From contig OZ004581.1 in assembly GCA_963924555.1 (NCBI GenBank), positions 8,843,338-8,907,337 of the forward strand: a stretch of 64,000 nt of DNA, written 5' to 3'. How positions within the stretch are numbered: the stretch's first letter is position 1; each line of letters starts with the position of its first letter. Source of the DNA: Crambe crambe. Taxonomy: Eukaryota > Porifera > Demospongiae > Poecilosclerida > Crambeidae. Position numbers and translations under genes: made by a program. The notes below the pieces were generated by a model that was given only the letters and a program-made list of their open reading frames with translations, had not been told where the DNA came from and did no database searches. Of this stretch, positions 1 through 64,000 are shown piece after piece.

Positions 1-263
1 AAAGCTGGGCTGGCGACGCCAGACTAAGTTACCAGAGCTGCAGACTTTCCCTCTCCCTCTCCGTGAAGCCCCGCCCATCAGGAAAGTCTGCGCTGCGCGA
101 GACTAATGGCCCAGTATATACCGTGCGTAAGGCCCACCCACCCACCCACGTGGAGAGTACATCGTTCTGTTTATCACAGTACTTATTATGCATTATCAAT
201 ATGCCATGCTACATTGTACTTATAAGGAACATTGATTCAGCAAGAAGCTTTGAAATTATGTAA

Positions 264-601
264 TCAATTTCTTTTAATAAATAAACTTGTATACCAATCA
301 CTGACAGTTTCATTTATTTCTTCTGCAAGTGTTCTCAATCCGATATCATTTAAGACTTTGACAAGACTCTTCCATGAAACTTCTACTCCCTTTCCTTCCA
401 ACCAGTTGTTGAATATTCTCGTGGTGATGTCCACTGGAACCCCACGAAGTTCTTTCTGAATGGCCTTCACATGACCGCCTGTTTCATCCTTCAGCAGTGA
501 TATCCCAAAACTGGAATAATCTGCTCCAATCTTATTTGGAATGTTGATGTTACGCTTGAGGCCAGGGAAGTTGAGTAAACAGGGCATAGTGGGCTTCAAA
601 C
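264..601 (-). CDS. Terminal Death-domain exon of the ROCO gene (locus A)
   Basis: Last exon of the minus-strand ROCO gene. It begins after a TCTTCCAG acceptor at 602-604, is entered in phase 1, and runs 112 codons to a TGA at 264. The protein has the pattern of sponge Death-type domains: IGADYSSFGISLLKDETGG, then a basic helix, a conserved Trp (NNWLEG), then a final SWKSLVKVLNDIGLRTLAEEI helix pair. Death domains make homotypic contacts in apoptosis and innate-immune complexes (family knowledge). Related exons lie at 18249-18556 and 21285-21586. The phase matches the exit phase of the transmembrane exon at 966-1049. No clear AATAAA follows the stop. The domain call rests on pattern recognition, not on a search. 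Confidence 0.7.
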
Positions 602-965
602 CTGGAAGAGTAAGTGACAACCAAAACTGTTAATGATGAGTGAAGGTGTAGCTATTATGCATGAGTTATCACATTCATTAAAGTAATATTGCCCCTGAAG
701 GAACTGCAATCAGTGCTTCACATATGTAGTACCCTAAGGGGACATGCTTGGACAATGACTAACTAGCTATTCTAGTTCGTGTTTGTATTCGTTGATGACC
801 AGGTCCACTGGCTATCACAGTCAACCACTTTTTTTACTATTCTTACATTCTGAAGTGCTCATCCCTCCCTGAGATGATGGGTAGACCTTTAAATCAGCTG
901 CACCTAATGATTGAGTGTGTACATACAGCATTGCATGGAGAGTACATTGGCATTACGTAGCTTAC

Positions 966-1049
966 CAGGCATCCAATTTGGCATAAAGATAACTGAAATG
1001 ATGGCTAGGAGGGCAATAACAATTGTGATGATGGTGGTTCTGGATGCTG
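966..1049 (-). CDS. 84-nt transmembrane exon of locus A
   Basis: An exon bounded by ATTACAG on its 5' side and a GTAAGC donor on its 3' side (961-965). It is entered and left in phase 1, so it can be skipped without changing frame. It encodes 27 codons, ASRTTIITIVIALLAIISV followed by IFMPNWMPG. This is an uninterrupted hydrophobic stretch of about 18-20 residues flanked by Arg and Pro/Trp, as expected for a single membrane span. It sits between the coiled-coil exons and the Death-domain exon, and all three phases agree. A membrane segment between ROCO and Death domains would be topologically odd unless the exon is optional. Inferred from sequence only. Confidence 0.6.
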
Positions 1050-1419
1050 CTGTAATGGGTCCAAATAATTATTACTAAAACAATTTCATGGAATGAGCTA
1101 GTGCAGTGACACGCACTATAGAGTGTTTTTATTGTCATATCTTAAATTTAAAGTATAGTTGATTGGCATGATGCATGTTCAGGATCTCTTCCGGGCTCAC
1201 TGACCAAGCTAGAAGGAGGTATGATGCATGCATGAGGTGAGATTGCATGGTAGCCTTCCTACTGTCTACTAAATGTGGACTAGCTGCTCCAACTGAGTTG
1301 AAGCCAGTGACATTGTGACCTATGCCTATAGTCCTGCAGACACTGCAATCGAAACTCTCACCGGGCCAGATTGATAAGAAACACACAAAACAACACACAG
1401 CACTCTAGTTACTACTTAC
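1050..1419. other. Intron between the coiled-coil run and the transmembrane exon
   Basis: About 370 bp. An open frame on the minus strand crosses much of it, but I see no acceptor/donor pair of matching phase, and the exons on either side join in frame without it. I find no supported exon here. The shorter gap at 602-965 is also intronic, with nothing recognisable. Confidence 0.5.
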
Positions 1420-2827
1420 CTTGTTGCTTCAAATGACCAATTTCTTCATTCTTTTCTATAGTGTGCATAACTTTGCATTTGTGCATGTACAAAATCCATT
1501 ATTATTAGCTATACCTTTCTCCGACTCTTTCAAATGTTCAATTTCTGTGTCTTTTTCACATAGATCTATTGGTTAATACACTGTAGTCATGAACACATAA
1601 TAATATAATGAACCATAGCTACCTTGCTTCATTTTTTCACTCTTTTCACCCATGTCTATAGCATAATTAAAATCTCTGCATGTGTGTCATGCACAAAATC
1701 CATATTATACCTTTCTTCAACTCTTTAAAACGTTCAATTTCTGTAGTTTTTTCTATTAGCATTATTAAAACACACTGGAGTTATTATGTACACACATATA
1801 ATAATGCTACTTACCTTGCTTCAAATGATCAATCTCCTCATTCTTTTTACATATTATACCTAGCATTAAATTAATGTTAGTGCATGTGTGCATGCCCATA
1901 CATTATGTATACCTCTCTCCACCTCCTTCAAGTGATCTATTTCAGTGATTTTTTCATGTACATCTATTAATATAATTATACAGTAATTATGAACATATAA
2001 ACATAATAATGCCACATACCTTGCTTCAAATGATCAATTTCTTCATTCTTTTCTATAGTATAATTTATAAAGCTTTGCATTTTGTGCATGCACAAAATCC
2101 ATAATTATTATACCTTTCTCCGACTCTTTCAAACATTTGATTTCTGTGTCTTTTTCACATAGATCTATTGGTTAATACACTGTAGTCATGAACACATAAT
2201 AATATAATGAACCATAGCTACCTTGCTTCATTTTCTCATTCTTTTCACCCATGTCTATAGCATAATTAAAATCTCTGAATGTGTGTCATGCACAAAATCC
2301 ATATTATACCTTTTTCCAACTCTTTCAAACGTTCAATTTCTGTGGTCTTTTCACACATATCTATTAGCATTATTAAAACACACTGGAGTTATTATGTACA
2401 CATAGCTACATGTAATAATGCTACTTACCTTGCTTCAAATGATCAATCTCCTCATTCTTTTCACCTATGCCTAATTGAATGGTGTAGATAATAGCTCTCC
2501 ATAAGAAAATCTTGTACCTTTCTTGAATTGTATCTTCAAATGATCAATCTCCTCATTCTTTTCTATATAGCATAAAATTATAAATATTTTGCTTGTGTAT
2601 CAGGCACAAGATCCATGTATACCTTTCTCCACTTCTTTCAAGTGATCGATTTCTGTGGTTTTTTCATGTATATCTATTAATAGAACTATACACTGTAATT
2701 ATGAACTTAATAATAAAGCCACATACCTTGCTTCAAATGATCAATTTCCTCATTCTTTTCTTTGTCCTTCTCATTCATTTGCTGTTCAAAATATTCCTTA
2801 TAGCTCCCATGTTTGTGGTATGTTAAT
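1420..2827 (-). CDS. Run of 14 tiny coiled-coil exons (locus A)
   Basis: Short minus-strand exons with good acceptor and donor sites at 2727-2827, 2623-2673, 2518-2562, 2429-2464, 2310-2360, 2222-2254, 2114-2164, 2020-2052, 1913-1963, about 1815-1850 (decayed), 1711-1752, 1623-1655, 1515-1565 and 1420-1455. Except for the first, which is entered in phase 2, all intact ones are phase 1-1, and all have lengths compatible with skipping (33-51 nt). Two types alternate: KNEEIDHLKQ-like and CEKTTEIERLKELEK-like. They are rich in Glu, Lys and Leu with heptad spacing, so they should form an extendable coiled coil after the COR domain. The copy at about 1815-1850 has lost its TAG acceptor. Whole blocks such as 1400-1760 and 2000-2370 are near duplicates, showing recent tandem duplication of exon pairs. 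Confidence 0.75.
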
Positions 2828-2881
2828 CTGGGATGGGTGGGTGGGGGGAGATAAATAACCAGTTATTTCTACACAACTTAC

Positions 2882-5135
2882 TTTATTTGCATGTCTGTTA
2901 TTCCTATGCAACTCAAGTGGTGGAGGAGGTAAGCTCTGGCTGGAATATTCATCATATCCATCTCCTTCTGCCATTGCTCGAGCAGAATCATGGCATCATT
3001 ATTGATGTACTCCAAGTGTTCTGACATCTCCAAGGCTTCTGCCAGTTCCTTCACCTTCTCACACTTTTGAACTTCCATGGCAATAGCCTCAAGTTCAGAG
3101 GAAGAGATAATTGTATTAGCTGAGTGGTCCTGCATGAAATGAAAATATAACATGCATTCAATATGAAGAGATAATAAGGCATGACTCACTTGTTGGATAT
3201 TGAACCAAAATTTTTGGTGAACAGTTAACTTTGTCGGATTCCCTTTTTGACAAATGAGGGCTGGGTTGGAAGTGGTGGGAGATGATGAAAGGACAACAAA
3301 ATGATCTTTCTGTGGGCAGCCTTCACATTTCAGTGCGAAATTGATGTCAATTCCTGGCAGCCATTTCTTGATGTCAGAAGATGAGATTTGGAGTATTTCG
3401 AGAATATCATGACATGAACTTATGAAGGTGGGACATTTGTACTCTCTTGAATCGATACGTTGTATGTCAATTCTCACGCTCAATTTTTCTTCTGTAATGA
3501 AAAGTCTGTCCAGTTGCTGTCCTGGAGATCCAAACAAGAATTGGATTTGATTTCGATATATTTTTTCACTGACAGGTAAATAACATTTAGGATGCTTTGA
3601 CATAACTGCTGCCAGTTGAGTGAAGAAGCCTGGAGGCAAGTAGTTGGTGCTGAAGACAAGATGCAATGGAGTTGCAGAGTTGATGGCAGTGCTAGTTGGT
3701 AAATAAGGTAACATGGATGGAACGAAATACTTCTTACCAGAACCCTTGTATTTTTCAGTACTGATTCTAGCAATAATCAAGAAATGCTCCAATAGATCTA
3801 TAATCTGTTGAGGATGCAACTCTTCTTGAGTACTCAATACTTCCCGGTATAATGATTCTACCAGTATTCCATCCTCACGCAGCAACTTCCAGAGACGTTC
3901 ATTTCTATATTCTTCTCGGCCTTCCAGTGCCAACAAACTGGCTATTTGCTTGATGAGCCATTGAGGGTCAGCAATGACACAAGACTTCAAGCTGGGGATG
4001 TCAGAGTAGTGAAAGAACACGGCAAGATCGTGATAGAATGCAAGAATGCTAGTAAGAGTATTTTCAGGGATTAAACATGCTCTACATAATTTCTTCACTT
4101 CCTCTAAAGAAACTACTGGCTTCTTTTCAGATCTGGCATATCTCTGGAACACTTTCCTGAACAGCAACCAAGTGATTGGAGTACGAATAGCTAAATCTTT
4201 TGTTGCAAATCTACTCACAGTCTCACGAATGAGCTTAAAAGTTTCGTCTTCTTCCACCTCTCCTTTACCAGCTGTCGTGTTATCGACTATTGCTCCATCC
4301 AAAACAATATCAGAAAAAACTTTATTGGTAATTTCTGAAGAAAGCTTTTCAAGAATCTCATGTTTCCTTTCCTTGACAGAAATATTATCACCATGTGAAC
4401 CAACTGGAAGAATGCGAGGATATTTGGGAACTTCTTCCTCTTCATCTCTTTCTTTATTGAAAAATAGCCTCTTATTCAAGAGAGTAGTATGAATGGTGGA
4501 TATCCACTGCACCATCAGGTCAAGTGTGGATATATCTTCCAGATGCTCAGTGGCTCTTCCTTTCAAATATGTGAGTGACCGACACTGATCATGGAGATCA
4601 CGTCTGGCATCAAACATTAAGAGAAACAATGTCCTTGCTGTTAGAAATGCAGGAAGAATTTTAAGAAAGATTGGCTGGCCTCCACAATCCCACACATGCA
4701 GATAAACTTCCTCTTCAAGAAATCGGTCATCAGTGCTTATAACAGAAAGAATCTCTTTCAAAATCCCCTCAATTAATGTGTAGTCAAACTTGGGAGCAGT
4801 TTTACTAGGCTGGCTTCTGCTCACATCACTTCCTGTGGCAGAATTGGAATCTTTGTGGTCAAGAATAGTTTGTATCAACTGAGCCATTGCTTTGATTTCA
4901 TCAGCATCAGTTATTTTAGTCCAGTACTTTTTTTCCTGGCTGCAGGCCCAGTAACTCTCAGTGGGGCGGAGGGAAAACGTGTCAGCCACCTGGGTGCTGT
5001 AGGCTTCACAGGGAAGGGGCAGATTCATCAAGCCATTGAGTAGACTGCTCTTGCCCACACCTCCAGGGCCAACGATCATCACACGAGCATATGCAACTTT
5101 CGTTTCACCCTGCCCCAGGGCATTCAGGTAATCCA
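2882..5135 (-). CDS. ROC-COR (ROCO family) GTPase exon
   Basis: Large minus-strand exon, about 750 codons, following a GATCTTCAG acceptor and ending at an ATAAA|GTAAGT donor (phase 2), which fits the next exon at 2827. Numbering from the first Val, the ROC domain shows a P-loop GPGGVGKS at residues 23-30 after an ARVMIV strand, a switch II/Walker B DCGGQP at 150-155, FDARRDL near 175-181 and VGSHGD at 245-250 in place of the usual NKxD. A COR-like region follows, with VIADPQWLIKQIASLL typical of the family. There is a low-complexity insert near residues 97-113. No kinase domain follows; coiled-coil and Death-domain exons do. A 60-nt GT-AG intron with no stop lies inside at 3130-3189, so its retention keeps the frame. 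ROCO proteins are GTP-binding switches, often dimerising through COR. Confidence 0.88.
3130..3189 (-). other. Probable 60-nt in-frame intron inside the ROC-COR exon
   Basis: On the minus strand the interval starts GTGAGTCATG and ends CATTTCATGCAG. It is exactly 60 nt and contains no in-frame stop. Splicing joins Gln to Asp in phase 0; retention adds 20 residues. The decayed paralogue at 20518 starts with its own CAG acceptor at the equivalent position, which supports this as a real exon boundary. Confidence 0.55.
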
Positions 5136-5187
5136 CTGAAGATCAAATATACAAAATAATTAATATCTATCAAAGTAAAAATATTAC

Positions 5188-5230
5188 CTTCAGTCCTTGA
5201 GGCTCGAAACTCAATGAGAAAGAAATCCAT
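5188..5230 (-). CDS. Short exon feeding the ROC-COR exon; possible start codon
   Basis: Encodes MDFFLIEFRASRTE plus one base, then a GAAG|GTAATA donor at 5187. Joined to the exon at 5135 it gives ...EFRASRTEVDYLNALGQGET, in frame and reading naturally into the ROC domain. The ATG at 5230 is the first in frame after a TAG upstream, so translation could begin here. Alternatively the exon extends upstream to an AAG acceptor near 5250, which would be entered in phase 0 from the upstream micro-exon array. The sequence alone does not decide between an internal promoter and splicing from the array. Confidence 0.55.
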
Positions 5231-5265
5231 TGATTTTAAATAGCACTTAATTAATAGCTACTCAC

Positions 5266-5415
5266 CTTCTAATAATATATATATAAGACAGAGCATTACA
5301 ATCTCTATTGTATTATAGTTGAATATGAACTTACTCGCTGCAAGAAAATGTAAGCATCAAATTATCATATTGGGACAGGATAAGAGAATAGATTACTTAC
5401 TGGCTAAATGGAAAA

Positions 5416-5446
<31 letters not shown>

Positions 5447-8400
5447 CAACAGACAGCATGTAAATAATACTGAGAGTGAGTCAAAAAATAACTTACCAAC
5501 TGAAAGGATAAAAATACGATAGAGAAGGTATGACAGGGTAAGAGAATAGACAGCATGAAAGTAACAGTGCAGAGAGTGAGTCAGTGTATAACGTACCGAC
5601 TGAAGGAATAAAAAACAGATAGCAAGTAAGCATCAATGAGCGAGTCAGTTCAAAATAACTTACATCCTGAAAGTATACATCAGTGCAGACATGACAAGAT
5701 CAAAGAATAAACAACATGTCAATAACAGTAAAGAAAGTTAGACAGTTCAATACTAACCAACTGAAGGACATCAAATACCAATAAAGGTTAGAGGTTAGAG
5801 ATCAGACAGCATGTAAGTATCAATGCAGAGAGTGAGTCAGTTCAGAATAACTTACCGACTGAAGGAATGAAATTAAGCATCAAAATACGACAGTGAAGAG
5901 ATGACAGGGTAAGAGACAAAATGTAAGTAATGATGCAGGGAGTGAGTTCAGAATAACTTACAAACTGAAGAAAAACAACCATGAAGGTACAACAGGGTAA
6001 GAGAATAGACAGCATGTAAGTAACAGTGAATCATCATCAAACTTACTGACTGAAGGAATGTATAACAAGGTAAAATAATGAATGCTGAGTGATTTGTTTG
6101 GAATAACTTACTGACTGAAGGATTAAATTAAGTATCAAAATACGACAGTACATAATGAAAGAATAGAAAATATGTAAGTAACAATGCAAAAACTTATAAA
6201 CTTATTTGCTGAAGGAATAAAATTAAGCATCAAAATAATTATGACAGTGAAAAGTAGACAGGGCAAGAATATATAAGTAACTACATAGGGAGTGCAGATG
6301 AACTTACTTGCTAATTAAATACATGAATAGGACATTGAAGGTGTGACGGCAAGATAGAGAAAGAGAATATACAGCATTTAAGTAATAATGCAGAGAGCAG
6401 TCTGTTCATGATAACTTACTAACTAAAAAAAATAAAATTATTAAGCATCAAGCATTGAGTAAGTCTGTTTAAAATAACTTACTAGCTAATTCATCCAAAC
6501 ATGACAGTGAAGGCACAATACAGTAAGAGAATAGACAGCATATAAGTAATAAAGCCGAGAGAGAGTAACTTACCGACTGAAGGAGTGAAATTAAGCATCA
6601 AAATACACAGTGAAGGTACGACAGGGTAAGAGAATAGACAGCATGTAAGTAACCATGCAGAGAGTGAGTCAGTTCAGAATAACTTACCCACTGAAGGAGT
6701 GAAATTAAGCATCAAAATACGAAAGTGAAGGAACGACAGGGTAAAAGAATAGACAGCTTGTAAATAACAATGCAGAGAGTGAGTCTGTTCAGAATGACTT
6801 ACATGCTGAAGGAGTGAAATTAAGCATCAAAATATGAAAGTGAAGGAACGACAGGGAAAGAGAATAGACAGCATGTAAGTAACAATGCAGAGAGTGAGTC
6901 AGTTCAGAATGACTTACTCGCTGAAGGAATGAAATTAAGCATCAAAATACAACAGTGAAGGTACGGCAGGGTAAGAGAATAGACAGCATGTAAGTAACAA
7001 TGCAGAGAGTGAGTATGTACAGAATAACTTACTTTCTGAAGGAATAAAATTAAGTATCGAAATACGACAGTGAAGGTACGACAGGGTAAGAGAATAGACA
7101 GCATGTAAGTAACAATGCAGAGTGAGTCAGTTCAGAATAACTTACTTGCTGAAGGAATGAAATTAAGCATCAAAATACGACAGTGAAGGTATGACAGGGT
7201 AAGAGAATAAACAGCATGTAAGTAACAATGCAGAGAGTGAGTTAGTTAAGAATAACTTACAGACTGAAGGAATGAAATTAAGCAACAGTGAAGTTATGAC
7301 AGGGTAAGAGAATAGACAGCATGTAAGTAACAATGCAGAGAGTGAGTATGTTCAGGACAACTTACATCCTGAAAGAATGAAATTAAGCATCAAAATATGA
7401 CAGTGAAGGTATGACAGGGCAAGAGAATAGACAGCATGTAAGTAACAATGCAGAGAGTGAGTTAGTTAAGAATAACTTACAGACTGAAGGAGTGAAATTA
7501 AGCAACAGTGAAGTTATGACAGGGTAAGAGAATAGACAGCATGTAAGTAACAATGCAGAGAGTGAGTATGTTCAGGACAACTTACATCCTGAAAGAATGA
7601 AATTAAGCATCAAAATATGACAGTGAAGGTATGACAGGGCAAGAGAATAGACAGCATGTAAGTAACAATGCAGAGAGTGAGTTAGTTAAGAATAACTTAC
7701 AGACTGAAGGAGTGAAATTAAGCAACAGTGAAGTTATGACAGGGTAAGAGAATAGACAGCATGTAAGTAACAATGCAGAGAGTGAGTATGTTCAGGACAA
7801 CTTACATCCTGAAAGAATAAAATTAAGCATCAAAATATAACAGTGAAGGTATGACAGGGCAAGAGAATAGACAGCATGTAAGTAACAATGCAGAGAGTGA
7901 GTTAGTTAAGAATAACTTACCAACTGAAGGAGTGAAATTAAGCACCAAAATACAACAGTGAAGGTACGGCAGGGTAAGAGAATAGACAGCATGTAAGTAA
8001 CAATGCAGAGAGTGAGTACATTCAGAATAACTTACCATCTGAAGGAATGAAATTAAGCATCAAAATACAACAGTGAAGGTACAACAGGGTAAGAGAATAT
8101 AGACAGCATGTAAGTAACAATGCAGAGAGTGAATACGTTCAGAATAACTTACCTCCTGAAAGAATGAAATTAAACATCAAAATACGACAGTGAAGGTGTG
8201 ACAGGATAAGAGAATAGACAACATGTAAGTAACAATGCAGAGAGTGAGTCAGTTCAGAATAACTTACATACTGAAGGAATGAAATTAAGCATCAAATACG
8301 ACAGTGAAGGTACGACAGGGTAAGAGTATAGACAGCATGTAAGTAACAATGCAGAGAGTGAGTACGTTCAGAATAACTTACTCGCTGAAGGAATGAAATT

Positions 8401-11400
8401 AAGCATCAAAATACGACGACAGTAAGAAAATAGACAGCATGAAAGTAACAATGCAGAGAGTGAATCAGTTCAGAATAACTTACCGGCTGAAGGAATGAAA
8501 TTAAGCATCAAAATACGACAGTGAAGGTAAGACAGGGTAAGAGAATAGACAGCATGTAAGTAACAATGCAGAGAGTGAGTACGTTCAGAATAACTTACCG
8601 CCTGAAGGAATGAAATTAAGCATCAAAATACGACGACAGGGTAAGAGAATAGACAGCATGTAAGTAACAATGCAGAGAGTGAGTCAGCTCAGAGTAACTT
8701 ACCACCTGAAGGAATGAAATTAAGCATCAAAATACGACAGTGAAGATACGACAGGGTAAGAGAATAGACAGCATGTAAGTAACAATGCAGAGAGTGAGTA
8801 CGTTCAGAATAACTTACATACTGAAGGAATGAAATTAAGCATCAAAATACGACAGTGAAAGAGAATAGACAGCATGTAAGTAACAATGCAGAGAGTGAGT
8901 TAGTTAAGAATAACTTACAGACTGAAGGAGTGAAATTAAGCACCAAAGTACGACAGTGAAGTTATGACAGGGTAAGAGAATAGACAGCATGTAAGTAACA
9001 ATGCAGAGAGTGAGTATGTTCAGGACAACTTACATCCTGAAAGAATGAAATTAAGCATGAAAATATGACAGTGAAGGTATGACAGGGCAAGAGAATAGAC
9101 AGCATGTAAGTAACAATGCAGAGAGTGAGTTAGTTAAGAATAACTTACCGACTGAAGGAGTGAAATTAAGCACCAAAATACGACAGTGAAGTTACGACAG
9201 GGTAAGAGAATAGACAGCATGTAAGTAACAATGCAAAGAGTGAGTATGTTCAGAATAACTTACCCGCTGAAGGAATGAAATTAAGCATCAAAATACGACA
9301 GTGAAAGAGAATAGACAGCATGTAAGTAACAATGCAGAGAGTGAGTTAGTTAAGAATAACTTACAGACTGAAGGAGTGAAATTAAGCACCAAAATACGAC
9401 AGTGAAGTTACGACAGGGTAAGAGAATAGACAGCATGTAAGTAACAATGCAAAGAGTGAGTCTGTTCAAAATAACTTACCCGCTGAAGGAATGAAATTAA
9501 GTATCAAAATACGACAGTGAAGGTACGGCAGGGTAAGAGAATAGACAGCTTGCAAGTAACAATGCAGAGAGTGAGTCAGTTCAGGATAACTTACATACTA
9601 AAGGAATGAAATTAAGCATCAAAATACGACAGTGAAGTTACGACAGGGTAAGAGAATAGACAGCATGTAAGTAACAATGCAGAGAGTGAGTATGTTCAGA
9701 ATAACTTACCGACTGAAGGAATGAAATTAAGCATCAAATACGACAGTGAAAGAGAATAGACAGCATGTAAGTAACAATGCAGAGAGTGAGTACATTCAGA
9801 ATAACTTACATACTGAAGGAATGAAATTAAGCATCAAAATACGACAGTGAAGGTAAGACAGGGTAAGAGAATAGACAGCATGTAAGTAACAATGCAGAGA
9901 GTGAGTACATTCAGAATAACTTACATACTGAAGGAATGAAATTAAGCATCAAAATACGACAGTGAAGTTACGACAGGGTAAGAGAATAGACAGCATGTAA
10001 GTAACAATGCAGAGAGTGAGTATGTTCAGAATAACTTACCGACTGAAGGAATGAAATTAAGCATCAAATACGACAGTGAAAGAGAATAGACAGCATGTAA
10101 GTAACAATGCAGAGAGTGAGTACATTCAGAATAACTTACATACTGAAGGAATGAAATTAAGCATCAAAATACGACAGTGAAGGTGTGACAGGATAAGAGA
10201 ATAGACAACATGTAAGTAACAATGCAGAGAGTGAGTCAGTTCGGAATAAACTTACATACTGAAGGAATGAAATTAAGCATCAAATACGACAGTGAAGGTA
10301 CGACAGGGTAAGAGTATAGACAGCATGTAAGTAACAATGCAGAGAGTGAGTACGTTCAGAATAACTTACTCGCTAAAGGAATGAAATTAAGCATCAAAAT
10401 ACGACGACAGTAAGAAAATAGACAGCATGTAAGTAACAATGCAGAGAGTGAATTAGTTCAGAATAACTAACCGGCTGAAGGAATGAAATTAAGCATCAAA
10501 ATACGACAGTGAAGGTAAGACAGGGTAAGAGAATAGACAGCATGTAAGTAACAATGCAGAGAGTGAGTACGTTCAGAATAACTTACCTCCTGAAGGAATG
10601 AAATTAAGCATCAAAATACGACGACAGGGTAAGAGAATAGACAGCATGTAATTAACAATGCAGAGAGTGAGTCAGCTCAGAGTAACTTACCACCTGAAGG
10701 AATGAAATTAAGCATCAAAATACGACAGTGAAGATACGACAGGGTAAGAGAATAGACAGCATGTAAGTAACAATGCAGAGAGTGAGTACGTTCAGAATAA
10801 CTTACCTCCTGAAGGAATGAAATTAAGCATCAAAATACGACGACAGGGTAAGAGAATAGACAGCATGTAAGTAACAATGCAGAGAGTGAGTCAGCTCAGA
10901 GTAACTTACCACCTGAAGGAATGAAATTAAGCATCAAAATACGACAGTGAAGGTATGACAGGGTAAGAGAATAGACAGCATGTAAGTAACAATGCGGAGA
11001 GTGAGTATAACCTACCAACTGAAGGAATGAAATTAAGCATCAAAATACGACAGTGAAGGTAAGACAGGGTAAGAGAATAGACAGCATGTAAGTAATGTAG
11101 AGAGTGAGTACGTTCAGAATAACTTACCTCCTGAAGGAATGAAATTAAGCATCAAAATACAACAGTGAAGGTACAACAGGGTAAGAGAACAGACAGCATG
11201 TAAGTAACAAAATGCAGAGAGTGAGTTTATTCAGAATAACTTACCCGCTGAAGGAATAAATTAAGCATCAGTGACAGTATGACAGGGTAAGAGAAAAGAC
11301 AGCATGTGAGTAACAATGTAGAGTGTGAGTTGGTTCAGAATAACTTACATGCTGAAGCATCAAAATACAACAATGAAGGTACGACAGGGTAAGAGAATAG

Positions 11401-11642
11401 ACAGCATGTAAGTAATAGTGCTGAAAGTTGTCAAGAATAACTCACATCCTGAAGGATCTAAATATGTCAATGAAGGTATGACAGGGTAAGATAATGAGAA
11501 GTGATAAAACAATATGTTAATGAAGTATAAGTAATGACTTACCAGGAGAAGGGGTAATAAGTTCCAACATCAAATTGAGTGTGTATGGTGTGAAAGAACA
11601 TGATGCCAAATATAATAATGTCAGTCTTGAATGACTCACCTC
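5266..11642 (-). repeat. Array A: tandem intron/3-nt micro-exon units (about 55-60)
   Basis: Tandem units of about 65-115 bp. On the minus strand each begins GTAAGTTATTC, runs through TGATGCTTAATTTC (branch-like TTAAT) and a pyrimidine tract to CTTCAG, then has three variable bases before the next GTAAGT. Slots include GAG (11640-11642), ATG near 8036, CAT near 6804, TGG near 6691, TTG (5497-5499), CCA (5401-5403), CGA (5335-5337) and AAG (5266-5268). The 5.3-6.5 kb end has strongly diverged intron sequence, with 63-66-nt introns at the very end, yet keeps AG-NNN-GT. Exceptions seen: one donor mutated to ATAAGT near 6205, and one unit near 11540 lacking the AG. The array lies between the MSDKK first exon and the ROCO exons. 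Splicing is inferred, not demonstrated. Confidence 0.85.
5419..5446. repeat. Poly-A/(TA)n microsatellite
   Basis: A run of A followed by alternating TA. Read on the minus strand, the A-run gives the long T tract immediately upstream of a CATTTAG acceptor and CCA micro-exon slot at 5401-5403. Confidence 0.8.
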
Positions 11643-11645
11643 CTG

Positions 11646-11980
11646 AAAGAAAACATTGATACACATAATTCAGCACTTCTAATCAATAAATATTCCAGAC
11701 ACAATCTTGAAACTTCCTTCCTTTTTTGGTAAAGGGTTGACAAGTGAGAATTGGCCCCACCCGGTACCCATACACATGGGCCACATAGGCACACTGCAGT
11801 ACAGCACAAGCTGCACTTCAAGTGAGGAAGGAATGAGCTTCCAAGTCATTACCAGTGATGGATTGCATTGGTACACCCTCTATAATCAACACTCCCCAAC
11901 TAAATGAGCTGGTGTCACACCCTAGTCCCTAGCCCAAAGTCCCTAGTCCCTAGCTACCTTATTCATGTGAATGCACTCAC
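11646..11980 (-). other. First intron, locus A (possible extra exon inside)
   Basis: Lies between the GTGAGT donor of the first exon and the CTTTCAG acceptor before a GAG micro-exon slot. It contains an open minus-strand frame (about 11679-11876, VYQCNPSLVMTWK...) preceded by a TTATAG acceptor-like site. The same region is present at 55376-55576, but there a 7-base deletion shifts the frame in its second half, which argues against a long conserved exon. I leave it as intron with a possible short exon. Confidence 0.4.
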
Positions 11981-12055
11981 AAAATATGGTTCAGCTCTGC
12001 TAGAAGTAGCCTTCTTCTCTGTCTCTTCATTCTCTTCACCTTTTTTATCACTCAT
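11981..12055 (-). CDS. First coding exon MSDKKGEENEE (locus A)
   Basis: Twenty-five codons from ATG to a TTTT|GTGAGTGC donor, leaving in phase 0. The peptide is MSDKKGEENEETEKKATSS followed by RAEPYF: short, highly charged, Glu/Lys-rich, with no signal peptide. An almost identical exon heads locus C (55674-55748; one Thr-to-Ala change), and a decayed copy lies at 16597-16675. The position immediately 5' of each micro-exon array, with the same downstream intron, indicates a common leader exon for this gene family. I do not recognise the peptide. Confidence 0.65.
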
Positions 12056-13612
12056 GATGTGATCCAGTAAATATTTCTTACCTGACAAAACAATCGCATG
12101 AGTCGTCGATCCAAAGGTCTGTGGATTCAAAGGTTATAATGATTCACTATGCATGTGCAAGATGCAAATTGTGTACTGTACAGGAGAGAAGTAATGATGG
12201 ATCAGTGTGTCTATCCACAACACAATAACATAACCTCCTCATAGATTGAAGAAGGCATACACTCACACACAAAAAGGAAAAAAAGAAATCTAAACTCTCA
12301 CAGTATTGGAATCTGCAACTGTGAAAAGGTCATGTAACCAAGGGTCCAAAGTGATTTATTATGGCATGGAGACAAAGAACGGAGAAATATTGGCCTATTA
12401 ATAATGAAGCTGAAGATTTTCAGAATTTCTTTTTGAGCTATAAAATTACATTTGGGAATGCAATGGAAAAAATGGAGGAAGGCACTCGCGTGCTAGCTAA
12501 GCATTAGCAAGCATGCAGGTTCTGTGCGCATGCGAGAGCCTGCATGGGGATGAGGCTAAACATTAGCTGGATTGTAGCGACTGATCAATTTAATGTAGCT
12601 GTATCACATTTTAGTAGTTTACTTCAGGAATATCAGCAATAGCTAGAAGATTCACTGGCAGGTAGGTTACACATAGTTTTCCAACTCTATGTACTTCTGG
12701 TAGCAGCACATCTACTAAGGCCACTGGAAACATTCCTATAGTATGAAATGTCTATCACCAAGGTATTGTGTTATCAACTTTAGCTAGCTATGTGCTTCAT
12801 GGCAGCACACATGTTTAGCTTTAGCTAATTAGAGCATGAAATCACCCTTGTCCAAGTTATGCAGGATTTTAATGGTGACTTAAGGTAAGGGGTCTAATAC
12901 TTGGACAGTACCAAATATTGGCAATGGCAACTTCATTGTGTTAATAATCATTAAAAGCGCTGAGCCAGCCCACATGCTTTAAGTTCTAATTAGAGCTCAT
13001 CCCATAGTCTTCTTGCAGTGTTCAGTTCAAGAGTGAGATTAAGCTTTTGTTTACATAGCTAAGAGAGTGTTGTTCTAAGAATTGATACATGACTAACCAC
13101 AAATACAAAACATGCTCATTTTGATTAGTAACTCGTATACTTTTTCATTAGCTTACTCCATTTTTACTTTTTTAAAATTTATATAAGAGTAGCTCTGTAC
13201 CAAATAATGGACAGGTTAAAAATATTTACAGGATATTTGATGGTAGACGGGATTGGACACCTGAAATCTTCAGGCTGCACTTACAGCTATACTAAATGAT
13301 AAACTCTCCCTTAGAACTACTTTTGGTGTGCCTAAAAGAAATTGGAAGCTGAGTGGAAAAAGATGGAATGACAACATGAACAAGGACAGAGCTGGTAAAG
13401 GATATGGTCAGGGATGACGAGGAAAAGCTATGAATCGTGTTGCTTTATACAGAATCCATGTCTTCAAGTGACTCCAGCGATGCCGAGAGTAATGAAAGAG
13501 ATGAGGGGTGTGGTCTTTTGTCAGCTGACGAGAGCAGTGATGCTGCAGTTGAAAGTTGATTATCAATGCATCATTTGTGGGAATTCAGGATTGTGTTGCC
13601 TGTGATGAGTAT
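12056..13612. other. Upstream/intergenic region, no gene seen
   Basis: AT-rich sequence containing the 5' flank of the locus A first exon. The first part (12056-12160) is shared with the flank of the locus C first exon at 55749-55850. No long open frame, RNA gene or obvious element was recognised. Confidence 0.5.
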
Positions 13613-13760
13613 AGGTTATTGCACGAAGTCGAGGAGTTTCGCTATTTTAGAACCTGAGAGCTGTTGCTATTATGGTGACCGAGGGCGAAGCCCGAGGTCA
13701 TCATAGGCAACAGCTCGAAGGTCCTAAAATAGTGGAACTCTGAGGCTGAGGGCATTAACC
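13613..13760. mobile_element. Foldback element (imperfect inverted repeat)
   Basis: Two arms of about 65 bp face each other around a GAGGGCGAAGCCC core: CTATTTTAGAACCTGAGAGC on the left matches the reverse complement of the right arm near 13710-13735. It looks like a MITE or foldback copy. No target duplication was identified. Confidence 0.65.
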
Positions 13761-13989
13761 TACTTAGACTATGGCGGCAAGTGGGTTACAACACAATGCA
13801 GCTTCAATGAGTCCCTTTTATACTGCCAAATGTTCAGCAGTCTTGATGTAATTAGTGATCATGAATATGATTAATTTTTATTTTTTCTGTGCACTTTTCT
13901 ACACTTTTCAAGCAATTCAAGTATGTAGTTTTTACCACTATTTATTAGTAAAATTTAAAGCAATGCAAAATATAATCATATTCATTATA

Positions 13990-14235
13990 CAAACAAGTGA
14001 GCACGAAAATTTCTTCTAGGGATAGCCTAAATCTAGCTGGGCTGTATAATGTACTGCAGCCTCGTATGAAAACAATCCCTACATTTACATCCACTGCCTA
14101 TAGCTAGCTATGGCAGTTGTAAAAGTAGGGATTGTTTTCATACGAGGCTGCAGTACATTATATAGCCCAGTTCGATTTTAGGCTATCCCTACTTAACTTT
14201 TTATTTAGAAGAATTTTTGGTGCTCACTTGTTTCT
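13990..14235. mobile_element. Foldback/MITE, about 250 bp
   Basis: Inverted arms of about 115 bp. ACAAGTGAGCAC, GGGATAGCC and GTACTGCAGCCTCGTATG on the left recur as reverse complements on the right, around a short loop near 14095-14110. The inner 45 bp are nearly perfect and the outer parts are diverged. Confidence 0.7.
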
Positions 14236-15407
14236 ATCCTTTTTTTGAAAGTAAGTTTGTATAAGTAAAGAATTGAGGGTGGCAGTATTGATCGTCATTT
14301 GAACTGAGAGAATGCAGTGATTATTAATGGTACTATAGTCTATACAAAGTCAGCTCTACATAAACCTATCTTTTTTTCTTTTGTAGGCACATACACAGTC
14401 TCTGGAAGAATTTATTTAGCTATTTAAGTTTTATCTATTATTTAATATAAGACTTTACAGCAACAGCAATGTAAATGACATGTGCATGGCATGGTAAAGT
14501 GAGCTGACTACACTACAGCCAAGTGCTGGCTCTATAGGATGAGCATCTGTACTGCAATGCAGCAAGGAGTGTCAGGAAGATCATCAGATAAGAATAAATA
14601 GTTAGCTAAACGATTAAACTGAAGACTTAGCTTAGCTACTAAACTGATTAGGCTGCACCGTAGGCCTTATATGTGGCTCCACCCATATGCTCCACCCCCT
14701 ACTGACGTGCGCTTCAAAATGGCGTAGAAAGATTAGCTGAGTGCTGATTTGTGAAGTAGCGCTTTAGTCAAAACTAATAGCAAAAGATCAGCCTCTAGGT
14801 GCCGCTCTAACAGATGGCCAAAGCAGAATTTTGATGACTATAGCCAGTAAGTCGGTACGTCGATCTGATTATTATAAAGAAAAAGAACAAAAGTAAATTT
14901 TAGAACTCGTTTTTTTCTTATGTTAGCGAATGAATTTTTGGTTTTGAACAGTCTCCTTTCTTCTTTGTAGATGTAATAATTCACTGTAGCCTTCTGAGAA
15001 AGTAGAGTAAGGGTAGAAGAGAAGGAAGAGTTTTAGTTTATACAGTCTTATGACCTTTGACCCGCCATCCCTACTTAGAGATAGCGCACTCTCGATAATT
15101 GCATTCTTTTAAAAACACAATGAAACCCATTGAAAGGTCTGAGAGTTTGACACTATAAAAACAGCCCTGGTCATTATTAGTTTAGAGATGGTAGTTTCAC
15201 TGTTTTAAAAACCTCATTGTGGTCAAAACTTCAATACCCGAGGGGTGGGAATATTTCACAAGGCCTGGTGGGAATATTTCACAAGGCCATAAGCCAGAGT
15301 GGAATAATTATGCCCAACCAAGGGATCTGATATTCAACAAAGGAGTGTGCAATAAGTATTTTATCATATATAAGTGGATTCTACAGTTTCCAGCCAGGCA
15401 GCTACAT
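14236..15407. other. Non-coding stretch, nothing recognised
   Basis: No open frame with coding character, splice pattern or tandem repeat stood out on either strand. A short local direct repeat (ATATTTCACAAGGCC, 15250-15287) is the only structure noted. Confidence 0.4.
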
Positions 15408-15416
15408 ATGCGTGTA

Positions 15417-15836
15417 TAGTATGGCGTAGCGGCGACCCTTACCAACCTAAGGGAAGGAAAAGGGTCTGGGGACATTAGCATCAACGACTTGTCACTTTGG
15501 AACGTTAATTTACAACAAGATTATCACATGCACGGTATAATCATAATTTTGCGCGCATCAAGAGCCTTGCTCAAATTCTGGTGGATGACCTGTAGTGAAG
15601 TTGCTAAATATAACTAGATAGCTTATATTAAAACTTTGACTAGATACGACATAGCTATTAAAGCATTTTCTACATAAATCTATCATCTTCTTGGCCCTTA
15701 TCTCTTCCAAATTTTCCATCAAGCGATCTGATTGGTGGCGTCAAAATCTTGACGTGAGACACAAGTCGTTGATGCTAATGTCCCCAGACCCTTTTCCTTC
15801 CCTTGGGTTGGTAAGGGTCGCCGCTACGCCAGACTA
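15417..15836. mobile_element. MITE with about 76-bp TIRs and 9-bp target duplication
   Basis: A 420-bp element. The left end begins TAGTATGGCGTAGCGGCGAC and the right end ends with its reverse complement (TAGTCTGGCGTAGCGGCGAC when inverted). The arms match for about 76 bp with only two mismatches seen. It is flanked by the direct repeat ATGCGTGTA at 15408-15416 and 15837-15845, a perfect 9-bp target-site duplication. Long TIRs with 9-bp duplications are characteristic of Mutator-like elements. There is no coding capacity, so it must be non-autonomous. Confidence 0.88.
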
Positions 15837-15845
15837 ATGCGTGTA

Positions 15846-16596
15846 GGAAGTTGTAATGTGAACCTGTAATACTTACCACATTCGATAAGCCTATCAGCCC
15901 ACCAGACCTACAAACAACTAAGATAAGCCAATGCACTTTGACAAACCGCTGTAGAATTTAATTAAGCTTGCCTATCATCTTCAGAAATGTCTGCCAAAAA
16001 TGTTGCTAGGCTAGTGTGCGCATGCATAGACAATGCATTGAATAATGCCATTGCATGAATACCGTGGGTAACGGACCAATCAGATTGCTTGAATCCACAT
16101 ATAGACTGGTACTGTGTGGATACCAAGGACTAGATATCCTTTCTGAGTATTGACATTACATTGACTATATCAATAGTCAATACAGGGTTCTATCTAGGAT
16201 TTTTTAATAGGGGGAAGAATATCTGTGTGGGAAAATTTTTACCTTGGCCATGCCCACTTTTGCCCTTCTCGGATATCAAACCATGCCTACTTGTAAAAAT
16301 AATACAAACAATGACTTTTAGCTAGCAGCTGCAATTGTTGACATGAGATTAAGATTACACTCCTAACCCCCCAGTAGATAGAACCCTGCAATATTGTTTG
16401 TTCAATGGGTATTGGTGTACAATACTCAAACTGTGTGTACAAAAATTAGTTCCAATGTCCAATAATTGGTCCAAATATTTTTTTGTAGAAAAGGGTGGGT
16501 TTAAGTTGGAGTCAAAAAATGAGTAAAATTCACTGTTTCCAATACCACTCAGTAAACCTTAAGTGTCCAAAATATGGCCCTTTACATCTGGCTACA
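15846..16596. other. Non-coding stretch, nothing recognised
   Basis: AT-rich sequence without a supported gene, RNA or repeat. Confidence 0.4.
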
Positions 16597-16675
16597 TCAC
16601 TCACAAAATATAGTCCAGCCCTACTAGAAGTATAGCCGCCTTCTTTCTCTTTCTTCTTAATCTTTACTTGAGGTT
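16597..16675 (-). pseudogene. Decayed copy of the MSDKK first exon
   Basis: On the minus strand GAGAAAGAAGGC, ACTTCTAG and TATATTTTGTGAGTG align with the 3' part and donor of the first exons at 11981-12055 and 55674-55748. The ATG is gone and small insertions break the frame. It probably marks the 5' end of a third, now defunct, locus that includes the exons at 18.2-20.5 kb. Confidence 0.6.
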
Positions 16676-17156
16676 TTACGCCCCCTTTTTATGGGTCACG
16701 CCCAGCTAGTTTTTACGTGCAGACTGCGCAGGCGCATGTTGCTACGTGTAACCCAAAACTGTGCATTTTTGCACATCCAGTTATCCGGGAGAAAAACGGG
16801 AAATTTCCTGCTAATGAATATTCATTGTCGGCATGTAGGCACTATCAGTAATTAGACTATAGCTAGTCACAATCAAGGAATCTGATTGGTCCATTTGGTG
16901 AATTCTATTCACTTAGAATCACGCCTTATGGCACTTAGAATCACGCCTTATAGCACTTAGAATTCACTTGCCCTAGGTAAACCCGGTAAAGATGGTCATT
17001 CCAATTGGTCCAATTCTAGCAACGCATCGCGGTGGCCACGGTTATTGTTTCTAGGTGCGCTCTGATTCATGTTTGTTGCATTTAAAAACCATGGTTATTG
17101 TTTCCAAGTGCGTGTTGAGGTAAGTTAAACAACTCCAGTGATTGGCTATAGTCTAA

Positions 17157-17307
17157 ATAAGTTAGACACCTCGACCAACGGGATCTACGGTCTGTTTAGA
17201 AACCTTCGGGCCCTTAGTAGCGCCCTCGCTGCGCTCGGGACGCTACAGCCCAGGGCTCTCAGGTTTCTAAATAGACCGTAGATCCCTTGGTCTCGTTGTC
17301 TAACTAT
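17157..17307. mobile_element. Foldback element
   Basis: AGTTAGACA...GGGATCTACGGTCTGTTTAGAAAC on the left is mirrored as the reverse complement on the right. Arms are about 50-65 bp around a GC-rich centre (GCGCCCTCGCTGCGCTCGGG). Confidence 0.7.
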
Positions 17308-17400
17308 TATATAGAGATCTCAGTGAACAATAGAAAGATCGATAAGCGCTTTGATTCAAGTGCCTTTGCTTTGAAGAAGCTTTGATGTTTGCTTTCATCA

Positions 17401-17427
17401 CTCCTTTTTTTTTTTTTTTTTTTTTTT
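17401..17427. repeat. Poly-T tract
   Basis: An uninterrupted run of about 25 T. Confidence 0.9.
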
Positions 17428-17554
17428 CAAAGGAATGACTAGACATGCATGCCTCTACTTGCCTACGTAGCCCATAGTTGTTTGGAGGTGTTAGCAGGAG
17501 AAGAAGCGGTGGAAAGGAGTGGCTCGTGCAGCTCGAGCTGCAAGTCAGGTTGCC

Positions 17555-17644
17555 ATGGGGAGCATCAATGACGTAGGATTGGCCGTCCAATTTGCCACTG
17601 GTGTGTCGATCCTTTCTCGAGAGAAGAAGACTGCACTACTGAAG
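17555..17644 (+). CDS. Possible first exon of a small plus-strand gene
   Basis: ATG in a strong context (GTTGCCATGG) followed by 30 codons, MGSINDVGLAVQFATGVSIL then SREKKTALLK, ending at an AAG|GTAAAG donor in phase 0. Joined to the exon at 17867-17908 it would encode 43 residues. One of the few coding candidates on the plus strand, and unrelated to its neighbours. I do not recognise the product. It could be chance. Confidence 0.35.
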
Positions 17645-17866
17645 GTAAAGGGGTAAGGGATTGGAAACCCGCCCCCGCATCCGTACATATACTCCTTGTC
17701 CGAGAGAAGTTTGCATGCAGTTGTTATTATGGTTTCAGACCCCCCTGACCTATACAAACTCTGGATCACAGAAACACTACTCTTTAAGTCTGTGGCACTG
17801 TAGCTACAGTTAAGTGGATGTTTACACAATCACATATCACATGCGTCAATCTATGAATCTATGCAG

Positions 17867-17908
17867 GAGTATTTAGCAGGTCGAACTGTTGCCAATTTGA
17901 CTTACTAG
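17867..17908 (+). CDS. Possible second exon of the small plus-strand gene
   Basis: Follows an ATCTATGCAG acceptor. In phase 0 it reads EYLAGRTVANLTY and then TAG. The phase matches the donor at 17645 across a 222-nt intron. Confidence 0.3.
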   Translation, partial: EYLAGRTVANLTY

Positions 17909-18248
17909 CATCCATTGCACTATAATAATAGAGCTCTCATTGAAATGCCTAATTTTTCAGTCACCTTCAAACTTCATCTATAAAGTTGGGGGGAAATTAC
18001 TATGACTGTACAAATTTTTACATTTGGATACATCAGTGATACTTGTGATAGCTATTATCTTCCATGCTTGTTCTTATTCCTATGCATGCAAACACACTTG
18101 GTGGCTGACATGAATAATACAACACAAGGAGATGCTACACAACAAGGTTGTCCTCAAGGTGTGAGATTTGACATTAATTTCCTATAATTATTATTACACT
18201 AGTTGGATCAATCGAGATAATGCACACCACCTCTACCAGCCCCACCCT

Positions 18249-18556
18249 TCAAATAATGCGCATGCACAAAAAGTTAACATCTCTAATAGATTTAGCAAGT
18301 TGGTTCAATCCAATATCTTCTAGCACAGAAATCAGAGTCTCCCAGGACACAGGATGTCTCCCTTTCCTTGAAACACTCAGTAGTTTGATGTCTTGTGTGT
18401 TCTTCATCAGTTCTCTCACAAGGGCACTGATGTGAGCTCCAGTCTGGTCTTCCAGGAGGAGAATCCCAAACTGACGGTAATTTGTTCCCACTACTTTAGA
18501 GTCTTGTAAAGGGAAGCAGATGATGTCCATCATGGTTGGGGGACTGCAAGAACAAC
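18249..18556 (-). CDS. Death-domain exon of the decayed paralogue (locus B)
   Basis: Ends at a stop at 18249 and starts after TTGCAG (18557-18559), with a second NAG 13 nt further in. It encodes GTNYRQFGILLLEDQTGAHI..., then PVSWETLISVLEDIGLNQLAKSI, clearly homologous to the Death-domain exons at 264-601 and 21285-21586. The SWETLISVLE..LNQLAKSI helix pair is nearly identical to the 21 kb copy. Exon phase 1 (or 2 with the inner acceptor) does not match the phase-0 exit of the nearest upstream exon (19619-19731), so an exon may be missing or the gene is dead. Confidence 0.6.
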
Positions 18557-19618
18557 CTGCAATTAAGGGCCCATGAAGTTTCACTCAGATAAGGGAGTCT
18601 ATAGTCCACCCAACCCACTTTGCCAGTGTATGCTTTGAGGTACACACATGCTTGTACATGTACATAATACTGTAGCTATGACAACTGTAGTGATAGGCAT
18701 TCCTGCCTATGATCGCATCACACTGTGTTGAATTGTATTGCCAGCACTATATACGAGTCAGAGGCAGTTGCCAGCTCATCTAAGGCACTGGAAGTATGGT
18801 TCATATCAAAGAGTCAGTGAGATTATGTGACTGTGCAGTGAGATGAGAGCATGCACCTAGCTCTCCATTAAAGCCACTCCGCAATGTCCTATTCCAACCA
18901 TTTGACCTCCCTAAACCTCCTTATTAAGCCTGGCCCATATAAAATAAATAAATAAATAAGGCAAACCAATAAGAATGTGGTCACAGTAACAGTGCCCTTG
19001 AAGTGCATGTTGTGATTCACCAACTGAAATGCCTGCAAACTGCCATTATGAAGTACTAGTTCTACTAACCATTTATATAATCATTCTCCCTATTAAATAC
19101 CGTATAGCGTGATATTTTCGTGGATAAAAATTTTCATGGTTAATGCACGAGAATAAGGGAATTTATATGGTTCACACATCAATATTATTTTGCAAAATCA
19201 CAAAATTTTTGCGCTATATAGACCCTTTGCTCACTAGTGGATTATTAGAGAGAACAGACTGTACAATTATAGCAACCACCTCTGGGCCACCAAAAGGTGG
19301 TCTCTTAATGGAGGTGGTCTCTTAATGGAGGTGGTAATGGAGGTGGTCTCTTAATGGAGATGGTAATGGAGGTGGTCTCTTAATGGAGATGGTAATGGAG
19401 GTGGTCTCTTTACAGAAGTCAAAATCAATGGTACAAGCACTATTGGGACATAACCAAGTGGTCTTTGAAGGGAGGTGGTCTCATTTCATTGTATCCACTC
19501 ACTCAAGGTGTCATCTCTAACTTGACTCTTTGACTGATTTCCTTGTTGGTTCACTCTATAGATATACATGGTGGAGGTTGTTTCATAAAAATGACATTCT
19601 TTAGTCATAGCCACTTAC
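18557..19618. other. Intronic/intergenic sequence of locus B with short repeats
   Basis: Contains an (AAAT)n stretch near 18940 and a GGAGGTGGTCTCTTAAT tandem repeat (listed separately). No further exon of matching phase was found. Confidence 0.4.
19296..19405. repeat. Short minisatellite (GGTCTCTTAATGGAGGT-type)
   Basis: TGGTCTCTTAATGGAGGTGG-like units with optional TAATGGAGATGG inserts repeat about four to five times before fading. Confidence 0.8.
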
Positions 19619-19731
19619 ATCAGGATCACTGCTTGTTCCTAGTGGTAGAGATTTGCTCAAAGTTGTGGACTGAGTAGGTGTTGGACTGCAACCAGGTTGA
19701 AGTTGAGGTGCACTTTGCAACTGGTTCAATG
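19619..19731 (-). CDS. Pro/Thr/Ser-rich linker exon of locus B
   Basis: CTCAG acceptor, 37 codons (LNQLQSAPQLQPGCSPTPTQ, then STTLSKSLPLGTSSDPD), GAT|GTAAGT donor. Entered in phase 1, matching the coiled-coil exon at 19818-19865. A flexible, uncharged linker. No counterpart was noticed in locus A. Confidence 0.45.
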
Positions 19732-19817
19732 CTGAGATGGAAAACATAATCATAATATCTACAATCAGTGACAGGTCAGAGAATAGACATAATACATTAT
19801 CATTACTAGTTCACTAC

Positions 19818-19865
19818 CTTTCTCCAATTCTTTTTTCAACTGATCAATTTCCTTGTCCTTTTTGG
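19818..19865 (-). CDS. Coiled-coil exon of locus B
   Basis: Encodes KKDKEIDQLKKELEK with phase 1 entry and exit. Same type as the locus A coiled-coil exons. The acceptor (CAACTGAG) is weak. Confidence 0.45.
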
Positions 19866-20127
19866 CTCAGTTGTAGCTGGGACTTATTCAGAAGCACTGC
19901 AATTACCTGGTCACAACATGAAGAGTCAGCGGAGAAGAAGTATAGTCAGAAAAATTATTGTTAATACAGGTACATCCCAACACCTGCACATGAAGTAAAT
20001 TGTGCATTTATGGCTGACTGGGTCAGTCCAAGATCTGAATTCAAATGTGAAGTTTGACACTCTAAAGATAAGAAGGAATTGATTGAGTTTGAGTATCCAT
20101 CTACTATAGCTAAGCTACTCACTTCAC

Positions 20128-20234
20128 CTTTCTCCAATTCTTTCTTAATTTCCTTGTTCTTTCCTTGTATTTCTCTGCCCTTTAAACTCAGTATTCCTTG
20201 TGAGTATGTCAGTTCATACTTGTGGTAAATCAAT
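20128..20234 (-). CDS. Post-COR linker/coiled-coil exon of locus B
   Basis: CCAG acceptor, entered with one base, 35 codons (LIYHKYELTYSQGILSLKGR... ending KKELEK), phase 1 exit. Equivalent to 2727-2827 of locus A (LTYHKHGSYKEYFEQQ...). The shared YHK start and the same phases show these are paralogous exons. Confidence 0.5.
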
Positions 20235-20249
20235 CTGGAAAAAATTACA

Positions 20250-20296
20250 AAAACAAACGAAAACAAACAAACAAACAAACAAACAAACAAACAAAT
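20250..20296. repeat. (AAAC)n microsatellite
   Basis: AAAC/ACAAACAAAC units in the intron just upstream of the locus B linker exon. Confidence 0.85.
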
Positions 20297-20339
20297 AACC
20301 AATGGGTAGTACAAGTAGCTAATACATGCTATGCTGATC

Positions 20340-20518
20340 AGATGCTGGAGGAGGTGATACTACCTCTATCTCTTCCTGCCACAGGTCTAGCAGAATCTTG
20401 GCAATTATTGTTGATGAACAATAAGTGTTCTGAAGGCTTCTGCCATTTCCTTCACCTTCTCACACTTCTGAACCTCCATAGCAATAACCTCGAGTTCAGA
20501 AGAAGAGATAATAGCAAT
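20340..20518 (-). pseudogene. Frameshifted remnant of the ROCO C-terminal exon (locus B)
   Basis: After a TTTCCAG acceptor it reads IAIISSSELEVIAMEVQKC then EKVKEMAEAF, matching the end of the ROC-COR exon of locus A. An 8-nt deletion relative to locus A follows the GCCT codon boundary and leads to a TAA. Downstream sequence (GATTCTGCTAGACC...) is still alignable but out of frame, and the final GTAAGT donor is lost. The rest of the ROCO exon is absent, so locus B is a broken duplicate. Confidence 0.7.
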
Positions 20519-21284
20519 CTGGAAAAAATTAAACACACACTTATTGGATAGACATAATTTAAAATAAAAAAAAAGGTTCACACCATTATCAAAACAGTTT
20601 AGGCACAATAACTCCTCAGGTGCTGAATAGAGATCTCTTACCTTGCATGAACATACACCTCTTGTGAGAAACTTACTCATTCTCTGCTTTGAAGATGGCT
20701 AAGACATGGAGATAACACTTAGTAACAACATCAACTCAGCAATCCCATTGGAACAAAGGTGAGGCTCATATCAGTGGAACCTCAGATAAAGGACCAAGCT
20801 AGCTAGCTACATCCATTCAGATACTGTGGACTCCATCTAATCCGGCACTTTTGGGGCCATGGAGAGGTGTCCTGATTAGGGGTGACCTCATTTCATGGGT
20901 GAAGTATACTTTTTAAAGTGACCTGAATACAAAGGTGACCTCATTTCAGGAGTTAGAGGGAATTCACTGCATGTATGCTTTGTCCTCACTGTAGCTACAG
21001 GCTATTCCTTTCGGACAGTTTTGGCGGCACAATAAAGTTGGTCAGTCGCATGTCATCTTTGATATTGAAACTGATCTGGTGGAGGACGATCAGAAGGCAC
21101 AGCAGGCTGGTTTCAAACTCCTTCATGGGACTAACTTCTTTCTCCAAGATATAGCTATAGCTGATTCTTTCATGAAACAACTTCTTTCTGCAAACATTCA
21201 CTGTAGCTGCATTATAATTATATTTTGTAATAATTCTTTCACAAAAAATAATAACAAGGGGTATTTAAAGCACTGGCTATATAG
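20519..21284. other. Non-coding gap between loci B and C
   Basis: No supported exon. Contains TGACCTCATTTCA repeats (20885-20955) resembling a degenerate element. Confidence 0.4.
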
Positions 21285-21586
21285 CTACATGTAAATCTTA
21301 GCTTCTATCGACTTTGCGAGTTGGTTGAGTTTGCATTCTTCCAGTACAGAAATAAGAGTTTCCCAGGACACAGGGTTTTTCCCCCCTCCTTGTAGCCATT
21401 CTTGTAAGATTTGAATATTGATTTCTTCTGCATTTTTCATTTTTTCTTGTTCTATGGCTTTAATGCGTGCACCAGTCTTATCATTAAGGAGACATATTCC
21501 AAATTTTCTATACTTGTCCCCCAACTCTTCAACCAACTCATATTGGATAATTTCAGGCATGGATGGGGAGCTGCGAAGTCCTGGTC
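21285..21586 (-). CDS. Terminal Death-domain exon of the ZU5 gene (locus C)
   Basis: Starts after TCCACAG (21587-21589), is entered in phase 1 (matching the exon at 21963-22161), and ends at a stop at 21285. It encodes PGLRSSPSMPEIIQYELVEE, then LGDKYRKFGICLLNDKTGARI, a Trp-containing QEWLQGGG segment and SWETLISVLEECKLNQLAKSI. The pattern is a Death-type fold. A ZU5-UPA-Death order is known from UNC5, PIDD and ankyrin, and expanded relatives are common in sponges (family knowledge). Confidence 0.72.
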
Positions 21587-21962
21587 CTGTGGATCAATTC
21601 TTATAATGGTTACGATAGGTATACTCTTATCACATGCTACATGCATTGTGCTTCAAAACATATGGAGTGCACAAGGCTATGATAATAACTAAATATTTAC
21701 CTTCTTTCCTCCAATTATACTGAATGCCACACGCATGTTCTGGATGTAAAACATGAGATTATAGTTCACTGGTATTTTCATCATTTTAAAATATTATATC
21801 TTGTCTCTTATCTTTTAAGACTCTCCCCCTCTGCTGGCCCCCTCAACTTTCATTTTGTTCCTACTCCACTGCATTAGCTCATACTTTTGTGCACGTATGT
21901 AATTCTCATGCATGCAGGAATACATCTACCAGTAGCTTACATTATAGCTACCTATTACTTAC

Positions 21963-22161
21963 TAGCACACGTTAGTAGAACAGCATAAGGCTCATCCTCA
22001 TTCTTATTCAAATTAAATTTGAACTTTACACTTAGGGGACATTGATGTTGTGGTTTGGGGGAGATCTCCATCTGCATTCGAGGCGGATGTCTCTTTTGTT
22101 GATCCAGTGATTCTATCAATTTTCCATCCTTATTCCAAAACTCCACATCTTTAAGAAGTAC
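21963..22161 (-). CDS. UPA-like exon of the ZU5 gene (second)
   Basis: TTGATAG acceptor, phase 0 entry, 66 codons plus one base, GCTA|GTAAGT donor (phase 1). Encodes VLLKDVEFWNKDGKLIESLD..., then a beta-rich PLSVKFKFNLNKNEDEPYAV segment. Position and strand-rich character suggest the C-terminal half of a UPA-type domain between ZU5 and the Death domain. The UPA call is by context. Confidence 0.6.
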
Positions 22162-22549
22162 CTATCAATATATTTGACCACATGATAAAGCTAATAAACC
22201 ATAATGCAGCTGGTAACAGGGATTATTAAAAGTTCTACATCCTCTCAAGATGTTCCATGTTAGGTTGTTTTGTTGACTGTGAGCATGCATAAAAAAAGTT
22301 TCTTTATTTGCACATGCAATGACATGCTTCCACTCCACTTGTACATGGCTAGAAATTCAGACCAAAAGCATTTTAGGTTGATAAATCACTTATTAACCTC
22401 CTGCAGTGGTCGATAAATGCTGAACCAAGTCAGTGATCAACCTCAGTGCTTACAGTCTAAATCTAATTTACACATGCATGTAACCTTGTGCTTATAGCAT
22501 AGAGACCTACACTTTGTGTGTAGCATGTACTATTTTATTCTCAAATTAC

Positions 22550-22690
22550 CTTGTGTGGCTTTGTTATTGCTATTTCATCGCTACAGTCAATTTCAGTTAA
22601 TTGAATATATCCATCACTTAAATCCTCCAGTGTGAAATCTTCTAGATGGAGATGTTTATACTCTTCTTCTGGATAATGATGTTTAAGCCT
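22550..22690 (-). CDS. UPA-like exon of the ZU5 gene (first)
   Basis: TTGTCCAG acceptor, 47 codons, phase 0-0, AAG|GTAATT donor. Encodes RLKHHYPEEEYKHLHLEDFT..., acidic with a short beta-strand-like DGYIQLTEIDC. Its phases link the ZU5 exon (exit 0) with the exon at 22161 (entry 0). Confidence 0.6.
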
Positions 22691-23157
22691 CTGGACAACA
22701 ACCAAACAAATAAAATTAAAGCATCCCACTTGGAGTAGATATGAGTTTTTGGTATAAAAATGAAGCTGAAAATAGATTACGCAATTCAAGGCTCATTCAA
22801 GGTGAAATCCACTGTGTTTTTGAGCAAACACTTTATACCCACCTAATGCAAGCACCTCTAAATAAGATAGCTAGTGTCCTTAATTAAAGTCTTGAGCTGT
22901 CCAGTAGCAGATCTTTTATGAACATTTGAACATTATAGAGACAGTAATACCTGCTGGTGAGAAGCAAATCACCTCCTTCACTGAATTTTAAGGAAAGCAC
23001 TCATTCATGACTATACTTTTCTAAAGCACTCTTTTTTCTTTTTCTTTTTGCATGGAAACAATACAAACAAGTATATAACCTCCAAGATAAGGACAATTAA
23101 AGGTCTTTCCTTCCAAGTGTCCTCCATTCAGAGGTTCCACTGTAATTATGAACTTAC

Positions 23158-23780
23158 CTCTTTACATGGTGGCATGTTAAATGATACGTAGATGTAGACA
23201 TCTGAACAATCCTTGCACACTTTGGGCTTCACACAAGTGAGGCTGTATCCAAAGTTACTTACAGTCTGTTTATCTTCCTTTCCAATACAAGTGAAACAAA
23301 AATGGTCGAGAGAAAAAAGGCAATAGTTGCCTTTCTTGTGCTTAAACAAAGACATAACTTTTGCTCTGCTTTCCAGAGGTTTAAAGTGATGCACAGTTTT
23401 TTCTCCATTGTAGTCAGTGTCACTGTGATGAGCCTTGAGTAAGATTACTCCAGAGTCATCTTGCATTATGTGAGGTAATATAATCTTGATGGGTTGGAGT
23501 AATCGTACCTCTTCTTGTGGACACAGGAATAAGATTGGTGAAATAGGGTGCATATTGGTCGGATAACTGAATGGTCCATGCAAAGCTATGCCTACTTTGA
23601 TGTTAACGGTCAAACCATCTTCTATCGTTCCTTTAGGGATTTCCACAATAACTCCCATCTTTTCATTTTTGAATCTTGCACCATTGTGGTCAAAAGAAAA
23701 AGTTTCAAGTGGTTGTAAAAATGGATATTCATAAATGTCAACTTCTGTCACTTTCTCCAAACTTGGTTTTGTTGCATTAT
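23158..23780 (-). CDS. ZU5-domain exon (locus C)
   Basis: CATTCAG acceptor at 23781-23783, phase 1 entry, about 207 codons, GAG|GTAAGT donor in phase 0. The ZU5 signature is clear: FDHNGARFKNEKMGVIVEIP then KGTIEDGLTVNIKVGIALHGPF, SPILFLCPQEEVRLLQPIKI and ILPHIMQ. In ankyrins, UNC5 and PIDD, ZU5 is a beta-sandwich working with UPA and Death domains in signalling scaffolds. A Cys-rich stretch (CVKPKVCKDCSD) lies near the C-terminus. It sits downstream of the coiled-coil exons at 25.3-25.5 kb, whose phase-1 exit matches. Confidence 0.82.
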
Positions 23781-23783
23781 CTG

Positions 23784-24859
23784 AATGGATGATACCATGC
23801 AGATGATTTTTAACTAGCATATAGTTTATTCGGAATGACAATTTTACTTTCTGTGGTAGTTAATAGTAATCATTCATGCAATCACCAGCTATAATTATAG
23901 CTAACAGTGTCTGAGTCATCAAGTAACTACATGTAGGTAAGTATGCCTGTAGCTTTGACTACATCAGATGGTTGTCATGGAAGGTCCTGGAGCTCTGATT
24001 TTTTGCATGCTGGCTACTGACCACTACAGGATAGAAGGAGATTAACTTTTGTAGCCTAGCCAAGTTCTATGACCCAGCCAACACCTTCATTCCTGCTGGA
24101 GCGTGACTTGTGCCTATGACCACCCTTACCAACTCAATTGCAACGGCTCAAAAGAGAATACCTCATACATCTCCTTCCTTCACATTCTGATTATGGAAAT
24201 CCCAGGTAGCTAAACCTCCCATGATTATTCTCTAAATCTTATTCCTGAAGACCTACTTAACACCTGTGTAGATAGCTATTTGTTGTTGTTGTTGTTGTTG
24301 TTTTTTGTTGTTTTTTGTTGTTTTTGTTGTTGTTTTTTCCTGCTTGGTATGTGTTTGCCCTCCAAGTAGAAAAATTAAAAATACTAGGGCAATGTGCAAC
24401 ATTAGACAGCGAGTGACCAAGCAAGTGCTCCAACTCTTTAGAAGATTTTGCTGGTAATGTAACAAAGCACTTAAATAAGCATAGAGCCTCTACAACTACT
24501 ACAGTATAGCATTTGACTGTGAGCAAGTAGCTGAGAGGTTCCAGTGCTTGATATTGCTGTCAGAGTCATTAAGTGGTGGTTCCAACCAGTAAGAAGTGAT
24601 AAAGTAATGATATAATGAAAATATGATGTGAATAAACAGACATGTTGAATCAACAAAACGTTCCCTGTAGCTTAATACAAGACATTTTACCGGAAGTGGA
24701 GACCCTGTACCTTGGTCTTAGCATAGACTGTAGGCTTATCTAAGTGGATTGTTGGCCAAGTAAACCACTCACTAGGCTTATGTAAGTATTTTGTGGCAAG
24801 CTCATATTAACATGCTAACTGATAAGTAATCTACAAGTAATCTACCGCATGATTAATAG
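23784..24859. other. Long intron between coiled-coil and ZU5 exons, no exon seen
   Basis: AT-rich. Contains a (TTG)n microsatellite. No exon with consistent phase was found. Confidence 0.45.
24281..24336. repeat. (TTG)n / (TTGTTTTT)n microsatellite
   Basis: TTG repeats decaying into TTGTTTTTTGTTG. Confidence 0.9.
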
Positions 24860-24987
24860 GCAATAACATGCTTTTGAGAACAATTTGGGTATAATTGCAT
24901 TCCACTCAGGCTTCACCTCATGCAATCACCTAGCAAGTTTCTCATGCAATTATACCCAAATTGCACTCAAAAGCATGTGATTACCTA
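24860..24987. mobile_element. Foldback element
   Basis: ACATGCTTTTGAG and CAATTTGGGTATAATTGCAT on the left recur as reverse complement on the right. Arms about 45 bp, loop about 40 bp. Confidence 0.65.
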
Positions 24988-25029
24988 TACTAATAAAATG
25001 AAGGGGAAAAAATGAAAGAAAACAAGTAA

Positions 25030-25282
25030 AGAAAAAACATTTATTCAAATAAATGAAAGTAGTATAGGGATGCACTGGTCAAAAAAGAGTTGAAACAAGA
25101 GCTGAATAGATGAGATGATGCAAGGATGAAGTCAAAACAGGGTGCAGCAACTAGGTGTGACATACCCACATTCGACTTCATCCTTGCATAATCTCAGCTC
25201 AGGTTCAACTCTTTTTTGACCAGTTAACTATAGTCATCCCTACATCACCTTCATTTATTTGTAAATGCTTTTTTAAATTTTG
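25030..25282. mobile_element. Foldback/MITE, about 250 bp
   Basis: Inverted arms of about 100 bp with gaps: ACTGGTCAAAAAAGAGTTGA and GCAAGGATGAAGTC pair with the right arm, and outer AAATAAATGAA...AGGGATG parts also match. It lies in the intron just 3' of the locus C coiled-coil exons. Confidence 0.7.
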
Positions 25283-25307
25283 TTATACACTGTACATAGC
25301 CACATAC

Positions 25308-25525
25308 CTCGCTTCAAATGATCAATTTCCTCATTCTTTTCTATAGCATAATCTCTCCATGTGCATGCACAAGACCCATATAGCTATATACCTTTCTCCA
25401 ACTCTTTCAAACATTCAATTTCTGCACAATTATACACTATAGTTATGAATACACACATATTAATGCTACATACCTTGCTTCAAATGGTCAATTTCCTTAT
25501 TCTTTTCATGTACTTCTATGACCTT
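25308..25525 (-). CDS. Three coiled-coil exons of locus C
   Basis: Exons at 25474-25515 (or 25525 with an upstream AAG acceptor), 25392-25421 and 25308-25340. They encode VHEKNKEIDHLKQ, IECLKELEK and KNEEIDHLKR. They leave in phase 1, and the last fits the ZU5 exon. The first is the landing site for the final intron of array B: that intron starts as an array intron and ends at this exon, 113 nt downstream of a TTG slot. With the TAG acceptor the exon is entered in phase 1; with the AAG acceptor at 25526 it is entered in phase 0, as expected if all upstream slots are whole codons (KVIEVHEKNKEIDHLKQ). Confidence 0.65.
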
Positions 25526-25628
25526 CTTATTCAAGCATCAAAATATGACAGTGAAGGTACATCAAGGCAAGAGAATAGACAGCATGTAAGTAAAAATGCA
25601 GAGAGCAAGTCAGTTCAGGATAACTTAC

Positions 25629-28600
25629 CAACTGAATAAAATTAAGCATCAAAACGTGACAGTGAAGGTACAACAGGGTAAGAGAATAGACAGCATGTAA
25701 GTAACAATGCAGAGAGTGAGTCTGTTCTGAATAACTTACCTCCTGAAGGAATGAAAATAAGCATTAAAATACGACAGTGAAGGTACGACAGGGTCAGAGA
25801 ATAGACAGCATGTAAGTAACAATGCAGAGAGTGAGTCTGTTCTGAATAACTTACCTCCTGAAGGAATGAAAATAAGCATTAAAATACGACAGTGAAGGTA
25901 CGACAGGGTCAGAGAATAGACAGCATGTAAGTAACAATGCAGAGAGTGAGTACATTCAGAATAACTTACTTTCTGAAAGAATAAAATTAAGAATCAAAAT
26001 ACGACAGTGAAGGTACGACAGGGTAAGAGAATAGACAGCATGTAAGTAACAATGAAGAGAGTGAGTACATTCAAAATAACTTACCTCCTGAAGGAATAAA
26101 AATAAGCATCGAAATACGATGGCGAAGGTACAACAGGGTAAGAGAATAGACAGCATGTAAGTAACAATGCAGAGAGTGAGTACATTCAGAATAACTTACT
26201 TTCTGAAAGAATAAAATTAAGCATCGAAATACGACAATGAAGGTACGACAGGGTAAGAGAATAGACAGCATGTAAGTAACAATGCAGAGAGTGAGTACGT
26301 TCAGAATAACTTACATCCTGAAGGAATGAAATTAAGTATCAAAATACAACAGCGAAGGTAAGACAGGGTAAGAGAATAGACAGCATGTAAGTAACAATGC
26401 AGAAAGTGAGTCAGTTCTGAATAACTTACTATCTGAAGGAATGAAATTAATCAAATATGACAGTGAAGGTACGACAGGGTAAGAGAATAGACAGCATGTA
26501 AGTAACAATGCAGAGAGTGAGTACATTCAGAATAACTTACCTTCTGAAAGAAAAAAATTAAGTATCAAAATACGACAGTGAAACGACAGGGTAAGAGTAT
26601 AGACAGCATGTAAGTAACAATGCAGAGAGTGAGTCTGTACAGAATAACTTACTTTCTGAAGGAATGAAATTAAGCATCGAAACACGACAGTGAAGGTAAG
26701 ACAGGGTAAGAGAATAGACAGCATGTAAGTAACAAAGCAGAGAGTGAGTACGTTCAGAATAACTTACCTCCTGAAGGAATGAAATTAAGCATCAAAATAC
26801 AACAGTGAAGGTAAGACAGGGTAAGAGAATAGACAGAATATAAGTAACAATGCAGAGAGTGAGTACATTCAGAATAACTTACTTCTTGAAAAAAATAAAA
26901 TTAAGCATCGAAATACGACAATGAAGGTACAACAGGGTAAGAGAATAGACAGCATGTAATTAACGATGCAGAGAGTGAGAAACTTACCGACTGAACAAAT
27001 GAAATCAAGCATCAAAATACGACAGTGAAGGTACGGCAGGGTAAGAGAATAGACAGCATGTAAGTAACAATGCAGAGAGTGAGTACGTTCAGGATAACTC
27101 ACCTCCTGAAGGAATGAAATTAAGCATAAAAATACGACGACAGGGTAAGAGAATAGACAGCATGTAAGTAACAATGAAGAGAGTGAGTACGTTCAGAATA
27201 ACTTACGAACTGAAGGAATAAAATTAAGCATCAAAATACGACAGTGAAGGTAAGACAGGGTAAAAGAATAGACAGCATGTAAGTAATAATGTAGAGAGTG
27301 AGTCAGTTCAGAATAACTTACTCGCTGAAGGAATGAAATTAAGCATCAAAATACGACAGTGAAGGTAAGACAGGGTAAGAGAATAGACAGCATGTAAGTA
27401 ACAATGTAGAGAGTGAGTCAGTTCAGAATAACTTACTCGCTGAAAGAATGAAATTAAGCATCAAAATACGACGACAGGGTAAGAGAATAGACAGCATGTA
27501 AGTAACAATGCAGAGAGTGAGTTAGTTCAGAATAACTTACTCGCTGAAGGAATGAAATTAAGCATCAAAATACGACAGTGAAGGTAAGACAGTGAAGGTA
27601 AGACAGGGTAAGAAAATAGACAGCATGTAAGTAACAATGTAGAGAGTGAGTCAGTTCAGAATAACTTACTCGCTGAAGGAATGAAATTAAGCATCAAAAT
27701 ACGACGACAGGGTAAGAGAATAGACAGCATGTAAGTAACAATGCAGAGAGTGAGTTAGTTCAGAATAACTTACTCGCTGAAGGAATGAAATTAAGCATCA
27801 AAATACGACGACAGGGTGGGAGAATAGACAGCATGTAAGTAACAATGCAGAGAGTGAGTACGTTCAGAATAACTTACCAACTGAAGGAATGAAATTAAGC
27901 ATCAAAATACGATAGTAAAAGTATGGCAGGGTAAGAGAACAGACAGCATGTAAGTAACAATGTAGAGAGTGAGTACGTTCAGAATAACTTACCTCCTGAA
28001 GGAATGAAATTAAGCATCAAAATACAACAGTGAAAGTACGACAGGGTAAGAGAATAGACAGCTTGTAAGTAACAATGCAGAGAGTGAGTCAGTTCAGGAT
28101 AACTTACCTTCTAAAGGAATGAAATTAAGCATCGAAATACGACAGTGAAGGTACGACAGGGTAAGAGAATAAACAACATGTAAGTAACAATGCAGAGAGT
28201 ATGTTCAGAATAACTTACCGATTGAAGGAATGAAATTAAGCATCAAAATACAACAGTAAAGGTACGGCAGGGTAAGAGAATAGACAGCATGTAAGTAACA
28301 ATGCAGAGAGTGAGTACATTCAGAATAACTTACCTCCTGAATGAATGAAATTGAGAATCAAAATACGACGACAGGGTAAGAGAATAGACAGCATGTAAGT
28401 AACAATGCAGAGAGTGAGTATAACTTACCAACTGAAGGAATGAAATTAAGCATCAAAAAACGACAGTGAAGGTACGGCAGGGTAAGAGAATAGACAGCAT
28501 GTAAGTAACAATGCAGAGAGTGAGTACATTCAGGAAAACTCACCTCCTGAAGGAATGAAATTAAGCATTAAAATACGACGACAGAGTAAGAGAATAGACA

Positions 28601-31600
28601 GCATGTAAGTAACAATGCAGAGAGTGAGTACGTTCAGAATAATTACCTCCTGAAGGAATGAAATTAAGCATCAAAATACGACGACAGAGTAAGAGAATAG
28701 ACAGCATGTAAGTAACAATGTAGAGAGTGAGTACGTTCAGAATAACTTACCAACTGAAGGAATGAAATTAAGCATCAAAATACGACAGTGAAGGTACGGC
28801 AGGGTAAGAGAATAGACAGCATGTAAGTAACAATGCAGAGAGTGAGTCAGTTCAGAATAACTTACTCGCTGAAGGAATGAAATTAAGCATCAAAATACGA
28901 CGACAGGGTGAGAGAATAGACAGCATGTAAGTAACAATGCAGAGAGTGAGTACGTTCAGAATAATTTACCTTCTGAAGGAATGAAATTAAGCATCAAAAT
29001 ACAACAGTAAAGGTACGGCAGGGTAAGAGAATAGACAGCATGTAAGTAACAATGCAGAGAGTGAGTACATTCAGAATAACTTACCTCCTGAATGAATGAA
29101 ATTGAGAATCAAAATACGACGACAGGGTAAGAGAATAGACAGCATGTAAGTAACAATGCAGAGAGTGAGTATAACTTACCAACTGAAGGAATGAAATTAA
29201 GCATCAAAAAACGACAGTGAAGGTACGGCAGGGTAAGAGAATAGACAGCATGTAAGTAACAATGCAGAGAGTGAGTACGTTCAGAATAATTACCTCCTGA
29301 AGGAATGAAATTAAGCATCAAAATACGACAGTGAAGGTAAGACAGGGTAAGAGAATAGACAGTATGTAAGTAACAATGCAGAGAGTGAGTCAGTTAAGAA
29401 TAACTTACTCGCTGAAGGAATGAAATTAAGCATCAAAATACGACGACAGGGTAAGAGAATAGACAGCATGTAAGTAACTATGCAGAGAGTGAGTACGTTC
29501 AGAATAACTTACCAACTGAAGGAATGAAATTAAGCATCAAAATACGACAGTGAAGGTACGGCAGGGTAAGAGAATAGACAGCATGTAAGTAACAATGCAG
29601 AGAGTGAGTCAGCTTAGAATAACTTACCTCCTGAAGGAATGAAATTAAGCATCAAAATACAACAGTAGAGGTACGGCAGGGTAAGAGAATAGACAGCATG
29701 TAAGTAACAATGCAGAGAGAGAGTACGTTCAGAATAACTTACCTCCTGAAGGAATGAAATTAAGCATCAAAATACAACAGTAAAGGTACGGCAGGGTAAG
29801 AGAATAGACAGCATGTAAGTAACAATGCAGAGAGTGAGTACGTTCAGAATAACTTACCTCCTGAAGGAATGAAATTGAGAATCACAATATGACGACAGGG
29901 TAAGAGAATAGACAGCATGTAATTAACGATGCAGAGAGTGAGAAACTTACCGACTGAACAAATGAAATCAAGCATCAAAATACGACAGTGAAGGTACGGC
30001 AGGGTAAGAGAATAGACAGCATGTAAGTAACAATGCAGAGAATGAGTACATTCAGGATAACTCACCTCCTGAAGGAATGAAATTAAGCATCAAAATACGA
30101 CGACAGGGTAAGAGAATAGACAGCATGTAAGTAACAATGCAGAGAGTGAGTCAGTTCAGAATAACTTACATACTGAAGGAATGAAATTAAGAATCAAATA
30201 CGACAGTGAAGGTACAACAGGGTAAGAGAATAGACAGTATGTAAGTAACCATGCAGAAAGTGAGTATGCTTAGACTAACTTACCTCCTGAAGGAATAAAA
30301 TTAAAGCATCGAATATGACAGTGACGGTACAACAGGGTAAGAAAATAGACAGCATATAAGTAACAAAGGCAGTTCAGAATAACTTACCTCCTGAAGGAAT
30401 GAAATTAAGCATCAAAATACGACAGTGAAGGTATAACAGGGTAAGAGAATAGAGAGCATGTAAGTAACCATGCAGAGAGTGAGTCAGTTCAGAATAACTT
30501 ACAAACTGAAGGAATCATCAAAATACAACAGTGAAGGTACGACAGGATAAGAGAATAGACAGCATGTAAGTAACCATGCAGAGAGTGAGTACGTTCAGAT
30601 TAACTTACCAACTGAAGGAATGAAATTAAGCATCAAAATACGACAGTGAAGGTACAACAGAGTAAGAGAATAGAAAGCATGTAAGTAACCATGCAGAGAG
30701 TGAGTACGTTCAGAATAACTTACCGACTGAAGAGATCATCAAAATATGTCAGTGAAAGTACAACAGAGTAAGAGAATAGACAGCATGTAAGTAACCATGC
30801 AGAGAGTGAGTACGTTCAGATTAACTTACCAACTGAAGGAATGAAATTAAGCATCAAAATACGACAGTGAAGGTACAACAGAGTAAGAGAATAGAAAGCA
30901 TGTAAGTAACAATGCAGAGAGTGAGTCAGTTCAGGATAACTTACCGGCTAAAGGAATGAAATTAAGCATCAAAATATAACAGTAAAGATGTGACAGGGTA
31001 AGAGAATAGACAGCATGTAAGTAACAATGCAGAGAGTGAGTACGTTCAGAATAATTTACCTTCTGAAGGAATGAAATTAAGCATCAAGATACAACAGTAA
31101 AGGTACGGCAGGGTAAGAGAATAGACAGCATGTAAGTAACAATGCAGAGAGTGGGTACGTTCAGAATAATTTACCTTCTGAAGGAATGAAATTAAGCATC
31201 AAAATACAACAGTAAAGGTACGGCAGGGTAAGAGAATAGACAGCATGTAAGTAACAATGCAGAGAGTGAGTCTGTACAGAATAACTTACTTTCTGAAGGA
31301 ATAAAATTAAGCATCGAAATACGACAGTGAAGGTACGACAGGGTAAGAGAATAGACAGCATGTAAGTAACAATGCAGAGAGTGAGTACGTTCAGAATAAC
31401 TTACCTCCTGAAGGAATGAAATTGAGATTCAAAATACGACGACAGGGTAAGAAAATAGACAGCATGTAAGTAACAATGCAGAGAGTGAGTACGTTCAGAA
31501 TAACTTACCAACTGAAGGAATGAAATTAAGCATCAAAATACGATAGTAAAAGTATGGCAGGGTAAGAGAACAGACAGCATGTAAGTAACAATGTAGAGAG

Positions 31601-34600
31601 TGAGTACGTTCAGAATAACTTACCTCCTGAAGGAATGAAATTAAGCATCAAAATACGACGACAGGGTGAGAGAATAGACAGCATGTAAGTAACAATGCAG
31701 AGAGTGAGTACGTTCAGAATAACTTACCAACTGAAGGAATGAAATTAAGCATCAAAATACGACGACAGGGTAAGAATAGACAGCATGTAAGTAACAATGC
31801 AGAGAGTGAGTCTGTACAGAATAACTTACTTTCTGAAGGAATAAAATTAAGCATCGAAATACGACAGTAAAGGTACGACAGGGTAAGAGAATAGACAGCA
31901 TGTAAGTAACAATGCAGAGAGTGAGTACATTCAGAATAACTTACTTTCTAAAAGAAAAAATTAAGCAAGAAAATACGACAGTGAAGGTACGACAGGGTAA
32001 GAGAATAGACAGCATGTAAGTAACAATGCAGAGAGTGAGTACATTCAGAATAACTTACTTTCTGAAAGAAAAAATTAAGCATTGAAATACGACAGCAAAG
32101 GTACGACAGAGTGAGTACATTCAGAATAACTTACTTTCTGTAAGAAAAAATTAAGCATCGAAATATGACAGTGAAGGTACGACAGGGTAAGAGAAGAGAC
32201 AGCATGTAAGTAACAATGAAGAGAGTGAGTCTGTACAAAATAACTTACCAACTGAAGGAATAAAATTAAGCATCAAAATAAGACAGTGAAGATACGACAG
32301 GTAAGAGAATAGACAGCATGTAAGTAATAATGCAGAGAGAGAGTCAGTTCAGGATAACTTACCGGCTAAAGGAATGAAATTAAGCATCAAAATACGACAG
32401 TGAAGGTACGACAGGGTAAGAGAATAGACAGCATGTAAGTAATAATGCAGAGAGTGAGTCAGTTTAGGATAACTAACCGGCTAAAGGAATGAAATTAAGC
32501 ATCAAAATATAACAGTGAAGATATGACAATGAAAGAGAATAGACAGCATGTAATTAACGATGCAGAGAGTGAGAAACCTACCGACTGAACAAATGAAATT
32601 AAGCATCAAAATACGACAGTGAAGGTACAGTAGGGTAAGAGAATAGACAGCATGTAAGTAACAATGCAGAGAGTGAGTACGTTCAGAATAACTTACCAAC
32701 TGAAGGAATGAAATTAAGCATCAAAATACGACGACAGAGTAAGAGAATAGACAGCATGTAAGTAACAATGCAGAGAGTGAGTACGTTCAGAATAACTTAC
32801 GAACTGAAGGAATGAAATTAAGCATCAAAATACGACAGTGAAGGTAAGACAGGGTAAGAGAATAGACAGCATGTAAGTAACAATGTAGAGAGTGAGTCAG
32901 TTCAGAATAACTTACTCGCTGAAAAAATGAAATTAAGCATCAAAAAACGACGACAGGGTAAGAGAATAGACAGCATGTAAGTAACAATGCAGAGAGTGAG
33001 TCAGTACAGAATAATTTACCAACTGAAGGAATGAAATTAAGCATCAAAATACGACAGTGAAGGTACGGCAGGGTAAGAGAATGGACAGCATGTAAGTAAC
33101 AATGCAGAGAGTGAGCCAGTTTAGAATAACTTACCTCCTGAAGGAATGAAATTAAGCATCAAAATACAACAGTAAAGGTACGGCAGGGTAAGAAAATAGA
33201 CAGCATGTAAGTAACAATGCAGAGAGTGAGTACGTTCAGAATAACTCACCTCCTGAAGGAATGAAATTAAGCATCAAAATACGACGACAGGGTAAGAGAA
33301 TAGACAGCATGTAAGTAACAATGCAGAGAGTGAGTACGTTCAGAATAACTTACCTCCTGAAGGAATGAAATTGAGATTCAAAATACGACGACAGGGTAAG
33401 AAAATAGACAGCATGTAAGTAACAATGCAGAGAGTGAGTACGTTCAGAATAACTTACCAACTGAAGGAATGAAATTAAGCATCAAAATACGATAGTAAAA
33501 GTATGGCAGGGTAAGAGAACAGACAGCATGTAAGTAACAATGTAGAGAGTGAGTACGTTCAGAATAACTTACCTCCTGAAGGAATGAAATTAAGCATCAA
33601 AATACAACAGTGAAAGTACGACAGGGTAAGAGAATAGACAGCTTGTAAGTAACAATGCAGAGAGTGAGTCAGTTCAGGATAACTTACCTTCTAAAGGAAT
33701 GAAATTAAGCATCGAAATACGACAGTGAAGGTACGACAGGGTAAGAGAATAAACAGCATGTAAGTAACAATGCAGAGAGTATGTTCAGAATAACTTACCG
33801 ATTGAAGGAATGAAATTAAGCATCAAAATACAACAGTAAAGGTACGGCAGGGTAAGAGAATAGACAGCATGTAAGTAACAATGCAGAGAGTGAGTACATT
33901 CAGAATAACTTACCTCCTGAATGAATGAAATTGAGAATCAAAATACGACGACAGGGTAAGAGAATAGACAGCATGTAAGTAACAATGCAGAGAGTGAGTA
34001 TAACTTACCAACTGAAGGAATGAAATTAAGCATCAAAAAACGACAGTGAAGGTACGGCAGGGTAAGAGAATAGACAGCATGTAAGTAACAATGCAGAGAG
34101 TGAGTACATTCAGGAAAACTCACCTCCTGAAGGAATGAAATTAAGCATTAAAATACGACGACAGAGTAAGAGAATAGACAGCATGTAAGTAACAATGCAG
34201 AGAGTGAGTACGTTCAGAATAATTACCTCCTGAAGGAATGAAATTAAGCATCAAAATACGACGACAGAGTAAGAGAATAGACAGCATGTAAGTAACAATG
34301 TAGAGAGTGAGTACGTTCAGAATAACTTACCAACTGAAGGAATGAAATTAAGCATCAAAATACGACAGTGAAGGTACGGCAGGGTAAGAGAATAGACAGC
34401 ATGTAAGTAACAATGCAGAGAGTGAGTCAGTTCAGAATAACTTACTCGCTGAAGGAATGAAATTAAGCATCAAAATACGACGACAGGGTGAGAGAATAGA
34501 CAGCATGTAAGTAACAATGCAGAGAGTGAGTACGTTCAGAATAATTTACCTTCTGAAGGAATGAAATTAAGCATCAAAATACAACAGTAAAGGTACGGCA

Positions 34601-37600
34601 GGGTAAGAGAATAGACAGCATGTAAGTAACAATGCAGAGAGTGAGTACATTCAGAATAACTTACCTCCTGAATGAATGAAATTGAGAATCAAAATACGAC
34701 GACAGGGTAAGAGAATAGACAGCATGTAAGTAACAATGCAGAGAGTGAGTATAACTTACCAACTGAAGGAATGAAATTAAGCATCAAAAAACGACAGTGA
34801 AGGTACGGCAGGGTAAGAGAATAGACAGCATGTAAGTAACAATGCAGAGAGTGAGTACGTTCAGAATAATTACCTCCTGAAGGAATGAAATTAAGCATCA
34901 AAATACGACGACAGAGTAAGAGAATAGACAGCATGTAAGTAACAATGTAGAGAGTGAGTACGTTCAGAATAACTTACCAACTGAAGGAATGAAATTAAGC
35001 ATCAAAATACGACAGTGAAGGTACGGCAGGGTAAGAGAATAGACAGCATGTAAGTAACAATGCAGAGAGTGGGTACGTTCAGAATAATTTACCTTCTGAA
35101 GGAATGAAATTAAGCATCAAAATACAACAGTAAAGGTACGGCAGGGTAAGAGAATAGACAGCTTGTAAGTAACAATGCAGAGAGTGAGTCAGTTCAGAAT
35201 AACTTACTCGCTGAAGGAATGAAATTAAGCATCAAAATACGACGACAGGGTGAGAGAATAGACAGCATGTAAGTAACAATGCAGAGAGTGAGTACGTTCA
35301 GAATAATTTACCTTCTGAAGGAATGAAATTAAGCATCAAAATACAACAGTAAAGGTACGGCAGGGTAAGAGAATAGACAGCATGTAAGTAACAATGCAGA
35401 GAGTGAGTACATTCAGAATAACTTACCTCCTGAATGAATGAAATTGAGAATCAAAATACGACGACAGGGTAAGAGAATAGACAGCATGTAAGTAACAATG
35501 CAGAGAGTGAGTATAACTTACCAACTGAAGGAATGAAATTAAGCATCAAAAAACGACAGTGAAGGTACGGCAGGGTAAGAGAATAGACAGCATGTAAGTA
35601 ACAATGCAGAGAGTGAGTACGTTCAGAATAATTACCTCCTGAAGGAATGAAATTAAGCATCAAAATACGACAGTGAAGGTAAGACAGGGTAAGAGAATAG
35701 ACAGTATGTAAGTAACAATGCAGAGAGTGAGTCAGTTAAGAATAACTTACTTGCTGAAGGAATGAAATTAAGCATCAAAATACGACGACAGGGTAAGAGA
35801 ATAGACAGCATGTAAGTAACTATGCAGAGAGTGAGTACGTTCAGAATAACTTACCAACTGAAGGAATGAAATTAAGCATCAAAATACGACAGTGAAGGTA
35901 CGGCAGGGTAAGAGAATAGACAGCATGTAAGTAACAATGCAGAGAGTGAGTCAGCTTAGAATAACTTACCTCCTGAAGGAATGAAATTAAGCATCAAAAT
36001 ACAACAGTGAAAGTACGACAGGGTAAGAGAATAGACAGCTTGTAAGTAACAATGCAGAGAGTGAGTCAGTTCAGGATAACTTACCTTCTAAAGGAATGAA
36101 ATTAAGCATCGAAATACGACAGTGAAGGTACGACAGGGTAAGAGAATAAACAGCATGTAAGTAACAATGCAGAGAGTATGTTCAGAATAACTTACCGATT
36201 GAAGGAATGAAATTAAGCATCAAAATACAACAGTAAAGGTACGGCAGGGTAAGAGAATAGACAGCATGTAAGTAACAATGCAGAGAGTGAGTACATTCAG
36301 AATAACTTACCTCCTGAATGAATGAAATTGAGAATCAAAATACGACGACAGGGTAAGAGAATAGACAGCATGTAAGTAACAATGCAGAGAGTGAGTATAA
36401 CTTACCAACTGAAGGAATGAAATTAAGCATCAAAAAACGACAGTGAAGGTACGGCAGGGTAAGAGAATAGACAGCATGTAAGTAACAATGAAGAGAGTGA
36501 GTACATTCAGGAAAACTCACCTCCTGAAGGAATGAAATTAAGCATTAAAATACGACGACAGAGTAAGAGAATAGACAGCATGTAAGTAACAATGCAGAGA
36601 GTGAGTACGTTCAGAATAATTACCTCCTGAAGGAATGAAATTAAGCATCAAAATACGACGACAGAGTAAGAGAATAGACAGCATGTAAGTAACAATGTAG
36701 AGAGTGAGTACGTTCAGAATAACTTACCAACTGAAGGAATGAAATTAAGCATCAAAATACGACAGTGAAGGTACGGCAGGGTAAGAGAATAGACAGCATG
36801 TAAGTAACAATGCAGAGAGTGAGTCAGTTCAGAATAACTTACTCGCTGAAGGAATGAAATTAAGCATCAAAATACGACGACAGGGTGAGAGAATAGACAG
36901 CATGTAAGTAACAATGCAGAGAGTGAGTACGTTCAGAATAATTTACCTTCTGAAGGAATGAAATTAAGCATCAAAATACAACAGTAAAGGTACGGCAGGG
37001 TAAGAGAATAGACAGCATGTAAGTAACAATGCAGAGAGTGAGTACATTCAGAATAACTTACCTCCTGAATGAATGAAATTGAGAATCAAAATACGACGAC
37101 AGGGTAAGAGAATAGACAGCATGTAAGTAACAATGCAGAGAGTGAGTATAACTTACCAACTGAAGGAATGAAATTAAGCATCAAAAAACGACAGTGAAGG
37201 TACGGCAGGGTAAGAGAATAGACAGCATGTAAGTAACAATGCAGAGAGTGAGTACGTTCAGAATAATTACCTCCTGAAGGAATGAAATTAAGCATCAAAA
37301 TACGACGACAGAGTAAGAGAATAGACAGCATGTAAGTAACAATGTAGAGAGTGAGTACGTTCAGAATAACTTACCAACTGAAGGAATGAAATTAAGCATC
37401 AAAATACGACAGTGAAGGTACGGCAGGGTAAGAGAATAGACAGCATGTAAGTAACAATGCAGAGAGTGGGTACGTTCAGAATAATTTACCTTCTGAAGGA
37501 ATGAAATTAAGCATCAAAATACAACAGTAAAGGTACGGCAGGGTAAGAGAATAGACAGCTTGTAAGTAACAATGCAGAGAGTGAGTCAGTTCAGAATAAC

Positions 37601-40600
37601 TTACTCGCTGAAGGAATGAAATTAAGCATCAAAATACGACGACAGGGTGAGAGAATAGACAGCATGTAAGTAACAATGCAGAGAGTGAGTACGTTCAGAA
37701 TAATTTACCTTCTGAAGGAATGAAATTAAGCATCAAAATACAACAGTAAAGGTACGGCAGGGTAAGAGAATAGACAGCATGTAAGTAACAATGCAGAGAG
37801 TGAGTACATTCAGAATAACTTACCTCCTGAATGAATGAAATTGAGAATCAAAATACGACGACAGGGTAAGAGAATAGACAGCATGTAAGTAACAATGCAG
37901 AGAGTGAGTATAACTTACCAACTGAAGGAATGAAATTAAGCATCAAAAAACGACAGTGAAGGTACGGCAGGGTAAGAGAATAGACAGCATGTAAGTAACA
38001 ATGCAGAGAGTGAGTACGTTCAGAATAATTACCTCCTGAAGGAATGAAATTAAGCATCAAAATACGACAGTGAAGGTAAGACAGGGTAAGAGAATAGACA
38101 GTATGTAAGTAACAATGCAGAGAGTGAGTCAGTTAAGAATAACTTACTTGCTGAAGGAATGAAATTAAGCATCAAAATACGACGACAGGGTAAGAGAATA
38201 GACAGCATGTAAGTAACTATGCAGAGAGTGAGTACGTTCAGAATAACTTACCAACTGAAGGAATGAAATTAAGCATCAAAATACGACAGTGAAGGTACGG
38301 CAGGGTAAGAGAATAGACAGCATGTAAGTAACAATGCAGAGAGTGAGTCAGCTTAGAATAACTTACCTCCTGAAGGAATGAAATTAAGCATCAAAATACA
38401 ACAGTAGAGGTACGGCAGGGTAAGAGAATAGACAGCATGTAAGTAACAATGCAGAGAGAGAGTACGTTCAGAATAACTTACCTCCTGAAGGAATGAAATT
38501 AAGCATCAAAATACAACAGTAAAGGTACGGCAGGGTAAGAGGATAGACAGCATGTAAGTAACAATGCAGAGAGTGAGTACGTTCAGAATAACTTACCTCC
38601 TGAAGGAATGAAATTGAGAATCACAATATGACGACAGGGTAAGAGAATAGACAGCATGTAATTAACGATGCAGAGAGTGAGAAACTTACCGACTGAACAA
38701 ATGAAATCAAGCATCAAAATACGACAGTGAAGGTACGGCAGGGTAAGAGAATAGACAGCATGTAAGTAACAATGCAGAGAATGAGTACATTCAGGATAAC
38801 TCACCTCCTGAAGGAATGAAATTAAGCATCAAAATACGACGACAGGGTAAGAGAATAGACAGCATGTAAGTAACAATGCAGAGAGTGAGTCAGTTCAGAA
38901 TAACTTACATACTGAAGGAATGAAATTAAGAATCAAATACGACAGTGAAGGTACAACAGGGTAAGAGAATAGACAGTATGTAAGTAACCATGCAGAAAGT
39001 GAGTATGCTTAGAATAACTTACCTCCTGAAGGAATAAAATTAAAGCATCGAATATGACAGTGACGGTACAACAGGGTAAGAAAATAGACAGCATATAAGT
39101 AACAAAGGCAGTTCAGAATAACTTACCTCCTGAAGGAATGAAATTAAGCATCAAAATACGACAGTGAAGGTATAACAGGGTAAGAGAATAGAGAGCATGT
39201 AAGTAACCATGCAGAGAGTGAGTCAGTTCAGAATAACTTACAAACTGAAGGAATCATCAAAATACGACAGTGAAGGTACGACAGGATAAGAGAATAGACA
39301 GCATGTAAGTAACCATGCAGAGAGTGAGTACATTCAGATTAACTTACCAACTGAAGGAATGAAATTAAGCATCAATATACGACAGTGAAGGTACGACAGG
39401 GTAAGAGAATAGACAGCATGTAAGTAACAATGCAGAGAGTGAGTACATTCAGAATAACTTACTTTCTAAAAGAAAAAATTAAGCATCAAAATACGACAGT
39501 GAAGGTACGACAGGGTAAGAGAATAGACAGCATGTAAGTAACAATGTAGAGAGTGAGTACATTCAGAATAACTTACTTTCTGAAAGAAAAAAATTAAGCA
39601 TTGAAATACGACAGCAAAGGTACGACAGAGTGAGTACATTCAGAATAACTTACTTTCTGAAAGAAAAAATTAAGCATCGAAATACGACAGTGAAGGTACG
39701 ACAGGGTAAGAGAAGAGACAGCATGTAAGTAACAGTGCAGAGAGTGAGTCTGTACAAAATAACTTACCAACTGAAGGAATGAAATTAAGCATCAAAATAA
39801 GACAGTGAAGATACGACAGGTAAGAGAATAGACAGCATGTAAGTAATAATGCAGAGAGTGAGTACGTTCAGAATAACTTACCAACTGAAGGAATGAAATT
39901 AAGCATCAAAATACGACGACAGGGTAAGAATAGACAGCATGTAAGTAACAATGCAGAGAGTGAGTCTGTACAGAATAACTTACTTTCTGAAGGAATAAAA
40001 TTAAGCATCGAAATACGACAGTAAAGGTACGACAGGGTAAGAGAATAGACAGCATGTAAGTAACAATGCAGAGAGTGAGTACATTCAGAATAACTTACTT
40101 TCTAAAAGAAAAAATTAAGCAAGAAAATACGACAGTGAAGGTACGACAGGGTAAGAGAATAGACAGCATGTAAGTAACAATGCAGAGAGTGAGTACATTC
40201 AGAATAACTTACTTTCTGAAAGAAAAAATTAAGCATTGAAATACGACAGCAAAGGTACGACAGAGTGAGTACATTCAGAATAACTTACTTTCTGTAAGAA
40301 AAAATTAAGCATCGAAATATGACAGTGAAGGTACGACAGGGTAAGAGAAGAGACAGCATGTAAGTAACAATGAAGAGAGTGAGTCTGTACAAAATAACTT
40401 ACCAACTGAAGGAATAAAATTAAGCATCAAAATAAGACAGTGAAGATACGACAGGTAAGAGAATAGACAGCATGTAAGTAATAATGCAGAGAGAGAGTCA
40501 GTTCAGGATAACTTACCGGCTAAAGGAATGAAATTAAGCATCAAAATACGACAGTGAAGGTACGACAGGGTAAGAGAATAGACAGCATGTAAGTAATAAT

Positions 40601-43600
40601 GCAGAGAGTGAGTCAGTTTAGGATAACTAACCGGCTAAAGGAATGAAATTAAGCATCAAAATATAACAGTGAAGATATGACAATGAAAGAGAATAGACAG
40701 CATGTAATTAACGATGCAGAGAGTGAGAAACCTACCGACTGAACAAATGAAATTAAGCATCAAAATACGACAGTGAAGGTACGGTAGGGTAAGAGAATAG
40801 ACAGCATGTAAATAACAATGCAGAGAGTGAGTACGTTGAGAATAACTTACCAACTGAAGGAATGAAATTAAGCATCAAAATACGACGACAGAGTAAGAGA
40901 ATAGACAGCATGTAAGTAACAATGCAGAGAGTGAGTACGTTCAGAATAACTTACGAACTGAAGGAATGAAATTAAGCATCAAAATACGACAGTGAAGGTA
41001 AGACAGGGTAAGAGAATAGACAGCATGTAAGTAACAATGTAGAGAGTGAGTCAGTTCAGAATAACTTACTCGCTGAAGGAATGAAATTAAGCATCAAAAA
41101 ACGACGACAGGGTAAGAGAATAGACAGCATGTAAGTAACAATGCAGAGAGTGAGTCAGTACAGAATAATTTACCAACTGAAGGAATGAAATTAAGCATCA
41201 AAATACGACAGTGAAGGTACGGCAGGGTAAGAGAATGGACAGCATGTAAGTAACAATGCAGAGAGTGAGCCAGTTTAGAATAACTTACCTCCTGAAGGAA
41301 TGAAATTAAGCATCAAAATACAACAGTAAAGGTACGGCAGGGTAAGAAAATAGACAGCATGTAAGTAACAATGCAGAGAGTGAGTACGTTCAGAATAACT
41401 CACCTCCTGAAGGAATGAAATTAAGCATCAAAATACGACGACAGGGTAAGAGAATAGACAGCATGTAAGTAACAATGCAGAGAGTGAGTACGTTCAGAAT
41501 AACTTACCTCCTGAAGGAATGAAATTGAGATTCAAAATACGACGACAGGGTAAGAAAATAGACAGCATGTAAGTAACAATGCAGAGAGTGAGTACGTTCA
41601 GAATAACTCACCTCCTGAAGGAATGAAATTAAGCATCAAAATACGACGACAGGGTAAGAGAATAGACAGCATGTAAGTAACAATGCAGAGAGAGAGTACG
41701 TTCAGAATAACTTACCTCCTGAAGGAATGAAATTAAGCATCAAAATACAACAGTAAAGGTACGGCAGGGTAAGAGAATAGACAGCATGTAAGTAACAATG
41801 CAGAGAGTGAGTACGTTCAGAATAACTTACCTCCTGAAGGAATGAAATTGAGAATCACAATATGACGACAGGGTAAGAGAATAGACAGCATGTAATTAAC
41901 GATGCAGAGAGTGAGAAACTTACCGACTGAACAAATGAAATCAAGCATCAAAATACGACAGTGAAGGTACGGCAGGGTAAGAGAATAGACAGCATGTAAG
42001 TAACAATGCAGAGAATGAGTACATTCAGGATAACTCACCTCCTGAAGGAATGAAATTAAGCATCAAAATACGACGACAGGGTAAGAGAATAGACAGCATG
42101 TAAGTAACAATGCAGAGAGTGAGTCAGTTCAGAATAACTTACATACTGAAGGAATGAAATTAAGAATCAAATACGACAGTGAAGGTACAACAGGGTAAGA
42201 GAATAGACAGTATGTAAGTAACCATGCAGAAAGTGAGTATGCTTAGAATAACTTACCTCCTGAAGGAATAAAATTAAAGCATCGAATATGACAGTGACGG
42301 TACAACAGGGTAAGAAAATAGACAGCATATAAGTAACAAAGGCAGTTCAGAATAACTTACCTCCTGAAGGAATGAAATTAAGCATCAAAATACGACAGTG
42401 AAGGTATAACAGGGTAAGAGAATAGAGAGCATGTAAGTAACCATGCAGAGAGTGAGTCAGTTCAGAATAACTTACAAACTGAAGGAATCATCAAAATACG
42501 ACAGTGAAGGTACGACAGGATAAGAGAATAGACAGCATGTAAGTAATAATGCAGAGAGAGAGTCAGTTCAGATTAACTTACCAACTGAAGGAATGAAATT
42601 AAGCATCAAAATACGACAGTGAAGGTACAACAGAGTAAGAGAATAGAAAGCATGTAAGTAACCATGCAGAGAGTGAGTACGTTCAGATTAACTTACCAAC
42701 TGAAGGAATGAAATTAAGCATCAAAATACGACAGTGAAGGTACAACAGAGTAAGAGAATAGAAAGCATGTAAGTAACAATGCAGAGAGTGAGTCAGTTCA
42801 GGATAACTTACCGGCTAAAGGAATGAAATTAAGCATCAAAATATAACAGTAAAGATGTGACAGGGTAAGAGAATAGACAGCATGTAAGTAACAATGCAGA
42901 GAGTGAGTACGTTCAGAATAATTTACCTTCTGAAGGAATGAAATTAAGCATCAAGATACAACAGTAAAGGTACGGCAGGGTAAGAGAATAGACAGCATGT
43001 AAGTAACAATGCAGAGAGTGGGTACGTTCAGAATAATTTACCTTCTGAAGGAATGAAATTAAGCATCAAAATACAACAGTAAAGGTACGGCAGGGTAAGA
43101 GAATAGACAGCATGTAAGTAACAATGCAGAGAGTGAGTCTGTACAGAATAACTTACTTTCTGAAGGAATAAAATTAAGCATCGAAATACGACAGTGAAGG
43201 TACGACAGGGTAAGAGAATAGACAGCATGTAAGTAACAATGCAGAGAGTGAGTACATTCAGAATAACTTACTTTCTAAAAGAAAAAATTAAGCATCAAAA
43301 TACGACAGTGAAGGTACGACAGGGTAAGAGAATAGACAGCATGTAAGTAACAATGCAGAGAGTGAGTACATTCAGAATAACTTACTTTCTGAAAGAAAAA
43401 AATTAAGCATTGAAATACGACAGCAAAGGTACGACAGAGTGAGTACATTCAGAATAACTTACTTTCTGAAAGAAAAAATTAAGCATCGAAATACGACAGT
43501 GAAGGTACGACAGGGTAAGAGAAGAGACAGCATGTAAGTAACAGTGCAGAGAGTGAGTCTGTACAAAATAACTTACCAACTGAAGGAATGAAATTAAGCA

Positions 43601-46600
43601 TCAAAATAAGACAGTGAAGATACGACAGGTAAGAGAATAGACAGCATGTAAGTAACAATGCAGAGAGTGAGTACGTTCAGAATAACTTACCAACTGAAGG
43701 AATGAAATTAAGCATCAAAATACGACGACAGGGTAAGAGAATAGACAGCATGTAAGTAACAATGCAGAGAGTGAGTCAGTTCAGAATAACTTACATACTG
43801 AAGGAATGAAATTAAGAATCAAATACGACAGTGAAGGTACAACAGGGTAAGAGAATAGACAGTATGTAAGTAACCATGCAGAAAGTGAGTATGCTTAGAA
43901 TAACTTACCTCCTGAAGGAATAAAATTAAAGCATCGAATATGACAGTGACGGTACAACAGGGTAAGAAAATAGACAGCATATAAGTAACAAAGGCAGTTC
44001 AGAATAACTTACCTCCTGAAGGAATGAAATTAAGCATCAAAATACGACAGTGAAGGTATAACAGGGTAAGAGAATAGAGAGCATGTAAGTAACCATGCAG
44101 AGAGTGAGTCAGTTCAGAATAACTTACAAACTGAAGGAATCATCAAAATACGACAGTGAAGGTACGACAGGATAAGAGAATAGACAGCATGTAAGTAACC
44201 ATGCAGAGAGTGAGTACGTTCAGATTAACTTACCAACTGAAGGAATGAAATTAAGCATCAAAATACGACAGTGAAGGTACAACAGAGTAAGAGAATAGAA
44301 AGCATGTAAGTAACAATGCAGAGAGTGAGTCAGTTCAGGATAACTTACCGGCTAAAGGAATGAAATTAAGCATCAAAATATAACAGTAAAGATGTGACAG
44401 GGTAAGAGAATAGACAGCATGTAAGTAACAATGCAGAGAGTGAGTACGTTCAGAATAATTTACCTTCTGAAGGAATGAAATTAAGCATCAAGATACAACA
44501 GTAAAGGTACGGCAGGGTAAGAGAATAGACAGCATGTAAGTAACAATGCAGAGAGTGGGTACGTTCAGAATAATTTACCTTCTGAAGGAATGAAATTAAG
44601 CATCAAAATACAACAGTAAAGGTACGGCAGGGTAAGAGAATAGACAGCATGTAAGTAACAATGCAGAGAGTGAGTCTGTACAGAATAACTTACTTTCTGA
44701 AGGAATAAAATTAAGCATCGAAATACGACAGTGAAGGTACGACAGGGTAAGAGAATAGACAGCATGTAAGTAACAATGCAGAGAGTGAGTACATTCAGAA
44801 TAACTTACTTTCTAAAAGAAAAAATTAAGCATCAAAATACGACAGTGAAGGTACGACAGGGTAAGAGAATAGACAGCATGTAAGTAACAATGCAGAGAGT
44901 GAGTACATTCAGAATAACTTACTTTCTGAAAGAAAAAAATTAAGCATTGAAATACGACAGCAAAGGTACGACAGAGTGAGTACATTCAGAATAACTTACT
45001 TTCTGAAAGAAAAAATTAAGCATCGAAATACGACAGTGAAGGTACGACAGGGTAAGAGAAGAGACAGCATGTAAGTAACAGTGCAGAGAGTGAGTCTGTA
45101 CAAAATAACTTACCAACTGAAGGAATGAAATTAAGCATCAAAATAAGACAGTTAAGATACGACAGGTAAGAGAATAGACAGCATGTAAGTAACAATGCAG
45201 AGAGTGAGTACGTTCAGAATAACTTACCAACTGAAGGAATGAAATTAAGAATCAAAATACGACAGTAAAGGTAAGAGAATGGACAGCATGCAAGTAACAA
45301 TGCAGAAAGTGAGTCAGTTAAGAATAACTTACTCGCTAAAGGAATGAAATTAAGCATCAAAATACGATGACAGTGAAAGAGAATAGACAGCATGTAAGTA
45401 ACAATGCAGAAAGTAAGTCAGTTCAGAATAACTTACTCTCTGAAGGAATGAAATTAAGCATCAAAATACGACGACAGTAATACAACGACAGTGAAAGAGA
45501 ATAGACAGCATGTAAGTAACAATGCAGAGAGTGAGTCAGTTCAGGATAACTTACCAGCTAAAGGAATGAAATTAAGCATCGAAATACGACAGTGAAGGTA
45601 CGACAGGGTTAGAGAATAGACAGCATGTAAGTAATAATGCAGAGAGTGAGTCAGTTTAGGATAACTTACCGGCTAAAGGAATGAAATTAAGCATCAAAAT
45701 ATAACAGTGAAGATACGACAGTGAAAGAGAATAGACAGCATGTAAGTAACAATGCAGAGAGTGAGTCTGTACAGAATAACTTACCTTCTGAAAGAATAAA
45801 ATTAAGCATCGAAATACGACAATGAAGGTACGACAGGGTAAGAGAATAGACAGCATGTAATTAACGATGCAGAGAGTGAGAAACTTACCGACTGAACAAA
45901 TGAAATCAAGCATCAAAGTGAAGGTACGGCAGGGTAAGAGAATAGACAGCATGTAAGTAACAATGCAGAGAGTTAGTACGTTCAGGATAACTCACCTCCT
46001 GAAAGAATGAAATTAAGCATCAAAATACGACGACAGAGTAAGAGAATAGACAGCATGTAAGTAACAATGAAGAGAGTGAGTCTGTTCAGAATAACTTACT
46101 CGCTGAAGGAATGAAATTAAGCATCAAAATACGACGACAGGGTAGAGAATAGACAGCATGTAAGTAACAATGCAGAGAGTGAGTACGTTTAGAATAACTT
46201 ACCTCCTGAAGGAATGAAATTGAGAATCAAAATACGACGACAGGGTAAGAGAATGGACAGCATGTAAGTAACAATGCAGAGAGTGAGTATAACTTACCAA
46301 CTGAAAAAATGAAATTAAGCATCAAAATACGACGACAGGGTAAGAGAATAGACAGCATGTAAGTAACAATGCAGAGAGTGAGTACGTTCCGAATAATTTA
46401 CCTCCTGAAGGAATGAAATTAAGCATCAAAATACGACGACAGAGTAAGAGAATAGACAGCATGTAAGCAACAATGCAGAGAGTGAGTACGTTCTGAATAA
46501 CTTACCTCCTGAAGGAATGAAATTAAGCATCAAAATACAACAGTAAAGGTACAGCAGGGTAAGAGAATAGACAGCATGTAAGTAACAATGCAGAGAGTGA

Positions 46601-49600
46601 GTACGTTCATAATAACTTACGAACTGAAGGAATGAAATTAAGCATCAAAATACGACAGTGAAGGTAAGACAGGGTAAGAGAATAGAAAGCATGTAAGTAA
46701 CAATGTAGAGAGTGAGTCAGTTCAGAATGACTTACTCGCTGAAGGAATGAAATTAAGCATCAAAATATGACGACAGGGTAAGAGAATAGACAGCATGTAA
46801 GTAACAATGCAGAGAGTAAGTACGTTCAGAATAACTTACATCCTGAAGGAATGAAATTAAGCATCAAGATATGACGACAGAGTAAGAGAATAGACAGCAT
46901 GTAAGTAACAATGCAGAGAGTGAGTACGTTCAGAATAACTTACCAACTGAAGGAATGAAATTAAGCATCAAAATACGACAGTGAAGGTACGGCAGGGTAA
47001 GAGAATAGACAGCATGTAAGTAACAATGCAGAGAGTGAGTACATTCAGAATAACTCACCTCCTGAGGGAATGAAATTAAGCATCAAAATACGACGACAGG
47101 GTAAGAGTATAGACAGCATGTAAGTAACAATGCAGAGAGTGAGTACGTTCAGAATAACTCACCTCCTGAAGGAATGAAATTAAGCATCAAAATACGACGA
47201 CAGGGTAAGAATAGACAGCATGTAAGTAACAATGCAGAGAGTGAGTCAGTTCAGAATAACTTACCTCCTGAAGGAATGAAATTAAGCATCAAAATACAAC
47301 AGTAAAGGTATGGCAAGGTAAGAGAATAGACAGCATGTAAGTAACAATGCAGAGAGTGAGTACGTTCAGAATAACTCACCTCCTGAGGGAATGAAATTAA
47401 GCATCAAAATACGACGACAGGGTAAGAGAATAGACAGCATGTAAGTAACAATGCAGAGAGTGAATATAACTTACCAACTGAAGGAATGAAATTAAGCATC
47501 AAAATACGATGACAGAGTAAGAGAATAGACAGCATTTAAGCAACAATGCAGAGAGTGAGTACGTTCATAATAACTTACGAACTGAAGGAATGAAATTAAG
47601 TATCAAAATACGACAGTGAAGGTAAGACAGGGTAAGAGAATAGAAAGCATGTAAGTAACAATGTAGAGAGTGAGTCAGTTCAGAATGACTTACTCGCTGA
47701 AGGAATGAAATTAAGCATCAAAATATGACGACAGAGTAAGAGAATAGACAGCATGTAAGTAACAATGCAGAGAGTGAGTACGTTCAGAATAACTTACCTC
47801 CTGAAGGAATGAAATTAAGCATCAAAATATGACGACAGAGTAAGAGAATAGACAGCATGTAAGTAACAATGCAGAGAGTGAGTACGTTCAGAATAACTTA
47901 CCTCCTGAAGGAATGAAATTAAGCATCAAAATATGACGACAGAGTAAGAGAATAGACAGCATGTAAGTAACAATGCAGAGAGTGAGTACGTTCAGGATAA
48001 CTCACCTCCTGAAGGAATGAAATTAAGCATCAAAATACGACGACAGGGTAAGAATAGACAGCATGTAAGTAACAATGCAGAGAGTGAGTCTGTACAGAAT
48101 AACTTACTTTCTGAAGGAATAAAATTAAGCATCGAAATACGACAGTAAAGGTACGACAGGGTAAGAGAATAGACAGCATGTAAGTAACAATGCAGAGAGT
48201 GAGTACATTCAGAATAACTTACTTTCTAAAAGAAAAAATTAAGCAAGAAAATACGACAGTGAAGGTACGACAGGGTAAGAGAATAGGCAGCATGTAAGTA
48301 ACAATGCAGAGAGTGAGTACATTCAGAATAACTTACTTTCTGAAAGAAAAAATTAAGCATTGAAATACGACAGCAAAGGTACGACAGAGTGAGTACATTC
48401 AGAATAACTTACTTTCTGTAAGAAAAAATTAAGCATCGAAATATGACAGTGAAGGTACGACAGGGTAAGAGAAGAGACAGCATGTAAGTAACAATGAAGA
48501 GAGTGAGTCTGTACAAAATAACTTACCAACTGAAGGAATAAAATTAAGCATCAAAATAAGACAGTGAAGATACGACAGGTAAGAGAATAGACAGCATGTA
48601 AGTAATAATGCAGAGAGAGAGTCAGTTCAGGATAACTTACCGGCTAAAGGAATGAAATTAAGCATCAAAATATAACAGTGAAGACAGTGAAAGAGAATAG
48701 ACAGCATGTAAGTAACAATGCAGAGAGTGAGTCAGTTCAGGATAACTTACCGGCTAAAGGAATGAAATTAAGCATCAAAATACGACAGTGAAGGTACGAC
48801 AGGGTAAGAGAATAGACAGCATGTAAGTAATAATGCAGAGAGTGAGTCAGTTTAGGATAACTAACCGGCTAAAGGAATGAAATTAAGCATCAAAATATAA
48901 CAGTGAAGATATGACAATGAAAGAGAATAGACAGCATGTAATTAACGATGCAGAGAGTGAGAAACCTACCGACTGAACAAATGAAATTAAGCATCAAAAT
49001 ACGACAGTGAAGGTACGGTAGGGTAAGAGAATAGACAGCATGTAAGTAACAATGCAGAGAGTGAGTACGTTCAGAATAACTTACCAACTGAAGGAATGAA
49101 ATTAAGCATCAAAATACGACGACAGAGTAAGAGAATAGACAGCATGTAAGTAACAATGCAGAGAGTGAGTACGTTCAGAATAACTTACGAACTGAAGGAA
49201 TGAAATTAAGCATCAAAATACGACAGTGAAGGTAAGACAGGGTAAGAGAATAGACAGCATGTAAGTAACGATGTAGAGAGTGAGTCAGTTCAGAATAACT
49301 TACTCGCTGAAGGAATGAAATTAAGCATCAAAAAACGACGACAGGGTAAGAGAATAGACAGCATGTAAGTAACAATGCAGAGAGTGAGTCAGTACAGAAT
49401 AATTTACCAACTGAAGGAATGAAATTAAGCATCAAAATACGACAGTGAAGGTACGGCAGGGTAAGAGAATGGACAGCATGTAAGTAACAATGCAGAGAGT
49501 GAGCCAGTTTAGAATAACTTACCTCCTGAAGGAATGAAATTAAGCATCAAAATACAACAGTAAAGGTACGGCAGGGTAAGAAAATAGACAGCATGTAAGT

Positions 49601-52600
49601 AACAATGCAGAGAGTGAGTACGTTCAGAATAACTCACCTCCTGAAGGAATGAAATTAAGCATCAAAATACGACGACAGGGTAAGAGAATAGACAGCATGT
49701 AAGTAACAATGCAGAGAGTGAGTACGTTCAGAATAACTTACCTCCTGAAGGAATGAAATTGAGATTCAAAATACGACGACAGGGTAAGAGAATAGACAGC
49801 ATGTAAGTAACAATGCAGAGAGTGAGTACGTTCAGAATAACTCACCTCCCGAAGGAATGAAATTAAGCATCAAAATACGACGACAGGGTAAGAGAATAGA
49901 CAGCATGTAAGTAACAATGCAGAGAGTGAGTACGTTCAGAATAACTTACCTCCTGAAGGAATGAAATCAAGCATCAAAATACAACAGTAAAGGTACGGCA
50001 GGGTAAGAAAATAGACAGCATGTAAGTAACAATGCAGAGAGTGAGTACGTTCAGAATAACTCACCTCCTGAAGGAATGAAATTAAGCATCAAAATACGAC
50101 GACAGGGTAAGAGAATAGACAGCATGTAAGTAACAATGCAGAGAGTGAGTACGTTCAGAATAACTTACCTCCTGAAGGAATGAAATTGAGATTCAAAATA
50201 CGACGACAGGGTAAGAGAATAGACAGCATGTAATTAACGATACAGAGAGTGAGAAACATACCGACTGAACAAATGAAATCAAGCATCAAAATACGACAGT
50301 GAAGGTACGGCAGGGTAAGAGAATAGACAGCATGTAAGTAACAATGCAGAGAGTGAGTACGTTCTGGATAACTCACATCCTGAAGGAATGAAATTAAGCA
50401 TCAAAATACGACGACAGGGTAAGAGAATAGACAGCATGTAAGTAACAATGCAGAGAGTTAGAATAACTTACCTCCTGAAGGAATGAAATTGAGAATCAAA
50501 ATACGATGACAGGGTAAGAGAATAGACAGCATGTAAGTAGCAATGCAGAGAGTGAGTATAACTCACCTCCTGAAGGAATGAAATTAAGCATCAAAATACG
50601 ACGACAGAGTAAGAGAATAGACAGCATGTAAGCAACAATGCAGAGAGTGAGTGCGTTCAGAATAACTTACCAACTGAAGGAATGAAATTAAGCATCAAAA
50701 TACGACAGTGAAGGTAAGACAGGGTAAGAGAATAGACAGCATGTAAGTAACAATGTAGAGAGTGAGTCAGTTCAGAATAACTTACTCGCTGAAGGAATGA
50801 AATTAAGCATCAAAATACGACGACAGGGTAAGAGAATAGACAGCATGTAAGCAACAATGCAGAGAGTGAGTGCGTTCAGAATAACTTACCTCCTGAAGGA
50901 ATGAAATTGAGAATCAAAATACAACAATAAAGGTACGGCAGGGTAAGAGAATAGACAGCATGTAAGTAACAATGCAGAAAGTGAGTACGTTCAGAATAAC
51001 TTACCTCCTGAAGGAATGAAATTGAGAATCAAAATACGACGACAGGGTAAGAGAATAGACAGCATGTAAGTAACAATGCAGAAAGTGAGTACGTTCAGGA
51101 TAACTCACCTCCTGAAGGAATGAAATTAAGCATCACGACAGGGTAAGAGAATAGACAGCATGTAAGTAACAAGCAGAGAGTGAGTACGTTCAGAATAACT
51201 TACCTCCTGAAGGAATGAAATAAGCATCAAAATACGACGACAGAGTAAGAGAATAGACAGCATGTAAGTAACAATGCAGAGAGTGAGTACGTTCAGAATA
51301 ACTTACTCGCTGAAGGAATGAAATTAAGCATCAAAATACAATAGTGAAGGTACGGCAGGGTAAGAGAAAAGACAGCTTGTAAGTAACAATGCAGAGAGTG
51401 AGTCAGTTCAGGATAACTTACCTTCTAAAGGAATGAAATTAAGCATCAAAATACGACAGTGAAGGTAAGACAGGGTAAGAGAATAGACAGCATGTAAGTA
51501 ACAATGTAGAGAGTGAGTCAGTTCAGAATAACTTACTCGCTGAAGGAATGAAATTAAGCATCAAAATACAACAGTGAAAGTACAGCAGGGTAAGAGAATA
51601 GACAGCTTGTAAGTAACAATGCAGAGAGTGAGTCAGTTCAGGATAACTTACCTTCTAAAGGAATGAAATTAAGCATCAAAATACGATAGTGAAGGTAAGA
51701 CAGGGTAAGAGAATAGACAGTATGTAAGTAACAATGCAGAGAGTGAGTCAGTTCAGAATAACTTACTCGCTGAAGGAATGAAATTAAGCATCAAAATATA
51801 ACAGTGAAGGTAAGACAGGGTAAGAGAATAGACAGCATGTAAGTAACAATGCAGAGAGTGAGTCAGTTCAGAATAACTTACATACTGAAGGAATGAAATT
51901 AAGCATCAAATACGACAGTAAAGGTACGACAGGGTAAGAGTATAGACAGCATGTAAGTAACAATGCAAAGAGTAAGTTCTGAATAACTTACTTGCTGAAG
52001 GAATGAAATAAGGCATCGAAATACGACAGTGAAAGTACGACAGGGTAAGAGTATAGACAACCATGCAGAGAGTGAGTCAGTTCTGAATAACTTACTATCT
52101 GAAGGAATTAAATTAAGCATCAAAATACGACGACAGGGTGGGAGAATAGACAGCATGTAAGTAACAATGCAGAGAGTGAGTCAGTTCAGAATAACTTACT
52201 CGCTGAAGGAATGAAATTAAGCATCAAAATACGACGACAGGGTGGGAGAATAGACAGCATGTAAGTAACAATGCAGAGAGTGAGTACGTTCAGAATAACT
52301 TACCTCCTGAAGGAATGAAATTAAGCATCAAAATACAGCAGTAAAGGTACGGCAGGGTAAGAGAATAGACAGCATGTAAGTAACAATGCAGAGAGTGAGT
52401 ATAACTTACCAACTGAAGGAATGAAATTAAGCATCAAAATACGACAGTGAAGGTACGGCAGGGTAAGAGAATAGACAGCATGTAAGTAACAATGCAGAGA
52501 GTGAGTCAGTTCAGAATAACTTACTCGCTGAAGGAATGAAATTAAGCATCAAAATACGACGACAGGGTGGGAGAATAGACAGCATGTAAGTAACAATGCA

Positions 52601-55348
52601 GAGAGTGAGTACGTTCAGAATAACTTACCTCCTGAAGGAATGAAATTAAGCATCAAAATACAGCAGTAAAGGTACGGCAGGGTAAGAGAATAGACAGCAT
52701 GTAAGTAACAATGCAGAGAGTGAGTACATTAAGAATAACTTACCTCCTGAAGGAATGAAATTGAGAATCAAAATACGACGACAGGGTGAGAGAATAGACA
52801 GCATGTAAGTAACAATGCAGAGAGTGAGTATAACTTACCAACTGAAGGAATGAAATTAAGCATCAAAATACGACAGTGAAGGTACGGCAGGGTAAGAGAA
52901 TTGACAGCATGTAAGTAACAATACAGAGAGTGAGTACGTTCAGGATAACTCACCTCCTGAAGGAATGAAATTAAGCATCAAAATACGATGACAGGGTAAG
53001 AGAATAGACAGCATGTAAGTAACAATGCAGAGAGTGAGTACCTTCAGAATAACTTACCTCCTGAAGTAATGAAATCAAGCATCAAAATATGACGACAGAG
53101 TAAGAAAATAGAGAGCATGTAAGTAACAATGCAGAGAGTGAGTACGTTCAGAATAACTTACCAACTGAAGGAATGAAATTAAGCATCAAAATACGACAGT
53201 GAAGGTAAGACAGGGTAAGAGAATAGACAGCATGTAAGTAACAATGTAGAGAGTGAGTCAGTTCAGAATAACTTACTCGCTGAAGGAATGAAATTAAGCA
53301 TCAAAATACATCAGTGAAGGTATGGCAGGGTAAGAGAATAGACAGCTTGTAAGTAACAATGCAGAGAGTGAGTCAGTTCAGGATAACTTACCTTCTAAAG
53401 GAATGAAATTAAGCATCAAAATACGACAGTGAAGGTAAGACAGGGTAAGAGAATAGACAGTATGTAAGTAACAATGTAGAGAGTGAGTCAGTTCAGAATA
53501 ACTTACTCGCTGAAGGAATGAAATTAAGCATCAAAATATAACAGTGAAGGTAAGACAGGGTAAGAGAATAGACAGCATGTAAGTAACAATGCAGAGAGTG
53601 AGTCAGTTCAGAATAACTTACATACTGAAGGAATGAAATTAAGCATCAAATACGACAGTAAAGGTACGACAGGGTAAGAGTATAGACAGCATGTAAGTAA
53701 CAATGCATGGAGTGAGTATTTTCAGAATAACTTACTTTCTGAAGGAATAAAATTAAGCATCGAAATACGACAGTGAAGGTACAACAGGGTAAGAGAATAG
53801 ACAGCATGTAAGTAACCATGCAGAAAGTGAGTACGTTTAGAATAACTTACCTCCTGAAGGAATAAAATTAAAGCATCGAATATGACAGTGATGGTACAAC
53901 AGGGTAAGAGAATAGACAGTATGTAAGTAACAAAGTCAGTTCAGAATAACTTACCTCCTGAAGGAATGAAATTAAGCATCAAAATACGACAGTGAAGATA
54001 TAACAGTGTAAGAGAATAAAAAGCATGTAAGTAACCATGCAGAGAGTGAGTACGTTCAGAATAACTTACCGACTGAAGAGATCATCAAAATACGTCAGTG
54101 AAGGTACGAGAGAGTAAGAGAATAGACAGCATGTAAGTAACAATGTAAAGAGTGAGTCAGTTCAGAATAACTTACTGGCTGAAGGAATGAAATTAAGCAT
54201 CAAAATACGACAGTGACGGTACAACAGAGTAAGAGAATAGACAGCATGTAAGTAACCATGCAGAGAGTGAGTCAGTTCAGAATAACTTACTAACTGAAGG
54301 AATCATCAAAATACGACAGTGAAGGTACAACAGGGTAAGAGAATAGACAGCATGTAAGTAACCATGCAGAGAGTGAGTACGTTCAGAATAACTTACCAAC
54401 TGAAGGAATGAAATTAAAGCATCGAATACGACAGTGAAGGTACAATAGGGTAAGAGAATAGACAGCATGTAAGTAACCATGCAGAGAGTGAGTACGTTCA
54501 GAATAACTTACCAACTGAAGGAATGAAATTAAGCATCAAAATACGACAGTGAAGGTAAGACAGGGTAAGAGAATAGACAGCATGTAAGTAACAATGCAGA
54601 GAATGAATCAGTTCTGAATAACTTACTTGCTGTTGGAATGAAATTAAGCATTGAAGTACGACAGTGAAGGTACGACAGGATAAGAGAATAGACAGCATGT
54701 AAGTAACAATGCAGAGAGTGAGTATGTTCAGAATAACTTACCAACTGAAGGAATGAAATTAAGCATCAAAATACGATAATAAAAGTACGGCAGGATAAGA
54801 GAACAGATAGCATGTAAGTAACAAAATGCAGAGAGTGAGTTTATTTACCCGCTGAAGGAATAAATTAAGCATCAGTGACAGTATGACAGGGTAAGAGAAT
54901 AGACAGCATGTGAGTAACAATGTAGAGTGTGAGTTGGTTCAGAATAACTTACCGGCTGAAGGCATCAAAATACGACAGGGTAAGAGAATAGACAGCATGT
55001 AGGTAACAATGCAGAGAGTGAGTTTATTCAGAATAACTTACCAACTGAAGGAATGAAAGTAAGCATCAAAATATGACAGTGAAGGTACGACAGGGTAAGA
55101 GAATAGACAGCATGTAAGTAATAGTGCTGAAAGTTGTCAAGAATAACTCACATCCTGAAGGATCTAAATATGTCAATGAAGGTATGACAGGGTAAGATAA
55201 TGAGAAGTGATAAAACAATATGTTAATGAAGTATAAGTAATGACTTACCAGGAGAAGGGGTAATAAGTTCAAACATCAAATTGAGTGTGTATGGTGTGAA
55301 AGAACATGATGCCAAATATAATAATGTCAGTCTTGAATGACTCACCTC
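25629..55348 (-). repeat. Array B: giant intron/3-nt micro-exon array (roughly 270 units)
   Basis: About 29.7 kb of the same unit as array A, ending (5', minus strand) with a GAG slot at 55346-55348 after CTTTCAG and starting (3') with a TTG slot at 25629-25631. Two length forms alternate: about 115 bp with GTACCTTCACTGTC and about 103 bp lacking that 12-base segment. Slots seen include GAG, TTG, CGA, AAG, AAA, TCG, CCG, TTC, TAT, GAT, CAA, TTA, CCA, CGG, CTG, AGA and ATA. Higher-order duplications are embedded, such as a 2,397-bp tandem. The minus-strand frames of about 61-101 codons seen here (HSLHCYLHAVYSLTLPYLHC-type) are by-products of intron sequence repeated out of phase, not genes. 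The unit count is estimated from length. Confidence 0.9.
33604..38397. repeat. Higher-order tandem duplication, 2 x 2,397 bp, within array B
   Basis: Sequence from 33604 recurs at 36001 with a constant offset of 2,397 bp. Landmarks at 33938/36335, 34689/37086 and 35451/37848 keep the same spacing and slot values, with only rare base changes. The copies diverge after about 36000 and 38397. A related block occurs near 28.0-29.3 kb (offset 5,580 from 33.6-34.9 kb). Confidence 0.85.
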
Positions 55349-55351
55349 CTG

Positions 55352-55673
55352 AAAGAAAACATTGATACACATAATTCAGCACTTTCTAATCAATAAATAT
55401 TCCAGACACAATCTTGAAACTTCCTTCCTTTTTTGGTAAAGGGTTGACAAGTGAGAATTGGCCCCACCCGTACACATGGGCCACATAGGCACACTGCAGT
55501 ACAGCACAAGCTGCACTTCAGGTGAGGAAGGAATGAGCTTCCAAGTCATTACCAGTGGTGGGTTGCATTGGTACACTCTCTATAATCAATACTCCCCAAC
55601 TAAATGAGCTGGTGTCACACCCTAGCCCCTAGTCCCTAGTCCCTAGCTACCTTTTTCATGTGAATGCACTCAC
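55352..55673 (-). other. First intron, locus C
   Basis: Counterpart of 11646-11980, nearly identical apart from scattered substitutions and a 7-base deletion near 55470. It links the MSDKK exon to the GAG slot that opens array B. Confidence 0.55.
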
Positions 55674-55748
55674 AAAATATGGTTCAGCTCTGCTAGAAGT
55701 AGCCTTCTTCTCTGCTTCTTCATTCTCTTCACCTTTTTTATCACTCAT
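55674..55748 (-). CDS. First coding exon MSDKKGEENEE (locus C)
   Basis: Same 25-codon exon as 11981-12055 with a Thr-to-Ala change (MSDKKGEENEEAEKKATSS, then RAEPYF), ATG at 55748, TTTT|GTGAGT donor in phase 0. It heads the locus whose effector exons are coiled coil-ZU5-UPA-Death, while the copy at 12 kb heads ROCO-coiled coil-Death. A shared leader and array joined to different effectors is notable. Confidence 0.65.
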
Positions 55749-56024
55749 GATGTGATCCAGTAAATATTTCTTACCTGACAAAATGATCCAAAAGTCTGTG
55801 GGTTCAAAGGTTATAATTATTCACTACGCATGCGCAAGATGCAAGTGGTTTGAATAATTCTCGAGTTAGCTGAAATGGTCTCAAAATTAATGTCTAACCT
55901 AGATGAGTGAATGGTTTTAAGAAAGCATGATGTTTAAGTGAAGAGATTAGACAACATGATAAGCATTGAGTGATACCTGCACGTGAAAAGGGGAAAGTCA
56001 TTCATCCTGCAGTGTGAAATAATG

Positions 56025-56195
56025 TCACACTGATCCGTCCTTCCTTACTTCTCTCTATTTATTACACAGGTGCACATGTCTGCATCCTTCTCAATATAAT
56101 TATCAGTCTGTAAAGGATGCAGTATATGTATATGTACCTGTAGCACCTGTGTGATAAATAGGAGTTATTAAAGAGGGATGGATCTGTGTCTATTC
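56025..56195. mobile_element. Foldback element
   Basis: TATTTATTACACAGGTGC on the left and its near reverse complement at 56143-56163, with flanking GATCCGTCC/GGATGGATC pairs. Arms about 55 bp. Confidence 0.65.
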
Positions 56196-56340
56196 ACAAC
56201 ACAATAACATAGATCTTCATTTATTTACCCATAGATTGAATAGGCATAAAATATAATTTTACCAGTGGACAAACTACTGCTTCTAATCAATGTTGTGAGT
56301 TTATATTTCATCTCAATTGATATCAAATTATCTAAATCAC

Positions 56341-56650
56341 TTGATACATCCTACAACTACTTCACCAGACTACAACAACTCAATCTTCTTCCCCTGATGT
56401 ACCATTTGAAATAAATGACATCGTGTTTGTTGTGTGTCAACTCAAAGAGCCAAAAGGCCACTTTAATCTGTCTAAGCACGTTTCATTCAGTTCAGCTTCT
56501 GCTAGGTCATCATCCAAGATGTCTCACACAAGAGTAGACACTTCTATTTTAATCACCTGCGCACTTTTATGGAACGCCCTTCCTCCTATTGACCTGAACT
56601 TATCCTTTCCCTCTATCAAACGACATTTGTTAGAATATTTCTATAGCTAA
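56341..56650 (+). mobile_element. LINE (non-LTR) reverse transcriptase 3' fragment
   Basis: The plus strand carries YFTRLQQLNLLPLMYHL in one frame and, after a frameshift, SILITCALLWNALPPIDLNL then SFPSIKRHLLEYF, ending in a stop. The W-N-x-L-P and LK..L..Y signature is typical of the C-terminal end of LINE ORF2. It is truncated at the 5' end and frameshifted, hence inactive. Confidence 0.6.
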
Positions 56651-57488
56651 TCACTTTTTGATTCATTTTTCAGTCGACAACTCTTGCAGCTATCATTTTA
56701 TGTGCCCATGAGTGAACTCCCGATATTACTTTTTAATTTAATTGCATGTCATGGCTGCCAGTTTACCTGGTTGATCTTCAGTACTTCAGCCATCTTTTTA
56801 TCATTCCTTTCTCCTTTCTGAGGGTAAAATTAATATCAGGTTTGTGACTTTGACGTATAAAATCATACTAGAGGGATAGATCAGGTACAGCTGCAGAACC
56901 TCTCTTAACTACTAGGTGTACATGGGTGAAAGATTGTAGAAACCAAATTTTATTGCATATTCTACCCTTTACCATACCCCAAATAGGGAAATATGGTAAA
57001 GGGTTGCTACGTCAGACTAGGGTTCTGTGTACGTGTGCATACTTATCATGCGCCCCTTCAGAAGTTTTCAACCACCATCATGTTCCTAACACTGTGATGG
57101 CATTTTTCCTCTCCATTTCCTCTTTCTACCTCCCCGAACCTCATTCCTAACCCTAGCACAAACCCTCTCCCTCCTCTACCCCACACAAAGCAATTCTTCA
57201 AGGAGTCCACCTCTCCCTCACAAGGAGTAAGAACAACCTACCTGTGCTGGTAGATGAATATTATTAAATCTACCCCTTTTGTGGTCAGCACAACACAGGA
57301 AATAGTGGGTTATCAGTAATGGCTGGACATTCCAGATCTCCACCCGAGTCGTAGCTATATACACTAACAGATGCTCAAAGGTTGACACACATACCATTAC
57401 AAACTTCAGGATCAACACAATAATAAAAAGTGGTGCTCCAAAAATATTGTCAGCATTGTTTTATAAGTTGATAGTTTCCAGCCCAAGG
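56651..57488. other. Non-coding stretch
   Basis: No supported gene. The segment at 56994-57020 (GGTAAAGGGTTGCTACGTCAGACTA-like) resembles the end of the MITE at 15417-15836 and may be a remnant. Confidence 0.4.
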
Positions 57489-57638
57489 CTATAGATATGT
57501 GGCCATGGGGTCCTCTTGTTGTGCCCTCTTCAGCTTGTAGGCTTCCATCGCTACTTTGCTGGATTCCCAACACTTCCCTCTCATCCATGGCCAGCAGTCT
57601 ATCCATCTTCCTCTCTCGTTCTCTTCAGCCAGTACTAC
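57489..57638 (-). CDS. Probable last exon of the zinc-finger gene (locus D)
   Basis: CTCCCCCCAG acceptor, phase 0, 49 codons and TAG: VVLAEENERGRWIDCWPWMR, then GKCWESSKVAMEAYKLKRAQ and QEDPMATYL. Trp/Cys-rich then helical. It is assigned to locus D because of strand, phase 0 and spacing. Domain not recognised. Confidence 0.4.
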   Translation of the reverse strand, partial: VVLAEENERGRWIDCWPWMRGKCWESSKVAMEAYKLKRAQQEDPMATYL

Positions 57639-57777
57639 CTGGGGGGAGGGGAATAGATCAGGTGATTTTTATCAAAGCTGAATGCCTGAATCATGGTCCC
57701 CAGTGTGTACTCCCTTAGCTAAATCCGAACCTGTCTTGAAACAGTCTGATAATAATGTCTTATCAAACTTGTATTAA

Positions 57778-58000
57778 TAGGACCATATTACTATGAACAA
57801 CTATTAGGACCATATTACTATGAACAACTATTAGGACCATATTACTATGAACAACTATTAGGACCATATTACTATGAACAACTATTAGGACCATATTACT
57901 ATGAACAACTATTAGGACCATATTACTATGAACAACTATTAGGACCATATTACTATGAACAACTATTAGGACCATATTACTATGAACAACTATTAGGTAT
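57778..58000. repeat. 27-bp minisatellite, about 8 perfect copies
   Basis: TATTAGGACCATATTACTAT plus GAACAAC repeated in tandem without visible variation. The 27-bp period is a multiple of three, so the minus strand stays open (VVHSNMVLI repeats), but nothing else suggests coding. Confidence 0.95.
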
Positions 58001-59606
58001 GAACTGTCATAATCAGAGGGAGAAAATATGTCACTAAGTGACTGAAACCAAGGGGAAATGATCATGGCACAGTACAACACTTCAATATGGACATTCTTGT
58101 TTCATTTTTTGTTATTTGTAAAGTGTCTTGTGCCTGCATAACAAACACTGATAAGCTAGCATAGTCGCTCTATATTCACACAGCCAGGGGCTTGCATTGC
58201 ACATAAATTAAGACTTCCTGTTGTGTTCCCTTTATTGCCCTTTTTTGGCAGAACCACTTCATAATAAACAATTTCAGTGAGTAAACTAAGGAGGTGCAGC
58301 TTAGACAATCCAGTTTTGTGCTGTCACATATAATGTAAAACTATTAATGGTTGTAAAAGTGACCAATCTCACATACAATATCTCTCTCTCTCTCTCTCTC
58401 CACTTTGGTATCAACCTTGCATAATATGAATGCACTTCATAGGGATCTGCTGAAGATCGTGATCATTAAGGTTCTGCCTTGAGACGTGGCTACCACCTGG
58501 CTTCCATACTGTGTCTCTCAAAGATAACATTTGCTATCTGCTACATGAGGTAGCTATCCAAAAATTAATGTGAAGCATACAAGTTTTGACTACCTTCATG
58601 ATTATTTTCCTGCTACATAGCTTTTAGATTGCACAAACAATTCAAGTTTTATGACTTCCTAAATTTGTTGTTGTCACATGACTTGTTGCACACTTGGTCA
58701 GGAAGTGGGTTTCTTAGATAGTACATCACCTGCGGTATACAATGGGTTAGGAGAATGACCTCTATCCTACAAACACCACTTCATTACACTACCACCTGCT
58801 ATTAATGGGGGACATGGCAGACCACAGCTTCTTCCAACATCACCTGCGATTAGCCTGAGGTATACAATGGGTTAGGAGAGGGTTTCACCAGTGACCTCTA
58901 TCGTGCAAACACCACTTCATTACACTACCACCTGCTATTAATGGGGGACATGGCAGACCACAACCTCTTCCAAATGGGCAGACCACAACCTCTTGGCTTG
59001 GGTTCAAAAACTGTTAATTTCTACAGTTCACTTTGACTCAGGCCATCTTGATGGTCCACATACAACCTCTTTGAATAAAATATAGCCCTTCACTGTCTCA
59101 CAAGTGCTGGCACACACCTTTTTTTAATTAATTATTTTTTTAAGCATATACCTCGCACACTGCACAGGGACGATTTAATAGAAAAATAATATCATAATTA
59201 TCATATGTAAGTGATTATTGCACACAAAAGAAGAGATTGATTGGTGAAGTAATAAGACAGTGTGATAACTGCATTATGTATAAAGAATATGAAAATGATT
59301 GGACTGTGATAAGTGATAGATTGGATTAGCTAAGTGATATCATTTAATAATAAAACAGAGGGAAGGTCACATCAGCCTGCGACTCTGCAGTCTTAAATAA
59401 TAATTGTGTAATAAAAAATAGGTATGTTTTTCACAACACAGCTGCTCAAATTAATGAGTTGCAGACAAGACCTTGCAATGTGGAAACCATAGTTACTTTA
59501 TGAAGGATTTTTGGGAGGTTGGAGGGTGCGTAGTAGATACATGCTTATACTTACTATGTGCCCGTTCCATACAAGACGACCATCAATTCACTAGCAGCAC
59601 CATACC
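58001..59606. other. Non-coding stretch in the presumed intron of locus D
   Basis: Contains a (TC)n run at 58379-58400 and an imperfect direct duplication at 58728-58965. No exon recognised. Confidence 0.4.
58728..58965. repeat. Direct duplication of an about 105-bp segment
   Basis: The block CACCTGCGGTATACAATGGG...GACATGGCAGACCACA at 58728-58826 recurs at 58856-58961, with a TTTCACCAGTGACC insertion in the second copy. Confidence 0.8.
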
Positions 59607-60101
59607 CTAACACAAACTCCCTCCTCCACCTCTTGTCTCTCTCACGGCCCTCACAATGCAACCCTCCATGGAGTCCACCTCTCCCTTGCAAGTAGGAGGT
59701 GAGGCCTGAGCATGAAAAGATTTCAAGTACACTGGGAAGGATTCCGAAGTATTGGACAACCAAGAGGATTCAAGTAGCAACTCTTGATCGTTTAACGCAC
59801 CATTTCCACCACCATTCAATCGTGCTAGTTCTCTGTTTAGCCTGTCACCCACTTTTTGGCAAGGAACGGAGAAACATTCATGGTGAGTGGCTTGCATGCT
59901 GGCATATCTCTGAAGTAGTTCCTCTACAGGATTGGGAGAGAATTGTGGAAGATAAGACTGTACATTTTGATGGAGAGGGTTGATGGTTTTTGCACTGAAT
60001 ATGTCGATGATAGTCAAGGCATTGCGATATGAGCACTTGGAGAGGTCACGTGACGAGGATCGGTTCGATAGTCGGACTTTTTTGCAATTCTGTAGATGAT
60101 T
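59607..60101 (-). CDS. Exon with the second half of a UBZ4-like zinc finger (locus D)
   Basis: Starts after CTACCTGCAG at 60102-60104 in phase 0 with NHLQNCKKVRLSNRSSSRDL, then SKCSYRNALTIIDIFSAKTI and more. Spliced to the exon at 60673-60777 it completes CPLCELVLPRQQLK|NHLQNC, a C-x2-C-x11-H-x3-C finger with the spacing of Rad18-type UBZ4 ubiquitin-binding fingers. The 3' end is uncertain: the frame stays open to 59607, and a phase-0 donor (AAA|GTGGGT, exon end 59853) is one candidate. The overall protein is not recognised. Confidence 0.55.
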   Translation of the reverse strand, partial: NHLQNCKKVRLSNRSSSRDLSKCSYRNALTIIDIFSAKTINPLHQNVQSYLPQFSPNPVEELLQRYASMQATHHECFSVPCQKVGDRLNRELARLNGGGNGALNDQELLLESSWLSNTSESFPVYLKSFHAQASPPTCKGEVDSMEGCIVRAVRETRGGGGSLC

Positions 60102-60374
60102 CTGCAGGTAGGTAGAAAAATGAATTTATCAAATGGATGTGTAATCTGCTCATATAGTTTCATTGCTGCTGAAACATAGTTTATAGTTCACCCAACAGTA
60201 TAAAACGCTTCACAGTGAAATCTCTGAACAAGGGGCCAAATTCAGCCAAACTGAACGGAATGAAATGACCTTTCCTAACCTCCGGAAAGGGCCAACCTCT
60301 CTACAAAGATCAAAAAAAAAAAAAAATCTGTCCCAAACGTTGAACCTGGCTGTTGTTCAGTATGTGCACATCCG

Positions 60375-60566
60375 CTCTCAATCCCCTCAGAACCTCCCTT
60401 TATACTCTCAATCCCCTCGGAACCTCCCTTTATACTCTCAATCCCCTCGGAACCTCCCTTTATCCACTCTCAATCCCCTCGGAACCTCCCTTTATCCACT
60501 CTCAATCCCCTCGGAACCTCCCTTTATCCACTCTCAATCCCCTCAGAACCTCCCTTTATCCACTCG
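60375..60566. repeat. Minisatellite, 29/32-bp units, about 6-7 copies
   Basis: CTCAATCCCCTCGGAACCTC followed by CCTTTATACT or CCTTTATCCACT; a 3-base difference defines two unit forms. It lies in the intron of locus D. Confidence 0.93.
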
Positions 60567-60672
60567 AGTCTCATAGTTCACTTATTGCTCGAGTAATTTG
60601 AGAGGTTTAATGTTTAGACTTCACACTTCATTAATTATTGCTAAGTAGCTACTTATAATTTTATTTGCTCAC

Positions 60673-60777
60673 TTTTAACTGTTGTCTTGGAAGAACCAAC
60701 TCACACAATGGACACACCACTGGTGGAACCATAGCAACAAATCCATTACACCTGGCATAATATGGAAGTTCCAATAC
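60673..60777 (-). CDS. Exon with the first half of a UBZ4-like zinc finger (locus D)
   Basis: TTACTGCAG acceptor, 35 codons in phase 0-0, AAA|GTGAGC donor. Encodes VLELPYYARCNGFVAMVPP, then VVCPLCELVLPRQQLK. The CPLC knuckle pairs with NHLQNC of the next exon to form a C2HC finger. UBZ4 fingers occur in ubiquitin-dependent DNA-damage proteins (Rad18, SPRTN, WRNIP1, FAN1); whether this gene belongs there is inference. Confidence 0.6.
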
Positions 60778-60984
60778 CTGCAGTAAGATAAGCAGTTGTG
60801 TTAACAAGTTAGCTGTACAAGATCTGAACGAGGTCCTAGACATGACGTAATCTATGCTTACATGTGTCTGCGATCTGCGACCGATGACTGTGATCTATCG
60901 TGCCATGCCTTCCAAGTATCATCTCACACTTTAGCTATTTAACTCTAATTAGTGGGGCAGTTTAATGAACATTTTTGAAGGGAT

Positions 60985-63670
60985 GGGGACACACTGGATA
61001 AAAGCACCAAACTTTTAAATAAGAATCTTTAGACTCTTAGGAATCACTTTTTGCTAAGACCAAAGTGAAAAGGTGTGATTTTCACCTTCCTTATAAAGAA
61101 TCAAAAAAGTGCATGCTGGCTATTTTTAGAAACCATGTTGCTGCTCACTTGCTCCTTATTTGAAGCAAACTAAACTTTATTACAATTAAGTTAAGCTGTA
61201 TTTAGCTGATTTTGACCTAAAAACCTTGTGTTATTCATAGGTCTTCTATTACAATAACACTGATTTACCACCAAGCCCTCAAAACATGGACTGGGAATTA
61301 TGTGTGGTATGCCAACAGCCTTCTAATGAATCCCTAAAGTGTCCATTAGACACTCTAGTGTGTGGAGTATGGCCAGAGACCTTCAAGATGTTTCTTTACT
61401 TTCTAAAATTGAAGGTGGAGATCTCATCAGTTTGGAAGCTAAGTATTACCTGAGCTGCTTAGTCAAGCTCCGCAATCGCCATAGATCATACTTGAGAGAA
61501 ATTCAGAATGCTTCCAGTAAATATCATGAAGAAAGAAAAAAGGAAGCAAGAGCTTTTGTTGAGCTTTTGACATATATAGCTAGAAGGTTCAGTAGAAGAG
61601 GGTAATTTAAAAAAAAAAGTTTTCTGAATTGCGATTTCTCTATGAAAGTCGCCTGAAAGATTTTGGTATTTCTAAAGAAGTTAACATGGTTCGTTTCAAA
61701 GAGCAAATTCTCTCACATTATCCTGAGGCTCAGGCTCAGAGTGATGGAAAAAACATAATTCTTTTTTTTTTGAGAAAGGAATGTTGAAACAAGCATATAA
61801 CTATAACTATGAGGATGATGCACTAGTTTTTTCTAAGGCTGCTAAGATTTGCTAAGATTGTTCGTGAAGATATACTAAATTCAAATGGCTTTCAATTTAG
61901 CGGCTCTTTCCCCCCTAACTGCCAGCAAGATTCTGTGCCAACGAACCTTACGTATTTAGTTTCCATGTTACTGAATGGATCTGGCATTAAAGATCAAGAT
62001 TCAGTAGAATCACAGAGTTCTCTAACTATTTCTCAGGCCATACTTTTCAACTATAAAAAGAAGTTATCAAAGACCACATCTCGACATTCCAAAAAATTTG
62101 AGCCACCTTTACCCTTGTATATTGGACTTAAGGTTCATACACAAACTAGATCAAAGAAATTAATTTCGGAGCTCTATCAGTTGGGTCTTTCTGTCAGTTA
62201 TGATAGGATCCTGGAGCTTGAAAAGCAGATAGCTTCTTCCATTTGCGAGCACACAAATGAAATCGGTCTTGTATGCCCCAGCCAATTAAGCCATGATTTA
62301 TTCACTGTTGCTGCCTTAGATAATTTAGACCATACCCCTCCAGCACAACTGCCAAGGACTCCTTCCATGGTACAGGAATAAGTCTTTTTCAGTTCCCTAC
62401 AAGGCTGAGCACAGGAAGACCTCAGGTTACTATAGAGCTGTTGGCAACAGCTAAATACAACCAATTACCTGAGAGCTATACTACGGTGCCAGCAGTTGTT
62501 CTCAAGAAGGAAAGTGTTGCTGTCCCTAATGTTTCAGTCTCAGATGAGGTTGAGAAGGAAGATAGCATAGCCTGGGCTGCCTATCATGCTTCTCATTGTG
62601 ATGTTGATAGCTACTTCCCAACCCCTTACTCAACTGATGCCTCTATTCTATGAAATAGCTGCTACTGCAGCAATGGTGAAACATGGAATGACTGTACAAC
62701 TCAAGGCCATACAATATCTCAACCATGATCAAACTCCAGTTACAGTTTTTGATGCACCACTCTTTGCTTTAGCCAAATTAGTGCAGTGGAAGTGGCCTGA
62801 TACACATGGTGAGGGAAAGCATGTAGTTATGATGGGTGGTCTGCACATAGAAATGGCAATGTGGAGTACTTTTGGGGATTACCTTGAAGGCTCTGGATGG
62901 GGAGCTGCACTCACTCAAGCTGGTGTAGCATCATTCGGCACTGTTGATAGCTTTTTTAAAGCTTCCCACCTTATGAGAACCAGGTATGCTCACCAAGTTA
63001 GTGCTGTAGCTTTAGCCAAGCTCCAAGAAGAGGCATATGAAAGCACTGGTAGATTGTTGACCAAACAGGCTTGGAGAGAGAGTATGAGGTATGTTTCATT
63101 ACTGGGACACTATACTCAATCTTGAGCTCATGGGCCATGTTTTTGTTAGGGCTCACCGAGAGAAAAGTTTCTCTCTCTACCTCAACTCACTTAAGGAAAT
63201 TATACCCTGGTTTTTTGCACTAGATCACTATCATTATGCTCGATGGATGCCTGTTCACATTTGTGATATGGAGAACTTGCCCACATCAATTCATAATGAG
63301 TTCCATGAGCATGGTCATTGGGTGGTTCACAAAACTAAGAACCGCTTTTCAGCAATGCCCATAGATCAGGCTCATGAGCAAAATAATGCAGTAGTCAAAG
63401 GGTTTGGTGGGGCAGTAGGGCTCACACAAAATCCATCAGCTCTCGGGAAATGGCTATTGGCTGGGCCTGAAAAAGCACGGCTTATTCATGCACTGAACTT
63501 TGTAAATGTAACTGTACGAGTTAAAAATCACTTCTTCTTTTTTAAATTAACGATTATTTGTGATAATTGAATAAACAATTTATTTTTACTTGGGTCTTAG
63601 CGGAATCTTAAAAAATAGGGCTTATAAAAGCACCACCAAAAAAAATGGTGCTTTTATCCGGTGTGTCCCC
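60985..63670 (+). mobile_element. Degenerate DNA transposon with 25-bp TIRs
   Basis: The left end GGGGACACACTGGATAAAAG (60985-61009) is matched in reverse complement by the right end at 63646-63670, with one mismatch. A TGGTGC...GCACCA palindrome lies just inside the right end. The interior carries a broken gene (61286-63570). No convincing target-site duplication was seen. The superfamily is not assigned. It sits in the first intron of locus D, in the opposite orientation. Confidence 0.7.
61286..63570 (+). pseudogene. Frameshifted multi-copy transposon-type ORF
   Basis: Consecutive plus-strand frames carry one protein: MDWELCVVCQQPSNE with paired Cys, then GGDLISLEAKYYLSCLVKL, LYESRLKDFGISKEV, a middle part at 61935-62381, HVVMMGGLHIEMAMWSTFGD plus YLEGSGWGAALTQAG, SHLMRTRYAHQV, and DHYHYARWMPVHICDM with AIDQAHEQNN-type MPIDQAHEQNNAVVKGFGGA. 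I recall very similar uncharacterised proteins as a high-copy family in cnidarians and other invertebrates. Several frameshifts and T/A-run indels (near 61380, 61610, 61770, 61850, 62380, 62650, 63125) make it non-functional. The catalytic class is not assigned. Confidence 0.65.
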
Positions 63671-63705
63671 TTTTTTTCTGTAACCAACCTCACTAAATGA
63701 CTTAC

Positions 63706-63843
63706 CCTGCTGGCTACATCATCGAGCAGCCTTTTGTTTCGAGCATTGTAATCAGATAGCTTCTTTCTTTGGCCACGGCTTGTATACGTATTGTTGTAAG
63801 AAGATCGGCAATGCTGAATTCGAAGTTGCTTAATAACTGACAT
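63706..63843 (-). CDS. First coding exon of locus D
   Basis: ATG at 63843 and 46 codons (MSVIKQLRIQHCRSSYNNTY, then TSRGQRKKLSDYNARNKRLL and DDVASR) ending AGG|GTAAGT in phase 0. The next exon, at 60777, is entered in phase 0, giving ...DDVASRVLELPYYARCNG. Basic and Tyr/Asn-rich; not recognised. The intron that follows contains the whole transposon at 60985-63670. Confidence 0.6.
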
Positions 63844-64000
63844 GGTTGGAAAGCTAGGTAACTCATAGAAGACTAAACTATCGGATATACGCGTATTAAT
63901 AGTTTTAAATTTAACCGCGAACCCAGCGCCATTCTTAATCGCACCTTATTTTCGCGGGTCAACCTGATTGCATATTAAACTGGTAACAGGATGGTGCGTG
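63844..64000 (-). promoter_or_regulatory. Upstream flank of locus D
   Basis: About 160 bp upstream of the locus D ATG, with scattered CG dinucleotides (TACGCGTATT, TTCGCGGGTC). It is the likely 5' UTR/promoter side by position only. No TATA box or other motif is claimed. Confidence 0.25.

Follow-up and report, generated by a model that had tools for sequence, protein, structure and literature searches.

Probable arrays of single-codon exons in ROCO/Death-type genes of the sponge Crambe crambe

Our analysis indicates that two long tandem arrays in a 64-kb stretch of sponge DNA (here called the window) probably consist of genuine single-codon exons that are translated as part of ROCO/Death-type genes. 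Judging from the sequence, we consider it very probable that, in translated parts of ROCO/Death/ZU5-type genes, every codon forms its own 3-nt exon and that these exons are joined stepwise. We base this reading on slots of invariant 3-nt length, phase 0 on both sides of the arrays, the avoidance of stop codons, the variability of the slots, and the retention of AG and GT, and it is in this sense that we infer splicing and translation of the slots. The original prediction of introns and in-frame single-codon exons between a leader and signaling domains is strongly supported by sequence; as to its further suggestion of combinatorial diversity, the sequence fits ordered, near-complete inclusion just as well.

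Each unit of the arrays places an acceptor ahead of a donor and separates the two by a slot of exactly three bases. The minus strand of the window has 238 matches to CAG-NNN-GTAAGT at this 3-base spacing, while spacings of 0, 1, 2, 4, 5, 6, and 7 bases gave 0, 1, 0, 1, 0, 0, and 1 matches, all three of them outside the arrays and two at one place. A relaxed pattern yielded 311 matches, 308 within the arrays (252 in array 2 and 56 in array 1), and not one of these 308 slots is a stop codon. A position-weight scan called 320 slots, 267 in array 2 (55348-25629) and 53 in array 1 (11642-5497, with more degenerate units to ~5266), and returned none in reversed and reverse-complement controls across all examined stretches of contig C1. 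The two predicted arrays of 3-nt slots are therefore real, and the earlier total of about 330 units was a fair estimate. The features of the two genes are as follows.

55674..55748, minus strand: gene 2 leader exon MSDKKGEENEEAEKKATSSRAEPYF, read directly; ends in phase 0, followed by GTGAGT
25629..55348, minus strand: array 2, ~267-270 putative single-codon exons, read-out EDLPRLQLLLPSEEKYRKRLEELEERLERIQ...; introns mostly ~90-115 nt
25308..25525, minus strand: exons after array 2, KVIEVHEKNKEIDHLKQ / EIECLKELEKE / KNEEIDHLKR; frame continues, read directly, with boundaries inferred from frame and splice sites
23149..23859, minus strand: gene 2 ZU5-domain exon (Pfam PF00791, E 2e-6)
21288..21593, minus strand: gene 2 Death-domain exon (Pfam PF00531, E 6.8e-6)
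11981..12055, minus strand: gene 1 leader exon MSDKKGEENEETEKKATSSRAEPYF, phase 0
5266..11648, minus strand: array 1, 53 scan-called putative single-codon exons plus a few degenerate end units, read-out EDHRELVEVEPRYYSYYSYRSRSDSY...
5188..5209, minus strand: 22-nt exon TTTCGAGCCTCAAGGACTGAAG, from array 1 to the Roc exon; arranged in the same way in paralogue L037
2881..5135, minus strand: gene 1 Roc-COR GTPase exon (Pfam COR-A, E 1.5e-15; Roc, E 1.9e-9)
267..629, minus strand: Death-like exon, with which gene 1 probably ends (Pfam PF00531, E 0.0053, under the curated cutoff)

Gene 1 has the domain order of a ROCO gene, Roc followed by COR, both above curated cutoffs and both within one long open exon. 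In gene 2, the array is followed by exons that look coiled-coil-like by eye (25308..25525), the first of which has a weak acceptor, AATAAG, and then by ZU5 and Death; no Roc-COR ORF was seen between these gene 2 exons. Further downstream come a tail that looks ROCO-like and an ORF that looks Death-like but has no Pfam match.

The splice sites had been described as following one rule in every unit, with GTAAGT as the donor. This is correct for most units, but donors also include GTGAGT, GTAAAT, and GTAGGT. Both AG and GT are intact in 651 of the 664 units that were found in the examined C1 stretches without using the AG/GT letters, and a few units have lost one of them (10 without AG, 3 without GT). 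Slots that end in G tend to accompany weak donors (odds ratio 2.6; p 0.005, uncorrected for descent). Introns, counted in the window and other loci only where neighboring slots lie <140 bases apart, measure 62-126 nt and are not tied to multiples of 3; among 360 distinct introns, 136 are 112 nt and 56 are 101 nt long. Longer gaps between slots occur as well in the position-weight scan.

The plus strand of the window contains 269 CAG-NNN-GTAAGT matches, which we rejected as a second exon array. On reading, we take them to be one constant intronic element, CAG-CAT-GTAAGT, lacking a pyrimidine tract; its complement, ACTTACATGCTG, in the C1 introns would account for them.

The reading frame argues for translation of the slots. 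The flanking exons meet them in phase 0 on either side. In both array 1 and L037, Roc is entered through the 22-nt exon, which requires phase 0 from the array, the acceptor of TTTCGAGCCTCAAGGACTGAAG being the sole one among those considered that keeps the Roc frame. By reading, phase 0 also holds in two other clusters, downstream at L044 and upstream at L045. Stop codons are strongly avoided: position-weight scanning of the C1 stretches found 1 in 710 slots, and 352 unique slot contexts contain 1 stop, compared with a mean of 51 and a minimum of 36 in 2,000 column shuffles. Genome-wide, CTTCAG-NNN-GTAAGT sites carry TAY 118 times, TAG never, and TAA or TGA five times; only one of these five, a TGA at L029, lies inside an array.

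The slots also vary far more between units and genes than the introns do. Slot entropy is 1.91, 1.86, and 1.39 bits at the three positions, versus 0 to 0.77 for the six bases on either side, and 387 unit pairs differing by ≤2% over 74 flank bases show a slot difference of 0.36 per base. Two paralogue pairs, selected for low intron divergence and aligned in register from the leader, differ at 10 of 1,011 intron versus 4 of 30 slot positions (p 0.0005) and at 14 of 1,013 versus 8 of 27 (p 2e-8); in one pair, a P-to-G codon change is flanked by introns with 0 mismatches. Codon differences between close units are almost exclusively nonsynonymous, with nonsynonymous/synonymous counts of 2,725/16 in array 2, 77/4 in array 1, 611/0 in L044, 145/0 in L037, 66/0 in L045, and 12/0 in L036, whose close pairs are little changed (12/68). 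Part of the contrast may come from intron homogenization and not from repeated codon change, since slots are retained between very recent within-array copies, which differ by 0.033 per slot base where their introns have diverged by 0.6%, and the closest two paralogue pairs show 0/30 slot differences each.

The six arrays read to their ends give read-outs of 16 to ~270 residues, and four array read-outs searched with Pfam gave no match above cutoffs. Array 2 has a leucine-heptad-like look, with weak support in heptad tests (p 0.016 to 0.11; three versions, two tests), and the pattern is absent from the L036, L037, and gene 1 read-outs; a coiled coil as the general product is rejected on these results. 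The ISELPKEELSELLKS repeats of L036 resemble LRRs by eye, but Pfam gave no LRR, the best match being BACK (E 0.014, under the cutoff).

The architecture extends well beyond the window. Across the genome of 143 Mb, an exact search matched CTTCAG-NNN-GTAAGTTATTCTG at 2,613 sites and gave no site in which CTTCAG and GTAAGTTATTCTG are separated by a slot of 0-2 or 4-12 bases. There are 37 leader-exon matches, 75-100% identical and some of them partial. All 20 inspected leader loci are open from ATG across 75 nt, and 18 continue with GTGAGT; the other two, L027 and L028, have TGAGTG after the leader, and their donors look lost. One leader, near 8794510, is followed by a short array and no Roc ORF of >100 aa before the following leader. 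Beyond C1, arrays occur in two clusters on another contig, C11, and the array places among those listed all fall in the C1 and C11 cluster regions. Three intron families share the same architecture, and consensus introns are nearly identical between genes across >2 Mb of C1. Among 339 candidates in the genome, 150 COR-A matches were scored; C1 at 8.1-9.4 Mb has 28 of them, and the two C11 stretches have 17 on their minus strand. The genome also gave 14 exon-level Wnt matches, which indicate an animal, and its size, small number of Wnts, and many ROCO and Death matches suggest a sponge. Two ~9.5-kb control stretches on C3 and C5, each a COR exon with ~9 kb upstream, had 0 array units of the searched form; many further COR places lie outside C1 and C11, and these controls would miss arrays that are more distant or of different form. 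In other collections, an 18-letter pattern matched once each in one IMG/VR contig and five contigs in GTDB genomes, which we attribute to chance among 257 billion bases.

We propose that splicing would run stepwise from the leader, because a 3-nt exon should not hold the 3' and 5' splice-site machinery simultaneously. In this scenario, each step would join one codon, which becomes the exonic part of the next donor, much as at a recursive-splicing ratchet point, except that one codon stays in the transcript. This would yield an N-terminal peptide before the Roc-COR or ZU5-Death module; its likeliest role would be that of a rapidly evolving segment with which immune-like receptors recognize targets or assemble. 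A dead or skipped unit would delete just one residue; as all units are 3 nt, the region could lengthen, shorten, or be recoded unit by unit. Several observations count against single-codon exons: a run of 267 exons demands very high efficiency per step, the last units of gene 1 are degenerate, and to these come the weak final acceptor of array 2, the TGA slot at L029, the lost-looking donors of L027 and L028, the short array near 8794510 without a Roc ORF, the weak or absent heptad pattern, and the lack of Pfam matches in four read-outs.

A bolder version, which we offer tentatively, is that tens of animal genes write a variable receptor segment with one codon per exon, with introns kept uniform as the codons turn over in place, driven by diversifying selection or by a process aimed at the slots, and with stepwise splicing, possibly of cell- or individual-specific subsets. 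If true, this would provide combinatorial, immune-like diversity at single-residue resolution.

A related explanation keeps the same single-codon exons but makes their variable inclusion the main function, so that each gene yields many in-frame peptides in a Dscam-like manner. We regard this as rather unlikely, although it has points in its favor: with one phase and near-identical splice sites in all units, any subset stays in frame; the 13 site-lost units exist; and the tandem LRR exons of brown algal ROCO genes are reported to be alternatively spliced (PMC11378527). However, uniformly strong sites would favor the joining of nearest neighbors, and the read-outs contain repeated motifs, though block duplication alone would produce these. 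Consensus introns from C11 do not contain the donor-complementary element ACTTACATGCTG, so docking/selector RNA pairing through it is rejected as a general mechanism, and no docking element shared by the intron families was found. Ordered, near-complete inclusion would fit the sequence as well as combinatorial subsets do.

It is very improbable that the arrays are noncoding, either a satellite with splice-like motifs within a long intron or recursive points whose triplet is lost from the mRNA. The units are indeed repeated in tandem and in higher-order blocks, in the place expected of an intron between leader and signaling exons, but a satellite fails to predict stop avoidance, phase 0 on either side of the arrays, an invariant 3-nt slot across 2,613 sites, slot differences that are almost all nonsynonymous, or one architecture across three intron families, and zero-nt sites of the exact searched form are absent from the genome. 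Repeated insertion of an introner or transposon-like intron family between preexisting codons, suggested by the near-identical consensus introns across >2 Mb of C1, is scarcely credible, given that the listed places lie in cluster regions and are not dispersed through genes, that insertion would not readily produce head-to-tail units at every codon, and that the same gene carries its Roc-COR part in a single long open exon.

Single-codon exons remain our preferred reading. Exons this small are curiosities when isolated, but here a protein segment seems to be encoded by thousands of them as a matter of course. If so, a spliceosome could build coding sequence codon-wise over hundreds of consecutive steps, and the arrays would make exon-size limits, recursive splicing, and splicing fidelity testable within one gene. 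Evolution could add, delete, or swap single-residue cassettes without a frameshift. Their position before Roc-COR and Death domains in expanded clusters makes them a candidate recognition system of the sponge, one that standard gene annotation would be expected to miss.

We know of no gene structure like these arrays elsewhere, and a search of open PMC papers found single 3-nt exons and, among the papers listed, no arrays of them. Protein diversity also comes from tandem exons, small or similar to one another, in Dscam clusters and in schistosome micro-exon genes. Exons in those genes are generally longer than a single codon, those of a Dscam cluster exclude one another, and in the sponge no docking element shared by the intron families was found. 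The study of brown algal ROCO genes also mentions Dscam (PMC11378527).

Isolated micro-exons measure 1-6 nt, an example being the single-nucleotide exon of Arabidopsis APC11; one report shows that exons of such size can be spliced constitutively and puts the lower limit then known for alternatively spliced exons at 3 nt (PMC4674806). Of the micro-exon papers listed, most concern flies, bees, mouse, and plants. Those exons stand singly in ordinary genes, whereas the sponge arrays are hundreds long and highly variable in content. Drosophila ratchet points, described as juxtaposed acceptor and donor sites used in stepwise, "0-nt" splicing (PMC8605326), likewise place the acceptor beside the donor, and stepwise use is what we propose for the sponge; unlike them, every sponge point keeps three bases, and the exact sites number 0 with 0-2 nt versus 2,613 with 3 nt. 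Introners, described as families of near-identical introns with copies inserted in many genes (PMC9860276), differ from the sponge introns, which are tandem and whose copies, among the places listed, lie in ROCO cluster regions.

A further parallel is the LRR-ROCO family of brown algae, which has one 72-bp exon per leucine-rich repeat of 23 residues and for which exon shuffling, diversifying selection, and alternative splicing are reported (PMC11378527). The sponge exons, at 3 nt and with no LRR detected by Pfam in four read-outs, do not encode one LRR each. Both systems combine a Roc-COR core with an N-terminal region of tandem phase-matched exons, but in the sponge each putative exon is one codon and ~270 of them stand in one array.

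Our analysis confirmed the original observation of a minus-strand chain of predicted introns separated by candidate exons of exactly three bases. Units consisting of an acceptor, a three-base slot and a donor form two arrays on this strand of the window:

5266-11648, minus strand, array 1 (gene 1)
25629-55348, minus strand, array 2 (gene 2)

The strict minus-strand pattern CAG-NNN-GTAAGT gave 238 matches with a 3-base gap. Gap lengths of 0-2 and 4-7 bases together gave 3, and those 3 lie outside the arrays. With relaxed sites, 308 of 311 matches in the window fell inside the arrays (252 plus 56), and a position-weight scan called 267 and 53 slots, with no matches in its reversed and reverse-complement controls across all stretches examined of the same contig, C1. 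In the window and other loci, where slots lie within less than 140 bases of each other, the intervening introns measure 62-126 nt, most commonly 112 or 101; among the 360 distinct ones, length modulo 3 is unconstrained (187, 97 and 76), and 187 would introduce an in-frame stop upon retention. On the plus strand of 5266-11642 and 25629-55348, where CAG-NNN-GTAAGT has 269 matches, the C1 introns carry a constant CAG-CAT-GTAAGT that is complementary to a donor and is missing from the intron consensus sequences of contig C11.

When C1 units were located without using the AG and GT letters, both dinucleotides proved intact in 651 of 664 (AG lost in 10, GT in 3). Slots ending in G were associated with weak donors (odds ratio 2.6, p 0.005, with shared descent ignored), the pattern expected if the codon forms the donor's exonic part.

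That each unit would add one codon in frame agrees, at the sequence level, with phase 0 at both array ends and with the avoidance of stops. The 75-nt leader exon is open from its ATG in all 20 loci inspected, and GTGAGT follows on the codon boundary in 18; a stricter leader pattern matched 19 rows, some being one place counted through overlapping loci. At position 1575 of loci L027 and L028, TGAGTG stands in place of GTGAGT, and the leader donor looks lost. At the other end, the connection into the Roc exon of gene 1 depends on one short feature, for which frame and acceptors were considered:

5209-5188, minus strand, 22-nt exon joining array 1 to the Roc exon

Among the acceptors considered, only this exon allows in-frame entry into Roc, and only with phase 0 from array 1. 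The arrangement and its phase requirement are identical in the paralogue L037. By reading, the post-array exon of cluster L044 begins in phase 0 and runs in frame into Roc, and the short leader MAEKRQG of cluster L045 ends in phase 0 ahead of its array.

The position-weight scan found one stop codon, a TGA, in 710 slots of the C1 stretches; unique contexts held 1 in 352, versus a mean of 51 and never fewer than 36 in 2,000 column shuffles. Genome-wide, CTTCAG-TAY-GTAAGT has 118 sites, the TAG form none and the TAA/TGA forms 5, of which 1 lies in an array (L029) and 4 elsewhere. The only stop called in the examined C1 slots, the TGA, is at L029 1501-1515 (C1:8828822-8828836), in a W/C/P/Q-rich array. 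The slot triplets are thus very probably codons. Codon use varies among clusters and departs from ordinary exons: glutamate is GAG in 179 C1 slots versus GAA in 2, and GAA in 39 versus GAG in 20 cases in the Roc-COR exon, while L044 slots end in T in 47 of 50. Residue repertoires also differ, array 2 being rich in E/L/R/K, array 1 in S/Y/D/R, L029 in W/C/P/Q and L044 in A/G/Y.

The predicted position of the arrays between a common leader and signaling domains was borne out by Pfam matches. Gene 1 runs from leader through array 1 to Roc-COR (COR-A E 1.5e-15) and a Death-like exon (E 0.0053, under the cut-off); gene 2 runs from leader through array 2 and coiled-coil-like exons to ZU5 (E 2e-6) and Death (E 6.8e-6). 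The genome holds at least 150 matches each to COR-A and Death, and its Wnt matches indicate an animal, probably a sponge. Between genes 2 and 1 (18252-20698, minus strand) lie a ROCO-like tail fragment (IISSSELEVIAMEVQKCEKVKE...), which recurs at the end of the gene 1 Roc-COR ORF, and a Death-like ORF that Pfam does not recognize; these are perhaps what is left of a further ROCO 3' end, or else exons that gene 2 skips. At 63088-63567 (plus strand), an ORF weakly matching DUF6589 (E 0.0012, under the curated cut-off), perhaps, at a guess, a mobile-element gene, adjoins ORFs at 61827-63122 without Pfam matches. Tandem repeats occupy 57778-57997 (27 bp x 8.1, 100%) and 60370-60565 (32 bp x 6.2, 95%).

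The arrays extend beyond the window, which covers 8.84-8.91 Mb of C1 in a 143-Mb genome. CTTCAG-NNN-GTAAGTTATTCTG has 2,613 exact sites genome-wide, and the whole genome contains none of the reversed pattern and none with 0-2 or 4-12 bases in the slot. Genome matches to the leader number 37, some of them partial, with identities of 75-100%. All fall on C1, where 35 occupy 8.16-9.37 Mb and the other 2 lie at 6.64 and 6.71 Mb. One C1 locus (L034, C1:8785501-8795500), perhaps a broken gene copy, combines a leader with a short array, roughly 16 codons long, and the next leader is reached before any Roc ORF above 100 aa. Second and third clusters adjoin COR-domain matches on C11, at 5.83-5.89 Mb and from 7.13 Mb upward (7.13-7.28 Mb); in the one gene per cluster read, both the intron family and the codon repertoire are distinct. 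The C11-type pattern has 351 sites genome-wide and, among the matches listed, all are on C11 and by eye none holds a stop codon. Two control stretches, one each from C3 and C5, span about 9.5 kb and include a COR exon; neither contained a unit of the searched form.

Slots diverge on uniform introns. Slot column entropies are 1.91, 1.86 and 1.39 bits, versus 0 to 0.77 for the six flanking positions on each side, and in 387 unit pairs differing by at most 2% over 74 flanking bases, slot bases differ by 0.36, with all three changed in 44 pairs. Paralogues were compared in register from the leader. The pair 8206986 and 9358901 differs at 10 of 1,011 positions in the introns and at 4 of 30 in the slots (p 0.0005; the slot count is from a longer alignment, an automatic comparison giving 7), and the introns flanking a CCG/GGG change have zero mismatches. 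Six more pairs, picked from 276 by low intron divergence, gave p 1e-13 to 0.014 with bases treated as independent, the last two alignments having large gaps and being less secure; the two closest pairs (intron divergence 0.1-0.2%) have 0 slot changes. Nonsynonymous/synonymous counts among close unit pairs with a differing codon are 611/0 in L044, 2,725/16 in array 2, 77/4 in array 1, 145/0 in L037, 66/0 in L045 and 12/0 in L036. Slot divergence in L044 is 0.54, 0.70 and 0.09 at positions 1, 2 and 3 (812 close pairs, flank divergence 2%). Very recent block copies mostly keep their slots (0.033 differences per base at 0.6% intron divergence), and in L036 a changed slot occurs in only 12 of 68 close pairs. 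High slot divergence beside uniform introns, together with conserved slots in recent block copies, suggests that two processes operate. Blocks of units are copied, and codons are either replaced or, where they differ, selectively retained. The codon differences may stem from selection or from mutation or conversion directed at the slots.

Taken together, our data show triplets that, as judged from sequence, lie in frame and bear marks of both coding and splicing constraint. In all likelihood the slots are translated single-codon exons, and this reading combined with the general splicing mechanism proposed here is still probable. Splicing would proceed stepwise from the leader, because an acceptor and a donor three bases apart should not be occupied simultaneously. 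Inclusion would be mostly ordered, with loss of single units tolerated; we lean toward such sequential inclusion and consider it unlikely that combinatorial diversity is the main function of the arrays. They would supply immune-like receptors with an N-terminal segment subject to rapid recoding. In the literature consulted, the nearest counterpart is the LRR-ROCO family of brown algae, in which each LRR has its own 72-bp exon and both exon shuffling and alternative splicing are reported (PMC11378527). Its logic is similar to that of the window arrays, but its exon is 24 times larger than the 3-nt slot and is a different kind of unit.
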